Shown: piece by piece, positions 1 through 64,000 of the stretch
How the letters are laid out: each line of letters opens with the position of its first letter
How positions within the stretch are numbered: position 1 is the stretch's first letter
Source of the DNA: Hyposmocoma kahamanoa
Lineage: Eukaryota; Arthropoda; Insecta; Lepidoptera; Cosmopterigidae
Length of the DNA stretch: 64,000 bases
Direction of reading: 5' to 3'
Assembly: GCF_003589595.1 (NCBI RefSeq)
Contig: NW_020653993.1
Coordinates: forward strand, 6,479,528 to 6,543,527
Notes under the pieces: model-generated
Databases searched by the model: none
Seen by the model: only the letters and a program-made list of their open reading frames with translations
Told to the model about the DNA's origin: nothing
Program-made: the position numbers and the translations under genes

Positions 1-185
1 CATTCAATGTTGGACTGAATATCCTTAAATTGAGCCAAAAGTGCATCAGTTTTGTGCGAATTTGAAGCTCAGTCGCTTGCACTGACGGTAACGAATCTAA
101 TTGTCTACATAAGTGACGAAGTTCGTTAAACGGCCCTTGATTACGCCGCGTTTCTTAACAAGATCTTTTATTTCCACCGATGAAA
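1..185 (-). pseudogene. BEL/Pao-like gag fragment
   Basis: Read on the minus strand this gives IKDLVKKRGVIKGRLTNF, then after a frame change LPSVQATELQIRTKL and KDIQSNIE. This resembles the N-terminal Gag region of insect BEL/Pao LTR retrotransposon polyproteins. At least one frameshift or stop breaks the frame, and the fragment runs off the window start. It is a dead remnant. The family assignment is from memory of the motif only. Confidence 0.5.
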
Positions 186-2037
186 CTCCTCTTTTTGAAG
201 TCGGTTAAAATTCGTATTAAAATTATTGCTGTAAAATTGTAAATATGTAGATAGAATTGATTGCTTTGTATAGCTGAATAATAATAAATAGCTAAATCAC
301 AAGCTTGTATAAGTTGTGAATAACAATAAAACTACAATCTATTGATTTATTTGTAAGTCACTGCTAAAATCACAAATTTTCAAGTCATAAACGTATAAAA
401 TATTTAAAATCAAGAATGAGTAGGTAGATAGAACTCGGTTAACAACCGTTGCGTTGCTACCGGGCCGGCAGCTCGATCGCGAGAACAGAGGCACTGGAAT
501 GTGCACGAAACTACCTCCTCAATGCGAATTATGTTTTTACGTTATTTTATTACTTTATACTAGTTAATTGCAAATCAAGTTGAATACCAATAATGATTCG
601 AAATTATTTAGACGAATAATTTACACTAATGAACTTCCTAAATGAATTAATTGACTAGTTGGGCGTAAAATGGTTGGAAATATAATTTTATTCTGTGTAT
701 TTTATATTTACGAGAGGTGATTCTAAACGTGAAATATTGGAACAGACTCACTTTTAATTGCTCGATCCAGTTTTATGTTACAATGCAATCCGATTATGGG
801 CTTCTTTATCTATTATTGCACATCACTCGATTCATAGATAAATGAACTTGCATATAATTAATTCCTGTTTTGGATTCTGGTATAAATTGTCTCATATAAT
901 GCCTTATATATAATCCTTGTATGTGTATAATTCTTGTATATATTTCTTGTATATTAATTCTTGTATAATAATTATTGTACATGTATAATTCTTGAATATT
1001 TTTCTTGTAGATTAGTTCTTGTATAATTCTTGGGATAATAAGGCTGATTCTTCACTTCTTCGGTTCTTTCCTGAAAGACGCGATCTGTATTCCCGTTAGG
1101 GGCTAGTTTCCTTGTATATTTAACTCGAAGGACCATGAATACTTTGGCGTTATGAACTTGGGTGATGGATGAAAATGAAGAACGTAATACGATATTTGAC
1201 TAAAATTTAATTATTTAACATATTACAATAAAATATCGGCGATCGTTGAAGTGAATTTCAAATTTTTAATAAAAACTGTGGTGGGGCGCTCATTGGACGC
1301 CCGTCCTCCGCGGCGGCGATGCCTTACTCTTCGGTGGCCTGGTGACGTTGATGCTGGGTTCTCGACACCCATAGTAGATACTTGTATCGAAATATTTTTT
1401 CCTTCCGTGTAGATGTATGAGTGCGTGCGTGCGTGTGCATGCGCGTGTGTGTGTTAATACCTACAGAGTAGCAAGTTTTTCAACACCATTATAATATACA
1501 CTTTGAAGCCACTGAGAGACTTTGAATCTACATTCATAGCTTAGCTTCGCTCGCGGTGAGGCCTGCGCTTTAGCTTACATAACCGCGGTAAGTTTTCATA
1601 CATCTATTCACGCCGTGAACTGAGCTAACCGAGCTAAGGCCGCATAGTTAGTTGCATACAGCTACGTGAGCTAAGCTAACTAAGCTTAGCTTTGCTCGCG
1701 GTGTGGATTGCGCTTTACAAAATGGACATAAAAATTATGCTATGATTACAAGTCGCTTCTATTGCTATTCGCGGCAATGTAAATTGAGGCTTTGTCCATA
1801 GAAAGAGTATGGTCAGTATAGAAGCGCTCTAACAAACTTTATTGCGGAAAGATGTGAATATCATCCTTGTACGTTACTTGGAAAGCGACAAAGAAGAAGT
1901 TAGTTTTACAAAGCGTGAATAAACAAACGAGTCCGTTATTGTACATATCTATATAACATTTCTGTGCAAAATGAAAACTTCCAACTTAGCTAGGGGAGTT
2001 ACAGGTAAATAAATTTTGTTTCTATTGTAAAATTATG
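186..2037. other. AT-rich intergenic sequence with simple repeats
   Basis: I see no gene here. Roughly 890-1035 is a degenerate tandem repeat of TTCTTGTATA-type units. About 1290-1370 is a GC-richer island with no coherent ORF. About 1541-1725 contains two direct copies of a GCTTAGCTT(C/T)GCTCGCGGTG motif about 140 bp apart, which looks like MITE debris. Confidence 0.5.
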
Positions 2038-2330
2038 AAAAAGTTCGTCCAGGGAAATACTGCCATCTTATTCCATCCATCTTATCCATTTCTGCCGCCA
2101 AGCAGTAATGTGAGCATTACTGTGTTCCGGTTTTGAATGGCAAGGGTGCTGGTGAAATTACAGGCACATGGGACTTGTTAATTGATGTCTCAGGGTGACA
2201 GGCGTAGTGGCAGTGCCTCACAGATCTTTGCGATTTAAAGCTCGAGGGTCACTGCCACTGTTATGGACAGGCGTGTAGCTTACCACCAGGCACATTACGT
2301 CTCACACGGTAATTTAAAACAAAAACCATC
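2038..2330 (+). repeat. Dispersed repeat family C copy
   Basis: This is one of about eleven copies of a roughly 290 bp element. It starts near GTTCGTCCAGGGAA, passes through TGCCGCCAAGCAGTAATG and GACAGGCGTGTAGCTTACCA, and in fuller copies ends in an A-rich tail. I see no coding capacity. It may be a SINE or the 3' end of a LINE. Other copies lie near 10.2, 36.1, 37.3, 42.1, 45.8, 46.6, 49.7, 55.2, 58.4 and 63.0 kb. Confidence 0.7.
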
Positions 2331-2784
2331 GGGCCAGCCTATCAGACTAACTCCAACCGGAGAGAGCTTAGAGAAGATACGTGCCTAAATGTGGAAACTT
2401 ATTATTATGGATTGATGATAATGATATAATTTAATGGAACGTTATAATATAAAGGTACCGAACGTGTAGCGAAATTTTAAAGTGCATTCCTAAAATTAAA
2501 AGATGTTTTCATTGAGATTATTTCATTGAGTATTACATAAAACATTTGAACTCACATGTTATTTCGAGTGCTAGCTCAATAATTTGTTACTTAATTTTAT
2601 TTTGTGTCGTTTCTCATAAAAAAATATTTTCATGAGATCGATAAGCTAAATCAATTTTTCGACAAAACATTTTCGATTATAAAAATGCTGCGATCTCTGC
2701 TGTGATTTACTTTGTGAACGACATGTTTATTTAAACTTCAGCTTCTAAACTACAGTGAACATTGGATTATTAGTCTTGTGAAAA

Positions 2785-3260
2785 ATGTGCAACGGGAAAT
2801 TATTAGGCCAGTTGTTCGTCCTGTTTTTGAGCGCACAAACTACTTATACAAAGATAAATGATAAGAAATTGCTTCGCGTCTTTGGAGGACAAAGTAGTTC
2901 TTACAGTGAATACCCATACGTAGCAAAACTGGAGATTCTAGCCATTGTTGGAATTATACTATTCGAATACCCCAATGTACGTGTTCTATATTGACACCAA
3001 CCTGGACTTTAACAGCATCTCACTGCTTTGAAAATTTGGACGGTTTCCCATTTGGTCTTAGCTACATGATATGGTACGACGAGATAAAGAAAGAAAAATC
3101 TAGTAAAGTGCATAAGTTTATACTTCATCCATCTTTCAAATTATTGGGTGATAAAGAGAATGTTTATAGAACAGAAAATGATATAGCACTGTTGAAGACA
3201 GACCCAGTAACATTGCCTAAATATGACAGGGTCAGTTCTGTAGATTATATGAGCCTTGTG
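2785..3260 (+). pseudogene. Trypsin-like serine protease, truncated and frameshifted
   Basis: The start encodes a signal peptide (hydrophobic core LLGQLFVLFLSA), a short propeptide and an activation site read as LLR then VFGG. About 50 residues in, the frame shifts by one near 2940. The next frame continues with a CTCSIL region, TLTASHCF (the catalytic His box) and NDIALLKT (the catalytic Asp box), ending near DYMSLVGFTAV. The third catalytic box around Ser is absent: sequence after about 3260 is unrelated GC-rich DNA. With a frameshift and a missing C-terminal half, this is a partial S1-family (chymotrypsin fold) pseudogene, unless an unseen exon supplies the rest and the shift is an assembly error. 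It is unrelated in sequence to the Cys-rich genes that follow. Confidence 0.75.
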
Positions 3261-4335
3261 GGCTTTACAGCAGTTGCGCGCTTGGCGGCCGTCGTCGTCC
3301 GCGCACTTTGGCGGTCGGTTTAGGCGCAATGTGGTGCAGGCGCACGCGGGATGAGTTCTCTATTAACCGCGAGACTTGCGATTAACTCCCACTAACTACC
3401 AAGTATTTCTGAGAGACATAGGAAAATAGATATAATAGATAAAACTTATAGCAAAACCAAAGAAATATGTCTACATCAAAAACTCAGTAATTACTCCCTA
3501 TGCGACACGTTATTTGTTATAACTCAATCAAATAATTCCACAGCTTTATACCCAAGAAAATGTGTTAAAAGAATTAACCGGTAAAATTCATAATGTTAAA
3601 GAATTAAGGAAACCGTACCACATTTGCTAACACAAACTAAGTATCCATTGAGTCATTCGATTGGTGAAGTATCAGAATTATTATCATTAACTAGCTTAGC
3701 ATCATATTATATGAACGATAAACTTATATTTTCGATCATAGTCATTAAATCAGATTCATTTTGCGTGCAATAACCGGGAACGTAATTAAAGTTTTTAGAC
3801 AAAATATGGAAATCCACAGTGCAGCTTAGATGTCAATTATGTGTCCCTATTCGGCTTATGTCATTATTTCTGTATTCATATTAAGGTGTATCTGTGTGTA
3901 AAATATACAGCCTGTCAGCCATAATATCGCATCATTTCTTCAAATTGGATTTATAATTGTAATAATTTTATGTTTCTGAAAGTCGATTAGTTTACTGCGT
4001 GAATTAGACTATCTTGTACGTCGATACCCTAAGATACTAGACTTCCTAGCCGACCTTTTGGTTCTGAGAGCATTCTTACGCATTCAATAGAAAAATGTAT
4101 AACAATTCGAATGGAATTTTGTATTTACGTAATGTAATTAAAGGTCAAATGAGCTTAAAAACTTTCTTAAAACATCATTCACTAATGATGCAATGAGGAA
4201 GTCATATCAAAAGTAACTTTACAGTCTGTGAGGTTAAAAGTTAAGTTCGTTTAAAACCTTTCTTCACACTGATCTACTTAGAACCATACAGACGGGGATC
4301 AGGTATCTTACGACTTGCACCTTTCCTCATCATAA
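3261..4335. other. Gene-free AT-rich stretch
   Basis: The first 100 bases are GC-rich (GGCGGCCGTCGTCGTCCGCG) and probably mark an insertion that truncated the protease. The rest is AT-rich, with no ORF or repeat that I recognise. Confidence 0.5.
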
Positions 4336-4493
4336 AGCTTTCTACACACCGAGCCCGCCAACCTGGCAACACAGCCCGGGTTGGTATCGGCGGCCTTGTT
4401 TCTAGAATCGTGTCATAGGATTAGATTAGAAATAAGGCCGCCGACACCAACCCTGTGTCGCCGGGTCGGCGGGCTCGGTGTGTAAATAGCTTA
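4336..4493. mobile_element. Foldback MITE with long terminal inverted repeats
   Basis: The left arm contains CACACCGAGCCCGCC and TTGGTATCGGCGGCCTTGTT. The right arm is the near-perfect reverse complement, with AAGGCCGCCGACACCAA and GGCGGGCTCGGTGTG. The arms are about 60 bp with a spacer of about 30 bp, and there is no coding capacity. The GC-rich arms stand out from the AT-rich flanks. Confidence 0.8.
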
Positions 4494-4831
4494 AGAATGA
4501 ATAAAAAGGTACATTATAAACCAATACTGCCAACGTAATCCATTGTGTATTAAATTAAAAGAACAGATAAAGCTATTACTAGAAATCATTAGCACTCTGT
4601 TATTACCAATATGTTTGACACAAACCTCTTAAAAAAATATGGGTTTATAATGATCGCTTCGCTTGTTAGGCTGAGTAAAGCACACAATACACAGGGAAAC
4701 GCCACTGCTGTTAAGATTTAATATTCACCTCCTTAGACGTCTTCTATGGGAAATTCATACAATCGTCCGTGCATCGAAAAGTTTGAGGTATTCAAAATAG
4801 TAAACAACAATCAAAATACAATCAATTTAAT

Positions 4832-5200
4832 TTACTCGAATTCTGCCGCGCACAAATAAATACATAATTTTACCGCCCTGCTTACCATTGGTTTGGGGCA
4901 TTGTCTTTGTTGACAGACACTGGTGTAGGCATATTTGCAGGATGCTTTACATTGGTTACTTTTAAGCTTTGCAGTATAAGTATCCCAACAAGTATAACCC
5001 CTTAACACAGCCTCTGCATCACCTTTTCCCCGGTTAAGGTAATTAGGATATGAATTGTAAAAAGTGTAGTCTTCGAATGCTCGAAAAGAACTACTGCTAG
5101 GCGAAACTGTAGCAGTAGGGCCTATTGGTTCATAAATTGCGACCTCAGAAATATTGTAAGGTGATATGTAACCGGTTTTTACCTCTTCAGCGGCTGGTTG
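4832..5200 (-). CDS. Gene A, main exon: compact twin-CX3C secreted protein
   Basis: This is the third and last exon of gene A, entered at TTACAG with phase 0 and ending in TAA. It encodes 122 residues. An N-terminal half rich in Ser, Tyr and acidic residues (QPAAEEVKTGYIS, TVSPSSSS) is followed by a seven-cysteine domain: C-W-D-x10-C-x3-C-x3-Y-x3-C-x4-C-P-x10-C-x3-C, including CKASC, VCQQRQCP and CIYLC. The predicted full protein is 169 residues: 15 (signal exon) plus 32 plus 122. The same spacing recurs exactly in gene E. There are no transmembrane segments after the signal peptide and no enzyme motif. I do not recognise the family. A secreted disulphide-stabilised peptide is the safest reading. 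A LINE fragment lies a few tens of bases upstream of the splice acceptor. Confidence 0.8.
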   Translation of the reverse strand, partial: QPAAEEVKTGYISPYNISEVAIYEPIGPTATVSPSSSSFRAFEDYTFYNSYPNYLNRGKGDAEAVLRGYTCWDTYTAKLKSNQCKASCKYAYTSVCQQRQCPKPMVSRAVKLCIYLCAAEFE

Positions 5201-5234
5201 CTGTAATGAAATATAGTGATATAATAATGATACC

Positions 5235-5991
5235 ACGCAATACGGGCAAGACGGGGCATATTCGCACGAACTGTATAGTAGGCATCATCGGCACTGTCAT
5301 CCGCATAGCAATGAATGTTACTAGTTACTAACATATCATTGAGATGCAAGATGAACAGGGTTGGTGATAGCACAGATCCTTGCGGAAAACCGGAGTTAAT
5401 GAGCATGGTGTCCGAGCATAATCCGTCCACAAAACTTTAATGCTCCTGTCAGACAAGAAGCTTTCGATCCAAGTGCATAGCCCTTCATGAAGTTCGTAAG
5501 ATGGTATCTTCGATAGAGGTACCTTGTGCCAGCTCCGATGAAAAGCTTTAGCGATATCTAAGCCCACGGCCATTGCTTCGCCCTTGCTCTCAACGGCAGC
5601 TGCCCATTGGTGCGTGAGATACACAAGAAGATCACCAGTACCACTACCACGGCGAAAGCCGTACTGGCGGTCGTTAATGAATAAGGTTAATCTAAGAGCT
5701 GGTCGTTTACCACGCGCTCCATCACCTCGGAGAGCAAAGAGGTTATCGCTATAGGCCGATAGTTGGACGGGTCTGTGTTGACATTATCTTTATGGTATGG
5801 TGTGAACACTGGCTATATTTACCTAAGTGGTACGAAAACGAGAACAGACGCTCTAAGACCGGAGCTAACTTGATAGCGCACTTCCTGAGCACAATAGCAG
5901 GTACGCCATGCCAAATTTGTGTTTCTGTTACATATTCTACAATAAACCCTGTAAATTCACTGCAATTTAACCTATTCACTGAATAGATCAT
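5235..5991 (-). pseudogene. Non-LTR retrotransposon reverse transcriptase fragment
   Basis: On the minus strand, broken frames give the RT thumb/palm series: GLDIAKAFHRSWHK (motif A region), GFPQGSVLSPTLF, LHLNDML and CYADDS (the YADD catalytic box). Upstream there is FIVEYVTETQIWHGVP. Several frameshifts are needed, so it is dead. It sits in the same orientation as gene A, inside its second intron, and stops about 40 bp before the splice acceptor of the main exon. Confidence 0.8.
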
Positions 5992-6236
5992 CTTATTTCA
6001 TAATTGGACTTTTCAACTTACATTGTGCTATTGTAATTTTTTTTGCTACACTTATTTGTACGACAACCAATTGCCGCAGAATTTTATTACACTTTGCATA
6101 AATACTTTGTTCTGATTGAATGACAACTCACGTCGAGTGGTAAGTTTTACAAAAACTTACTATAAATAATATGTTTGGATTAAAAAAAAAAATTATGATG
6201 TTATGTTAATTAATCCATATAAATCGTGCCACTCAC

Positions 6237-6332
6237 CGTATCGGGTTCATCATTTATGCGTACCACTTTCAAATAATTGCGGATATCTACATTTGGATCA
6301 TATTGATAAAGATGTCCTTTTGTGATATCCAG
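6237..6332 (-). CDS. Gene A, middle exon (32 codons)
   Basis: The exon is bounded by the acceptor TATATTTCCAG and the donor GTGAGT, is open in phase 0 and is exactly 96 nt. It encodes LDITKGHLYQYDPN followed by VDIRNYLKVVRINDEPDT. Joined to exon 1 (ending ICINS) it would start the mature protein just after the signal peptide. The DPN in its middle matches the last three residues of the 8-codon microexons of genes B, C and D. In those genes the following GTAAGT is a splice donor, whereas here the same place reads GTAGAT and the exon continues. No transcript evidence; predicted from splice sites and frame. Confidence 0.68.
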
Positions 6333-6481
6333 CTGGAAATATACATTTATTACCTATCATGCTTGTATAGTCGGTCATCTCATATATGTAGCAGTCGCCA
6401 GACGTGCTAATGTCAAATCCTTTTTCAACATTCAAACACGTCTTGGGGCAAGTAAAGAAAATACGGAACAGTGTAGAGATA

Positions 6482-6521
6482 CGCGTAGCAAATCGATATG
6501 TTTATATCGATTTGCTACGCG
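6482..6521. repeat. Perfect 18 bp hairpin
   Basis: CGCGTAGCAAATCGATAT is followed by the 4-base loop GTTT and then the exact reverse complement ATATCGATTTGCTACGCG. It lies in the first intron of gene A. It may be the centre of a small foldback element; no flanking duplication was identified. Confidence 0.75.
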
Positions 6522-7823
6522 ATGTTCCCCAACCACTATCTATACAGCTGGTAATTTACCAAACAGTGACTCATTCAATTCTGCCTTAAACCATCTGCAC
6601 CATCATAGCACCATACCACACCCCGGACACTCCATACGAAGGTAGAAAGTTAGTTACCTGCTACTACCACATATAGGAGGCGCTATCTGCACACGCGCAA
6701 ATGTGTGCGTGAAGTGGTAGGTTACTCATCACTATCTCGTACTATCGTTACGTGGTCTGAGCGCCAACATAGCCAAAACTGTTATCTATAGTTCTATTAA
6801 TATAATCGTAATAATTACACATGTTCATTAGGTATGTATATCGACATAATATTATATTTTTCTTTATTTCATCTAGAATAATATTGAAGATTTAATTAAA
6901 AAACATATTAAAAACATTTAAAATGTTATATTTTGGATAGATACTTTTAAAAAAGGTAACCAAGTTATTTGAAATTGCGTGTCTAAGTTTATCATTACCT
7001 AGTTAATAATTAGGTATATTCACTACGTAAAATTTTTAGGCAATACAAATTGAAAATTCGAGAAGCCTTGTCTACTAGCTCACGAAGATATGGCGTCTCA
7101 TTATATTGATAGAATAAATCTGTATTATGTATTACTCTACACTAAATAAATGAAGAAAACAATAACTGAATGTCTGACATGACTGAAATAACTGAATCTC
7201 AGACAAGTTTTTTTGCTTGGTTTTTTTTTTCACCTTTCTGAAAACGAAAGAAACTCCTCTCTTTATCCCTTTTAGTTGATGATGAATAGCCGTACACAGC
7301 ACAATTAACAACCATTATAAATAGTAACGTAAAATGACATGAAAACTATATTCAAATAACCAACCGTTAAAATAATAACCGTTTAGCGCGAAAGCGGCTC
7401 GCCGACAGCCTTATTGCCGTTCAGTCAATGTGACCGTCAATGTGCAGGGTGTGGTGCGGTATCTAAAGCTAGGGAGGGGCGGAGAGTGTTCGATCTCGTT
7501 ACTTTTTTGTTCTCTGACCATACTTTCACTGCACCATCGAAAGGAGCCTCCCCGCACGACCTACCATTCCTTTCTTGTCTGGGGCACCATGGGCAACAAT
7601 CGGTAAGTGCTTTACACCGATTGCTAAATCTTTTCACCGCAATGATAACCATTATAATGTATGCCATCGATACGACAAGAAGAAGAACCTGCATCATGGT
7701 GCAATATGCTTCGCGTAAGCTTCTGCTTGTTACGTGCCAAGGGATGAAATTTTCTTTTTATACTATGAAAATAAGTAGGCAGCAAACTTCGTTTTCGACA
7801 TTGGCATTCTTCATTCTTCATTG

Positions 7824-8048
7824 TCTGCCTCTGTGGCCGAGCGGTTACCATGCCGAACTGCCACGCAGAGGTCCCAGGTTCGATTCGGTTCGGTCCCGGG
7901 CCGAGAGAAATATTTGTATGGCCTACATTTATTTCTCTCGTGAGTTTGGGTGTAATTTGTGGTTGTCTATGTGTGTGTCCATGGCACCCGCGACACAGGG
8001 TTTTCCTAGTGCGGGGCTATGTTGAGTGCGTGCGTTATTATTATTATT
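7824..8048 (+). mobile_element. tRNA-derived SINE, family A
   Basis: The head is tRNA-like, with an A box (TGGCCGAGCGG) and a B box (GGTTCGATTC). A conserved tRNA-unrelated body follows (ATTTCTCTCGTGAGTTTGGG, GACACAGGGTTTTCCTAGTG). It ends in a TTA microsatellite tail. It lies in the first intron of gene A. Other copies are near 18.8/20.9 (split), 28.8, 32.2 and 45.4 kb. Confidence 0.85.
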
Positions 8049-8572
8049 CTACAACTATACTTCGTTTCAATACCAATTTCAACAAAATGTAAACAAATAA
8101 GTCACTGTCACCCGACCATAGATGGTTTAGTGATGGTCAATTGTAATACATAACCTATATAAGCATATTTAAAATTTCCGAAATCCTAATTTTAAGTCCT
8201 CCTCCAAATCCTTACACTTAGATATTGAATAGATTTCAATTGCGATTGAAATATTCGATTTACTAACCGATTATAAAAAAATTTAATTGAATGAACCGAA
8301 CAGCACTATACAACCATAAACAAGTTATAGACGTATAGATAAAAAATAACCTCACTTTTGGACTACCATTTTTCAAATCTAATTTTACGATGCTATTCAA
8401 ATAAATATTGTTGGAAAAAGTGATTAGATATCAAGTCAAAATCTTCGAAATATACGTGAAAGTGTTACTTATTCGACTTATTGAGTGATTGCTTTAGAAT
8501 ATAAATTAGAAAAACTATTACCTATGTCAAAAGTGGAAATCACAAAACACAACACAAAGCAATCAAACTTAC

Positions 8573-8617
8573 CGAATTGATACAAATAATGAAAACAAAA
8601 AAAGCATTTAAGAACAT
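8573..8617 (-). CDS. Gene A, exon 1: signal peptide
   Basis: The ATG is at 8617. Fifteen codons, MFLNAFFVFIICINS, form a compact hydrophobic signal peptide, and the exon ends at a consensus GTAAGT donor in phase 0. It contains essentially only the secretion signal, the same plan as exon 1 of genes B to F. Cleavage probably falls at or next to the exon junction. Confidence 0.68.
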
Positions 8618-10184
8618 GCCAAGTAATACTAGTAAAAAGACAAACGAATTAATACGTGTGTTCCTTTTGAGTGCAGATAAGTTCAATTAACTAGAAACCT
8701 TGTCAAAATAAAGAAAATATTTGTTTGATAAGGCATTAATGTAATTAGTGTCAGCTCAAATAATGCCATGCTTACAATAATTAGTCCATGTATTTAATTA
8801 CAACTAGGTACATGTAAATATTTTTCCATGGTCATGATTTTCAGAGTACTTATTACAAATTCTAATGAAGGAATGAATTGGTTTTGTACACAATACACAC
8901 ATTATGACATACTTAATGCTTTGTTTGCGTAGGATAAAATTATAATTTTTAAATTTTATATAACCGTTGCAGCAATAACAAAAGAAGTTAACTCCGTTTA
9001 AACAAAAGAAGTCAACTCCGTTTAAACAAAAGGAGTATCTCCCCCATACCTTGTATATCATCTTCTGCAGGTTTTCTTGATGTTTTCAGAATCATCTGCG
9101 ACGTGTAGGTTACTTCAAATCTTCATATCATCAGCCTATCGCAGTGGTGCTGTACTGCCTTTTCCAATGTGTGCCCGTTTTCGCCCGGTCCTCACCTTCT
9201 CCACGTATTACCTTATTGTACGTAACGATTCGATTATACAAGTCAGGCAATACCCGTGCCCGCCGGAGTATATACAGTGCTTTTCTCAAACAATACGAGG
9301 AAATAACAAAAGACTAACGAATATAGGAGAATGTATAATAGAAAAAGTTTTAAATAATTCTATGACAAATTTTGCTTGTTGTTTTAAATTAGGCGGAGTA
9401 CAGTCCGTTATTATATTTTCGCTCTTCCCTTTGCATAATATCCTTATTGTTGAGAAAGTAAAGGTAGAATTTAATGATAAAAATGTGATCTGAATAAAGT
9501 TTCACAAAAACAGCTTCACTTTTTGTAGTATAAAAGTAGTTCTATCGCAATAAATAATAGTTATTTGTTATCCAAGGCTGCCAATTTGTTGTTTGACGCG
9601 AGTGAAGTGTGAGTATTGAAACCTGAGAAAGCTAGTTTCAAGGCACGAGACGCAATACAACTTTGCTGCCGAGCGAAACGCACAACTTTTCACCTCCCTA
9701 TAGCGAGGAAAATGGTAGATGAAAGAAAAACAGTTGAACTATAACAAATCACTTTTCATTCGTACAACAAAAAAATTAGTTATCGTTGTCGAGTTAATGC
9801 CAACAATAATAAGAATAAAATATACCGTCAGATTTATGTTACATAAATAATGTACAACAAATCGCATAGTTGAACTTGTCACTATGTTTTTTTTTATCGA
9901 AAGAAAAAGTTAGGTGCATCACAGTATGAACGTCAAGTCCGAATTTCAAAAACCTTTTCCACGCTAGCGTGGAAAAAAGCCATTTACGCGCAGATTTCTA
10001 ATGAGAAAGAAAGCCTTTCCGAGCTAGTGAGGTCAAAAAATAATTTTATCGTGAAAAATTTTACAAAGGTCAACGATCATTTTCTAATGAAAACATACAA
10101 TATCCATATTCCTTATTTACGCCTTTTCAGAGGTGCAAGAAAAATAAACACTGATACTTAAAACTTCTTTCTTTTATATCTACT
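8618..10184. other. Upstream region of gene A, no gene seen
   Basis: AT-rich. At 8977-9035 there is a short tandem repeat of about 2.4 copies with a 24 bp period (ACAAAAGAAGTTAACTCCGT core). An ORF near 9077-9493 has no recognisable protein signature and I do not call it. A TATA box for gene A could not be identified with confidence. Confidence 0.45.
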
Positions 10185-10800
10185 GACGGGAGGAAGTCGT
10201 GCACTTGGTGGTAAGCAACATGCAGTTGTAGTGCCACTAAAAACTTTAAATAGCAAATATCTGAGGCGACTGCCACTACGCCCGTCACCCTGAGATCGAC
10301 GCCTCCTACGTAAAGTAGCATATGTCGAAATTGCCAAGTTTACAGGGGAGCGTTTTAAAGTTTTGAATTCACTGACATGAGCTTAACACGTGACTTTAGC
10401 ATTTGTCAGTTTTATTCAACAAAGCTCGTTAGTCACGTATAGTGATCATCTAACAGATCATCATAGATCATCTAATATATCTAGGATTTTATAATGCCCT
10501 ATCTGAAAACGAGCTTTGCCGAATAAAACTAAGGAATGCTTGTCAAGTGTTATGATGATTTCAGTGAATTCAGAACATTCAAACGCTCCCCTGTAAACTT
10601 GACAGTTTTGACATAAGATACTTTACGTAGGAGAAGTCGAGATATGACTTGACAAGTCCCATGTGCCTGTAATTTTACCAGCACACAAAACCGGGACGCT
10701 GTAATGCTCACATTACTGCTCGGCGGTAGAAATAGGTAAGGTGGCAGTACTTCTTTGGAATAACTTTTTCGCGAGGAGCTCTGTTACTGCTACTTAAAAA
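10185..10800 (-). mobile_element. Family C repeat split by a nested MITE
   Basis: Family C sequence on the minus strand (about 10190-10290 and 10640-10800) is interrupted by an inverted-repeat element at about 10302-10632. The element arms read CTCCTACGTAAAGTA and AGTTTACAGGGGAGCGTTT on the left, and AAACGCTCCCCTGTAAACTT and TACTTTACGTAGGAG on the right. The MITE is therefore younger than the repeat it sits in. Confidence 0.75.
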
Positions 10801-13403
10801 TAATGCATAATTTTTAAAGGCAAGAAATGTTTAGGACAATATCTGTTGCAAGTTGATGTAAACCATTATACCAAGTGACCAGAAAGTAATTAAAAATTAA
10901 TTACTGCCTGTTGTAGTAGTCATGTATTTTTACTCCCAAGTGTAAATAAGTGTGTACTGTATATAATTTTACATACAACATTAATTGTTTGTTTCATTAC
11001 ATACAATTTCATTTGTGTAATTAACGGGTAACTCATATTGTAAAACGTTTTCGTGTCCATGTTTTATTGTTAATTTCACTTAATTAGTTTTTACCTCGGT
11101 TTTGTAACATAAGATACAATTAAATAAGTAAGTTATTACATAATGCTTAAGTCCACCAAATGAATGAAACAGGGCATACTGGTTATAAGTAGTATAATCA
11201 TTTCAGTAATAAATAATTACGTACATTTTTCATTAATATGATGGAAATAATTGTCTACTTTAGAGCAAAACGTCACTTTGTTAATTGTCATTGACAAGTA
11301 ATAAACAATAACAATAAATGAGCAAAATTGACATGCGCGGCAATCTGGGATCCTCATTAAGATAAATACCGTGTCATAACTGAAAGAACTCAACGAAAAT
11401 TCGCTCGACATTTGTGCAAAAGAATTTGTAGTTACTATCTGCTGCTCTTTTCTTCCTTATTTGTGTATGAATGGATGAAGACATAGGAATGGTCGGGGTC
11501 TTGACATCTTGTCACCGTACTCCATTACGCATTTCTCCTGCGGGATATAAACTGGACAACCACGGAACACTGAGCAATGTCGATCTGTTCGTGCCTAACA
11601 GCGAGTATATAACAAGAAATAGAGACGTAATGTCATTTAATTTGTTTGAAAACTATTCTGTCAAATCATCACTGTGACAACTGCGCAATTGACGGATGTC
11701 GTCAACTGTTTTAATTTAAATCGACCAGTTTAACTTGAGCGTTGCTATAATGGACGATAATTGCAAAATTACATATTTAATATTTAATTGCCGATGAAAT
11801 GTAATTCCGTTTGTTTTGTAATAGATGTTTTGGTAATGTTAGAGATATTATCTATATTACAATAAATACAGACAATGTACACACAGGTCAGTTGTTGGTG
11901 TTGTACTATTTCAGTGATATAAGGCCTATTTGCCTGATGAGTTGCCAGAGCTGGGTGGCTCTTATTTGGTCTCTATTTCTGGTTTGAATTTTTTTTTTTA
12001 ATAATTCGTCCTTAATTAAGTAATTTAGGTGTAGTATCATTAGCGAATGCTTCATGTGAACTACACAGCTAGCTGTTAAATAAACATTAAATTATAAACA
12101 TTTCAAATTCACTAAAAATGGCTTTGGAGTGTGAGTTTGAATTTTATGGATGAGTGTGTGAAAAGAAATTATTTATTAGTGTAGTATTTTAAAAATTCAA
12201 ACAAAAAAATACTCAGCTTCAAACTATGTACATCAGTTGAGAGACATAATTGTTGAAAATTATGAATTTTAAATGCAGTAACGTAATTTCAACTTTAACG
12301 GTTCTTTTATCTTGAAATGACTACGACATAGAGCTGAGCTGCCATAGTAATTATTACTCGTGTTAATGCCTTGTGATTTTACAAGTTTGATTTGTGTCTT
12401 GTGAAAATTCATTGCTTTGAGACGAGTCCCCATATATTATATTATCTATGCCCTTAAATTAACTTTTGTTTGTATGAATACCTCGTGCAAGAGAAAAGGG
12501 CCTACGAACAAGCATTGACATTTAAATACATTTATTTCAGTTCTTGACACTTAAGATTTATATTCGACTGCATGCCTCTTGCGATAAACGGCGGCTCAGT
12601 GTCCAGCGTGAAGTGTACTCTTGACTGTACATTACCTTACATTTTCACCTCGCATCAACTCTGCAGTGTACGCGATAAAAAAAACACGAACATTTTCAGA
12701 TGTCGAAACCGCTAGAGTCAGGCAAACGAAACTTGAAACTGAGAGCTTTGTAAAACTTTTAAGGTGGCAACACTAAAGTCTGTTGGCAAAACTGTCAGTA
12801 CGCCATTAACGCTTAAATTCTCTTTGCCATTAACGAGTGCAATATTTTCGAGTATTTTTATTGTCTCTTTATCAATCATGAATAAAACGATTAAAAGTAA
12901 CGTGCGAAAGTTACTTCGTACTATGATTACTAAGTATAAAGAAAAACAACTGGAGCGGGAATGTGTTTGCAAGCAGAAACAAACATAATAATATTTACAT
13001 ATGATTTTGGACTTTTTAGGTTAGTATGATAAGTTATTTTGATACTTTGTTGGTTTTGTAATTTGGATAACGGTGCACATAAAGATTTTACAGGTTTTAA
13101 TACCCTTGTAATATTTTCTTTTAGTGCAAAACATGGAACATGTGCCAAGAGTTTCTAAAAATAGTACAAACTGTGGAAAAACTTTAGGAGCTAGGACCAC
13201 ACATGTTATTAAAGACCCAAAATGAATAAGGAAGAAATTGCATCAATTACTGGTATGCAAACTGATCACACCCTTTTAAAACTGTAGTTGGTTGACTTTG
13301 AGAATATTTCGCTCACTAAGTTTTTTAAATATATTTAATGTTTAATTAAATTTTTATTGAATTGATATTCAATTATTTTTTGTGAAATTACTCCACTAGT
13401 TTG
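10801..13403. other. Gene-free AT-rich stretch
   Basis: Only short ORFs with biased composition are present. None shows a domain, signal peptide plus donor, or similarity to the cluster genes. No clear repeat structure was seen. Confidence 0.4.
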
Positions 13404-13622
13404 TTATAATTATTAATACAAAGATCGAACACTCGGAAAAAACACTCAGAAAAAATTCCTTCGATCCGGTCGGATTCGAACCGACGTCTTCTTGCATACC
13501 GTGGCAGACGCTATACCAACTAAGCCACGGAACGAACCAACGGACCTCGCGAATTTTTCTATGTGCTTGCGTCGTGTCTTTGTACTTGGTCTTTCAACGA
13601 CTTTTTAGTCATAGCGCCATCA
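13404..13622 (-). mobile_element. tRNA-derived SINE, family B
   Basis: On the minus strand the head reads GTGGCTTAGTTGG (A box) and GGTTCGAATCCGACC (B box), then TCGAAGGAATTTTTTC and an AT-rich tail ending in TATAATTATTAATAC-type sequence. The 5' flank contains GGCGCTATGAC. Related copies lie at 36.35-36.55, 42.88-43.27 and 48.24-48.44 kb. Confidence 0.75.
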
Positions 13623-14012
13623 AAGAGAAATCAGAAGTTAGTCTCAACACTGAAAAGGATTAAACACGAAGGGCCAGATAATGCAGGTGTATCGTACACT
13701 CCAGGGAAAAAGCGTCCACACAAGTCCACAGTTTCGAATCTGGATTGCTTTGATATTGATTCAATTCGCAACAAAATCAATGAATTTTACATTGTGAAAA
13801 AAGAAGTTCCAACACTACCAACCCTGGTAGTCGACTTGCAAGCAAGTATTGGATTTACTGGTGACAAAGATACGAGTTTGAAAAAAATAAATAAAAATGA
13901 ATGTTCCTTGTTAATTGAGCATTATGAAATTGCTACATGGAAGCATAGATATCTTCGAGAAATGCGGCAAAGCGTGCGACGGGAAACCACTTGTCTTCCC
14001 GTGATAGTATAA
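13623..14012 (+). pseudogene. DDE-transposase N-terminal fragment (Tc1-like type)
   Basis: The frame reads TPGKKRPHKSTV, then FDIDSIRNKINEFY, KKEVPTLPTLV, IGFTGDKDTSLKK and IATWKHRYLREM. This is the helix-turn-helix and linker region seen in insect transposase-like proteins with a DDE_3-type nuclease. The nuclease half is missing, and frames break after 14012. It is a remnant, recognised by motif memory and not by a search. Confidence 0.55.
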
Positions 14013-14720
14013 AAGGGAGACGATTGACAAAAGTCCGTGCAATTAAAAAATCACTTGTGAAATTACAACATCACGGCTTTTACAATGTACCTAGTAGAGT
14101 AATATCAATTTATAAAAATACAAATTCCATCGATAAATACCGTCGATGATTCCGCCCGTGTAGTTTTTGTCCGCGTTTCCATTTTAGCAAGACAATATTA
14201 CGTACCACAAGACGCATCCATGCATGTTCCTCTTACATAATATACACTGGGATAGTAAAAATTCTGTTCAAGTTAGTGATTTTTTTCGCAGTTGAAACAT
14301 GGTTGCAACGCGCATGTTTTTTAATTGGCCGCTATTTCTCAGTCCCAACTTTTGTTTGCCATACTCTATATTCGTATATTCTGGCTACTTCGGCCTTGAT
14401 AAATTTATCGATAATTATAGACATTATTGATAACTTTCAAAACATAGTAGATAGTCCTGTGGGGATTGCCGTTAATTGTTTTGGCCTCATGAGGGATGCA
14501 TTTACGTCACAATTTGGCGTTTATTAATTAAAAACCCTAAGACGTGGATCGTAAAGTCCATAATGAAGAATAATTTTATAATATGACATTTTAGATCAGC
14601 CTTTCCCAAAGTGGGCGATAACGCCCCCTTGTGGGCGCTGCAGATCTAAAGGCCTAAAAAAATGAGGGCGTTGTGTAGAGGCTTAGGGGAGATTTGTAAT
14701 TTCATCTAGGAAGACTCTCG

Positions 14721-14894
14721 GGGTCGTATTCTAGAACTCTACTCAATGCTCAAGTCAGGATTTGAGTATGGTTTAAAGCACTGAAAATCATACTCGAGTC
14801 TTTGCCATTAGGGTCGTATTTTCAGTGCTTGAAATCGTACTCAAGTCTGCTCAAGTCCTGACTTGAGCATTGAGTAGAGTTCTAGAATACGATC
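14721..14894. mobile_element. Long foldback MITE nested in the hAT element
   Basis: The arms begin GGGTCGTATTCTAGAACTCT and end in the reverse complement AGAGTTCTAGAATACGATCC. The inner parts (CTCAATGCTCAAGTCAGG and CCTGACTTGAGCATTGAG) also pair. The arms are about 75 bp and the sequence is nearly symmetrical throughout. Confidence 0.8.
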
Positions 14895-15464
14895 CTTAGA
14901 CACCGACTGAGCTCTCGACTCTCGACTACAACTTGTGAACATCAACTAATATTAATTAAGAGATTCCTCAAACTAACTCTGTTCGATATTTCTGTCCATG
15001 TAGTTAATATATCTGTCCTGTTTTATTGAATAAATAAAATAAAAATCATGTAAATTCGTCGCTTCGTTTCGAAATAAAAGTAGACACAAACAAACAAATA
15101 AAAAGGCAATAGACACAGTTTCGCATTTTAATAATTGTTAGTATTCATAAATAGGTAATTTTCGTAGATAATAGACCGCGGGCAATCATGTTTTAACAAG
15201 TTTTTGTTAAATAACCCCATTTGTGCATTCCTGTAGCAAACGACTGGTTCATAGAATGCTTGTTCTTACTTGTTGAGTACGATTGAGCGTCGAATGAGAT
15301 AAACGAGTTAATGCATGTTTATCTTATTCCTGTCGGTGCGTGCTGCTTATGCAATCCTATATAAACAACGTAATATTTATTTTACTTTCATTTGACGTTT
15401 CGCGCGTAATAGATAAACAGTACTTAAGTTCAACACTTACTTACGTATTTCTCAAAACAAAACA

Positions 15465-16725
15465 ATGTCGGAAGTTAAGAAGAGACGGCAATACTATGCG
15501 CAATATATTAAATTCGGATTCATTGAAAATCCCACAAACCCAACGTCGCCTTCGTGCCTTCTATGTCTAAAAACATTTTCAAATGAAGCAATGAAGCCTT
15601 CAAGACTGCAAGATCATTTGAATAAAATGCATCCAGATAAAAAAGACAAGAATGTAGCATATTTCAAAACCTAGAGAAGAAGCTTAATACTCAGTACTTA
15701 AAAAATAAAATTCCAGATGTCCTTGCTGTACATTGCGTTATTCATAGATAACATTTGGTTGTTTGGTTGTGTAGAAATTTAAGTGAACGACTATTTCAAA
15801 TAACTGCAATATATCATCAAAGCAGTCAAAACAGCTCTTTAAATGATAGATTATTTCATCAGCTTTGTGTTACTAATGACGAAGATTTCAACCGTTTGTT
15901 GTTTCATACTGACGTTCGTTGGCTATCAAGAGGCAATTGTCTGACTTGATTTTACAGCCTGTTTGACTCTCTGATAGAGTTCTTGGAAACTAAAGATACA
16001 GAATTGCCCAACGAGCTCATTACATCAAAGAATGATATAGCTTACATGACAGACCTGTATAAATTGTTCAACGACATGAATCTCCAACTGCCAGGCGATG
16101 AACTAATTTAATTAAAACAAAAAATGTCGTTGCTGCTTACGTAGCCAAACTGCTTCTACACAAAAAAGAATATGGTCAGACGTGAGTTTCACAATTTTCC
16201 GAATTTATCAGTATCCTGCAGTAACGACGACTTGTTTGCCTACTGCCAACATTTGAAAAACCTCCACATTGACTTCACCGAACGATACCAGGACATTTTG
16301 AACTTGGAAATACCAGGCTGGGTGTTGGATCCGTTTTCAAATATCAACACAGCAATATCACCTCAGCTGGAAGAAGAACTTATAGAATTGGCAACGAACC
16401 AAAAACCAAGTTCAAAAATGACTACCAAGAATTTTGGCTACAAAAACCAATCCCGCAATTGTACCCTGGAGTCTAGTCAATCGTTCAACGATTCTTGATA
16501 GCATTCCCATCGTCATATTTGTTTTTAGTGCTGCGACAACGCTGCTTACTAAAAAGAGAAATCGTTTGCATGTTACCCAACGTGGTGACTTGCGGCTGTT
16601 CTTGAGTAAATTGGAACCTGATATCAAAAACTTATTAAACAGCACCAGATTCATCCTTCACATTAGTTTTTGTATTAGAATCGATTATGTTTGTCTTATT
16701 TTGAATAAAAGATACTTTGTCTGAA
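15465..16725 (+). pseudogene. hAT transposase (ZBED-like) pseudogene
   Basis: The ORF at 15465-15674 carries a BED zinc finger: CLLCLKTFSNEAMKPSRLQ, then DHLNKMHPDKKD. After an internal deletion and stops, later pieces read HTDVRWLSRGN, FETKDTELPNEL-type sequence, and 16172-16400 FHNFPNLSVS and LNLEIPGWVLDPFSN. This order matches ZBED5/FAM200-type hAT-derived proteins. Multiple stops and a missing catalytic core make it non-functional. Confidence 0.75.
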
Positions 16726-16772
16726 TATTATAAAGTTGCATTTCAACAATCCTTCTCATTGGCAGGTGTGGC

Positions 16773-16848
16773 CCGTAAGAGTTAACTTGAGACCTGAGCG
16801 CCGTTGTGTACTACCTACTGCACTCAAGTCTCAAGCTAACTCTTGCAG
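16773..16848. repeat. Small inverted repeat
   Basis: TAAGAGTTAACTTGAGAC on the left pairs with GTCTCAAGCTAACTCTTG-type sequence on the right (about 22 bp arms). It is probably a MITE end pair or a palindromic remnant. Confidence 0.6.
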
Positions 16849-17245
16849 GTTATAGTAAAAGTCTCGGTTATAATGAATGTTTCATCTCCGCTAATATAGC
16901 TTACAATAATTAATTTAATTACAAGTTATAGTGGTTTTTATGTAGGTGAAAAAATGGGGGCGCTAAAAACAATTTATTCTCAAAGTGGGCAGTAGACATT
17001 AGACAAAAAATTCCATTCTTGCAAGACTGGATGTAGCAGATTTTTTTACAAGTTCTACAAACTTGTAAAAAAAGGCAAAAGACGGCTTACTTCGTGGAGC
17101 ATTTGACGCGGTGAACTCATTAGTAAAAATAAAAAATAAATCGTTCATGTGAAATTGGAAACCGTTCAATAAAAATTGTTTATTTATTATTTGTTTATTA
17201 TACCAATTCAGTTTCAGAGGCTTTTAGGAAATCTTAAATAAATTA

Positions 17246-18694
17246 TTAATTATTACTATTTTCTATCAATCCACCACCTCCTCCAATGTTATTAACATTG
17301 TTAACAGCATCCTCACCAACATTATTAATATTGTTTACTGGTTTACCAGTACCACCTTGATTGTTGTTAACAATAACGCCAGGGCACGGTGGAAACGGAC
17401 ATGGGGGAGGTGGTAGGGGAGGTGGTGGGTAAGGTGGTGGGCATGGTGGATGTGGACATGGGGGTGGTGGTAGTGGGCATGGTGGATATGGACATGGGTT
17501 AGGTGGTGGGTAAGGTGGGNNNNNNNNNNNNNNNNNNNNNNNNNNNNNNNNNNNNNNNNNNNNNNNNNNNNNNNNNNNNNNNNNNNNNNNNNNNNNNNNN
17601 NNNNNNNNNNNNNNNNNNNNNNNNNNNNNNNNNNNNNNNNNNNNNNNNNNNNNNNNNNNNNNNNNNNNNNNNNNNNNNNNNNNNNNNNNNNNNNNNNNNN
17701 NNNNNNNNNNNNNNNNNNNNNNNNNNNNNNNNNNNNNNNNNNNNNNNNNNNNNNNNNNNNNNNNNNNNNNNNNNNNNNNNNNNNNNNNNNNNNNNNNNNN
17801 NNNNNNNNNNNNNNNNNNNNNNNNNNNNNNNNNNNNNNNNNNNNNNNNNNNNNNNNNNNNNNNNNNNNNNNNNNNNNNNNNNNNNNNNNNNNNNNNNNNN
17901 NNNNNNNNNNNNNNNNNNNNNNNNNNNNNNNNNNNNNNNNNNNNNNNNNNNNNNNNNNNNNNNNNNNNNNNNNNNNNNNNNNNNNNNNNNNNNNNNNNNN
18001 NNNNNNNNNNNNNNNNNNNNNNNNNNNNNNNNNNNNNNNNNNNNNNNNNNNNNNNNNNNNNNNNNNNNNNNNNNNNNNNNNNNNNNNNNNNNNNNNNNNN
18101 NNNNNNNNNNNNNNNNNNNNNNNNNNNNNNNNNNNNNNNNNNNNNNNNNNNNNNNNNNNNNNNNNNNNNNNNNNNNNNNNNNNNNNNNNNNNNNNNNNNN
18201 NNNNNNNNNNNNNNNNNNNNNNNNNNNNNNNNNNNNNNNNNNNNNNNNNNNNNNNNNNNNNNNNNNNNNNNNNNNNNNNNNNNNNNNNNNNNNNNNNNNN
18301 NNNNNNNNNNNNNNNNNNNNNNNNNNNNNNNNNNNNNNNNNNNNNNNNNNNNNNNNNNNNNNNNNNNNNNNNNNNNNNNNNNNNNNNNNNNNNNNNNNNN
18401 NNNNNNNNNNNNNNNNNNNNNNNNNNNNNNNNNNNNNNNNNNNNNNNNNNNNNNNNNNNNNNNNNNNNNNNNNNNNNNNNNNNNNNNNNNNNNNNNNTAA
18501 GGCGGTTCGCATGGTGTATGTGGACATGGGGGAGGTGGTGGTGGGCATGGTGGATATGGGCATGGTGGTGGGCACGGTGGAAACGGACATAGATCTGGTA
18601 GGCATTCCGGACATTGATATGGTGGGCAATGCTGACAGTACCCTAATTGTGACTTCTTGCTTTTATGTTTGAGTTTGTTATTTGATAATGTACA
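17246..18694 (-). CDS. Gene B, main exon: Pro/Cys-repeat secreted protein
   Basis: The exon is entered at GATTTCAG in phase 0 and ends in TAA; 978 bases (17520-18497) are unresolved N. The visible start reads CTLSNNKLKHKSKKSQ, then YCQHCPPYQCPEC, then repeats of the type CPFPPCPPPCPYPPCPPP. After the gap the same repeat continues (NPCPYPPCPLPPPPC). The tail is Asn/Gly-rich, with VNNNQGG, PVNNINNVGEDAVNN and IGGGGGLIENSNN. It lacks the twin CX3C domain in the visible part, but its first residues (C-T-L-x-x-x-K-L-K) match gene D's main exon, and it shares signal exon, microexon and promoter with C and D. The repeat could form a cross-linked extracellular structural protein (inference). True length is unknown because the gap falls inside the repeat. 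Confidence 0.75.
   Translation of the reverse strand, partial: CTLSNNKLKHKSKKSQLGYCQHCPPYQCPECLPDLCPFPPCPPPCPYPPCPPPPPPCPHTPCEPPXXXXXXXXXXXXXXXXXXXXXXXXXXXXXXXXXXXXXXXXXXXXXXXXXXXXXXXXXXXXXXXXXXXXXXXXXXXXXXXXXXXXXXXXXXXXXXXXXXXXXXXXXXXXXXXXXXXXXXXXXXXXXXXXXXXXXXXXXXXXXXXXXXXXXXXXXXXXXXXXXXXXXXXXXXXXXXXXXXXXXXXXXXXXXXXXXXXXXXXXXXXXXXXXXXXXXXXXXXXXXXXXXXXXXXXXXXXXXXXXXXXXXXXXXXXXXXXXXXXXXXXXXXXXXXXXXXXXXXXXXXXXXXXXXXXXXXXXXXXXXXXXXXXXXXXXXXXXXXXXXXXXXXXPPYPPPNPCPYPPCPLPPPPCPHPPCPPPYPPPPLPPPPCPFPPCPGVIVNNNQGGTGKPVNNINNVGEDAVNNVNNIGGGGGLIENSNN
17520..18497. other. Assembly gap (978 N)
   Basis: The gap lies wholly inside the Pro/Cys-coding repeat of gene B, so it was probably caused by collapse of that repeat. 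The N count gives an apparent frame, but real length and frame are unknown. Confidence 0.99.
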
Positions 18695-18890
18695 CTGAAA
18701 TCATAAATTGTGTATTATTTTAAAACCTATCGGATAAAATATTCTCTTTTGATATCTGATTTTAGCAAGTTTATGGTAAGTTTATTATGTATTTTGCTAG
18801 TTTATAATAATAATAATAACGCACACGCTCAACATAGCTCCGCAAAAGGTAAACCCTGCATCGTGGGTGCCATGGACAACCACAAATTAC

Positions 18891-20892
18891 GGGTGTGGTT
18901 CGTAATATATAACAAGAAATGACATATTTTTAGTCGATATAACACTCAGCAGATATAATTAATTTATGGTATACGAACATTTGATATATTCTTGCATGGT
19001 ATAAAGGTCACTGGGTATAATAAACGATTGATATAACAACTTTCAATCTAATATACCGATGGCATAATGTTCATTTTACATAAACACTTCAAATGTAACA
19101 TTCACTGAGTATTTTTTATTATAAATATAATTCTAGTGGTGTTTAGGTGCAATGGTGAATGAAACGAATTTGTTTGCATTTCCTAGTTGATTCTACCTCC
19201 TCCTGTGGGTTTAGGTTAGATTAGTATATGCAATTAAATATTCTGCTTAAAGTTTTAATATTTTATACACAAAAAACACTTAAAGCTAAATACAAAAACA
19301 ATTACATTTTGCTATTGTACATTTAATGAAAAAAAATGAAATACTTATGAACATAATATTCGCTAATAGGCGCTTCTACTATTCGTAAAACGAAATATTG
19401 TGTTATATAAGAATAAGAATATGTTTATTGGCATCACAAACACACAGAAAAACAAAATACTAAAGTATTTTAATTTTAAGTATCATATTTTCATTTTTAA
19501 GACAAGAACGTGATACTTATGCTAAATGAACATTAAGTGTGTGTTAAACATTAACAAAAACATGCATTGTTAATGTGATGCCATGCCTGCAAACATTGTG
19601 AGTCATTACAGGTGGTCCCACACTAGGCTAAGCCTGTCCTGTCACGACCTTTTTACGGCTTCAATTTACTCGTTACGTTACCTACGATTATATTATACAA
19701 ATAACAACAACTTATAGAGGAGGTAGAATCAATTTATATATATATATATATATATGTATATTAAATCTAACATAAGAATAGGAATTATTATAGATTGTAA
19801 TTAAGTAAAATAGCATGAATTTAAAATAATTGTGATCAACATATTAATATAAAAATAATTATTTATATTTAATAATAATAATTACTAACTACTAAGGTGC
19901 TTCACGGGAATGAAAATGTAATTTTGTTCACAATTGGAAACTCACACCAGTAGCCACCCCAACAGGCAGTTACTCCAATTTGACAATTCCTGTCAAAACA
20001 ATGAGTGGCAACAACTAAAACCCCAACCAACCCACTCACCTAACGACTCTTAGGAAGCTTTCTGTATGTTCATAGTTCCAAGACTGCATATGTGACCCAA
20101 TAATCCTCTTCGCTTTGTGAATAGACCTCTCTTTAATGTCGCATATTTTTGCAATTCTGTTGTAAATGAAAGGAAATGCAAAGGTCCCAAAGCGTTGGGC
20201 AAATATTTTTGCTACCGGTCGCATTTTCACTTTAAATACGCGATTCCTAAGTAAAGAAGGATATTCCGGAGAGGTAAGAACTTTCGCGTGCATATTAAGG
20301 GCAGCTTTTAGAATATACAGTTTCCGCACACTTAGGACCTTCACGTCTTCAAATAACGAGATTGTGGGGTAACGATAGGGCTTGCGCAACATCACCTTTA
20401 GCACACTTCTTTGGGCTCTCTCCAGGTTGATCATATAGCAGGATGCAGAGCCTCCCCACACCAAGATGCAATAGCTTAAGATGGATTGACACAGTGCAAG
20501 ATAAATTGCTGTTAGCAGGCGCAAATTTGCAGCTTCTCTGAGAAGCTTCATGGTGTGTATCAACTAGCGCACCCTGCCACACGTTACTTCAATGTGAGCT
20601 GCAAAGGTCAGCCTCTCATCCACTGTCGCGCCCAAGTAGCGTACGGTAGCTGATATTATTTAATACATTACTCCGGTAGTACTTATATAATTTGTTCATT
20701 ATGTCACCTAATCGTTATATCTAATGTTTGTTATACAGAAGGTTTATTATACACATTGAAATTATTCCTTTTGTTGTTATACCTTTTGTTGATTTTATAC
20801 AGTGAGTGATTATATCCTTCGAAATTATATCAAATGTTGTTATACAAAGTGAAAATAGGTTACATGTTGTTATATCTTTCATTACACACCCC
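18891..20892. mobile_element. Non-autonomous DNA transposon with 16 bp sub-terminal repeats
   Basis: The left end is GGGTGTGGTTCGTAATATAT. The right end, reverse-complemented, is GGGGTGTGTAATGAAAGATA, so the tips are similar and inverted. Next to each tip is a tandem array with a period of about 16 bp built on G-R-TATAA (18904-19066, and inverted at 20683-20880). Inside are a LINE fragment (20036-20640) and a (TA)n run near 19735-19756. I found no transposase. The superfamily is undetermined. Confidence 0.6.
20036..20640 (-). pseudogene. LINE reverse transcriptase C-terminal fragment
   Basis: The minus strand reads VRYLGATVDERLTFAAHI (frame 1), then after a shift YLALCQSILSYCILVWGGSA, LERAQRSVLKVM, LSVRKLYILKAAL and SWNYEHTESFLR. 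This is the region C-terminal to the RT palm in insect non-LTR elements. The same family appears on plus at 51.6 kb. It is 5'-truncated. Confidence 0.8.
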
Positions 20893-21394
20893 ACGAATTG
20901 CACCCAAACTCACGAGAGAAATAAATGTAGGCCATAGAAATATTTCTCCCGGCCCGGGAATCGAACCTGGGATCTCAGCGTGGCAGTCCGTCATGGTAAC
21001 CGTTCGGCTACGGAGGCAGTTTGAAATTGATTTTACAATAAATAAAATAGCAAAATAAAATCTGAATGCAGGCTTCCCCAATACTCATTATTATTCTCAA
21101 TAATTGCGTTGCTGGCTCTTGTGAAAAATATTTATGTCCATAAACATCGATGGGAAACAATCACAGTACACTTTGTATATTATTGGAAGATACTGAACAC
21201 AAGTTCACAAAATAGTTACTAATTGGTAATAACCACAGTTCGGAAAAGGGTATTCCTTATTTATAGATACATGTATATTTTTTCAAATTCCGGATTTCCG
21301 GAAATGGTTTTACTGCATCGTAGAACAAACTACTGACCTAGAAAGTCGAAGTTGGATTTTAAAATAATTCTAATGGTATCGAGTTCTTAGGTTT

Positions 21395-21570
21395 TCGCGA
21401 TTGTTACACATAGGAAATGAAACTATTTTTCCGGATTTAAATCGCGTATATTTGTTTTTTCAAACAAGTCAACCGTGACCATGGGACCTGTAAAGGGCCC
21501 GAAACGTCGGTTTGTTTGAAAAAACAAATATACGCGATTTAAATCCGGAAAAATAGTTTCATTTCCTAAT
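21395..21570. repeat. Foldback repeat D with CCCGAAACGTCGG core
   Basis: The left arm is GAAATGAAACTATTTTTCCGG, then GATTTAAATCGCGTATATTT; the right arm is its reverse complement. The spacer holds GGGACCTGTAAAGGGCCC followed by GAAACGTCGG. Full or partial copies are at 24.97-25.02, 27.23-27.44, 30.15-30.26 and 35.55-36.07 kb. It may derive from a Penelope-like element end (see findings). Confidence 0.7.
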
Positions 21571-22080
21571 TCTAATGGTGCCATGTAAATAATGCAGTAG
21601 ATAACAGACCTTTTACCAAAACAGAGAGTAAACAAGTAACGAGAATGGTCACTCTCCGCCCTAGCTTTAGATACCGCATATTGGCGGTCACATTGATGAA
21701 ACGGCGACTATCGCGCTCTAAAAATATTTTATTTAAATTCAAAAACACAGTATAACAGATGTTCATAAATTCGAACCACTAGCAGAAATGTCGTATTATA
21801 AAAGGAAAATGTTTACTTTGTTATTTTAATACTTTTTATAAAAAAAAAAACGGCTGAACGCGTAAACACTTAAAGTACCATTTTTGACCGCCTTACTCAT
21901 ATACGGCTATTTATAGAATAGAGAGAGGATTTTCTTATATCCGGAAATCCGGAATTCGAAACAAGTAATTAATTAATATTTGGTGGTTTTAACAAGTCTT
22001 TGTAGGTCATTGTAGCTATATCTATACATGTATCTATATATATGTGGAACACCTTTTTCCGAACTATTGTAATAACTTAC

Positions 22081-22104
22081 ATTTGGATCAAATTTTGACG
22101 ACTT
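22081..22104 (-). CDS. Gene B microexon (24 nt)
   Basis: The acceptor is GTTTTGTTTTAG and the donor GTAAGTTATT. The eight codons K-S-S-K-F-D-P-N are phase 0 on both sides. The same microexon, at the same place between signal exon and main exon, occurs in C and D. Confidence 0.75.
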
Positions 22105-22612
22105 CTAAAACAAAACAGTAATGATGTTATAATTTAGTTTAAAATAATGAATTAAATTGTAAGGTGACATTTTCATATTTTACAAATTTTGAACAGGAGT
22201 TGTTGGGGCATCTTCTACCATACCAATTTTATTATAAATATGTAGAAAAAAGAGGTGGAGTGGGCTACATAATACCAACCGGTCCTTAGGTCACTCTTAA
22301 ATTAATAAAAAAAAATAGAATTTGTTTTGCTTGGTGTTCCAAGCAAACAAAAGTTTCACAAGAGCTCGTGTCGTTTACTTTTTAAACAGAATACATTTAA
22401 CTTGTTTTTCTTTACATTTAATTCCAAAATTTCGACTTTTAATTCATTTTATTTTAATAGACTAAAATTGTTTCTAAACAATTTTAAATGATATTTTTAC
22501 ATCAATTTGGATTTTTAATCGATTTGAAGAGCAAACTAAATGGAAATTATAATTTATTTTCTGTAATATATGAGAAAACCTAAATTACATTTGAAACAAT
22601 AATACCACTTAC

Positions 22613-22672
22613 CAACTCAATAAAAATGGGTAATAAACCCACTAAAATTAAATAAAACAAAAGCATGTTCAT
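22613..22672 (-). CDS. Gene B, exon 1: signal peptide
   Basis: The ATG is at 22672. Twenty codons, MNMLLFYLILVGLLPIFIEL, end at a GTAAGTGG donor in phase 0. The run LVGLLPIF is shared with gene C and nearly with D. It is a typical secretion signal whose cleavage site would fall at the exon boundary. Confidence 0.78.
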
Positions 22673-22700
22673 CTTCGCTACGTTTGGAATAATAAGTAAT

Positions 22701-22806
22701 AAGAACTCATTACAAAATATTCACGGTATTTATTCGAACACTTATGTCCAAGATGTTGTCTACAATATGCAACATGGTTGATAATTACCTAATTAAAAAT
22801 AACAAC
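22701..22806 (-). promoter_or_regulatory. Conserved upstream block of gene B
   Basis: Read toward the ATG the block contains TTTTAATTAGGTAATTA, TGTTGCATATTGTA, TTCGAATAAATAC and ATTTTGTAATGAGTTC in that order. The same motifs with similar spacing precede genes C and D, while the surrounding DNA differs more. AT-rich homeodomain-type sites are suggested by TAATTAGGnAATTA (inference). Confidence 0.65.
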
Positions 22807-23292
22807 ATTAAATTAACGGAACATTTTCAATGAAGATTTACATTTTTTTTTATTTAGTCTGAAAACTAAAAAATCTTTGCTTTAAATATCTATCTATCAA
22901 TTTAATTAAGATCTGATCAGGGGTGTATTATTAAACGACGAAAATGTGGTTCTAATAATACTCTAAAGTCCATGAGTCTAGCCTTTCCCTAGTTTGAAGA
23001 CAGGTTGTATAGAATCATGTTATATCATCAGTATCAAATACTTACTACAATTTATAATAACAATAAAAGTAAAATACAATTTAATATCAATGGATAACGG
23101 AATGTCAATATATAAAAATTACAAGAATAAATAAGAGAGTCCGGGATCTTCTCAGAGCTCGTCAAGTTGACTCCGTCCACGAGCCCGTGTCGGGTTCGGC
23201 GCGGATGTCAAGTGAAACTGGTCGTTCTCTGATTTGTTTTGGCAACTATACTCTTAGAGGATTGGTTTCCATAGTCTAAGGCGACTAACACA

Positions 23293-23412
23293 CTGCACGG
23301 CGATTAGCACGCGCGCGGTGGCGGAGACGCAGATCTGCATCAACGCGCTGTTTAATCTGCGCGGGGCAGCGGTCTAGCGGCCCCGCGCTACGTAGTTGAT
23401 CGCCGTAGTGAT
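23293..23412. mobile_element. GC-rich MITE-like element
   Basis: The ends are CACTGCACGGCGATTAGC and, reverse-complemented, CACTACGGCGATCAAC. The inside is very GC-rich (CACGCGCGCGGTGGCGG) in AT-rich surroundings. A second GC-rich patch at 23150-23220 is unassigned. Confidence 0.5.
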
Positions 23413-23779
23413 TGTACATGTAGCTGAGATCCTTCTTTGACAAGAATGGTTAATAGTACAGAACTCATTCAGGACGCTGCAGTTATACTGTCTATTTGGT
23501 TTTTGTTTACTCAAATAAAAAGACGCCGAAGATGTTGGACACATCTCTCTGCTGATTTCTCACTAATTTGGTGTTACTTTTACTTTAATTTTATTCTATT
23601 CACTTAAAAGCGAGACTTATAAAAATAATTTATAAAATACGTAAATTAGTGCACGCGTTACAAGGTTATATTAATGTAGAATTTTGTGAGGTGTCACAGG
23701 GATCATCCTAGAAAATTTGTAGTATAGTCTACAGCGACACAACAAACTCGCAGATTAATAAAAGAAACAAAAAATAGAA

Positions 23780-24090
23780 CAAATTAATATGCGGTGACGT
23801 GAGGCGTATCATTGCGCAAAGGTGGCGATGGGCGGGTCACATAAACCGCAGAACTGACGACCGGTGGAACAGAAGAATGCTGGAGTCGAGACTAAGGATC
23901 GATACGAGAAGCGTCGGTCGCCAGAAGGCTAGGTAAATCGACGATATACATATAGTCAAGCTAACCAAAAAAACCTGGATGCAAACGGCCCAAGGCTGAA
24001 AAGAATGGCGTGCAAATGAGAACGCCTACATTTAGCAATGGATGACTAAAAGGCGAAGAAGAAGAAGAAGAATTCTGCGCTCAAACATTT
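23780..24090 (+). pseudogene. LINE 3' end fragment
   Basis: One frame gives RWRWAGHINRRTDDRWNRRM, then W-x-DDI and KTWMQTAQ. The copy ends in a GAAGAAGAAG run after AATGGATGACTAAAAGGCG. This is the C-terminal tail of a non-LTR reverse transcriptase plus its 3' end. A relative lies at 53.44-53.82 kb. Confidence 0.65.
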
Positions 24091-25540
24091 TTTTTAAAGT
24101 TTCTTGCCTCATCTAGGAATCGAACCGGTCAAAAATGGAAATAGTACTGGTAAACTAGTAATGGTAGTAGTATGGTAGTAGTAGTAACTCCTGTATTTTG
24201 TGATGCCAGCCGAAAGAGTCAATGGCCCATTGAAAATCAGCGTCACAAGTCACAGCCTAGTTTTAGTTGTGACTTTAGCTGTATGGGATACTCTTGCATA
24301 CCTCACAGCCGCACACATGTCAGTACAGTTATTATATAACTTCTTGTTGAAATGTGTTTATTTAAATTAGTCTTTTTTTGAGCCGTTTTTTAGAATGTGG
24401 CGTTGCAATGGTTTCTGTTTCTATAATAGTTTCTATAAATACAAGGACTAATTTCTTTTCTCTTCCTTGTCTGTGGACATTGGACACAACAATGGATTTG
24501 CGGAAAAACGGGGTTGCGTTTTTGGACGTATGTGAATGGGTAGATCGAACAAGTACTGTATCGTGAGCATAACGCTTATTACACTAAACTATTTCAAGGG
24601 ATCCTAACACAGCGCAGCTACGGTATGCTTAGGGATAACTCGGCGGCTTGGGGGTTCTTTGGCAGCTTTGGGGATGCTTCGGTAGCCTTCAGGATGCTTT
24701 GGAATGTCCAGAGATCAGGCGCGAGCACGATGTCGCGACAGAATGCTTCAGCATGCCTACGGAAGCTTAGTCTTGTTTAAAGATGCGACGTCGTACGTAC
24801 TATGTCGGTGTGTGTGCTACAGTGTGCGCTTACATGTAGGAATGCCGAAGGATCCCCTACCGAGCCATCCCTTCAGTGGGAGCCACGTCTTAGGATCCCT
24901 AGTTCGTGTCTATATGTATCATGATGTGGATGTGGAAAGCAAAACACAACTTTTAAAAAGGAAATATACATAGGAAATGAAACTATTCTCCTGATATAAG
25001 ACGCGTATATTTGTAACAATGTGAATTTTAGTAAATAAATTTTATTAACAAAAAAGAAAATTAGAAATAAACTAAAACATATTATTAATCAGTACTGCAG
25101 TCTTATGTCTGCTTGGGATTTTTCTTCAGACTGGATCCCAAACTGTGGTACAAAGAAATCATCTTCTTCCCTTTTGAAATTAGGATGGTTTTAATTTCAA
25201 TGGCCTTTCGCAGCATCATGGGTAGGTAACGGACTTCTTTTGCAAGAACCTGGGGTTTGTCCATATGTTCGCAGACTGCAGACTTTGAGAAAGAATCTGT
25301 TACTTATAACATAATACAAACAATGAAAATAGAATATACATATTTTATACTACATTTTCACTAAATTCTGGGTATCCCATACCCTGACTCATTCCAAGTG
25401 ATACCTTCTCTCACCTCATTCTAGCAGGATTAATATAAATTGTACATAATTTGTCATTCCTTTCAATAATGTACGTTATTAATAACTCGTTAGGGTCTTG
25501 ACCCTGACCTAAAACTAGTAAAGAAGTTTGCAAGCAAACT
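24091..25540. other. Intergenic region between genes B and C
   Basis: 24220-24330 is a dispersed repeat (TGAAAATCAGCGTCACA...CACAGCCGCACACATG) also found at 60.36-60.50 and 63.34-63.48 kb. 24968-25022 is a partial foldback repeat D. The rest shows no gene; short ORFs near 24.4 and 24.7 kb have no recognisable features. Confidence 0.5.
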
Positions 25541-26683
25541 GCTATTCATGTGTATGTTCCCCCACCGCCCCGCCTCCTCTCCTTCACCACCACTTCCACT
25601 TCAACTGCTTCCAACGCCTCCACCACCTCCCCAACCCCCACCGCCTCCCCAACTTCCACCATAGCCTCTAACGAACCCGCTTCCCACGCCGCCGTTACCG
25701 CCTCCCCAACTTTCACTACCTCCCCAACTTCTACCGCCACCACTGTCTTTAACAAACCCACCCCCTACGCTTTCTACAAGGCCTCCACTGCCGCCACTGA
25801 CTTTACCGCCTTCTGCGCCATTTTCTCTGCCTCCACCACCCAATGGCGTGCCCCAACCCCAACCTGCACCGCCTCTCCATATTCCACCACCTCCACCGCC
25901 TCCCCAACTTCCACCACCTCCCCAACTTCTACCGCTACCACTGTCTTTAACAAACCCACCCCCTGCGCCTTCTACAAGGCCTCCACTGCCGCCACTAAGG
26001 TTAATGCCTTCTGCGCCTTTTTCTCCGCCTCCACCACCCAACGCCACGCCCCAACCCCCACCGGCTTTCCAACTTTCACCGCCTCCCCAACCTCCAGCAC
26101 CTCCACCGCCTCTCCAAATTCCGTCACTTCCACCGCCTCTCCAACTTGCACCGCTATCACCGCCATCTCCTTGTTTACCGACTTCTACACCTCTTTCACC
26201 ACCTCCGTAGGTTCCCCAATTTCCATCGCCTCTCCAACTCCCAACACCTCCCCAACTGCCACCGCCTCCCTAAAAAATATTATCATTATTATTTTCACCG
26301 CCTTCATTGCTTTCACCGCTACTGCCGCATTCAAATTCTTTACCGCTTTTACCGCCTCCTCCACAACTACCTCTTTATGCGCATATTAGATTAAGGAGAC
26401 TCTCTAGAAATCTGCACACATATGGGAGCAGCTCAGTCAAATGACGTCTGTTTGACAACTAATGTTACAAGTCTAGACAGTTGAAAAATGTGCAGCAGTA
26501 TTTCATGCGTTATTTTGCGTAGCTTGCTGTGCAAGTTTTTACGCGTTTTCTAACACCATTGCAAGCGTCATCGTGTGGGAAATGCACTTCAATGATATTG
26601 TCGTTAGGGTAACTTTTTTGGTGCAACTTTTAGAAATTTTAAATGCTTGACTTTTTTCAGTATATGTTTGCGTGAAACATATA
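25540..26683 (-). pseudogene. Gene C, main exon: broken Cys domain with Gly-rich tail
   Basis: The position and structure equal the main exon of gene D. Read from the acceptor in phase 0, the frame stops after eight codons. In a second frame the D-like domain is visible, PHDDACNGVRKRVKTC then TASYAK, but two conserved cysteines have become Arg (TGC to CGC) and a TAA replaces a codon just before the second of them. Another shift follows near CNISCQTD. Downstream the DNA stays open in one frame as a Gly/Trp-rich tail (GGGGSWGG, GGGFVKDSGSGRSWGG) ending in TGA at 25601, with a 198 bp unit present twice. The antisense strand is also open for 279 codons, which is a by-product of the GGN repeat. 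Most likely a recently lost paralogue of D. Confidence 0.75.
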
Positions 26684-27186
26684 CTGAAATCATTATCATT
26701 GTATGAAATTAGTATTCTCATTTTCTTAGTGAATCAAGCAAGTTTATGATTAATTTTCTTGATAAACCTCATCATAGCGCTTGTGTAATATCCAGGTAAT
26801 ACTTGATTATTATTATTAAACAACAATAAAAATTACGTTGATATTATTATAAAGTTTTGAACCTATTTTGCAATAAATGAAAAAGTAAAATCAGTGTCTG
26901 AATTTTGTGTTGTCTTCAATTTTCTACTAATGCCAATTACTGGAAAATTTAAATCCACAAACAATATTTTATAATTTAGACCAATTTCATTAAATCAATT
27001 ATTTTTTGTGATGGTGTGCATTGAAATGTTTCTATCTTGCCTGAGTGAGCGGAGAGCAAAAAAGTTTGGGAACCTTTGATTTAGACTCGAATGAAAAAAA
27101 CCGTTTGAGTGTAGCTGCACAAGTTATATAATGTATAATTAAGCAGATCTTAAACAACACGTAGTAGCGAATCACGAACAACTTAC

Positions 27187-27210
27187 ATTTGGATCAAATT
27201 TTTGCACCTT
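27187..27210 (-). CDS. Gene C microexon (24 nt)
   Basis: Acceptor TGTTTTGTTTTAG, donor GTAAGTTGTT, phase 0, codons K-V-Q-K-F-D-P-N. It is intact although the gene's main exon is disabled, which fits recent inactivation. Confidence 0.7.
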
Positions 27211-27224
27211 CTAAAACAAAACAT

Positions 27225-27445
27225 ATATATGAGAAATGAAACTATTGTTCCGGATTTAAATCGCGTATATTTGTTTTTTCAAACAAACCGACGTTTCAAA
27301 CAACCGCGACCACGGGACCTGTAAAGGGCCCGAAACGTCGGTTTGTTTGAAAAAACAAATATACGGGATTTAAATCCGGAAAAATAGTTTCATTTCCTAT
27401 GTGTCACAATCGCGAAAACCTAAGAACTCGATAAAAACATATATA
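27225..27445. repeat. Foldback repeat D copy
   Basis: Arms of about 60 bp (GAAACTATTGTTCCGGATTT left, AAATCCGGAAAAATAGTTTC right) surround GGGACCTGTAAAGGGCCC and GAAACGTCGG. The copy continues rightward with ATGTGTCACAATCGCGAAAA and CCTAAGAACTCGAT, a flank shared with the 30.2 kb copy. It lies about 15 bp upstream of the C microexon acceptor. Confidence 0.75.
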
Positions 27446-28722
27446 TTTACAATACATAAATACACAACAAAATTATACACAAGAAATAATATATATTTAT
27501 GTACATATATATATATGTGTGTTTGTGAATGTATTTGCATAACGGCCTGAGGGTCGAGCAGTTGCAATCCCGCCACAATGTGAATTTTAATTCATTTGTG
27601 GTGAGAGTACTACCAACTCAACATCTGTCGAGCTTCGTGAAGGAGGAGTTTTGACCGAAGGGTGTCATGTATCGACGTTTCCAAGGCCGGTTACCGCACA
27701 CCTACGTTGCGTCACACGTCGCAGACAATACGTATAAATTATTAATAATTCGTGTTTTATTATATTGTTATGTCTATTAGGTATGTATTTACGGGTTTTT
27801 ATAACCGGAATATAAATAAAATAATGAAAAAAAATAAAAATATTATACCTACGTATAATTATATAATCTATATAAGTGTTTATTGTACAAATTCAAATTT
27901 TTTAATACTTGTACTTCCCAAGGTGCACACTTTATACACCTTAGAACTGTTACATCTATGAACAGTCTTAATATGATATTAATTTAGATAATAGTTCTCT
28001 ATAAACGGTTTTAGAAAAAAGAAATTGTTCTTATAGACTTATTTCACTCAAGTCAAAATTTTAACACCTTTTTAATACCAAACAACTCAATTAAGTGTAA
28101 TCTCTCTTAAGATTTACTCTTAAAGTCCTTATTTTAAGTTCATCTGTAGAACAACTGATTATTTTTAGTAAAATTGTTCTTTACAAATCCAGTAAAGTCT
28201 ATTAATACTCTAAAAACTAGTGTTCTTAAGTTTATTCTAGATATATTTAATTTATAGACATTCTGTAGTGTTTGTACTTATTAACAAACACGTTATAGCG
28301 CGTCTTCAGTAGATTTTATTTAAAAAAATACTACAATTAGGGTTTTTACTCTATTGGACGTTGTAAGAATTCATGCAAAATGGATAAAGTAAAGAATATG
28401 AAAAGATCCAGTGGAGGTGGTGAACCTTGGATATTAAGTCATTACATCACATCATTCGATACAATCAGCGTTGCTAATGCCAATTGTTCAAAATCTCCAA
28501 AAATCAGGGTTAAAATCCTCAAATTTGGGGAGAGCAAAGTTCATGTTCCCCTCAAATTCCTCGCATCTATAATTTATTATTAATTATGAGAAATACATCG
28601 CTTAAAAATATAATAAAGAATTAAGAAATTCAAAATGTAATAATCTATTACGTTTGCTGTGAATGTAAACAGAATGTAAACTAATTATAAAATTAGATGA
28701 CCTTAAATCGTTAATTTATTTT
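27446..28722. other. Intron of pseudogene C, no gene seen
   Basis: AT-rich. There is a stretch near 27540-27730 of higher GC (CATAACGGCCTGAGGGTCG) with no frame. The small ORF at 28380-28583 has no motif and is not called. Confidence 0.4.
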
Positions 28723-28943
28723 AATAATAATAATAATAATAACGTACACACTCAACATAACCCCGCACTAGGGAAACCCTGTGTCGCGGGTGCTATGGAC
28801 ACACACGTAGACAACCACAAATTACACCCAAACTCACGAGAGAAACAAATGTAGGGCATACAAATATTTCTCCCAACCCGGGAATCGAACCTGGGACCTC
28901 TGCATGGCAGTCCGGCATGGTAACCGTTCGGCCACGGAGGTAG
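28723..28943 (-). mobile_element. tRNA-derived SINE, family A
   Basis: A full-length reverse-orientation copy: TAA microsatellite tail, conserved body, then B box (GGGAATCGAACC on plus) and A box, ending GGCCACGGAGGTAGTT. It lies in the first intron of pseudogene C. Confidence 0.85.
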
Positions 28944-30474
28944 TTATATTAATTATAATATTAATTAGATTAAACATTAATCTGTAATCAGTCTGACCAA
29001 AAAATCATTTTTCTTTGCCTTACAAAATTAAGTAAATTGATTATTTGTTGTGCATTTGGTGACACTAGTTAACGTTAGACATAATCAATGAGTTTCGACC
29101 TATATTTAATATTTAAAGTTGACGAGTGGTAAGTTGTGGTGTGAAAGTACCAACTGCTCGGCTTTGTTTATCAATAGCTGATTTCGTTTTGCTTCATACC
29201 GGGGACCGGCCTAAGCGGGAGAAAGAATCGCGAACTCAACACGCACGGACTGGTAATTTCACAACCAAAATACAATTCAGAACCAAGTGCTCTAATAATA
29301 ATTCTATTTAAGCTGCTTGTTAATAATACAAGGGATATGCGATGTTGAAAAACACGTCGATGTAGTCCATCACAGTGTTTCTAATAGTAACGATCAACCT
29401 AGCGACGCATCAGCAATTGATAGATTAAACAAAATGATAAAATGTTAGAATCCCCACATTTTCCACACATAGCGCCAATCCCCACAAAATCTCCAATCTA
29501 GTTGAAACTCCCCACAATTTGGGGAATTCCCCACAAATTGGCAACGCTGGATACAATAGTCGTAATTCGCGCTCGGGCTGGTCATGGCCGGAATTTGTTT
29601 GTTAAGAAATAAATAAACATTGTGAAGTAATTCCGTGTTGTGAAATGGTAAAAACAATTGAAATGAGCGCGTGAACTACTGTACTTCAATGTTGTGTATG
29701 TGTATTGTGCCGTCTATCAATAGAATACAGTGAAATCATTGTGTGAAATGTGGTTGGCGTGACGAAATAACCTCAAATTTATAATGAAAATTTTATTTCT
29801 TCCAACATAAGTTAGGTATGTCATTAAAATGTTCCTTATATTTATATGATAGGGGATTTATCCACCTTTCTAGTCATATATAACACATTCCATATAATTT
29901 ATACATAAAAACGTTTTTTTGCGACAAATTGGATTTTGTCAATTGTTTTTTTGACCTAGTGTTTTGAAAAGTTTTTATTGCATAATACGCTCAATATTTA
30001 TAAAGGTTTTGTAATACTGTCAAAAGAAAAAATCGCTTAGAAACATCGCGTTTTGTAGACAATCATAAAAACTTTTTAAAGAATGACTATGAAGTAGCCG
30101 AGAAAAAATTATTTTCTTTTTAAAAAGTAAATCTAAGTTTCCGGAGTGGCCCGAAACGTCGGTTTGTTTGAAAAAACAAATATACGCGATTTAAATCCGG
30201 AAAAATAGTTTCATTTCCTATGTGTAACAATCGCGAAAACCTAAGAACTCGATAAATCTAAGTTGAAATTAGGCTTTTTCAAGCCTAGAATTTCTTGGAA
30301 ATGGTTTGTTTTGTGAGTTATTTTGTATATTTAAGCTTTCTATAAATATTCAAAACCGAAAATCGATAACTGTATTTTTATTAAGTTTATATTTAATACA
30401 CAGAGTTATCATTATATTAATGAAATAATTAATTTAAAAAAACATATAATTATAAGGTAATAAATATTACTTAC
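28944..30474. other. Intron of pseudogene C with repeat debris
   Basis: 29440-29560 contains several near-repeats of CCCCACA(A/T)TTTGG-type sequence. 30145-30260 is a one-armed copy of foldback repeat D (GGCCCGAAACGTCGGTTTG onward). No coding exon is recognised. Confidence 0.5.
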
Positions 30475-30537
30475 CAAATTCTCAATAAAAATGGGTAATA
30501 AACCCACCAAAATTGAAGAAAATAAAAATATGTTCAT
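30475..30537 (-). CDS. Gene C, exon 1: signal peptide
   Basis: The ATG is at 30537. Twenty-one codons begin MNIFLFSSILVGLLPIFIE and end at donor GTAAGTAA in phase 0. It is intact and very close to exon 1 of gene B. Since the main exon is broken, this exon may still be transcribed but would yield only a short peptide. Confidence 0.72.
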
Positions 30538-30562
30538 CTTCGCTACATTCAGAATATGAAAT

Positions 30563-30664
30563 ACGAACTCATTACAAAATACCTACAGTATTTATTCGAA
30601 AATTTTTATGTTATTTACAACGTGCAACATCGATATTAATTGCCTAATTAAAGGCAACAACACC
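30563..30664 (-). promoter_or_regulatory. Conserved upstream block of gene C
   Basis: Toward the ATG: CTTTAATTAGGCAATTAAT, ATGTTGCACGTTGTA, TTCGAATAAATACTGT, TATTTTGTAATGAGTTC. Order and spacing match the blocks of B and D. Confidence 0.65.
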
Positions 30665-31020
30665 ATTTAAACGATACACAGGAAAATAAATAACTTTGGT
30701 TAAAATGAATTATTTTCTGTAAGATTTCATCGATGCCGTATCAATGTTGGCGTAACGAATTTAATTAGTAGGTATTGTTTACTGTTCTATTATAAGTACG
30801 TAAACGGTTCGAACTTATAATAATAAGCTCTAAAATGTAATTAAGACGAAAAAGCCATTAATTATAATAATATTAAAAAAAATACGACTAAATTAATGTG
30901 AAGTATCCATAGCAAATACATATTATACAGTTGAGAGAGAGAGAGATACATAAGTTGACAAGTCCTTATTATAAGTACATTATTATTATTTATAATTTAA
31001 TTTGCAAATTTAGCTCACCA

Positions 31021-31590
31021 TAGTCGAGCCAACATAGCATCCTCTCTTTGACAGCTATAAACAGCGACAGAACGTAACTTAGTAATAATGTTCCAAATAG
31101 GAAACAATTAATTATATAATTTATGTATCCTTTATGAACACTAACAATGTTTTTATTTCGATTAAATAAGTAGTATTTAACCGTAATAACACATAATTTG
31201 ATTTTATATCTGCTTTGAACTTGTGATAGCTTATATTTATGATACATCATGCCAACGGTTACGTTCTATGAGTTTTTTTTGTTAAACCGAGTGAACTCCC
31301 GCAAGCAACAGAGAAGTACTATCATATGATTAGAGAAATCAAGTATAGTCGAGCCAAGATAGCATTCTGTTTTTGACAGCTGTGAACGGCGATAGAAATT
31401 AACTTAATAATAATTGCCCAAATAGGAAAAGAAAAATTATAATATTTAACTCCACTGTGTACACTAAGAACTTGTTTATTTCCGTTAAATATTTAGTATT
31501 TGGCTACAATGACACATAATATAATAGGTTTATATATAAGATGCGTCACTTAAACGGTTACGTTCTATATTTATTTTTCTTAAACCTATC
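31021..31590. repeat. Direct duplication, two copies of about 260 bp
   Basis: The copies begin TAGTCGAGCCAACATAGCAT (31021) and TAGTCGAGCCAAGATAGCAT (31346) and both end at GGTTACGTTCTAT. Both contain GACAGCT(A/G)T(A/G)AAC and AACACATAAT/GACACATAAT. The copies differ by point changes and small indels. No coding content is recognised. They lie upstream of pseudogene C. Confidence 0.8.
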
Positions 31591-32126
31591 GATGTCTCTC
31601 ATTCAATAGGATAGTACATACTATTATGTGATAAACAGAAATTATGTAGTATGGTAGAAATATCCCCACAAATTAAAATGTTAAGTGTTGCCATTAACAA
31701 CAATTTTTATGAACATGTAAATATTGACAATCTATTGAAAACACGAATCATTGTAAATTTAAGTTAATTGAGTTCCAGCTCATGTGAAAAGGGTACAGAT
31801 GATGACTTTGGTTGTGTACTGTAGTCTAGGCTCTACTCTATGAGTAGAAGTACTGGCTGAATGAATATAGATTTGTGTTTAAAATGTATTTAAAAATAGC
31901 ATAGCAAAAAGAACATCTTGGCAATTTTAGGCTAAGATTCCAAATTGAATACACGTTTGCAGTTATACTTATGAATAATCGTCGTTTCTCTTATAAAAGT
32001 ATCTCTCGCAAAGCTACCTGAGCTACGTTACGTCCTATAAAAGGTGGAGGTGAGCCTATAAATGGTGGAGGCCGTCCTATAAGTGGTGGAATCGCAATAT
32101 AAATGATGAAAGCATTCCTTGACTGC

Positions 32127-32345
32127 CTCCGTGACCGAACGGTTACCATGTCGGACTGCCACGCAGAGGTCCCAGGTTCGATTCCCGGGCCGGGAGAAAT
32201 ATTTATATGGCCTACATTTATTTCTCTCGTGAGTTTGGGTGTAATTTGTGGTTGTCTATGTGTGTGTCCATAGCACCCGCGACACAGGGTTTCCCTAGTG
32301 CGGGGCTATGTTGAGTGTGTGCGTTATTATTATTATTATTATTAT
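32127..32345 (+). mobile_element. tRNA-derived SINE, family A
   Basis: A complete copy: GCCTCCGTGACCGAACGGTT, B box GGTTCGATTCCCGGG, body, and a TTA tail. It is nested in the LTR-element remnant. Confidence 0.85.
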
Positions 32346-32489
32346 ATATTCCGATGAAGAAAACTCCGATGTGACAAAATTTTATGTTTTTACGAAAAAC
32401 CTCCAGGAAAGCGTACATAAGGTCGTAGTTTATATTTTTACTTATTTAATATTATTTTATAATTGACACCAGTGAAAAGTGTAAGAAGA

Positions 32490-32880
32490 AAATATGTATT
32501 GTACGCCGGCACAAATGTTTACTGGATTCAACGATGTAGACGAGTTTTTGAATCAATTTGAGGCGATCAGCGTATAAATTTTTGGTCTGATGTGCAAAAG
32601 AGATACGTGATTGCATTGTATTTCGAAGGGCCAGCTCTACAATGGTACAAATTTCTTCATACACGACGTATGATGTAATTGCACAGAAGCTAAAAGAGGA
32701 ATTTCCCTCACAGATAGATTACGCCCGAGAGTTTTATTATAGGCGACAGGGGCCAAACGAATCGCTGACAAGTTATTTTTATAGTTTAGATAAGTTAGCG
32801 ACGTAAGCGAAGATTCAAGATGTTCAGTTTATTAGACATTTCTTGAAGTCTTTGATACCCAGTTTCATTAACCTGTAAGC
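32490..32880 (+). pseudogene. Retrotransposon gag-like fragment
   Basis: Across frame breaks the plus strand reads FTGFNDVDEFLNQFEAIS, FEGPALQWYKFLHT, AQKLKEEFPSQIDYA and RRQGPNESLTSYF. This is the layout of a Retrotrans_gag-type domain (aromatic-rich helices around a WY core). Stops interrupt it. It shows no protease or RT downstream. Confidence 0.65.
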
Positions 32881-33492
32881 CTGTGTCGTCATCGTAGCAG
32901 CGTGCACGTTGAAGATAGTTTAGTGATGCATTTAGGAGGTTCTAGTAGTGATGTTTAATGATTTGTTAGGAACATTCAGCCAAGCTAGGGTAGCTGAAAT
33001 AAAGAGTTAGGATTTAGATAGGTTACCTAAATAGCTAGGATAGCTAACGAATAATTATATTTTGAATTGTTTGATTAGGGTGTGGTCATGGTCTGTCCTT
33101 TTAGATAGGTTTTTGGCAGACTTTTTTCTAGGAGGATTTTTTCGATCCTATTTTTTAAAATACATTTCAAACACAAATCTATATTCATTCGGCCAGTATA
33201 TATACTTATAGAGTAGAGCTTAGACTACATCCCTCTTCCTCACAACTGAAGGGGTGAACATACCTAGCTGGTGCCCTACCTATGATAGGCAACTTACACA
33301 CGTGATCAGCCTTTACTATAGGCTAACCACACACTGCTCGGAAGCTACTACCTTACCAACAAGCAAACCACCGAGGAGGCTGTGGCTTTAGCTGCCAAAG
33401 TCCTATCTAAAAGGACAGACTATGGCCACATCTTAATCAAGCAATTCAAAATATAATTATTCGTTAGCTATTTAGGTAACCTATCTAAACCC

Positions 33493-35547
33493 TGATCTGA
33501 CCTTGATGCGTTAAGTGTCGTTTGATCAAGAGTGCCTGTTCACGTTCACGTGACATGGCTGACGAGACATAAATTACCACGTGACGATAATAGCAGTGCA
33601 CTGACCGAATAGCAATGTGCAAGACCAGCCTGCTGAGTAGACGTTTCCTTTGTTTAACATTTAAAATTATATTGTAGATATACACGCACACATGTAAATA
33701 GAATTTGTATAAATAGTCTATAGTCTAGTTTTGAATCCAGTCATCGACGCTGTCTCATTGACGACGTCAGAACACTCCTGACTACAGCATCCTCTCACTG
33801 CGGCCAAGACACCTTTAGCCGTCAGCTTATCAGATCAGTTTGTGAGTCTGTGAGACTGGCAGTGAGAAAATCCACTACTTGCACCCTTATCCTTCGCGCC
33901 TTCCGTCTGTTACTTAGGTCGCATGGTAACTGGCTTCCTCTACCTATCTATATATGTATAGTAGTGTACAGTTAGGGCAAAGCTGTTAGGTAGGATCGTA
34001 GGGTTGTTTGTGATAGGTTACAGCTTTCCCTTAGCATTTCATGTATAGCCAGCTAGCTTTAATTACACCTACAAGACGATACTCAACAGTAACACTCATA
34101 TGACACCCAACAAATACTACACAAAGACAGAGATAAAGTTAGTTGGCTCTACAGTGCCTCATAATTCAGAATTGTCGTTTTTCTCGGTACCTACTGAACA
34201 TGAGAAGTCAATTATATTTTTTTTATGTATTTGTTTATTTGACGCCTTTGTTGAGCCTGCGGTTAGTATTATGAGCGTTAGAGAGGAGCTCCTGCAGCGA
34301 ACTTTTACAAATTTAGGTGTTGTGGATCCAGATAGAACAGCGATTTTTTCAAAATGTTGAAGCGTGACACATTTTGAAACAGGTAAAACCGCCAAACGAC
34401 AAGAGTTGGTAAATTGCGTAATCTAAATTACCTACCAAGGTATGCTCTTCCTCCATAAAATAACAACTTCGGAAAACGTGTCTGGCTGAAGACACATACT
34501 TTTTCATAAACCTCTAGGTAAACCAGAACAATGTAAAACAATTCTTAAATCAATGCATTTATAAAATTATGAAATTTAATAGTCTTAAGTGTAAGTAGAG
34601 TTTGAGCATAAGTATTACATATTAATTCTTTTGTTAGACGCCTGACAGGATGTGAGACCAGCGCTACATACATCTTTTAATCGTTTTTAGTTGCAGTTTT
34701 TGTGTTTAATAAAACAAAATAATAACATTAAAAATAAAACAAACAACCACAACAACAGTATATAAAAAAATGCAATCGAATTCAGAACCTCCACCTTTAT
34801 TTTGAGTCGGTTAACAGTTTTTTTCCAAAATAAGTGATTATCAATTTTTTTCTCATTTTACGATTGCAAGTGACACATCCAGTCCCTCTAGGAATTAAAA
34901 TTACATTCGTATTAACACGAAAAAAATAAATTCAAAATCCAAATTCGAAATATCTTTATTTCCCAGGTAAACAAATTTCAAACGAAGTTATCAAATTAAT
35001 TTTAAGCATGGCTACTTTCTCAATTTTAGATATTCCTTTGGTAAGGATGAGTGAGAAAGGTTAAAGCTAGGTTCTGTATCAAAGTATACTTGTTCACATT
35101 TTTCATTTGTACAGTATTTATTTTAACATATCATTGACAGAAACATCCTGAAACAGCTTAATGGACATTTCTTTACTAGCATTAGAATCCCTTGTGAATG
35201 AGGTCGCTCAAGTAAGTACTTTTTTTTTCATCATCTTGTAAACTTTACATCATTACTTTGCAGTACAATCTACTGCATTAAAAGGATCGTTACATTTCAA
35301 CGTATGTTAATTATAGTTAACCCTGTACAAGTTTTGTACTACCACAAGTCATCGTAAATTTAACATAGTCAATTAATATAATTACATTAAATAATGTAGG
35401 AACTAATTTAATAATAAAATAAAAATAGCGTCAAAATAGTGATGAACTAGACATATAATTATGCATGTCCGTAAAATAATAATATTACATAATAATCAAT
35501 GATTACAACATAGCGAGTTAATTAAATAACCTAACATAGTTAGGTTT
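33493..35547. other. Intergenic, LTR-like and AT-rich sequence
   Basis: 33493-34080 has the look of an LTR or leader (TATA-like TATAAATAGTCTATAG near 33708, mixed GC) but no ends were set. 34.1-35.5 kb holds only short unconvincing ORFs. Confidence 0.35.
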
Positions 35548-36075
35548 TCGTAATTGTTACACATGGTAACGGAACGTTACAACGTTGTTCAATTCATTTT
35601 AGAATAAATCGTTTTTTCAAATTTAACATTATAAAAAAATTACAGAAATAATATCTGCAGCAAATATATCCTATTCCCGCCTTCGCTGCACGGGAACCAA
35701 TTCCTGTGGTCTTCCTTCTGCGCCGGCAATTACACAGGGGAGTACTATACTCGGAAGCGAAAAACCATAAATCTTAAGGCTCGTTACCACGACTCGTGTA
35801 AAAATAAATTTATTTTTTTATATAATCAAAATTTTAATTTTAAATTGTAAATTATTTTTTCTTCTTATTACAATTATTTCAATTTTCGGCTATCTTTGTT
35901 TAATTTTATACCCTCTTAGGGAAAATAAAACTAGGGAATCGAACCCGGTACAACAAACGAAATGAAACCATTGTTTATTTTTCGAACAAACCAACGCCCT
36001 TTACAGGTTTCATGATCACGGTCAAAAATAAATATACAAGATTTAGTACCACAAAAATAGTTTTATTTCCAATTA
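35548..36075. repeat. Degenerate foldback repeat D
   Basis: The left fragment near 35548 (TTTTCGTAATTGTTACACAT) and the right part at 35955-36075 (GAACAAACCAACGCCCTTTA, CAGGTTTCATGATCACGGTC) match repeat D in decayed form. Confidence 0.5.
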
Positions 36076-36104
36076 TAATATACATAGATTATAAAATCAT
36101 TTAA

Positions 36105-36552
36105 GTAACTGTAGAGCTCCTTGTGAAAGAGTTCGTCCAAGGAAGTACTGCCACCTTAACCTATTTCTGCCGCCAAGCAGTAATGTGAGCATTGCTGCGT
36201 TCCAGTTTTGAAAGGTAAGGGTGCTGGTGAAATTACTGACCCATGGGACTTGCAACTTATGTCTCAGGGCGACAGGCGCAGTGGCAATGACCGCCACACC
36301 TTTGCGATTTAAAGCTTTGAATGGTACTGCAACTGTTATGGATAGGTGTGTAATTATTAATACAAAGATTCAACACAGAAAAAATTCCTTCAATCCGGCC
36401 GGATTCGGACCAACTTCTAGCAAACCGTGCCAGACGCTATGCCAACTAAGCCACGGAACGAACCAGCAGACCTCACGAATTTTTCCATGTGCTTGTTGTC
36501 GGGTCTTTGTATTTGGTTTTCATCTACTTTTTAGCCGTAGCGCCATCTAGGT
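36105..36552. mobile_element. Family C repeat abutting SINE family B
   Basis: 36105-36350 is a plus-strand family C copy that ends at GATAGGTGTGTA. It is followed directly by a minus-strand family B SINE (36351-36552; GGCCGGATTCGGACC, GCCAACTAAGCCACGG on plus). The SINE has replaced or cut the end of the family C copy. Confidence 0.7.
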
Positions 36553-36802
36553 AACTTTACAGCTACCAGGCCTGGCGAGAGATGTCGCTATTATCTGTAA
36601 TTATATAGGTGTGTAGTTTACCATCATTATTAAAAAAATCACGTTTCTTTATTCTTTAACAGAATAATAACACATTATCCTACAAAAGGTTTTTCAGTCG
36701 ATCAAAATATTTTCTCTTTAGGCTCGTTTTTTAAATCACCATAGGTGAATAAGTCGGGCCGATTAGGATGTTTTTAAGTGAGTGCCAAGCGTCGCAGTAC
36801 CA

Positions 36803-37205
36803 CGCTAAGAGCGCGTTCCCATTATGTCGTCGTGACGACAAATAGTCATGCAGTTTAAAGTGTCGTGGCTTGTGTATTTAAATGGGGTTGTTCACATATA
36901 GTACATAATGATTACCTAACTGTCATTCACGACTTTTTTGACGTTACGACGACAGACTATCAAGACAATGGGAAGCGCTATAACGACAGTCGTCAGACGA
37001 TAAATAAAACGTCACAATAAAAATGTGACGAAAGATAACTGCAGCTACTGTTGTCGTCACGTTTTATTTGTCGTTGTCTCATATCTGCAAACGACAAGGC
37101 GGCTGCCGCGAAACGATAAATTGTCGTCACGATCCAGTGGGAACAGCCAGGCATGACTGTCGTTCAACGATAAAAAAACGTTACGACTTAGTGGAAACAC
37201 GCCCT
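36803..37205. mobile_element. MITE with many CGTCGT/ACGACG palindromes
   Basis: The left end is AGCGCGTTCCCATTATG and the right end CTTAGTGGAAACACGCCCT, an inverted pair. Inside, motifs such as TTGTCGTCACGA and GACGACAGACT recur in both orientations. A sister copy is at 39507-39944. Confidence 0.75.
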
Positions 37206-38231
37206 CAGTCGTCTTGTGAAGCGGGTATTAAACCTCTCATACATTTTCAAAGCTGTGTAAGTTTTTCGTGTGAATGTGATTACTGCCACTTTACCCATTT
37301 TGATCGCCAAGCAGTAACGTGTGCATTAATTACTGCGTTCCGGTTTTGAAAGGAAAACTACAGGCACTTCTGGTACTTATAGTACAGAACAAAATTTGAA
37401 AAATCGCCTGATGCTCACACTTGTATCTTGATTCTTCCTTTGAATGAATTTTTAAGTTTTGTGCGCCCCCGTGTCCCTCGGTGTCCCCGCGGCGGTCAGG
37501 TTCGTTTCGTCGGCGCAATTGGTGTGATTTTTGGGCACATTATTAATGTATATTATTATAATCATCATCAGTCCATCGCAATCCAGTGCTGGTATTGGCA
37601 TCTCCCAATATGCGCCATTTGACCCGGTCCTTGTCGCATCTATTAGCTGTCTTGTAACCTGTGGCAGATAGTCACGACATCTGACCAGAAGACCAGCGTC
37701 CTGCACTACGATTGACGAGTCATGGCCTCTACTCAAGAACACGTTTCACCCGCCAGCTAACGGTTCACTTCAGCTTTCTTACTCTTGTCAACTACATTGA
37801 TAACTTTGGTTCACTGTCGGATAACTTTATTTCGATTCTTATCATTATAGAAGTCCCACAATGAGGCATAGGTCTCCTCTCACAATGAAAGGTCTTAGAC
37901 TGGAGGTCTCAAGCTGGTTCAATGTTTTATCTTGAATTGCTTTGCAAATGTGTGCAGGTGCACTGTACGCGCACGCGCGTTGCACCCCTTACAGTTAAAT
38001 ACATGTTATTATATGTGACGCGCAAACGGCACGCGAACAGATCGCACAAGTAATGCACGTGTGCAGCTCGCGAGCTCTTTCACAAACAGGCTCATTAGCC
38101 AGATCTATCTATCTAACATATTCCAAAGGGTAATTGTTTTTTTTAACACGACATCTTAGGACTATGTTATTTGCACTATCTATTTTAGATTTTCGTCTCT
38201 ACAATAAAAATATCTATGTTATTATTTATTA
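37206..38231. other. 3' flank of gene D with repeat fragments
   Basis: 37262-37362 is a partial family C repeat. 37550-37745 holds a dispersed-type sequence (AGTCCATCGCAATCCAGTGC) of unknown class. A polyadenylation signal for gene D, AATAAA on minus, lies at 38225-38230, directly after its stop codon. Confidence 0.5.
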
Positions 38232-39026
38232 TCATCCATTATTATTATTATTGTTATTATTATTAATGTTATAATTCCAATTACAGTTGTTGTTGTTGTT
38301 GTTATTGTTATTGTTGTTGTTGTTGTTGTTGTTATTATTATTATTATTGTTATTATTATTAATATTAGGACCGCAAGGAAAACAAAATGGTGGGCACGGT
38401 GGAAACGGATTTGGGCACGGTGGAAACGGACATGGGCATGGTGGACATGGGCACGGTGGAAACGGACATGGGCACGGTGGGCATGGAGGAGGCGGAGGAG
38501 GCGGAGGAGGCGGCGGAGGTGGCGGAGGTGGCGGAGGAGGCGGCGGAGGTGGCGGAGGTGGCGGAGGTGGAGGAGGCGGAGGAGGCGGAGGAGGCGGAGG
38601 AGGCGGAGGAGGTGGTGGTGGCGGTGGTGGCGGTGGTGGCACTGGTGGAGGACACGGCGGTACTGGACAAGGTGGAGGACACGGTGGCCACGGACAAGGT
38701 GGAGGACACGGTGGCCACGGACAAGGCGGAGGGCACGGCGGATTAGGGCAAGGACAAGGACATGGATCTGGACATGGCTGCGGACAGAATTCGATTTCAC
38801 ATCTAGTGACACAAACCTCTTTAAAATGACACTTGAAAGATCTACAGTTGTATTCCATGCATAGTATTGCGTAGACCGCGGTACAAGATCTTATGCATTT
38901 TTTAGCAACATTGCAAACATCATGGGGTCCAAAATCTTCGCAACCGCAATCACAGTCCTGGAAGCTGTGACTTGCTTGCAACTTTTTGTTTTTAAAGCTT
39001 TTGAGTTGTTTGGTGGCTAACGTACA
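38232..39026 (-). CDS. Gene D, main exon: twin-CX3C domain with Pro/Cys and poly-Asn tails
   Basis: Entered at GATTTCAG in phase 0; 264 codons and a TGA stop. It begins CTLATKQLKSFKNKK, followed by the cysteine domain: CDCGCEDFGPHDVC, KKCIRSCTAVYAILC, MEYNCRSFKCHFKEVC and VTRC. Then come Cys/Pro repeats (CPQPCPDPCPCPCP, PPCPWPPCPPPCP), a run of about 65 almost pure prolines, a second Cys/Pro block (CPCPFPPCP) and an Asn homopolymer tail broken by CNWNYN. With the signal exon and one microexon the protein is 293 residues. Both homopolymers lie on triplet microsatellites, so length polymorphism is expected. Composition suggests an extended, disulphide-cross-linkable extracellular protein (inference). 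The plus-strand ORFs over the same DNA are shadows of the repeat. Confidence 0.85.
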   Translation of the reverse strand, partial: CTLATKQLKSFKNKKLQASHSFQDCDCGCEDFGPHDVCNVAKKCIRSCTAVYAILCMEYNCRSFKCHFKEVCVTRCEIEFCPQPCPDPCPCPCPNPPCPPPCPWPPCPPPCPWPPCPPPCPVPPCPPPVPPPPPPPPPPPPPPPPPPPPPPPPPPPPPPPPPPPPPPPPPPPPPPPPPPPPCPPCPCPFPPCPCPPCPCPFPPCPNPFPPCPPFCFPCGPNINNNNNNNNNNNNNNNNNNNNNNNNNCNWNYNINNNNNNNNNG

Positions 39027-39424
39027 CTGAAATCATTAATTGCGTGAAATTAGAAACATTATCTTCTTTGTGAGTCAAGCAAAGTTGTAACTAGTTTCTT
39101 TGAGAAACCTTATCATAGAGCCTGCGTTATGTCCATGTAACATTGTTTTTATTAAATAATAGTAAAAATTACCTCGAATTCGAAAAAATCATAAATGTTT
39201 GAAACTGATTTTGCAATATATAAAAGATCCAAATCAGAATCTGAATTTTGCATTGTTTAAATTTTCCACTAATGCCTAGAAGATATCAATTACCCATCGA
39301 TGAGTTTCAATACGATTAATGCGTACAATAGACTGAAATAATACAATGTCCCAACATAGTAAAAGGAAATAACTTAGAAAACTACATATTAACAAAACTA
39401 ATGGATAACTCTAAGCTGTCTCGT

Positions 39425-40110
39425 AAGTTAGGGCTCCACCCCAATGTTGTGTATATTCTAAGGATTCGCACAAAGCGTTTCACGTCCACATTTTTAAGGC
39501 GAACGGCTAAGGGCGCGTTCCCATTATGTGGTGACGACAGATAGTCGTGCGGTTTATAGTGTCTCGACTTGTATATTTAAATGAAGTAGTTCACACATAT
39601 AACAACACGATTAACTGTCGTTCACGACTTCTTTGACATTACGACGACAGACTGTCGTGACAATGGGAAGAGCTAGACGACGGTAGCCAGACGATAAGTA
39701 ACACGTCACGATAGTTAATCGCAACTTCAAACGATTCTGTCGTGCAAACGACAAGGTCTGGCTGCCGTGAACTGATAAATTGTCGTCACGATCTAGTGGG
39801 AACAGCTAGATACGACAGTCGTTCAACGATACAATAAACGTCCACGACACTGTCACGATAGATAATCGTGATATGGGAACATGCTAGACCCGACAGTCGT
39901 CCAACAATAAATATAACGTTACGACATAATGAGAACGTGCCCTAAGGAGTGGAATTCCCTGCCTGCAGACTTATTTCCCGAACTTTATGACTTGGGCCTT
40001 TTCAAAGCGAGAGTGAATAGGCATTGTTTAGGTGTCCTTGCTACATCGACGACCTCATCGTTACTTTCCATCAGGTGAGATGGAGGTCAAATGCGCATTT
40101 ATTTTTGTAT
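39425..40110 (+). pseudogene. LINE C-terminal fragment interrupted by a MITE
   Basis: Before 39506 the plus strand reads GLHPNVVYILRIRTKRF; after 39945 it resumes with EWNSLPADLFPELYDL, then LFKARVNRH. The continuous version of this LINE end exists at 59.94-60.29 kb, which shows that the MITE at 39507-39944 is an insertion. Confidence 0.75.
39507..39944. mobile_element. MITE with TAA target duplication
   Basis: The ends are GGGCGCGTTCCCATTATG and, on the right, CATAATGAGAACGTGCCC, an inverted repeat. TAA flanks both sides. It is a sister of the 36.8 kb element. A 3 bp TAA duplication fits the PIF/Harbinger superfamily. No transposase. Confidence 0.8.
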
Positions 40111-40315
40111 ATGGAAAAGATAACTTACGAACTTAAGTGGGATTTTGCTGTACATATTTCATCCGTCTGTGGTCTCCACGGATTGTGGTGGTGGTTCCTA
40201 ATCATGAGATTAAGAAACAACCGTAATCTCATGATCTCGGACTGGCTGGAAATATGTCGAGCAAAAATTTGACTTAAGTACGTGAGTTAACCTTTACTTA
40301 ATACGAATAACTTAC

Positions 40316-40339
40316 ATTCGGATCAAATTTTAACCGCTT
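40316..40339 (-). CDS. Gene D microexon 2 (24 nt)
   Basis: Acceptor TTTTGTTTTAG, donor GTAAGTTATT, phase 0, codons K-R-L-K-F-D-P-N. It is nearly identical in plan to the microexons of B and C. Confidence 0.75.
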
Positions 40340-40399
40340 CTAAAACAAAACATTTTAAAGATTTTTAGGACATAAGTACTTAGAAACTTAAAGGTAAAC

Positions 40400-41940
40400 T
40401 TGGTAAAGAATGTATGTAGGTGTTAGAAAATTAATACAATATCTGAGCGACAGTAACACATGATTATTCTTTTTTAAACAGATGTAATGGAATGCAGAAG
40501 CAATTGTGTAAGAGAGAAATGGAGAGTGCTACATGATAAGCCCGAAACATTGCTATCAAATATTTTTTTTATATAGTTAGTTCTTATTCGATGAAATATT
40601 ATCTTTTTCTCTCTGAGTCAATCAATGTCACGTCACATTATATCAGAATGTGGTCTGTGATATCATCTTAGACTATGGAATTCATTGACTTACAAATAAA
40701 TGGACGACGGGTCTAATACAAAAACCACGAAAAAAATGTCCCAAGTCAACCTATTCGAAATTTAAATTGTAATGTCATCGCAGTATCGCGCTTAGAAGAA
40801 CAAATGAAGACTAAAGCGGAGTGTCGCGCTCTGTATACGAATTTAGCGCCTTACAAGTGCGGACACTTTTTAGCGCGGACCCGACGTCCATATAAATTGT
40901 AAGTCAATGATGGAATTTTATTAATTATTTTCCATCCTCTAAGGATATCATACAGGGTACTTGTTTTAACAGGGTTTGCATATACATATTTTTAATGACT
41001 GTATAAATAACAACTGATTTTGAAATAAATATTTTTTTATTAAAAAAATAGAACCGATTTCAAACTTTGCTTATGTTTACATACATACAAGCTGAAACTA
41101 AAAAGTTAACAATAACAAGGCGCGAAAACGGATTCATCCCCTAATTTGCTACCCTTAGAGGTGGAATATTTTCTTCAAATTTAAATGTGACCAATACTGA
41201 TACCCTCTTTCAAAAAAAATATCATCAAAATGGGTTCACAAAAAATACTTTTTGAAGTTAGTTAATAAAATAACATACATACATAATTATGATACATGAT
41301 ACATACATACATACAGAAAATGACTTCGAGGATTTACAATATTGCAGTTTGTTACCTTCCGGTTTGTGTTGATGGTATTATAAGTAAATATTTTCCCCGA
41401 TAAACTACATTTTTACAGTCTAAATACCATTATTATCAAAGAGAAAGAGTCTCAGTACGCCTAACACGTGTAACTAAATTATTAGTAAGTAATGCTATAT
41501 CTACCGTAATAAATCCATTTTTAATAAATTCAAAACATTTAAAAAAAATTTATTAATTTACAATAAATCCAAAATTTGCTCTCCATGTACAAAAATTAGG
41601 TTAAACTTATGTAAGTTTATCCTGATTTTCCTTATGTAGTTTATCCTAACTTGTGTAAGGTTACTGATTTTCCTATAAGGAGAGCAAATTTTTTCTAATT
41701 GCAAGGAAGTTAGAGTTGTTATGTGATTATAAAATTTATATAATAGCCACCCTTCGAGGTGGAAAATTTTCTTCAAAATTAAATGAGACCACTACTGAGG
41801 TACCCTCTTTCCAACAAAAAAGAATCATCAAAATCGGTTCATAAATGCCCGAATTATCGCGTAACATACATACAAATAAAACATACAGTCGAATTGTAAA
41901 CCTCCTCCTTTTTTTGAAGTCGGTTAAAAACGAATACAAT
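40400..41940. other. Gene D intron, no further exon seen
   Basis: AT-rich. 41140-41290 and 41745-41930 are two related stretches (TAGAGGTGGAATATTTTCTTC / TTCGAGGTGGAAAATTTTC, each followed by a ...ACCCTCTTTC(A/C)AA motif), a dispersed repeat of unknown class. The first is followed by CATACATA microsatellite sequence and the second ends near GAAGTCGGTTAAAAAC. Confidence 0.45.
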
Positions 41941-41957
41941 TTTCTGATTGAACTTAC

Positions 41958-41981
41958 ATTTGAAGCAACTTTGGGCCGCCT
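41958..41981 (-). CDS. Gene D microexon 1 (24 nt, diverged)
   Basis: Acceptor TTTGTTTTAG, donor GTAAGTTCAA, phase 0, codons R-R-P-K-V-A-S-N. It has the same length, phase and flanks as the K-x-x-K-F-D-P-N microexon but a changed peptide. Gene D therefore has two in series; they may be alternatives, both included, or this one may be decaying. Confidence 0.6.
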
Positions 41982-42115
41982 CTAAAACAAATCATGCAAA
42001 GTTGTTTGAATTTTAGTTGGTATTTAAGGAATGTCCAACCTCCAGTAAAATACGTTTTTTTCTTCTCCTTTACCTTAGTCTGTAAATTATAATTTCATAA
42101 ACCATATCACAAAGG

Positions 42116-42420
42116 TTTTTTTTATAACATCAAGTGTCGGGACGAACAAGTCGTGCTGATAGTAAGCTACACGCCTGTCCATAACAGTTACAGTGCCACT
42201 CAGAGCTTTAAATTGAAAGATCTGAGGGGCAATACCACTGCGCCCGTCACCCTGAGACATAAATTGACAAGTCCCATTTGTCTTTAATTTCACCAGCACC
42301 CTTACACTTCAAAACCGGAACACAGTAATGCTGATATTACTGCTTGGCGGCAGAAATAGGTAAGGTGACAGTACTTCTCTGGACGAACTCTTTCACAAGG
42401 AGCTGTACTGCTTCTAGGTG
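42116..42420 (-). repeat. Family C repeat copy
   Basis: A nearly full copy in reverse orientation, from GTCGGGACGAACAAGTCGTG to GACGAACTCTTTCACAAGGA. It lies in the first intron of gene D. Confidence 0.75.
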
Positions 42421-42877
42421 TTCTCTTTAGTTTTAAACCAAAATTATATTGTCTATGGTGCTCGCTACTGAACTGATAAATTAAAAAAAATAACGTCGTT
42501 ATTTTGCTAATTAAAATATCAAATATGACACTACTCAAACTCAAACGCTATTCTCTCTCCTGATTGATTAAATTGGCCTAAAGGTCTTGCAACCGGGCCA
42601 TAAACTTTTATAAAAAAAAACGGTCAATTCTATCTCTTTGATTTCTTGTTATGTAACATTTGTTTGACTGTCGTTTCAGTTTCTTGCCATGGATTGCTGT
42701 CAAGATATACATTAAATATTGATGGTGTTTCATTATTTTATGTGCTTGTAGAAAAAATATCGTATGCAACCATTACTTAATTAGGTCTTAAAATCTCGTA
42801 CGTTTTACTTTGGCCACTCGGCAAGCACGACTTTGAGAACCCTCATTATACATAGATTGCATAAAATACTATTTTAT

Positions 42878-43265
42878 AATTATTAATACAAAGATCGAAC
42901 ACTCAGAAAAAAATCCTTCAATCCGGCCGGATTCGAACCGGTCGTCTTCTAGTAAACCATGCCAGACGCTATGCCATTCAATAAAACACTTAATAACAGT
43001 GAACAGCCATATCTCTAGCCAGGGCTGAAAGCTGTAAAGGAGCCTAACTGGGTGACGAAATACTTTCACAGATTTCTCAAATAGGCGCAACGGCCAGAAA
43101 GTCGTTAAAAACCAGATATAAAGATTCGACAAGCACATGGAAGAATTCGTGAGGTCCGCTGGTTCGGTCGTTTGCTAGAAGACGTCGGTTCGAATACGGC
43201 CGTATCGAAGGAATTTTTTCTAAGTGAAGTGAAGTTTTCGATCTTTGTATTAATAATTATAACAA
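42878..43265. mobile_element. Two SINE family B pieces in opposite orientation
   Basis: 42878-42976 is minus (GGCCGGATTCGAACCGG on plus). 43093-43265 is plus, ending TTTTCGATCTTTGTATTAAT. CATTCAATAAAACACTTAAT follows the first piece (42976) and recurs near 43318, outside the second piece, so the segment may be a local duplication or inversion in the gene D intron. Confidence 0.6.
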
Positions 43266-43703
43266 AGTAGAGTAACTTCACAAAAAAATTAATATCGTGG
43301 CAGTGAAACATCCTGGCATTCAATAAAACACTTAATTGCTCTTTTATAATATTAAAAATTGGACCAACAGGTATTGGGGGATCCTGTGCAAAACGAAAAT
43401 TTTATTACAAACGTAGTATTAAAAATCGAAGAAAGCCGTAACAAGAGAAGACAACAAACTAAGTGAATATAGGGGAGTCCCGCACGAAGGTCTATGTAAC
43501 AGGGAAACATGACAAAACAAAAAAGTCTAGTACTTAATTTAATTTTGATTCTATAATTCGACTTTGAATATTAGTAATTGAATATTATTATTAATAATAC
43601 TATTTGTTTTAAGCCTTTAAAACGGGAACCAAACACTTTAAAATTAAATATCATTACATTTCTTTTTTGTTATTTAAAAAAAAAATCTCGAAGAAAATCT
43701 TAC

Positions 43704-43766
43704 CAACGTTTCACTAAAAATGGGTAATAAACACACAAAAATAAAATAAAATAAATGTATGTTCAT
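43704..43766 (-). CDS. Gene D, exon 1: signal peptide
   Basis: The ATG is at 43766. Twenty-one codons begin MNIHLFYFIFVCLLPIFSE and end at GTAAGATT in phase 0. It is homologous to exon 1 of B and C (shared MN, LLPIF). The intron to the main exon is about 4.7 kb including the two microexons. Confidence 0.75.
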
Positions 43767-43790
43767 CTTTGCTACATTTGGAACATGAAA

Positions 43791-43900
43791 TAAGAATTCG
43801 TAATATAAAATATCCACAGCATTTATTCAAACACTTTATATTAAGATGGTGTTTACAATATGCAACATGGAGAATTAATTGCCTAATTAAAAACAACAAC
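43791..43900 (-). promoter_or_regulatory. Conserved upstream block of gene D
   Basis: Toward the ATG: TTTTTAATTAGGCAATTAAT, CATGTTGCATATTGTAAACA, TTTGAATAAATGCTG, GATATTTTATATTACG. It matches the B and C blocks in order and spacing. Confidence 0.65.
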
Positions 43901-43920
43901 ATCAAACAAACGATACACAG

Positions 43921-44599
43921 AAATAGCGACCAAAAAATAACTTCGTTTAGATCTCTTGTTTTCTGTAAGTTGTCATACCAAGCGACATAAATGTGGGTGT
44001 ACATAAATAACAATAATAATCTTCATTTATCTTCAAGCATGGTTTCTTAAATAATAGTTGCTGGAGCCTCCTTTTAAGTGTAACCAGGAGGCGCCGTTCT
44101 TTCTTAGGTACACGTTTCAAAAGAAACTTAATTGGCTAACTTAACCAACCAAAAAATAATTACTAAGTACTTAATTAAATATATAATAGTAAATAATAAT
44201 ACAAAATTACACACTAAACTCACTTCCTTTTTGTATTAGCTTATAATCAGTTATTTCGTATAATCGTTATCAAACATGGTCCTCAGTTATTTTTACTAAG
44301 GTAAACTGGTCGATTTGTAGTGAAATAATTGACGACACCCGTCAATTGTTTCGAATTCGGACACGCCAATCGCACCGCAGTTGTCACAGTAATGATTTGG
44401 CAGAATGGCATGACATTTCGTCTCTATTGCTGGTTATATACTCGATGGCTACATCCCTGTCCATAATAGTTCATGCCTGTCAATGCGGAGCAGTGCACTG
44501 TCGGATTCGGATGTGCTCCACTACACAGTAAGAATTATAAAAATTCGCGACACGCGCGGCAATAGCCGCTGCGCGTAATTGATTATGGGTTCCCAGCAA
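43921..44599. other. Divergent intergenic region, part 1
   Basis: Between head-to-head genes D and E. AT-rich, with no recognised element up to about 44.3 kb; after that the sequence becomes TE-like. Confidence 0.4.
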
Positions 44600-45240
44600 C
44601 TCATAGACAATGAACTTCTGGCGTTCATACAACACGCCATCGATACTATGGACTAGGTCAGCATCGTACAGGTCTGCTGTTAAAGGAGACCGACCCAGAC
44701 TATGTTCCTGCTTTCGTGTCAAGCAAGCGGGCACTTTCGACCACATCGACGGCACCAGGCTGCTGAAGGACATCACGTCCATGAAAGCAAGCCTTGCTGA
44801 AGATCACTGTAAATTGGACGAGGTCTCGAACAATATCATCCGTGAGTTGCGTTACTAGGTAATGCGGCTTCGGTAAGTAGGTCACCCGGGGCCTGTAAGG
44901 TGAATACTTGTCGCGGGGCGCAAAACGCATCTATCGGCAGTGGCAGTGCGTCGGCCCATACGTCGCCGACTACTGTCACCACGTGCGTTTCCCCGCGCCC
45001 TTCCCCTCGTTCTTCCGCCCCGGCGGCGGCGTCACGCGTGAGTGACTACGCTACTGTGCTCCACAACCACAACCCAGCAGTTACCAACAAAGGAGAAGAA
45101 AATGAAAAAGAAACGTATACTCATCTCTGGAGCTGTGTCGTCAGTACCACCGAGAAGAGTTGACCAGTGCGACGAGGACGGTTTCAAAAAGGTGGAAAGG
45201 AAAAAAATTTACACCAGCCTTAATGTCTTTTTACAACACA
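44600..45240 (+). pseudogene. Probable LINE ORF1 remnant
   Basis: Frames read LLKDITSMKASLAEDHCKLD (coiled-coil-like), then a Pro/Ala/Arg-rich stretch, SDYATVLHNHNPAV and EDGFKKVERKK. This order resembles the ORF1 (Gag-like) protein of insect LINEs, where a coiled coil is followed by a DGFxxV-basic motif. Frames are broken. Assignment is tentative. Confidence 0.35.
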
Positions 45241-45267
45241 TGACATTTTCATTCATTTTCGATGTAT

Positions 45268-45483
45268 AAATAATAACGCACACAGTCAATATGGTCACGC
45301 ACTAGGGAAACACTGCGTCGAGGATGCCATAGACACACACATAGACAACCACAAATTACACCCAAACTCACTAGAGAAGTAGATGTAGGTCATGTAAATA
45401 TTTCTCCCGGTCCGGGAATCGAACCCGAATCAAACCTCTGCGTGGCAGTCCGACATGGTAATCATTCAACCACGGAGGCAGTT
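45268..45483 (-). mobile_element. tRNA-derived SINE, family A
   Basis: A reverse-orientation copy with a short AT tail, body (CTAGAGAAGTAGATGTAGG on plus), B box region GGTCCGGGAATCGAACC and an end at CCACGGAGGCAGTTTG. It has about 6 extra bases after the B box. Confidence 0.8.
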
Positions 45484-45799
45484 TGTATACGAATTAGAAA
45501 CAACCGTTACGAATCTGAAACAAGTAGCGTCAAATCCTCATCGTATGGCAATAAAATTGTACAATAATTTACCCATTAATATTAGAAACACAGAAAAAGA
45601 CACTGACTTTGAAAAAATATTGAAATAGTCATTTAATTAAAAAAAGTTCATACAATATAAATAAATACATATTTGATAAGAATTTGGTGAAATAATATAA
45701 TGAACGACATTACTAGAGTATTTAGACTAATTTAGAGTAGAGTATATTTTTAAATTATGTTATGAAATCTCCTTTGATATTTGCTTAGAGTGGCTAAGT

Positions 45800-46055
45800 A
45801 GCAGTAGAGCTTGTTGTGAAAGAGTTCGTCCAGGGAAGTACTGCCACCTTACCTATTTCTGCCGCCAAGCAGTAATGTCAGCATTACTGTGTTCTGGTTT
45901 TGAAAGGCAAAGGTGCTGGTGAAATAACAGGCACATAGGATTTGTCAACTTATATCTCAGGGTAACGGGCGCAGTGGCAGTGCCCCTCGGATTTTTGCGA
46001 TTTAAAACTCTGAGTGGCACTGCAACTGTCATTAGGCGTGTCACTTGATGAAGGT
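45800..46055 (+). repeat. Family C repeat copy
   Basis: Starts GTTGTGAAAGAGTTCGTCCA and runs to GCGTGTCACTTGATGAAGG; the 3' part is shortened. Confidence 0.75.
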
Positions 46056-46614
46056 AAAAAAAAAACAAAAGGTAGACCAATGGCAGACTTTAATACAGTA
46101 AAAACATAGAAATTAAAAAAAATGTGAGCGTGTTTTCGTTAAAGTTCATTTTTGTACAGATTTTTGCCTGTACAATTTTTGTAACATAATATTTGTTAAA
46201 TAAATAAGTCAATATGGTCAATATACATAATGCTTGAGATCGCCAAGATGGAGTGGGACAGTGCTGTCGGTTAAAAAATGAGGGTTTAAGTATGAAATGA
46301 AAATTCCAACAAAAAATGTTTTTAAGAAGTTGATATTTATTTAATCAAAATTACTCATGCTCATGCTCATTAATTCCCTTAGGCTCAGTTTAAATTGCGG
46401 CGGAACAGAAGCGAAATTAGTTTCGCGAGAAATCGAACTTGTTCGAAAAGAAACGGACCTTGTTCGGCCCGTCACTTGGTATTATGAAAAAAAAATCTTC
46501 TACATGTCAAGAACAATTTTACATGATAAAAAAAGACGTGGATATTATTTTATTTCGCTTGTTTGTGAAGCAGAAAAAGAAAAAGAGAAAAGGATGAACA
46601 AAAAAAGGATAAAT

Positions 46615-46915
46615 GTTTTTTTTATAATATCAAATGACCGGACGAACAAGTCGCGTGTGCCCGGTGGTAAGCTACACACCTGTCCAGAACAGTTGCAGCC
46701 ACTCAGAGCTTTAAATCGCAAAGATCTGAGAGGCACTCCCACTGCGCCCGTCATCCTGAGACATAAATTGTCAAGTCCTAGGTACCTGTAAATTCACCAG
46801 CACGCTTACCCTTCAAACCAAAACGCAGAAATGGTCACATTATTGCTTGGCGGCTGAAATAGGTAAGGCATAGGCAGTACTTCCCTGGACGAACTCTTTC
46901 ACAAGGAGTTTTTCT
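46615..46915 (-). repeat. Family C repeat copy
   Basis: A full-length reverse copy: TTTTTTATAATATCAAATGA, CTACACACCTGTCCAGAAC, to GACGAACTCTTTCACAAGGA. Confidence 0.75.
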
Positions 46916-48022
46916 GCTATTTTTACTACTTGTGAAAGAGAGTGTGTGAGTAAAGTCACGCTAGTGTTGCTTAATTTCGTAGTGTGCGTGTATAGCGACA
47001 CGATCATAATTTCAATAAGAAAGAAAATATCCATAATATTAACCTCTAATTAAGCTCTAAAGCTAAGTCCAAATTCATGGTACCACGATTTCGTTTAACC
47101 AAGATAAACAACTCTTTTATGGAGAACTGTACGTACGTTACGTATACGTTTTTACAATAAGATTCCGGAGTATATATTAAGTTTATCATTTCCTAAGTTT
47201 AAAAACTACATTAAAAATATTTTGATCCAAAAATCACATTACAAAATTGAAGACTACGTGTTAGATATATGAAATTAGATGTATGGAAAGACGACATGGC
47301 TCCAGAATCGACACAAATTTGATCCAAAGTGTATTCCATAGCATTTAAGTTTATTTGAAAAGAGCAATCCCTAGAGTTTCTTGCTCGTTCTTCTCAGGGA
47401 GGTCAGCGTAGTGAACGAGCAGTAGCTTAAATGTGACGTTTTCAAGTGTTAATTTATTTTACCTATGGAATAAATAATCTTTGACTTTGACTTTGACTTT
47501 GATCAAGAAATGCATTAGTTTATTGGCATTTTATTTGTGTGCTTGCCTCATCCTCCGCAAAAGTGGCAGACTTTTTAGTTTTAAGAATTAAAACTAGCGT
47601 CGCCCCCGGTTAGTTAAATGCTCTAACATCGGTAAATTTAGTACTTCTACGAAACATTTCTAGCAATAATTAATGACCACGTGATATTAATAACGTAATC
47701 TTTTAAGATACCTAAAGAGGACTTACCCCCTCTTTACATTTATGTTAGTGGTATATACTTTTATGTTTAATTAAAAAATGCTTTAACCCTTTTGACAACA
47801 TTGGAAATATACACTACTTTACAAAAATGGTAATGTACCATTTAATAAAAACATGAAATTCATCATCAACAGCATCACACCATTTTAGTCACACAATGAT
47901 TAAATCACGAGAACAATTATTTAATTTGCTACCTCTGATATAAATTTCGCACAAATTAAGTTTTTTGTCAATCAAGCTGAAGAATCTTACACTTGACATG
48001 TTCTCTTAATCCAGTACTTAAA
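46916..48022. other. Upstream region of gene E with a LINE tail
   Basis: 47160-47505 is the 3' end of a LINE (TTCTTGCTCGTTCTTCTCAG, GTCAGCGTAGTGAACGAGC) ending in a TTTGACTTTGACTTTGACTT tail; the same tail follows the RT fragment at 51.6-52.3 kb. The rest is AT-rich. No promoter motif of the B/C/D type was seen upstream of gene E. Confidence 0.65.
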
Positions 48023-48058
48023 ATGGAATTAATTATTTATATTTTGTCAACATTTTTG
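48023..48058 (+). CDS. Gene E, exon 1: short signal exon
   Basis: Twelve codons, MELIIYILSTFL, end at GTAAGT in phase 0. Hydrophobic but short; the signal would need residues from the next exon. This is the only hydrophobic ATG exon with a good donor that I found between 43.9 and 50.6 kb on plus. Confidence 0.55.
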
Positions 48059-48235
48059 GTAAGTCATTTGTTGTTTTATGAACGGTTGCTAAGATCTCTT
48101 TACCGTCTATCTGTCGGCCTGCTACTTTCCTTTTTCTTTTGTTTCATTATAAGTTGTAGTCAAAATGGTTGTTGATTTCACTAGTACGTAAACACTGTTT
48201 GTTTGTTTTTCTTTTTAATTTGCATTTTTCTTATA

Positions 48236-48437
48236 ATTATTAGTACAAAGATCGAATGGCAAACAAAAATTCCTTCGACCCGACAGTACTTGAGTCTGCG
48301 TCCATGCTGTACCGTAACGTCGCTCTGTTAACTGAGCTACAGGCCTAGTCAATTAAATTCTTTTATGTGTCTGTTATATGTCCTGTCGGATTGAAGGAAT
48401 TTTTCTTCGTATTCGATTTTTGTATTAATAATTATAA
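48236..48437. mobile_element. SINE family B foldback copy
   Basis: Left half TAGTACAAAGATCGAATGGC, AAATTCCTTCGACCCGACAG; right half GGATTGAAGGAATTTTTCTT, TATTCGATTTTTGTATTAAT. The ends are inverted copies of each other. In the intron of gene E. Confidence 0.6.
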
Positions 48438-48510
48438 CAAACTAGCGGAAATACTTCACAAAAAATACATGAATATTACGGTAATAAAACATACATTGAC
48501 AATTTTATTA

Positions 48511-49111
48511 GGGGTTAAAGTATGAAATTGCCGTTTCATTGCAATAGGTTCATTGAATTTTCATAGAATCGTCATGGTTTGAGGTTTTCGAATGAAACTT
48601 TTTTCAAATGGTTTCTGTGATTTTTTTCTAATTTGAAACATTTGAATATCGACTTTCAATTGTTTTTGTTATTCANNNNNNNNNNNNNNNNNNNNNNNNN
48701 NNNNNNNNNNNNNNNNNNNNNNNNNNNNNNNNNNNNNNNNNNNNNNNNNNNNNNNNNNNNNNNNNNNNNNNNNNNNNNNNNNNNNNNNNNNNNNNNNNNN
48801 NNNNNNNNNNNNNNNNNNNNNNNNNNNNNNNNNNNNNNNNNNNNNNNNNNNNNNNNNNNNNNNNNNNNNNNNNNNNNNNNNNNNNNNNNNNNNNNNNNNN
48901 NNNNNNNNNNNNNNNNNNNNNNNNNNNNNNNNNNNNNNNNNNNNNNNNNNNNNNNNNNNNNNNNNNNNNNNNNNNNNNNNNNNNNNNNNNNNNNNNNNNN
49001 NNNNNNNNNNNNNNNNNNNNNNNNNNNNNNNNNNNNNNNNNNNNNNNNNNNNNNNNNNNNNNNNNNNNNNNNNNNTTTCAGTACAAATCGGCAATTTCAT
49101 ACTTTAACCCC
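48511..49111. mobile_element. mariner-like element with assembly gap
   Basis: Terminal inverted repeats GGGGTTAAAGTATGAAATTG (left) and CAATTTCATACTTTAACCCC (right) are flanked by TA on both sides, as for Tc1/mariner insertions. The interior is 400 N (48676-49075), so the transposase, if any, is unseen. A second end with the same repeat begins at 63967. Confidence 0.8.
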
Positions 49112-50190
49112 TATTATTTACACAATAACAGCTCAGTATAGAGTACTAAAAAAACCGACCTCGTAAGTTTATTTGCCAAGTTTTTTTAAGTATTCAAATT
49201 TTTTTAAAAACAAGTAAAATAAAGTACTTAACTATCTTATTCTAATATTTTTCTACTATACTAATATTACGACTAAGTACTTGTAATCAACAAAAACTTG
49301 AACAAAAAATATTCTATTTAGAATCGATTAATTGAATGGAATACTTGTGTTTACGCGTATTCCGTTCAATCATTCGATTTGGAGCGAGCGGAAGGAGGTT
49401 TCCATCACCAAATAATTCTTGTGACGTCATAGCGGGTACAAAAAATCTACCAAAAGTCTATCTAGATATATACATATGTCTGTGGTTACCGGGTAACATA
49501 TATACAAAAAAAATAGTTTTAAACTTTTGTTTTATAATTAACACCATTATCTTATGGCCTGAAATAAAATGACATTATTATTATTAAAACTAGGGAACTC
49601 ATCAAAATCAGCAATTAAGGACGTTATTAATAACTAGTACAGTATTTTAGTCGCAGTAGAGCTCCCTGTAAAAGTGTTCGTCCGGGAAATACTGCCACCT
49701 TACTCATTTCTGCCGTCAAGCGGTTATGTGAGCATTACTATATTCCTACTTTGAACGGTAATACCAAGCGACGGGACGAATAAATAAATAAATAAGCGAC
49801 AAACACACCTGTCCATAGCAATTGCAGAGCCTTGAGTGGCTTTAAATCACAAAAATCTAAGGGGCACTGCCACTATGCCCTCAGCCTAAGACATAAGTTG
49901 ACAAGTCCCATGTGCCTCGCAGTAATGCGCACGTTACTGTAAAGTGGCAGTACTTCCCTGGACGAACTCGTTGACAAGCAGCTCTACTGTTACTAGATCT
50001 TCCACTGCCTTTCTGTCCTTATAAGACTACATAAAAATTGTCTAATTTTTGTTAAATACTTTTAAGTACGTCCTTACTATTGATCAATTGACTCTATTTT
50101 TAAACCCATTTAATTCTCAAATTGTAAATATTACGTCATTTCAAAGGCGTAATGGTGTAAACTGTAACATCCTTCTTATTATTTTTGCAG
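49112..50190. other. Gene E intron with family C pieces
   Basis: 49652-49770 (plus) and 49775-49995 (minus) are two abutting partial family C copies in opposite orientation. The remainder is AT-rich. Confidence 0.6.
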
Positions 50191-50268
50191 GCAGGTGAAG
50201 CGGCGGGCCATATCAACCATAATACAATAAATACAGTAGAGTCACTGTATGGCGGAACTCATCCTCGG
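50191..50268 (+). CDS. Candidate middle exon of gene E
   Basis: A strong acceptor (CTTCTTATTATTTTTGCAG) opens 26 codons in phase 0, AGEAAGHINHNTINTVESLY then GGTHPR, before a weak donor GTATTT. It would fill the slot that the middle exon occupies in A and F. However, the frame stays open well past 50268 in sequence that looks repeat-derived, so this could be a chance acceptor. Confidence 0.25.
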
Positions 50269-50684
50269 GTATTTATTGGTAGCAAATACAATTTACAGAA
50301 AACCAATATAAATCATAATACTACCCCCACTGAATGCTTGCTTGTCAGCACAGAATTGAGCTGCAAGCATGCAGCACGCGTACAACACACATGCTGCGCG
50401 TTCGCGGCGCAGATCCGTACGCACCCTAACATTTTATTATTAAAGGAAAGTGGGTGAGATACAATAAACAGGATTCGTCCTCGGCAATTCAAATAGCAAC
50501 GTATCTTGGACATTAGAAAATAGTGCTGTACGACAGGTTTCAATAAACATGTACTATGTTCCATACCCATTTGCCCTTTTCTGTTTACGACATATTACTT
50601 ATTTGATTTAAATTACCTACCTTCTATGTATTACAATAAGACGTTCAAATTCCAATGGTTTACAATTCAAATGTATTTTTACAG

Positions 50685-51020
50685 TATTTTCAAAGAATAA
50701 TTGATGACAACACCAATTCTACTGACATAATACCGATTAACGGACCATTGAACGAAGTTCTACAAGGTGATGATGAGTATACTTTAGGCGGAGAAGTTGG
50801 TGAAGAATTTACGAATCCTTTAGACAGTATGTCTCAAGCCAGTATGCTCAGAAATTCATGCTGGGATCCGAACACAGGTTTAGGCTACGCCAGGAAGTGC
50901 AAGCAAGCTTGTAGAACCACTTATTCAACTGTTTGCTCACAAAGAAGATGCCCCAATGGTGTCTATAATAGAGCTTATGCATTTTGTAGGATAACTTGCA
51001 GATTAAAGTTTTGTGTATAA
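50685..51020 (+). CDS. Gene E, main exon: compact twin-CX3C secreted protein
   Basis: Entered at TATTTTTACAG in phase 0; 111 codons and a TAA stop. An acidic N-terminal half (IIDDNTNSTDIIP, GEVGEEFTNPLDS) precedes the cysteine domain: C-W-D-x10-C-x3-C-x3-Y-x3-C-x4-C-P-x10-C-x3-C, visible as CKQAC, TVCSQRRCP and CRITC, with one extra Cys at the C-terminus (KFCV). All seven spacings equal those of gene A, 45 kb away on the other strand, while the rest has diverged. No low-complexity tail. Using exon 1 directly, the protein is 123 residues. The N-terminal exon structure is less certain than in the other members. Confidence 0.8.
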   Translation, partial: YFQRIIDDNTNSTDIIPINGPLNEVLQGDDEYTLGGEVGEEFTNPLDSMSQASMLRNSCWDPNTGLGYARKCKQACRTTYSTVCSQRRCPNGVYNRAYAFCRITCRLKFCV

Positions 51021-51599
51021 AGGATTTGGTGTTTTGATGCGTTTTTGTTTTTTATTACCCGAAACACATCCAACGTCCCCACTCTAATACCAGCTATGGT
51101 ACTAGCGTTTAAACAATGTGGTCAATACAGCTTTCGTCAAATGTGGCGATCCTCTGAGCATTGAGCCAGTTCAGGTGGGGTAGAACCTTTGGTGCGAAAG
51201 ATTACAATCTACCTTTGTCCCGCTTTCTGAGAGTCTCCCACCTGGACACGAAATGCCATGACCGATCTGGAAGTCGTTAAAAAGGCTTCGCACACAGGTT
51301 GGTCAGAGTAAGACCAATTTGTTCAGGTGGGGAATTTCGGATGGTTCTCACCTAGATGATTCAAACGCCTTAATTCTCTATGATGATTCCTGGGAATTCC
51401 GTGTTAGACTTTGCGCAAGTGGGTTTCAATTCCGTTTCCAAATGGCTTTCTCACAACCTCGTCACCCTCAACATGGGAAAAACTATGTATCTCACGTTTT
51501 CACTCACAAGTCGTGGTTAATCATCCTCCTCTGCATTCTCTATAACTGCACATTCGTGTCCATCTTTTTCACATGATTCCTGCTCCTGTCCGTCTTTAG
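51021..51599. other. 3' flank of gene E, unassigned
   Basis: Moderate GC with short ORFs; it may be the 5' part of the LINE that follows, since composition is continuous with it, but no motif was recognised. Confidence 0.35.
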
Positions 51600-52290
51600 T
51601 CCGTACACACTGTGTGAAGTATCTGGGTGTCCAGCTGGATAACACACTTTCCTTTCGCTATCATATTGATGGTCTGACCCTGAGATTACGCAAATTGATT
51701 TTCATTTTTAAACGTCTTCGCCACGTAGCAGATGTGAAAGTTTTAAGAATTGTGTATTTAGCACTGTGCCAGTCCCTCACATCCTATTGCATCTCTGTTT
51801 GGGGTGGCTCCGCCAATCGGCATCTACTTAAGCTGGAATGCACTCAACGTGCGATACTCAAGGTGGGTTGGTCAGATACCCGACCTATGACCTTTATAAA
51901 ACCTGTGAGGTCCTCTCATTACGACAGCTTTTTATTCTTCAAATAGCTTTGATCACGCATACTCATATCCTATCCTAACATATACATATTAAGATTAATC
52001 ACTTTCTAAGTTTAAAACTTGCATCAAAAGTATTTTAATTCAAAAGTCATATTACAAAATTGAAGAGCATTTGTTAGATCTTTCCGTATGAAAGACGACA
52101 TGAGTCTTGATTCCATACAATTATGATTCAAAGTGTATTTAAGTTTATTTGAAAGGAGCAATCCTTAATTTCTTGCTCGTTCTTCTCAGGGAGGTCAGCG
52201 TAGTGAACGAGCATCAGCTTAAAAAATGACGTTTTCAAGTGTAAAAATTTTACCTATGGAATAAATAATTGTTTGACTTTGACTTGAGTT
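51600..52290 (+). pseudogene. LINE 3' end with RT fragment and TTTGACTT tail
   Basis: KYLGVQLDNTLSFRYHI, then YLALCQSLTSYCISVWGGSA and RAILKV on plus, followed by the 3' untranslated part shared with 47.2-47.5 kb and ending TTTGACTTTGACTTG. It links that tail repeat to this RT family. Related to the RT at 20.0 kb. Confidence 0.8.
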
Positions 52291-52559
52291 AAAACACAAT
52301 ATAGAAACTTAAGTATAATAGTAAAATATGCGCAACAGGCAGCTTTATTGCTTTGTAGCAATTTCTTTCAGGCAACCTTAGGATAGAATTTAAGATTTGC
52401 AAAAAGGGTGCAACCAAAGAATATCATCATGAGTACAGTAAATGATAAGTAGTAATAAAAATATATAAATGGATAGACGTATACATACAATTTTTTTAAA
52501 TAAATTAATAATAATATTAAATACTTATTAAATATACGATATATAAGAAAAAAAATTAA

Positions 52560-53100
52560 ATATGAACATGGGAAATAAATGAAAGGTTAGTGCAGTGAAG
52601 ACGAAACTTAGGAGATGAGGAAGTGATCCTTGACACGTTGTTGAACGAATCAAGAGAAGGCGATCGTCGAACAGATTCAGGGAGAGAATTCCACAGTCTG
52701 ATCGCAGAAACGGTAAAAGTTGGAATAAAAGTTAGAGATATGAGAGGGGATGTTTAATATCATAATATCAGAGTGTAGAAGAGTGGAAAGTAAAGCGATC
52801 TTTAAGATAAAAACGCGTAAAGGGATAGAATAGAATGGATAATATGAATTCTCATGGATAGCCATTTAAGTTGTGCGCGAAATTGGGAGACATGGTCAAA
52901 TTTACATAGTCTGAAGATGAACCTTACACATATATTTTGGAGCCGTTCCAATTTATTGAGCAGGATAACTGACAAATCAGGGTAGCAAACATCAACATAG
53001 TCCAGTATCGGATGGAGAATGCTCTGGGCCAAAGTAATTTTAGTTTTAGTCGGCAAAAAGTGTTTAAACCTTCTCAGAGAAAAATGTGCACCAAACACCT
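52560..53100 (-). pseudogene. LINE RT C-terminal fragment
   Basis: Minus strand: LPTKTKITLAQSILHPILDY, VDVCYPDLSVILLNKLERLQ, FDHVSQFRAQLKWLSMR, then after a shift IRLWNSLPESVR. The C-terminal domain of a different non-LTR family from the 51.6 kb copy. 5'-truncated. Confidence 0.75.
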
Positions 53101-53439
53101 TTTTGCTAACCCTAAACCCAAATTTGTATTACAATTAATCACATTATTTTTTCATTTCAAATTCTCAATAATCAACCTCTCCTGCACGTGGTATACCCTG
53201 CTCCTATCGACGAGGCTCTGGTGACCCGCCAACATGCAATGGATCAGCGTGACGAGCAAATGGTGTAACCCCCCAAATGATTACCACAGAAAATTATTCT
53301 CAAATTCCCAGTGGCGCTAGTAGCAACCACGGCGCTGACGGATGTCGTGGAAGCTCCTAGCACCAGGGGTTCTAATCTCCGGGTGGGATTCGACTGTCGA
53401 ACGACTATAGGCCCTGACAACTTGCTCGAAGATGTGGTC

Positions 53440-53830
53440 ACTTACTATGAATAGGCCTCATAAGAAGCTCAAAGTCGCTCAACGCGCTATGGTGCGAGCA
53501 ATGCCCGGTATTTCTCTACGTGATCGAGTCAGAAATGAGGAGATCTGTAGAGAACGAAAGTCACCGACGTAATTCAAAGGATTAGCTAGTTGAAGTGGCA
53601 GTGGGCACATTACTCGTAGAACTGACGGCCGTTGGGGCAGAACGGTTCATGAATGGAGACCACGAACCGGAAGGCGTTCAGTGGGAAGACCCCTACTAGA
53701 TGGACTGATGACCTGGTGAGGGCGGCGGGTAACCGATAGATGCACGTCGCTTTCGACCGACTAGTCTGGCAATCTTTTTATGTTCAGCAGTGGACGGCTT
53801 CCGGCTGATATAATGATGAAATAAAAAAAT
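53440..53830 (+). pseudogene. LINE 3' end fragment
   Basis: KKLKVAQRAMVRAMPGISLR, then RVRNEEICRER, RRTDGRWGRTVHEWRPRTGR and VGRPPTRWTDDLVRAAG, with stops. The sequence ends GCAGTGGACGGCTTCCGGCT then TGATATAATGATGA. A common C-terminal signature of an insect non-LTR family. Confidence 0.75.
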
Positions 53831-54228
53831 ATAGAAATTATATATAGCTATACGTTTCAAACGATGGCCCATCTCATATCGTGTATTGAGTGCCCTAACA
53901 CCTGAACGCTTGAGGATTTAATGGCTGATAGAGCCGCGGTCTGCGACGTAGCTGACTTCTGGTCCACAATAGTATATGCTATCGATACAATAAGAAGAAG
54001 AAGTACAGCCAATGGCATATCAACCTTGACACTTCGTTCTTATATCTTATCTAATCTTACCTTGATGTGCTCTTAACTCTGCGCCATAGTAACCATATAG
54101 TAATTAACTGCCATTTGATGATTTACAACGTGGTTGCGTTTAAAGTAAAATATTTTTCCATTTCTCAATTCAGATGACTAATTTCTAACTTGCTAAAAAC
54201 TTTACTCAAAGTAAAAAGAACTTAAGGT

Positions 54229-54620
54229 GTATCGTGTTGGTTAAAATTTACGCCACTTAAAAATAACTGGTGTATCGCTTTTGCTAAAATTCACTAGGGA
54301 CAAACACGGTACCTCCCACGTAAATTGTTGTAAATCTAAATACCATTTTTGCTTTTTAACCTAATTTTATCTTTTTTTATGCATATAATATAGGTTCCAT
54401 GTTTAAAAGTTAAAAAATCATTTTGTTATGTTTACTTTCAAACATGGAACCTATAATATACAAAAAAAATTAAGTTAGAAAGCAAAAAGTTGTATTTTGA
54501 CTTACGTCTGTGTATCGACGGACTTAAGGTGTATCGTTTTTGCTAAAATGTACTCGAGACAAAAAGGACTTGAGGTGTATCGCTTTGGCTAAAATTTACC
54601 TCAGATAAAAAGAACATGCA
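54229..54620. repeat. Interspersed GGTGTATCG repeats with a foldback
   Basis: TTAAGGTGTATCGT(G/T)TT and GGTGTATCGCTTT(G/T)GCTAAA occur four times at uneven spacing. Between them a 27 bp inverted repeat (TATAATATAGGTTCCATGTT / AACATGGAACCTATAATATA) lies at about 54380-54460. It looks like a MITE with related termini. Confidence 0.6.
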
Positions 54621-55135
54621 TGCACGCCGCCCACGTGGTCTGCTATTTCAGAAAAGTCGTTTGTGGTATGGCGCTGGGAGTGTTAATGTGCTTCTATCTG
54701 CACGTTGCTGTTGCGTAAGGTTGACGTAATTACATTTATAGATTTAATTAAGGAACGTTTGTCATTCATTCATAACCTAATTCATTTATGGGCCTTTTAC
54801 AGAACTCACAATATTTAAAAAAAATATATAATAAATATATTCCTTTCATGGCGTAGGTGCCGTATAAAATGATTAGGCATTCTATAAAATGTCCCAATTT
54901 TCGGTCACTTGGTCATTTTGTCAGTATATTTAACTTTGACCGTTTTGGTTTCATACTCAGCGTAAATCGTTTAATATAATAATATCAGTCTTGTTATTTT
55001 TAATGAGGCAATTAATCCATCATGTTATATCCATGTTTAACTTAGTTTTCCAGATTTGCAGGAAAGCGTGTTAAATAATTTTACACGTTTAATTAATTTG
55101 AATTTATTAATCATTTTTATTCTGCGTTTAATAAA

Positions 55136-55201
55136 ATGAGTTTATTTGTTGGTTTTAATTTCTTTTTAATGAGTACTATAGCAATTGTTATGACGACATC
55201 G
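55136..55201 (+). CDS. Gene F, exon 1: signal peptide
   Basis: Twenty-two codons beginning MSLFVGFNFFLMSTIAIV and ending MTTS at GTAAGTTTTT in phase 0. A clear signal peptide, with the same plan as the other members. The nearby family C repeat starts immediately after the donor. Confidence 0.72.
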
Positions 55202-55204
55202 GTA

Positions 55205-56190
55205 AGTTTTTTTATAATGCGAAGTGACGGGACGAACGAGTTGTGCGTCTGGTCAAGCAACCCTCCTGTCCATAGCAGCTCCAGTGCCAGTCAAAGCTTT
55301 AATAAAAAAAAATCTGAGGTACCTACATTGTCATCGTGACACAAAAAGGCGGTCTCTCACCGGGAGCATTCGCCTATAATGTAACAAACAAGATTCGATT
55401 TTGATCATTACGTTACAATACTACCTTACTGACTGACGAGCATTCGCCTGTAATGTAACAATTCAAGATTCGATTTTGAGCATTACGTTATGATGTTGCC
55501 TCACTCACTGACGAGCATTCGCCTGTAATGCAACATACAAGATTCGACTTTGAGCAATACGTTACAATACTACCTTACTGACTGACGAACATTCGCCTGT
55601 AATGTAACAATTCAAGATTCGATTTTGAGCATTACGTTACAATATTGCCTCACTTACTCACTAACATTCGCCTGTAGACGAATCAGTTGTTTTTACAATG
55701 TCAGACGAAACTGTCGTGGTTCTGAGCGCGGCAATATTAATTCAACTATGTTATTTACGTCAAAAAAAGCAAAAGAAGCGATATAGGCCTCACAACCTAT
55801 TTCATGCTCGGCGTGATATAGGCGGATTGGATATATTAGAAAGAATCAACCGACGCATAAGTAAACAAAAATTATTTGTAAGAATGTCTTCATCGGATAT
55901 TGAGCATTTAATAAATCTAATTGGACCATATGTTAAAAACAAGATATCAACTATAGAAAACTCACTCACTTGTAAATGTTACAAGTTGTATCATTACAGG
56001 TTGCGGACTGCAACGCTCGGTTCTCCTCACTCACTGATGTAATGCTCGAATCTGAACTGTTACATTACAAACAAATGCTCCTGGTGAGGGACCGCCTTAA
56101 GTTGACAAATCCCGTGCGCCTGTAATTTCAACAGCACCCTCATTACCCTCCAAAATAGGAACGCAGTAATGCGCACATTACGACCAAATC
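55205..56190 (-). repeat. Family C repeat split by a Harbinger-like element
   Basis: The left piece 55205-55340 (GACGGGACGAACGAGTTGTG) and right piece 56100-56190 (GTTGACAAATCCCGTGCGCC) form one reverse family C copy. The insertion falls in the position that reads GAGACATAA-GTTGACAAG in intact copies. Confidence 0.7.
55345..56099 (+). mobile_element. PIF/Harbinger-like element with 75 bp tandem repeats
   Basis: The terminal repeats are AAGGCGGTCTCTCACCGGGA and, reverse-complemented from the right, AAGGCGGTCCCTCACCAGGA. 55360-55680 holds about four copies of a 72-77 bp unit (GAGCATTCGCCTGTAATG... ATTACGTTACAA). After it, the ORF at 55698-56042 encodes a HARBI1-like N-terminus: FHARRDIGGLDILERINRR, FVRMSSSDIEHLINLIGPYV. 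The nuclease domain is deleted, so it is non-autonomous. Confidence 0.75.
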
Positions 56191-56257
56191 AGGATTGCGA
56201 ACTCGGGAGGAGAAATCAATGGATCACCTGCTTAAATTATACAACTTTTTTTCCCAG

Positions 56258-56356
56258 TACTTGGAGCCAACCATGGATTCTATATCTATGGAGCCAACAG
56301 ACCTCCTTGACTTGCAAGATATGAATCAACTTAGAGTAAAAACGCAGGATTTGGAC
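56258..56356 (+). CDS. Gene F, middle exon (33 codons)
   Basis: Acceptor ACTTTTTTTCCCAG and donor GTAAGT, exactly 99 nt, phase 0. It encodes an acidic segment: YLEPTMDSISMEPTDLLDLQ then DMNQLRVKTQDLD. It occupies the same gene position as the 32-codon exon of A and the 8-codon microexons of B-D. Excellent splice signals; no transcript evidence. Confidence 0.68.
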
Positions 56357-56456
56357 GTAAGTGATAAACTATACAGAGTATTCCATAACCGACAAAAATT
56401 TAGAGGTAAAATTTTTTTATCGTGTTGATGGCTATGGCTATATTTTCATACTTATA

Positions 56457-57009
56457 AAGGCTGATGCATGTGACACCGTCCCGGGGCCGGCCTTCACAAT
56501 TCCACCGTGTGCCGGCCGGGTTTTTTTTTTTGTTATTTTTCTCTTGAGTGATGATAAGGTATAATTATTAATGCAATTTTCACAACTTGAGTTGCCAGCT
56601 ATTGCAATAGATCTTGATCACGAAGTATTGGAAACACAAATTGAAACTAGAAAAAGAAGATAGTGTGTACATCCTGTCTGGAGAAAAAGAGAATCCGAAA
56701 GAGAATTCGCCACGTTCTGCAAAGATTTATTAGATTACGAGAGCATTTTGCGCTTGCACTGTCAACTACACGTTGACTAATGCCCGTCAAATGAATTCAT
56801 ATTACGGCGTGTCGCGATCGGGCCGGGATGGAAGCGGGAAAAAACACTCGACGCCATGCCCCGACCGTGCCTCGGTCGTGACACCGACTCCGCCCGGTCT
56901 AACCTAATATTCATTCAAAGGCATATATAGAATATTTGACCGTGTCACGGCCGGCGCACGACCGGAGCACGGGCTGGCCCCGGCACGGTGTAACATAAAT
57001 CAGCCTTTA
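56457..57009. mobile_element. Second Harbinger-like DNA transposon
   Basis: Ends AAAGGCTGATGCATGTGACA and (right, reverse-complemented) AAAGGCTGATTTATGTTACA; sub-terminal sequence is GC-rich with CCCCGGGGC/GGCCGG motifs. Inside, a frame with one stop reads VHPVWRKRESEREFATFCKD then LLDY, which resembles the N-terminus of Harbinger transposases. Non-autonomous. Confidence 0.7.
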
Positions 57010-57429
57010 ATGTTGTGGAAACTAAAGTGTAATCGTTAAGTGCATCCAGGCAATTATTCCGTAAATATAACAGATATCAAAAACCTTTTCATCACACTTG
57101 CTCGTAAACAGTACCATAACATGCAGGCAAAGTCGATCGTAATGTTCTAAATTATGCGCATAGGCCTTTTATTACATTATCGCCAAATAAGTTTTTAGGT
57201 TCGAAAAATCTGAACGTATATTTGAAAGAAGAAGAAGAAAGAAAAAACCTTATAACTAATTACAATCTAGCCATTTTACAAGACTAATAAACAATTTTAA
57301 TTTAACATAATTTCCTAACATACAAGTAACTTATATAAAGAAATGGTCCATTGACAAAATATCTTTTAATATATACGGCATAGTTTTTTATCACTTTATC
57401 AACGGGCTCTATATCCAAATCGCGATGCA

Positions 57430-58430
57430 GATCATCGTTTCGTATATACCAAGGAGCACCCACAATATTTGATTTTGGAACCGTTGTATTATCTGTATGT
57501 TGCTTTTAGCGGCACGCCCCCTACGCTAGATACCGTAAGTCCACACTGGTATAAGGACCTGTTTATACAATAATTTATTTACTGCACTCAGATAGCGTAG
57601 AGCATTAGCCGCATAGCCAATACTTTTTCTTGAAACGTATGCCATTCTTCTTTTTTGTTCTTGATGTGAGCTTTCTAGGGTAGCTTCACGTTGAGGGTCA
57701 TACCAAGATATTTGGCGTTGTTTGTTTCCAATGTACAGTGCACAGTAGTCTTTTTTTTTATAACTGAAGTCACTGTGCACTGATTTGGTTTCATGTAGTT
57801 TTATTCGCCACTTCTAGATCCGCTCATGGAATTGATGAGTGGCTTTTTGAACGTTACTGACCTCTTCCTTGTGGTTATTTCGTACAGCCATAATTGCTGT
57901 GTCACCCGCTAAAGTAGTAACAGTATTGTCATCTGGTATATCGCTTGTATATAAAAAATAGAGAATTGGACACAAGACACTTCTTTGTGGCACTCCAGCA
58001 TTTATTTCTTTTATAGTTCTGAATATGCGTCTTCTTGTCGGATTCTGAAGTACCTACCGCTTAAATAGAACTCCAGGAGGTTTGTGTATTGGTACGAAAG
58101 AATATTTCTTAGTTTATATATTAGGCCTTCGTGCCAAACTTTATCAAAAGCTTGAGCAACATCTAAAAAGATTGGGGAACATTCTTTTCCTCCATTGCCT
58201 GTTCTATGGTATTGGCTATTCTGTGCACTGGATCAATAGTGAAGTGGCTTTCTCAAAAACCAAATTAGTGATCTGGTATAAGTTTATTTTCATATAGTAT
58301 TGGTATCACCCTCTTGAGGAGAAGGTTTTCAAATAACTTTAACATCATTGGTAATAGTGAGATAAGCCTGTAAGACGTGACACCATGAGGCGGTTTACCT
58401 GGATCATTATTTCTCAATTTAGGAACGATC
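57430..58430 (-). pseudogene. Jockey-like reverse transcriptase, degenerate
   Basis: Minus strand: IVPKLRNNDPGKPPHGVTSY, RLISLLPMMLKLFENLLLKR, NKLIPDH, then IFLDVAQAFDKVWHEGL (motif A), LEFYLSGR, further broken, and at the C-terminal end SAVNKLLYKQVLIPVWTYGI. The order follows the whole RT domain of the Jockey clade, but many frameshifts are required. In intron 2 of gene F, opposite strand. 58425-58525 is a family C fragment fused to its 5' side. Confidence 0.8.
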
Positions 58431-58525
58431 TTTTGCGATTTAAAGCTATGATTGGCACTGCAACTGTTATGGACAGGCATAGAGCTTACCATAAGGCGCA
58501 AGACTTGTTCGTCCCATATTAAAAA

Positions 58526-59930
58526 AAACTTTTTCGAGGTTGATTATGTAGAATTTCACCAGAAATAAGGTCGTATCCTGGAGATTTGTTTTTATTAATC
58601 TTCATTTTTATTTCTCTTTTTATATTTCGGGGGGGGGGGGGGGTTACAAGTTTTATTTTTCCGGCGAACTATTGTAACAAGTTTATTTCTGCTAGATTCA
58701 GATCAGTCTGATTTTTTTCACACAACAGTCTGATTTGATTGATTTCGTTGAAATATGTTCTCTAAATGTACAGCAATTTTGAGCATTTGGTATGCGTCTG
58801 TGCCTTTTATAACATTTTAGTTCGAGTTGTATTATGGAAGAATAACTGGCAATCTGTTTAAAATAAAGAACAAAAAACCCGCCATTTCCAAAATCGGTAA
58901 ATGCTGTGTTATGATACGGTATTTATTCATACAAGATAAATTATCGGTGTATCTATTTCCTCGCAAGTGTGATGAAAAACATTGTATGTAACACGGGCGC
59001 CAAAAATTCCAAACCTCGAGTCATTAAAGGCCTAGGCCTTCGGCTTCAGGCTTTTAAAAACTCTCGTTAGTAATTTCTTATGTACCTCCCTCAATGCATA
59101 ATGTACCTTTAAACTGATATCGAAAGTACATTACCTAATGAATAAAACGACATCAATAACATTTTAAAAACAAAACCAGAAATATATATAATAGAATTTT
59201 AACGTTAAACGCTCCCATGCATTTAATATGACATTCGTAGAGGCTTTAGGCCCCATTTATTCGACACGAATTTCATCACGCTTAACCGACCGATGAAATT
59301 CGTGAGCGCCTGAATAACTGGGCGCTGAGTTAAAATTTGGGCGTAGAACAACAATAAGTTAACAAATAACGAAACTGATATAAATAAAATAATAAAACTA
59401 TCTTCTACTTAACTGAATAAAAACATAGTGACATATTTTGTGTTTAAGAGTCTATACAGCCGCAAATGGCTTTGGTGGATTCCGCATATACAGTGAAAGC
59501 ATTGAATCAACCATTTTGGAAAATATATACACAGTAAAATAAAGATATACACTGATTGCCATACGGTGTGAAAACACTATTCTTATAAATTATCCACGGT
59601 AGAAAAAAAACACAAACTTGCCTCGAAATTTTACAAGAAAACCGCTGTATTCAATAGGCGCTGTATTCAATATAAAATGATTATTTTTAATATCAACTGA
59701 AGTAAATAGAGCACGTATAGTATGCGACACGTTTTTCAAATGGATTTAATTTCGTTTGTAAAAAATACATTCCGAAATAAAACCAGTGACCCTGCTGCTC
59801 GGCCCAAGCAAAATGAACCGTATTACATAGAACCGGAAAAATCTGAGTTCGTGCTAAGATAGTAACGACTTTTAATTCAATAAAAGCGCAGCCAATAGAC
59901 TTAATAGTTGACTCGAAATTAGTAGAGGTG
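58526..59930. other. Gene F intron, AT-rich
   Basis: A run of 15 G lies at 58629-58643. At 59250-59330 there is a short inverted pair (CACGAATTTCATC / GATGAAATTCGTG). No exon seen. Confidence 0.5.
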
Positions 59931-59934
59931 AAGC

Positions 59935-60500
59935 TGCAGATCCTTGAACACCGCCGTAAAGTCGCTTGCTTATCGGTATTACACAGGATATCACGGAGAG
60001 TGTGCGAAAGAATTGCATGAATTAAATCCGCCTTCCCCTTTCGATGGAAGTTTCGAAGGACCAGACGTAGACTGGGGTTACATCCCTATATTGTGGATAT
60101 TCCAAGGATTCACACGAAGTGCTTCGCTTTCATATTTATATGGTGAAGCTATGAAGTGGAATTCTCTGCCTGCAGACTTGTTTTCTGGTCGGTATAACTT
60201 AGACCTTTTCAAGACAAGATTGAATAGGTATTATTTAGGTGCGCATGCTCCATCGTCGACTTCATCATAACTTTCCATCAGGTGAGATGGAGGTCAAATG
60301 CTCACTTAGTCTTTAATAAAAAAAATCATATTAAATATATGGGAGCGTTTCACGTTAAAATTCGACACACACGTCTGGTACTCACTTGGTTTTAGGGTCT
60401 ACTGAAAATCAGCGTCACAGCCTTTTCTCGGGGCGGTGACAATAGCTGCGTGGGATTCTTTTACATACGCCACAGCAGCACACATGACATTCACTCTAAT
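59935..60500 (+). pseudogene. LINE 3' end, uninterrupted copy, plus dispersed repeat
   Basis: KWNSLPADLFSGRYNLDLFK then TRLNRYYLGAHAPSSTSS, the same LINE end as at 39.4-40.1 kb but without the MITE. 60355-60500 is the dispersed TCAGCGTCACAGCC repeat also present at 24.2 and 63.3 kb. Confidence 0.75.
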
Positions 60501-61501
60501 TGTTTTAATGTAAAATATTTAATGTTTGCTTTGTTGTTGATTATGATTTTATTTTTATTTCATGTTTTTGTTTTGTTATTTTATTTCAATATTTTGTCAT
60601 AATTTTGCTTCATCTTTCCTTTATCTTTCTTACTGGGTATTTTTATATTGTGGCGTAGTAATAAATGATTTCTAAATTTTGAATATTTCTAATTAATAAG
60701 TTATTGATGTCATTTTAATCATTAGGAGACGTAATTGCGATATCAGTTTAAAGGTTTTTGATATCTATTATATTTACGCCTGGACACACTTAACCATTAC
60801 AACTTGTATTATCACACTATTGTATGTCAATCATTCAAGTTATCACTCCTAGCAGCAAATTTGTGCTGCTAGGAGTTTTAATTGGGGACCAGTTGTTATA
60901 TATATGACGCTAGACTCGAGCATTAACTCTGAGTCTGGGTCTGAGTCTCTGTTTTCATGAATAGAGTTTTGTGAATTGGAGTCGACTCCAAAAATGTGGA
61001 CTCCCGGACTCGAGTTTTTTACAACACTAGAGTAAGTACTTGGGAGGCAAATGCTCAGTCGGCTTTTCCTCGGTTAGCAGCCTTGCGAGGCTACTCGCTA
61101 AGTAAGCGACTATCGGCTATGCCTAATTATAAAAATACTATGATACATATTACTTAAATAAACAGGAATCGCATCCGCTACTAGGTGCTTAGTGGAAAAT
61201 GCAAGCAACGAAAGGGTTTAACACCACAAACCGCCACGCTCTGGTCCAAAGCGGATTGAGTACTTCACAAGTTTCCTAGGAGCTGTGAACCTTTTCAAGG
61301 TGCAGGTTTCATCACGGTGTTTTCCCACATTGTTACCGAGTGACATCGCTACAAACTTTAACAAACGTTCACAAGGACTCCAACCGCCGCCCTCTCATTT
61401 GAGAAACAACCATTCTCCCATTGAGCTACTACCGCTAGTACAATTATTTGAACTTGACATACATATGCCATTATATGACTTACTTATTAACAATTTTTCA
61501 G
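60501..61501. other. End of gene F intron 2
   Basis: AT-rich; a small inverted repeat CACTCCTAGCAGCAAATT / TTGTGCTGCTAGGAGTTT lies at 60845-60880, and repeats of GAGTCTGGGTCTGAGTCT occur near 60935. The acceptor CAATTTTTCAG closes the intron at 61501. Confidence 0.5.
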
Positions 61502-62047
61502 AGTCCAGACGACGACAAAATATCTCTTAAAAGTGCAGGTGGTGCAAATGGTGCAGCTGGTTCAAGTAGAGTGTATTATCCTAACAGCGAAGAAGACTGC
61601 GCCGCTTGTGGCTGCTACTACCCTTATTATCCCCATGATGTGTGTCGAACCATAGAAAAGTGTACGAAAGCCTGCGAAGCAGTTTACGACATATTGTGCA
61701 TAGATCCTCAAATTCAGCAAGCTATTAGGTGTTGGTTCTCTAGAACATGTCAAACCAATTGTTATACCACATTTGCGTATACAACTAAGGCCAAAAGTCT
61801 CACCGCAAAAGCTAAAAAACTTGCCTTTAACAATAACAACAACAACAACAATAATAATGGTTGGGGTGGTAATAACAATAATAATAACAACAATAACAAT
61901 GGTGGGGGTGGCAATAACAATAATAATAACAATAATAACAATGGTTGGGGTGGTAATAACAACAACAATAACAACAATAATAATGGTGGTGGTGGTGGTG
62001 GTGGTGGCGGTGGTGGTGTTGTGTGCTTTCTATTTATTTGTGGGTGA
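61502..62047 (+). CDS. Gene F, main exon: twin-CX3C domain with Asn/Gly block tail
   Basis: Entered at phase 0; 181 codons and a TGA stop. It begins SPDDDKISLKSAGGANGAAG, then the cysteine domain: CAACGCYYPYYPHDVC, EKCTKACEAVYDILC, AIRCWFSRTC and QTNC. PHDVC and AVYxILC are shared with gene D. A basic linker (TKAKSLTAKAKKLAF) leads to four Asn blocks of about ten residues alternating with GWGG or GGGG, a final Gly run of about ten, and VVCFLFICG. With exons 1 and 2 the protein is 236 residues. The blocks are written in AAC/AAT and GGT triplets. An AATAAA signal lies at 62113-62118. Probable extracellular low-complexity protein; function unknown. Confidence 0.85.
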   Translation, partial: SPDDDKISLKSAGGANGAAGSSRVYYPNSEEDCAACGCYYPYYPHDVCRTIEKCTKACEAVYDILCIDPQIQQAIRCWFSRTCQTNCYTTFAYTTKAKSLTAKAKKLAFNNNNNNNNNNGWGGNNNNNNNNNNGGGGNNNNNNNNNNGWGGNNNNNNNNNNGGGGGGGGGGGVVCFLFICG

Positions 62048-63026
62048 TTCTTTGAGATTACATTTACTGAGTGATTCCTCTATATAGCGCTAAATAATTT
62101 TAATTATGCAGTAATAAATAATAATCCCCCGAAACACAAACATATTTGCAGTAAAACATATATCTTAACATTCGACCTGAAACTGTTTAACATTCTAAAT
62201 AAAATAAAAAATTTTACTTCTTTTATACAGTATTACAATATCTTCCGAACTTTTACTATAATAATAAGCTTGTGTTACGCACCACCACCGTTCACATAGA
62301 GATGCTGCATTTGTTTGATTTCGGTTCACAAGTGTGGTTCAAACCAGCCAACAAGCTGAGAAAAATAAAGATAATAATAATAAATAGACTTTTGTCGACA
62401 CCCATTAAGGTGCACTAAGAAATTCTCACAATAATTATAATAATTAATAATAAAAATAATAATAATTCGTTTATTTGCTTAAAACATGGTATAACAAAGA
62501 TGTCATAAGAGACGGTGCCAGTACAAACATGTTTCGCATATATTAAATAGTATGGAAATGTTTAGTTACGAGTACAATGTCAATCAGACTACCACAACAC
62601 AATAATAAGAAAAAAATTCGCAAACTTGTCAAGTTACAAATTAATTTGGTCAAGATAAAATCTTATATCTCATTTCCTGTCAAATATTTCGTTTAGGTCA
62701 TAAAAATATTTTTATTTAACTACTTGTACAGCTTTGTTTTAAATAAACTTAAGTGTAATAGTTTAATCCCAAGTGGTATTTTATTATATATGTCAACACA
62801 CTTTTTAAGCAACTTTTACTGTATTAAGCAGTCATAAGTATAGTGTCAAGTACAAGTGTATTCGGTTTGTGCAGACTCTAGTATTCACATCACATGCTTT
62901 CTTAAACAAATATGTGTGTTTTTGTACAAAGAAACAAATTCCATATATATATATATATATATATATAGATGGTAGTGGCGACAGCCCAAGACTCTGGAGC
63001 AAGGGTCTGCACGTTGTTTTGAATGA
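62048..63026. other. 3' flank of gene F
   Basis: AT-rich, with an (AT)n run at 62945-62966. No gene recognised. Confidence 0.5.
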
Positions 63027-63310
63027 AAGAGTTCGTCCAGGGTAGTACTGCCACCTTACCTATTTCTGCTGCCAAGCAGTAATGTCAGCTTTACTGTGAT
63101 CCAGTTTGGAAGGGTACAGTTACAAGGGTGAAATTACAGGCACATGTGACTTATAAACTTATATCCCAGGGTGACGGGCGCAGTGGTAGTGCCCCTCAGA
63201 TCTTTGCAATTTGAAGCTCTGAGGGGCACTGCAACTGTTATGGACAGGCGTGTAGCTTACCATCAGGCACACGACTTGTTCGTACCGTCGCTTGACGTTA
63301 TAAAAAAAAT
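63027..63310 (+). repeat. Family C repeat, near full length
   Basis: From AAAGAGTTCGTCCAGGGTAG to CGTCGCTTGACGTTATAAAA. One of the most complete copies; it defines the A-rich 3' end of the family. Confidence 0.8.
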
Positions 63311-63609
63311 GTTTCATCCTAATTGAGTTTAGTTTATACTCGACACACACATCCGGTACTCACTCGGTTTTAGACTCCACTGAAAATCAGCGTCACAGCC
63401 TTTTCCCGGCGGTGACATTAGCTGAGTCCTTTTATATACGCCACAGCCACACACATGACATCTACTTAGTACACAATAGTGTTGACTATCTTTATGGACA
63501 TTTCATTACCTTTTACTAAGATTTTATTTTTAATTCATGTTATTTAATTTTTTTGCTCTAATGCATTTCTTTCGTGCCATAAAAGCTCTGTTTCGATCTA
63601 TACTATTAC

Positions 63610-63966
63610 CCTATGCATAAAGTCAAAAATATCACCTTTTTTAAGACATATACAAACTTATTGATTCTCGAACATTCTCGACGTGAATTTTCCAGTTTAG
63701 TTCTTGATCTCCGATTACTCCAAGAAATTTTGTGTGGCATACTTCCTGAATTACATCGATGTTTAAATTGCAGTTATATTTAGTATGTCTCGATTTATTA
63801 AATTGTATATAGTTTGATTTGCTTAAGTTAATATTCAGATTATTTGAATGTAGCCAATTGAGTATTTCAACAATTGTATTGTTCATGTCTAGTTCATGGT
63901 CTCTTATTGTTGTTATCTTTCTACTAGAAGTTACGATAATTGATATGTCGTCAGCAAATAATAATA
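63610..63966 (-). pseudogene. LINE RT fragment with FADD box, cut by mariner
   Basis: Minus strand in one frame: FADDISIIVTSSRKITTIRD, then EILNWLHSNNLNINLSKSNY, TKFLGVIGDQELNWKIHVEN. This is the catalytic FADD box and the following thumb region. The 5' side ends exactly at a TA followed by a mariner terminal repeat (63967). Confidence 0.8.
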
Positions 63967-64000
63967 GGGGTTAAAGTATGAAATTGCCGATTTGTACTGA
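63967..64000. mobile_element. Start of a second mariner-like element
   Basis: GGGGTTAAAGTATGAAATTG directly after TA, identical to the terminal repeat of the element at 48511-49111; the next bases (CCGATTTGTACTGA) equal the reverse complement of that element's right end. The element continues past the window. Confidence 0.8.

Follow-up and report, generated by a model that had tools for sequence, protein, structure and literature searches.

The genome of the Hawaiian case-building moth Hyposmocoma kahamanoa contains a clustered gene family whose members encode a shared seven-cysteine domain and are predicted to be secreted, and part of this cluster lies in the 64,000-nucleotide stretch of DNA analysed here (the window). 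We found 20 domain-bearing open reading frames (ORFs) across about 295 kb of one contig (C768), extending to both sides of the window, and one further domain ORF on another contig (C1218). An earlier description made from the sequence alone (the sequence-only reading) had proposed a cluster of six genes, a count that is too low. We see an even chance that the cluster encodes lineage-restricted, disulfide-braced structural proteins, of which a silk coating or case cement would be the likeliest product.

In the six reading frames of the window, the strict motif C-x3-C-x3-Y-x3-C, 15-16 residues, C-x3-C has four matches, in genes A, D, E and F, and it has none in 60 second-order Markov shuffles of the window. 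The third cysteine is separated from the second CX3C motif by 16 residues in A, E and F and by 15 in D, and the two CX3C motifs are separated by 24 residues in A, E and F and by 23 in D. These counts reproduce the spacings given in the sequence-only reading, and its two subtypes, A with E (C-W-D) and D with F, are also as it described them. The twin CX3C signature that it put forward is real but needs correction, as the fuller signature comprises seven cysteines, C-x5-12-C-x3-C-x7-C-x4-C-x10-11-C-x3-C. At least seven cysteines are present in all 13 domain segments, each of 47-63 residues and part of a larger protein. Leave-one-out profiles recovered 12 of 12 tested domains, with E-values from 5.5e-12 to 0.001. 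The structural model of gene E, with helices 9-32 and 36-54 and a mean pLDDT of 84.3, predicts a helical hairpin. The F-type hairpins are under purifying selection: all 36 F-type pairs have a dN/dS under 0.5 (range 0.04-0.40), as measured over 68 codons with 2-16 synonymous differences per pair.

Signal exons with phase-0 GT donors are found in all six window genes. Gene A lies on the minus strand, with its signal peptide MFLNAFFVFIICINS encoded by exon 1 (8573..8617; phase 0, gtaagt donor), followed by exon 2 (6237..6332) and by exon 3 (4832..5200), which carries the strict motif in a Cys domain of the C-W-D subtype and has no tail. All three exons match NCBI protein P0001, to which the proposed joins are identical residue for residue, and gene A corresponds to the H. 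kahamanoa protein LOC113233673 over 169 of 169 residues. Gene E, on the plus strand, has the same tail-less C-W-D domain and strict motif in exon 3 (50685..51020), downstream of the signal peptide MELIIYILSTFL in exon 1 (48023..48058) and a proposed exon 2 (50191..50268), whose donor, gtattt, is weak and which is the least certain join.

Genes B and D and pseudogene C, all on the minus strand, were assigned to the family in the sequence-only reading, and for B and C the assignment stands, as signal exon, KxxKFDPN mini-exon and promoter agree. Gene D has a promoter element TAATTAGGCAATTA (43876..43889), a signal exon MNIHLFYFIFVCLLPIFSETL (43704..43766), the mini-exon KRLKFDPN (40316..40339) and a last exon (38232..39026) in which a Cys domain with the strict motif is followed by a Pro/Cys-rich and Asn-rich tail. 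In gene B, the promoter element has one mismatch to TAATNAGGCAATTA (22782..22795), the signal peptide is MNMLLFYLILVGLLPIFIEL (22613..22672), the mini-exon reads KSSKFDPN (22081..22104) and the last exon (17246..18694) encodes a Pro/Cys-rich and Asn-rich tail. Pseudogene C has the promoter element TAATTAGGCAATTA (30637..30650), the signal exon MNIFLFSSILVGLLPIFIENL (30475..30537), the mini-exon KVQKFDPN (27187..27210) and a domain remnant with stops followed by a Gly-rich tail remnant (25600..26684), 70% identical to D over 475 bp. The claim that all six genes share the scaffold therefore holds for A, D, E and F but not for C, which is broken by stops, or for B, in which no CX3C domain is found in the sequenced part, the last exon containing a gap of 978 N (17520-18497). 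On the plus strand, gene F has a promoter element TAATGAGGCAATTA (55001..55014), a signal exon MSLFVGFNFFLMSTIAIVMTTS (55136..55201), exon 2 (56258..56356) and exon 3 (61502..62047), which combines the strict motif with an Asn/Gly-rich tail and the C-terminal residues VVCFLFICG; its proposed exon 2-3 join is supported by NCBI protein P0003, to which it is equal.

Across the cluster, 14 of the 20 domain ORFs have an upstream candidate signal exon by position, and the tails that follow the domain vary among members: Pro/Cys, Gly, Asn/Gly or none. The gene D tail is P56% N22% C13%, that of 6461832 is G57%, that of gene F is N44% G24% and that of 6650649 is N27% over 655 aa, while 6426985, as A and E, has no tail. 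Some members are broken or fragmentary (pseudogene C, 6477048 and 6629403), and we could assign no domain to signal exons 6472592, 6583345 and 6587660. Judged by eye, transposon-like ORFs lie all around the cluster. A Pfam scan of five neighbouring ORFs left four without a match and one with a match below the cut-off. An 1820 aa open frame at 6548573, considered as a giant protein, was rejected as mostly assembly gap. Further N gaps on the contig span 6543528-6548527 and 6590873-6613320.

Many of these genes have a common upstream element. A TAATNAGGCAATTA-like element lies 94-146 bp upstream of the start codon in 15 signal exons, in the window those of B, C, D and F. Signal exons 6561456, 6583345 and 6614794 came to light only once the element was known, so that for them the two features are not independent. 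Six of a set of 18 signal exons lack the element, those of A and E and four in the flanks, and the shared promoter proposed in the sequence-only reading is thus common to the B/C/D/F type but missing from A and E. The genome contains 68 exact copies of TAATNAGGCAATTA, 11 inside the cluster and none elsewhere on its contig. CAATTA, which is contained in the element, is found in 11 of 15 promoters against a matched background of 0.29, and TGTTTA in 10 of 15 against 0.32, the promoters in both counts being paralogs and not independent; when the element is masked, CAATTA is left in only 2 of the 15. A looser Fkh pattern is not enriched (13/15 promoters, background 0.81). Homeodomain and Fkh proteins are active in many tissues. 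In the sites listed in PMC5831788, CAATTA is the core of the SGF-2 sites of Bombyx fibH, fibL and fhx, and a TGTTTA site of Bombyx fibH is assigned to Fkh. Because the element is private to this cluster, co-regulation of the tandem genes can be tested directly. The tail-less A, E and 6426985, and the element-less genes (A, E and the four flanking), may do something else.

The sequence-only reading knew of no named family with this pattern, and for the members scanned our searches agree: no Pfam family exceeded its curated cut-off, NCBIfam gave no match above cut-off for four members, and a PDB sequence search returned weak, unrelated matches or none. Gene E scored 15.6 and 15.1 bits to the metallothionein family Metallothio_Cad, against a Pfam curated cut-off of 27, and A, D and F had no match to it; matches to ShK, DUF3868, API5, NCBIfam and others were likewise rejected as below curated cut-offs or weak. 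Foldseek found no match under 0.001 for two models, and no earlier description of the family was found among the open-access papers listed. Protein searches returned H. kahamanoa only, under a requirement for shared five-residue words by which distant moth relatives may be missed. The NCBI names DDB_G0286379-like and probable kinase clkA mislead and probably reflect only Asn runs. Independently of any role in silk, none of the libraries searched names this animal domain family, which would be best explained as lineage-restricted.

A pair of antiparallel helices with two CX3C motifs, as predicted here, is also the plan of the alpha-hairpinins, plant vicilin-buried peptides. As described in PMC11591084, however, these are short four-Cys peptides, whereas the moth proteins are animal, larger and have seven or more cysteines. 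The analogy drawn in the sequence-only reading thus extends to the predicted helical hairpin but not to the four-Cys short-peptide form (at least seven cysteines in 13/13 segments), and the likeness is likely convergent. In VIA-align comparisons, 6o3q and 9q1l were among rows tied with unrelated helical pairs for the gene F model, and the 24 chains compared with the better model, that of gene E, included no alpha-hairpinin. Small Tim proteins also carry a twin CX3C on a helical hairpin but have no signal peptide and reside in the mitochondrial intermembrane space; the moth family differs in its hydrophobic signal exon, found in all six window genes, and in three more conserved cysteines. Moth chorion proteins are clustered and secreted, with a conserved core and low-complexity arms, but no Pfam chorion match was found among members scanned. 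The lepidopteran sericins (Ser1-Ser4, P150), as the moth family, are secreted, clustered and duplication-prone, with repeats in large exons (PMC9684489, PMC9745057); one Yponomeuta sericin is Asn-rich, at 28.9% (PMC9684489), and the Galleria sericin genes are clustered with recent duplication (PMC9745057). The likeness seen is one of features: sericins are mostly Ser-rich, Ser1 having a C-terminal CXCX, whereas in the moth family a seven-Cys hairpin comes first and the tails after it consist of Asn, Gly or Pro/Cys. Serine ranks in the top four residues of only 3 of 12 tails (>5 residues), at 7-12%, and CXC is absent from the last 40 residues in all 18 ORFs checked of the 20; gene D has CPCP, but further inside its tail.

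In the traced genes, a phase-0 signal exon is followed by a short linker exon and by a last exon encoding the hairpin, to which many genes add an exchangeable low-complexity tail. We propose a mechanism for such proteins. The hairpin would fold in the secretory pathway and then be locked by disulfides, and spare cysteines of the hairpin, tail or C-terminal cap could form cross-links between proteins after secretion, with the tails contributing bulk, hydration and adhesion. Through the common homeodomain-type element, many members may be co-activated. We infer expression in the labial (silk) glands. In favour of this are the CAATTA and TGTTTA counts, the Asn-rich and clustered sericins of other moths, and the larval habit of weaving sand and pebbles into cases with silk (PMC11373647). 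Against it stand the lack of Ser-rich tails, the absence of a terminal CXC in the 18 ORFs checked, the few CAATTA left after masking, the paralogy of the promoters, the unenriched looser Fkh pattern, the members without element or tail, and the activity of homeodomain and Fkh proteins in many tissues. More tentatively, and at a probability clearly short of even, the cluster could be the set of tools with which the Hawaiian Hyposmocoma radiation makes its cases. In this view the hairpin would be a module for cross-linking and assembly, the different tails would have been joined to it again and again, most of the set would be under one private silk-gland switch, and changes in copy number and swaps of tails would adjust the case cement. 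If the silk reading is right, the cluster would supply candidates for the genes underlying the island radiation of these case-building caterpillars, and with them a natural underwater adhesive of new design, a disulfide-braced hairpin with interchangeable tails.

One alternative is that the proteins are structural secretions of the reproductive tract, such as eggshell or egg glue. This would account for the chorion-like clustering and co-regulation, the short signal exon, the conserved core with repetitive arms and the Gly- and Cys-rich tails of some members. Chorion gene pairs, however, have a common short promoter, and the closest divergent pair among 21 signal exons here is not under 3.9 kb; chorion promoters have GATA and C/EBP sites. 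With Pfam chorion matches also lacking in the members scanned, we regard this origin as unlikely. A place in a larval extracellular layer such as cuticle or peritrophic matrix would suit the signal exons and the Gly-, Asn- or Pro-rich, cysteine-bearing sequence, but is similarly improbable given that Pfam scans found no chitin-binding or other cuticle domain.

It is also doubtful, to much the same degree, that the core is a hairpin-type secreted defence peptide or protease inhibitor, comparable to the plant alpha-hairpinins, with the tail-less A, E and H1-type genes archetypal and tails added later: the alpha-hairpinin rows tie with unrelated helical pairs, long low-complexity tails are ill-suited to a free peptide, and the selection on F-type hairpins is purifying. 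Least probable is that most members are recent low-function duplicates spread by transposons and simple-repeat slippage. The broken or fragmentary members, the signal exons without an assignable domain, the surrounding transposon-like ORFs (by eye) and the simple-repeat tails are all compatible with such a process, but the low dN/dS in every F-type pair, the conserved cysteines and the conserved promoter element argue against it.

A block of ~165 bp common to A and E (11736-11599; 44298-44447), initially taken for a promoter, was dropped as a dispersed repeat because six further strong copies occur in 303 kb, in both orientations.

The joined model of gene A (minus strand; exons 8617-8573, 6332-6237 and 5200-4832) is identical to P0001, the NCBI protein LOC113233673, at 169 of 169 residues. 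A second protein-search match, P0003, is contained entirely in the F model, beginning inside exon 2 and spanning the exon 2-3 join, and a profile search with the A, D, E and F proteins returned six proteins, four of which are H. kahamanoa NCBI proteins. The strict motif that the sequence-only reading had placed in A, D, E and F (C-x3-C-x3-Y-x3-C, then 15-16 residues and C-x3-C) occurs four times over the six frames of the window and in none of 60 shuffles, and its claimed spacings hold, with 16, 16, 16 and 15 residues before the second CX3C, and the two CX3C motifs separated by 24, 24, 24 and 23, in A, E, F and D, respectively. The claim of a scaffold common to six genes stands in part: each of A-F has a phase-0 signal exon followed by a GT donor, but C is interrupted by stops and no CX3C domain was found in B within the window sequence, where a 978-base gap lies inside the gene. 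Membership of B and C by exon structure is borne out by their signal exons and by a 24-base mini-exon, KxxKFDPN, that they share with D. The E exon 2 donor is weak, and the join of this exon is the least certain of all. A diverged second mini-exon copy (41958-41981, minus; RRPKVASN) with intact splice signals is found within the first intron of D, and a conserved block 5' of the last exons of D (39276-39197), C (26934-26856) and B (21067-21019), all minus, may be a relic of an exon since lost.

The cluster had been described as six genes; instead, we count 20 domain ORFs on C768, the window's own contig, outward on both sides of the window, and one on contig C1218. Genome-wide searches covered the 728-Mb H. 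kahamanoa assembly (2,727 contigs), in which the window is C768:6479528-6543527. Of 16 matches to the D domain, 13 lie on C768 between positions 6437051 and 6635960, one of them interrupted by a stop; the remaining three, outside C768, are weak (E 0.147, 0.275 and 0.28), and two of these have stops. All 13 matches to the F domain lie on C768, nine being of F type. Together, a 263-kb pattern scan, a 303-kb HMM scan and a search with H1, a tail-less domain gene, extend the cluster over 6381400-6676042. Fifteen of the 20 ORFs, here labeled by C768 position, have an HMM E below 1e-15, eight of these having built the model; the others are m6548, then 6398747, 6669051 and 6676042 from the HMM scan, and 6381948 from the H1 search. 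Leave-one-out profiles (13 domains, 6461832 left out) recovered all 12 domains tested, with E from 5.5e-12 to 0.001. C, 6477048 and 6629403 are fragments or pseudogenes, and the count of 20 is a lower bound because 39,645 of the 263,000 bases are N. The intact off-cluster relative at C1218:17886496 (locus L041, C1218:17885900-17887300) has a longer C-terminal part and lies 16 kb from a fragment.

All 13 aligned domains contain C-x3-C-x7-C and a later C-x3-C, preceded by an extra Cys 5-12 residues ahead of the first CX3C. A further Cys lies four residues past C-x3-C-x7-C in 11 of them and five past in 6676042; F lacks it at four residues and has one 10 residues past instead. Structure prediction, proposed with the sequence-only reading, was run with AlphaFold2 and gave a clear predicted helical hairpin for E (pLDDT 84.3); the F model has two helices, at a mean pLDDT of 60 (77-81 in the core blocks). 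The impression that the pattern belongs to no known named family agrees with our scans, in which no member scanned matched a family above its curated cut-off. Among solved chains, no convincing match was obtained for the members searched, and structural comparison returned common helical arrangements only, with two alpha-hairpinins within tied rows. Protein searches yielded 14 distinct proteins, six of them from H. kahamanoa and none from another named species; as such a search requires shared words, it may have missed relatives outside H. kahamanoa. P0004, P0002 and P0011 share 94-95% of their residues with A, E and 6398747, P0007 shares 55% with A, and four H1 relatives are 52-62% identical to H1.

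Across 36 pairs from nine F-type domains, dN/dS is 0.04-0.40, so the domain is maintained, albeit on small numbers of changes. The tails are rich in Pro, Asn and Cys in D (184 aa; 56%, 22% and 13%), Gly in 6461832 (358 aa; 57%), Asn and Gly in F (44% and 24%) and Asn in 6650649 (655 aa; 27%); A, E and 6426985 have none. The ending C[FL]LF[IV]C[GW] occurs in four of the nine F-type genes. Three adjacent Ser/His/Asn-rich ORFs (C768:6403372, 6407894 and 6424531, minus; 356, 288 and 589 aa) have in common a KIxIKR...YF/YY stretch; two carry near the end CWFVVCVGLYVND, which resembles that F-type ending, and the two scanned gave no Pfam match.

A candidate signal exon lies upstream, by position, of 14 of the 20 domain ORFs, as judged by a mechanical scan and by reading below promoter elements. 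The same procedure assigned none to 6589219, 6552441, 6398747, 6669051, 6381948 or m6548, the last having a gap upstream, and no domain could be assigned to signal exons 6472592, 6583345 and 6587660. The short promoter element TAATNAGGCAATTA has 11 exact copies within 303 kb (0.1 expected). Genome-wide, exact copies number 68, versus 51 for a reversed control pattern; of these 68, 11 lie inside 144 kb of the cluster, with no exact copy elsewhere on the 11.8-Mb contig. With up to four mismatches allowed, an extended element gives 16 matches, 15 of which lie 94-146 bp 5' of a signal-exon ATG; the sixteenth, at 6625931, has four mismatches and no assigned signal exon. The element is present in window genes B, C, D and F and absent from A, E and four flanking signal exons. 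It contains CAATTA. In a published Bombyx list, the SGF-2 sites of fibH, fibL and fhx have this core, and ser1 has AATTAAT-like MIC sites and Fkh sites (PMC5831788). CAATTA occurs in 11 of the 15 promoters with the element, or two once the element is masked (matched background 0.29), AATTAAT in 10, or seven once masked (0.21), TGTTTA in 10 (0.32), POU-M1 words in five (0.19) and a loose Fkh pattern in 13 (0.81); being paralogs, these promoters are non-independent trials.

Silk coating or case cement is the most economical reading for tandemly amplified genes that combine signal exons, a common promoter element, a core braced by cysteines and interchangeable low-complexity tails, in a caterpillar that uses silk to weave sand and pebbles into its case (PMC11373647). 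We give this reading about even odds. We infer the tissue, cross-linking and adhesion of the cluster proteins.

Transposon-like ORFs lie between and inside the window genes at 5328-5783 and 20036-20563 (minus) and at 51521-51946 and 55665-56042 (plus); the first matches a reverse transcriptase, though below cut-off, and the other three were judged by eye. A block common to the regions of A and E (11599-11736, minus; 44298-44447, plus) proved to be a dispersed repeat with six more strong copies in 303 kb. A tRNA-like sequence with an irregular anticodon (13460-13535, minus) is perhaps a tRNA-derived repeat, and a partial trypsin-like serine protease exon lies at 2910-3323 (plus; Pfam Trypsin, E 7.4e-8).
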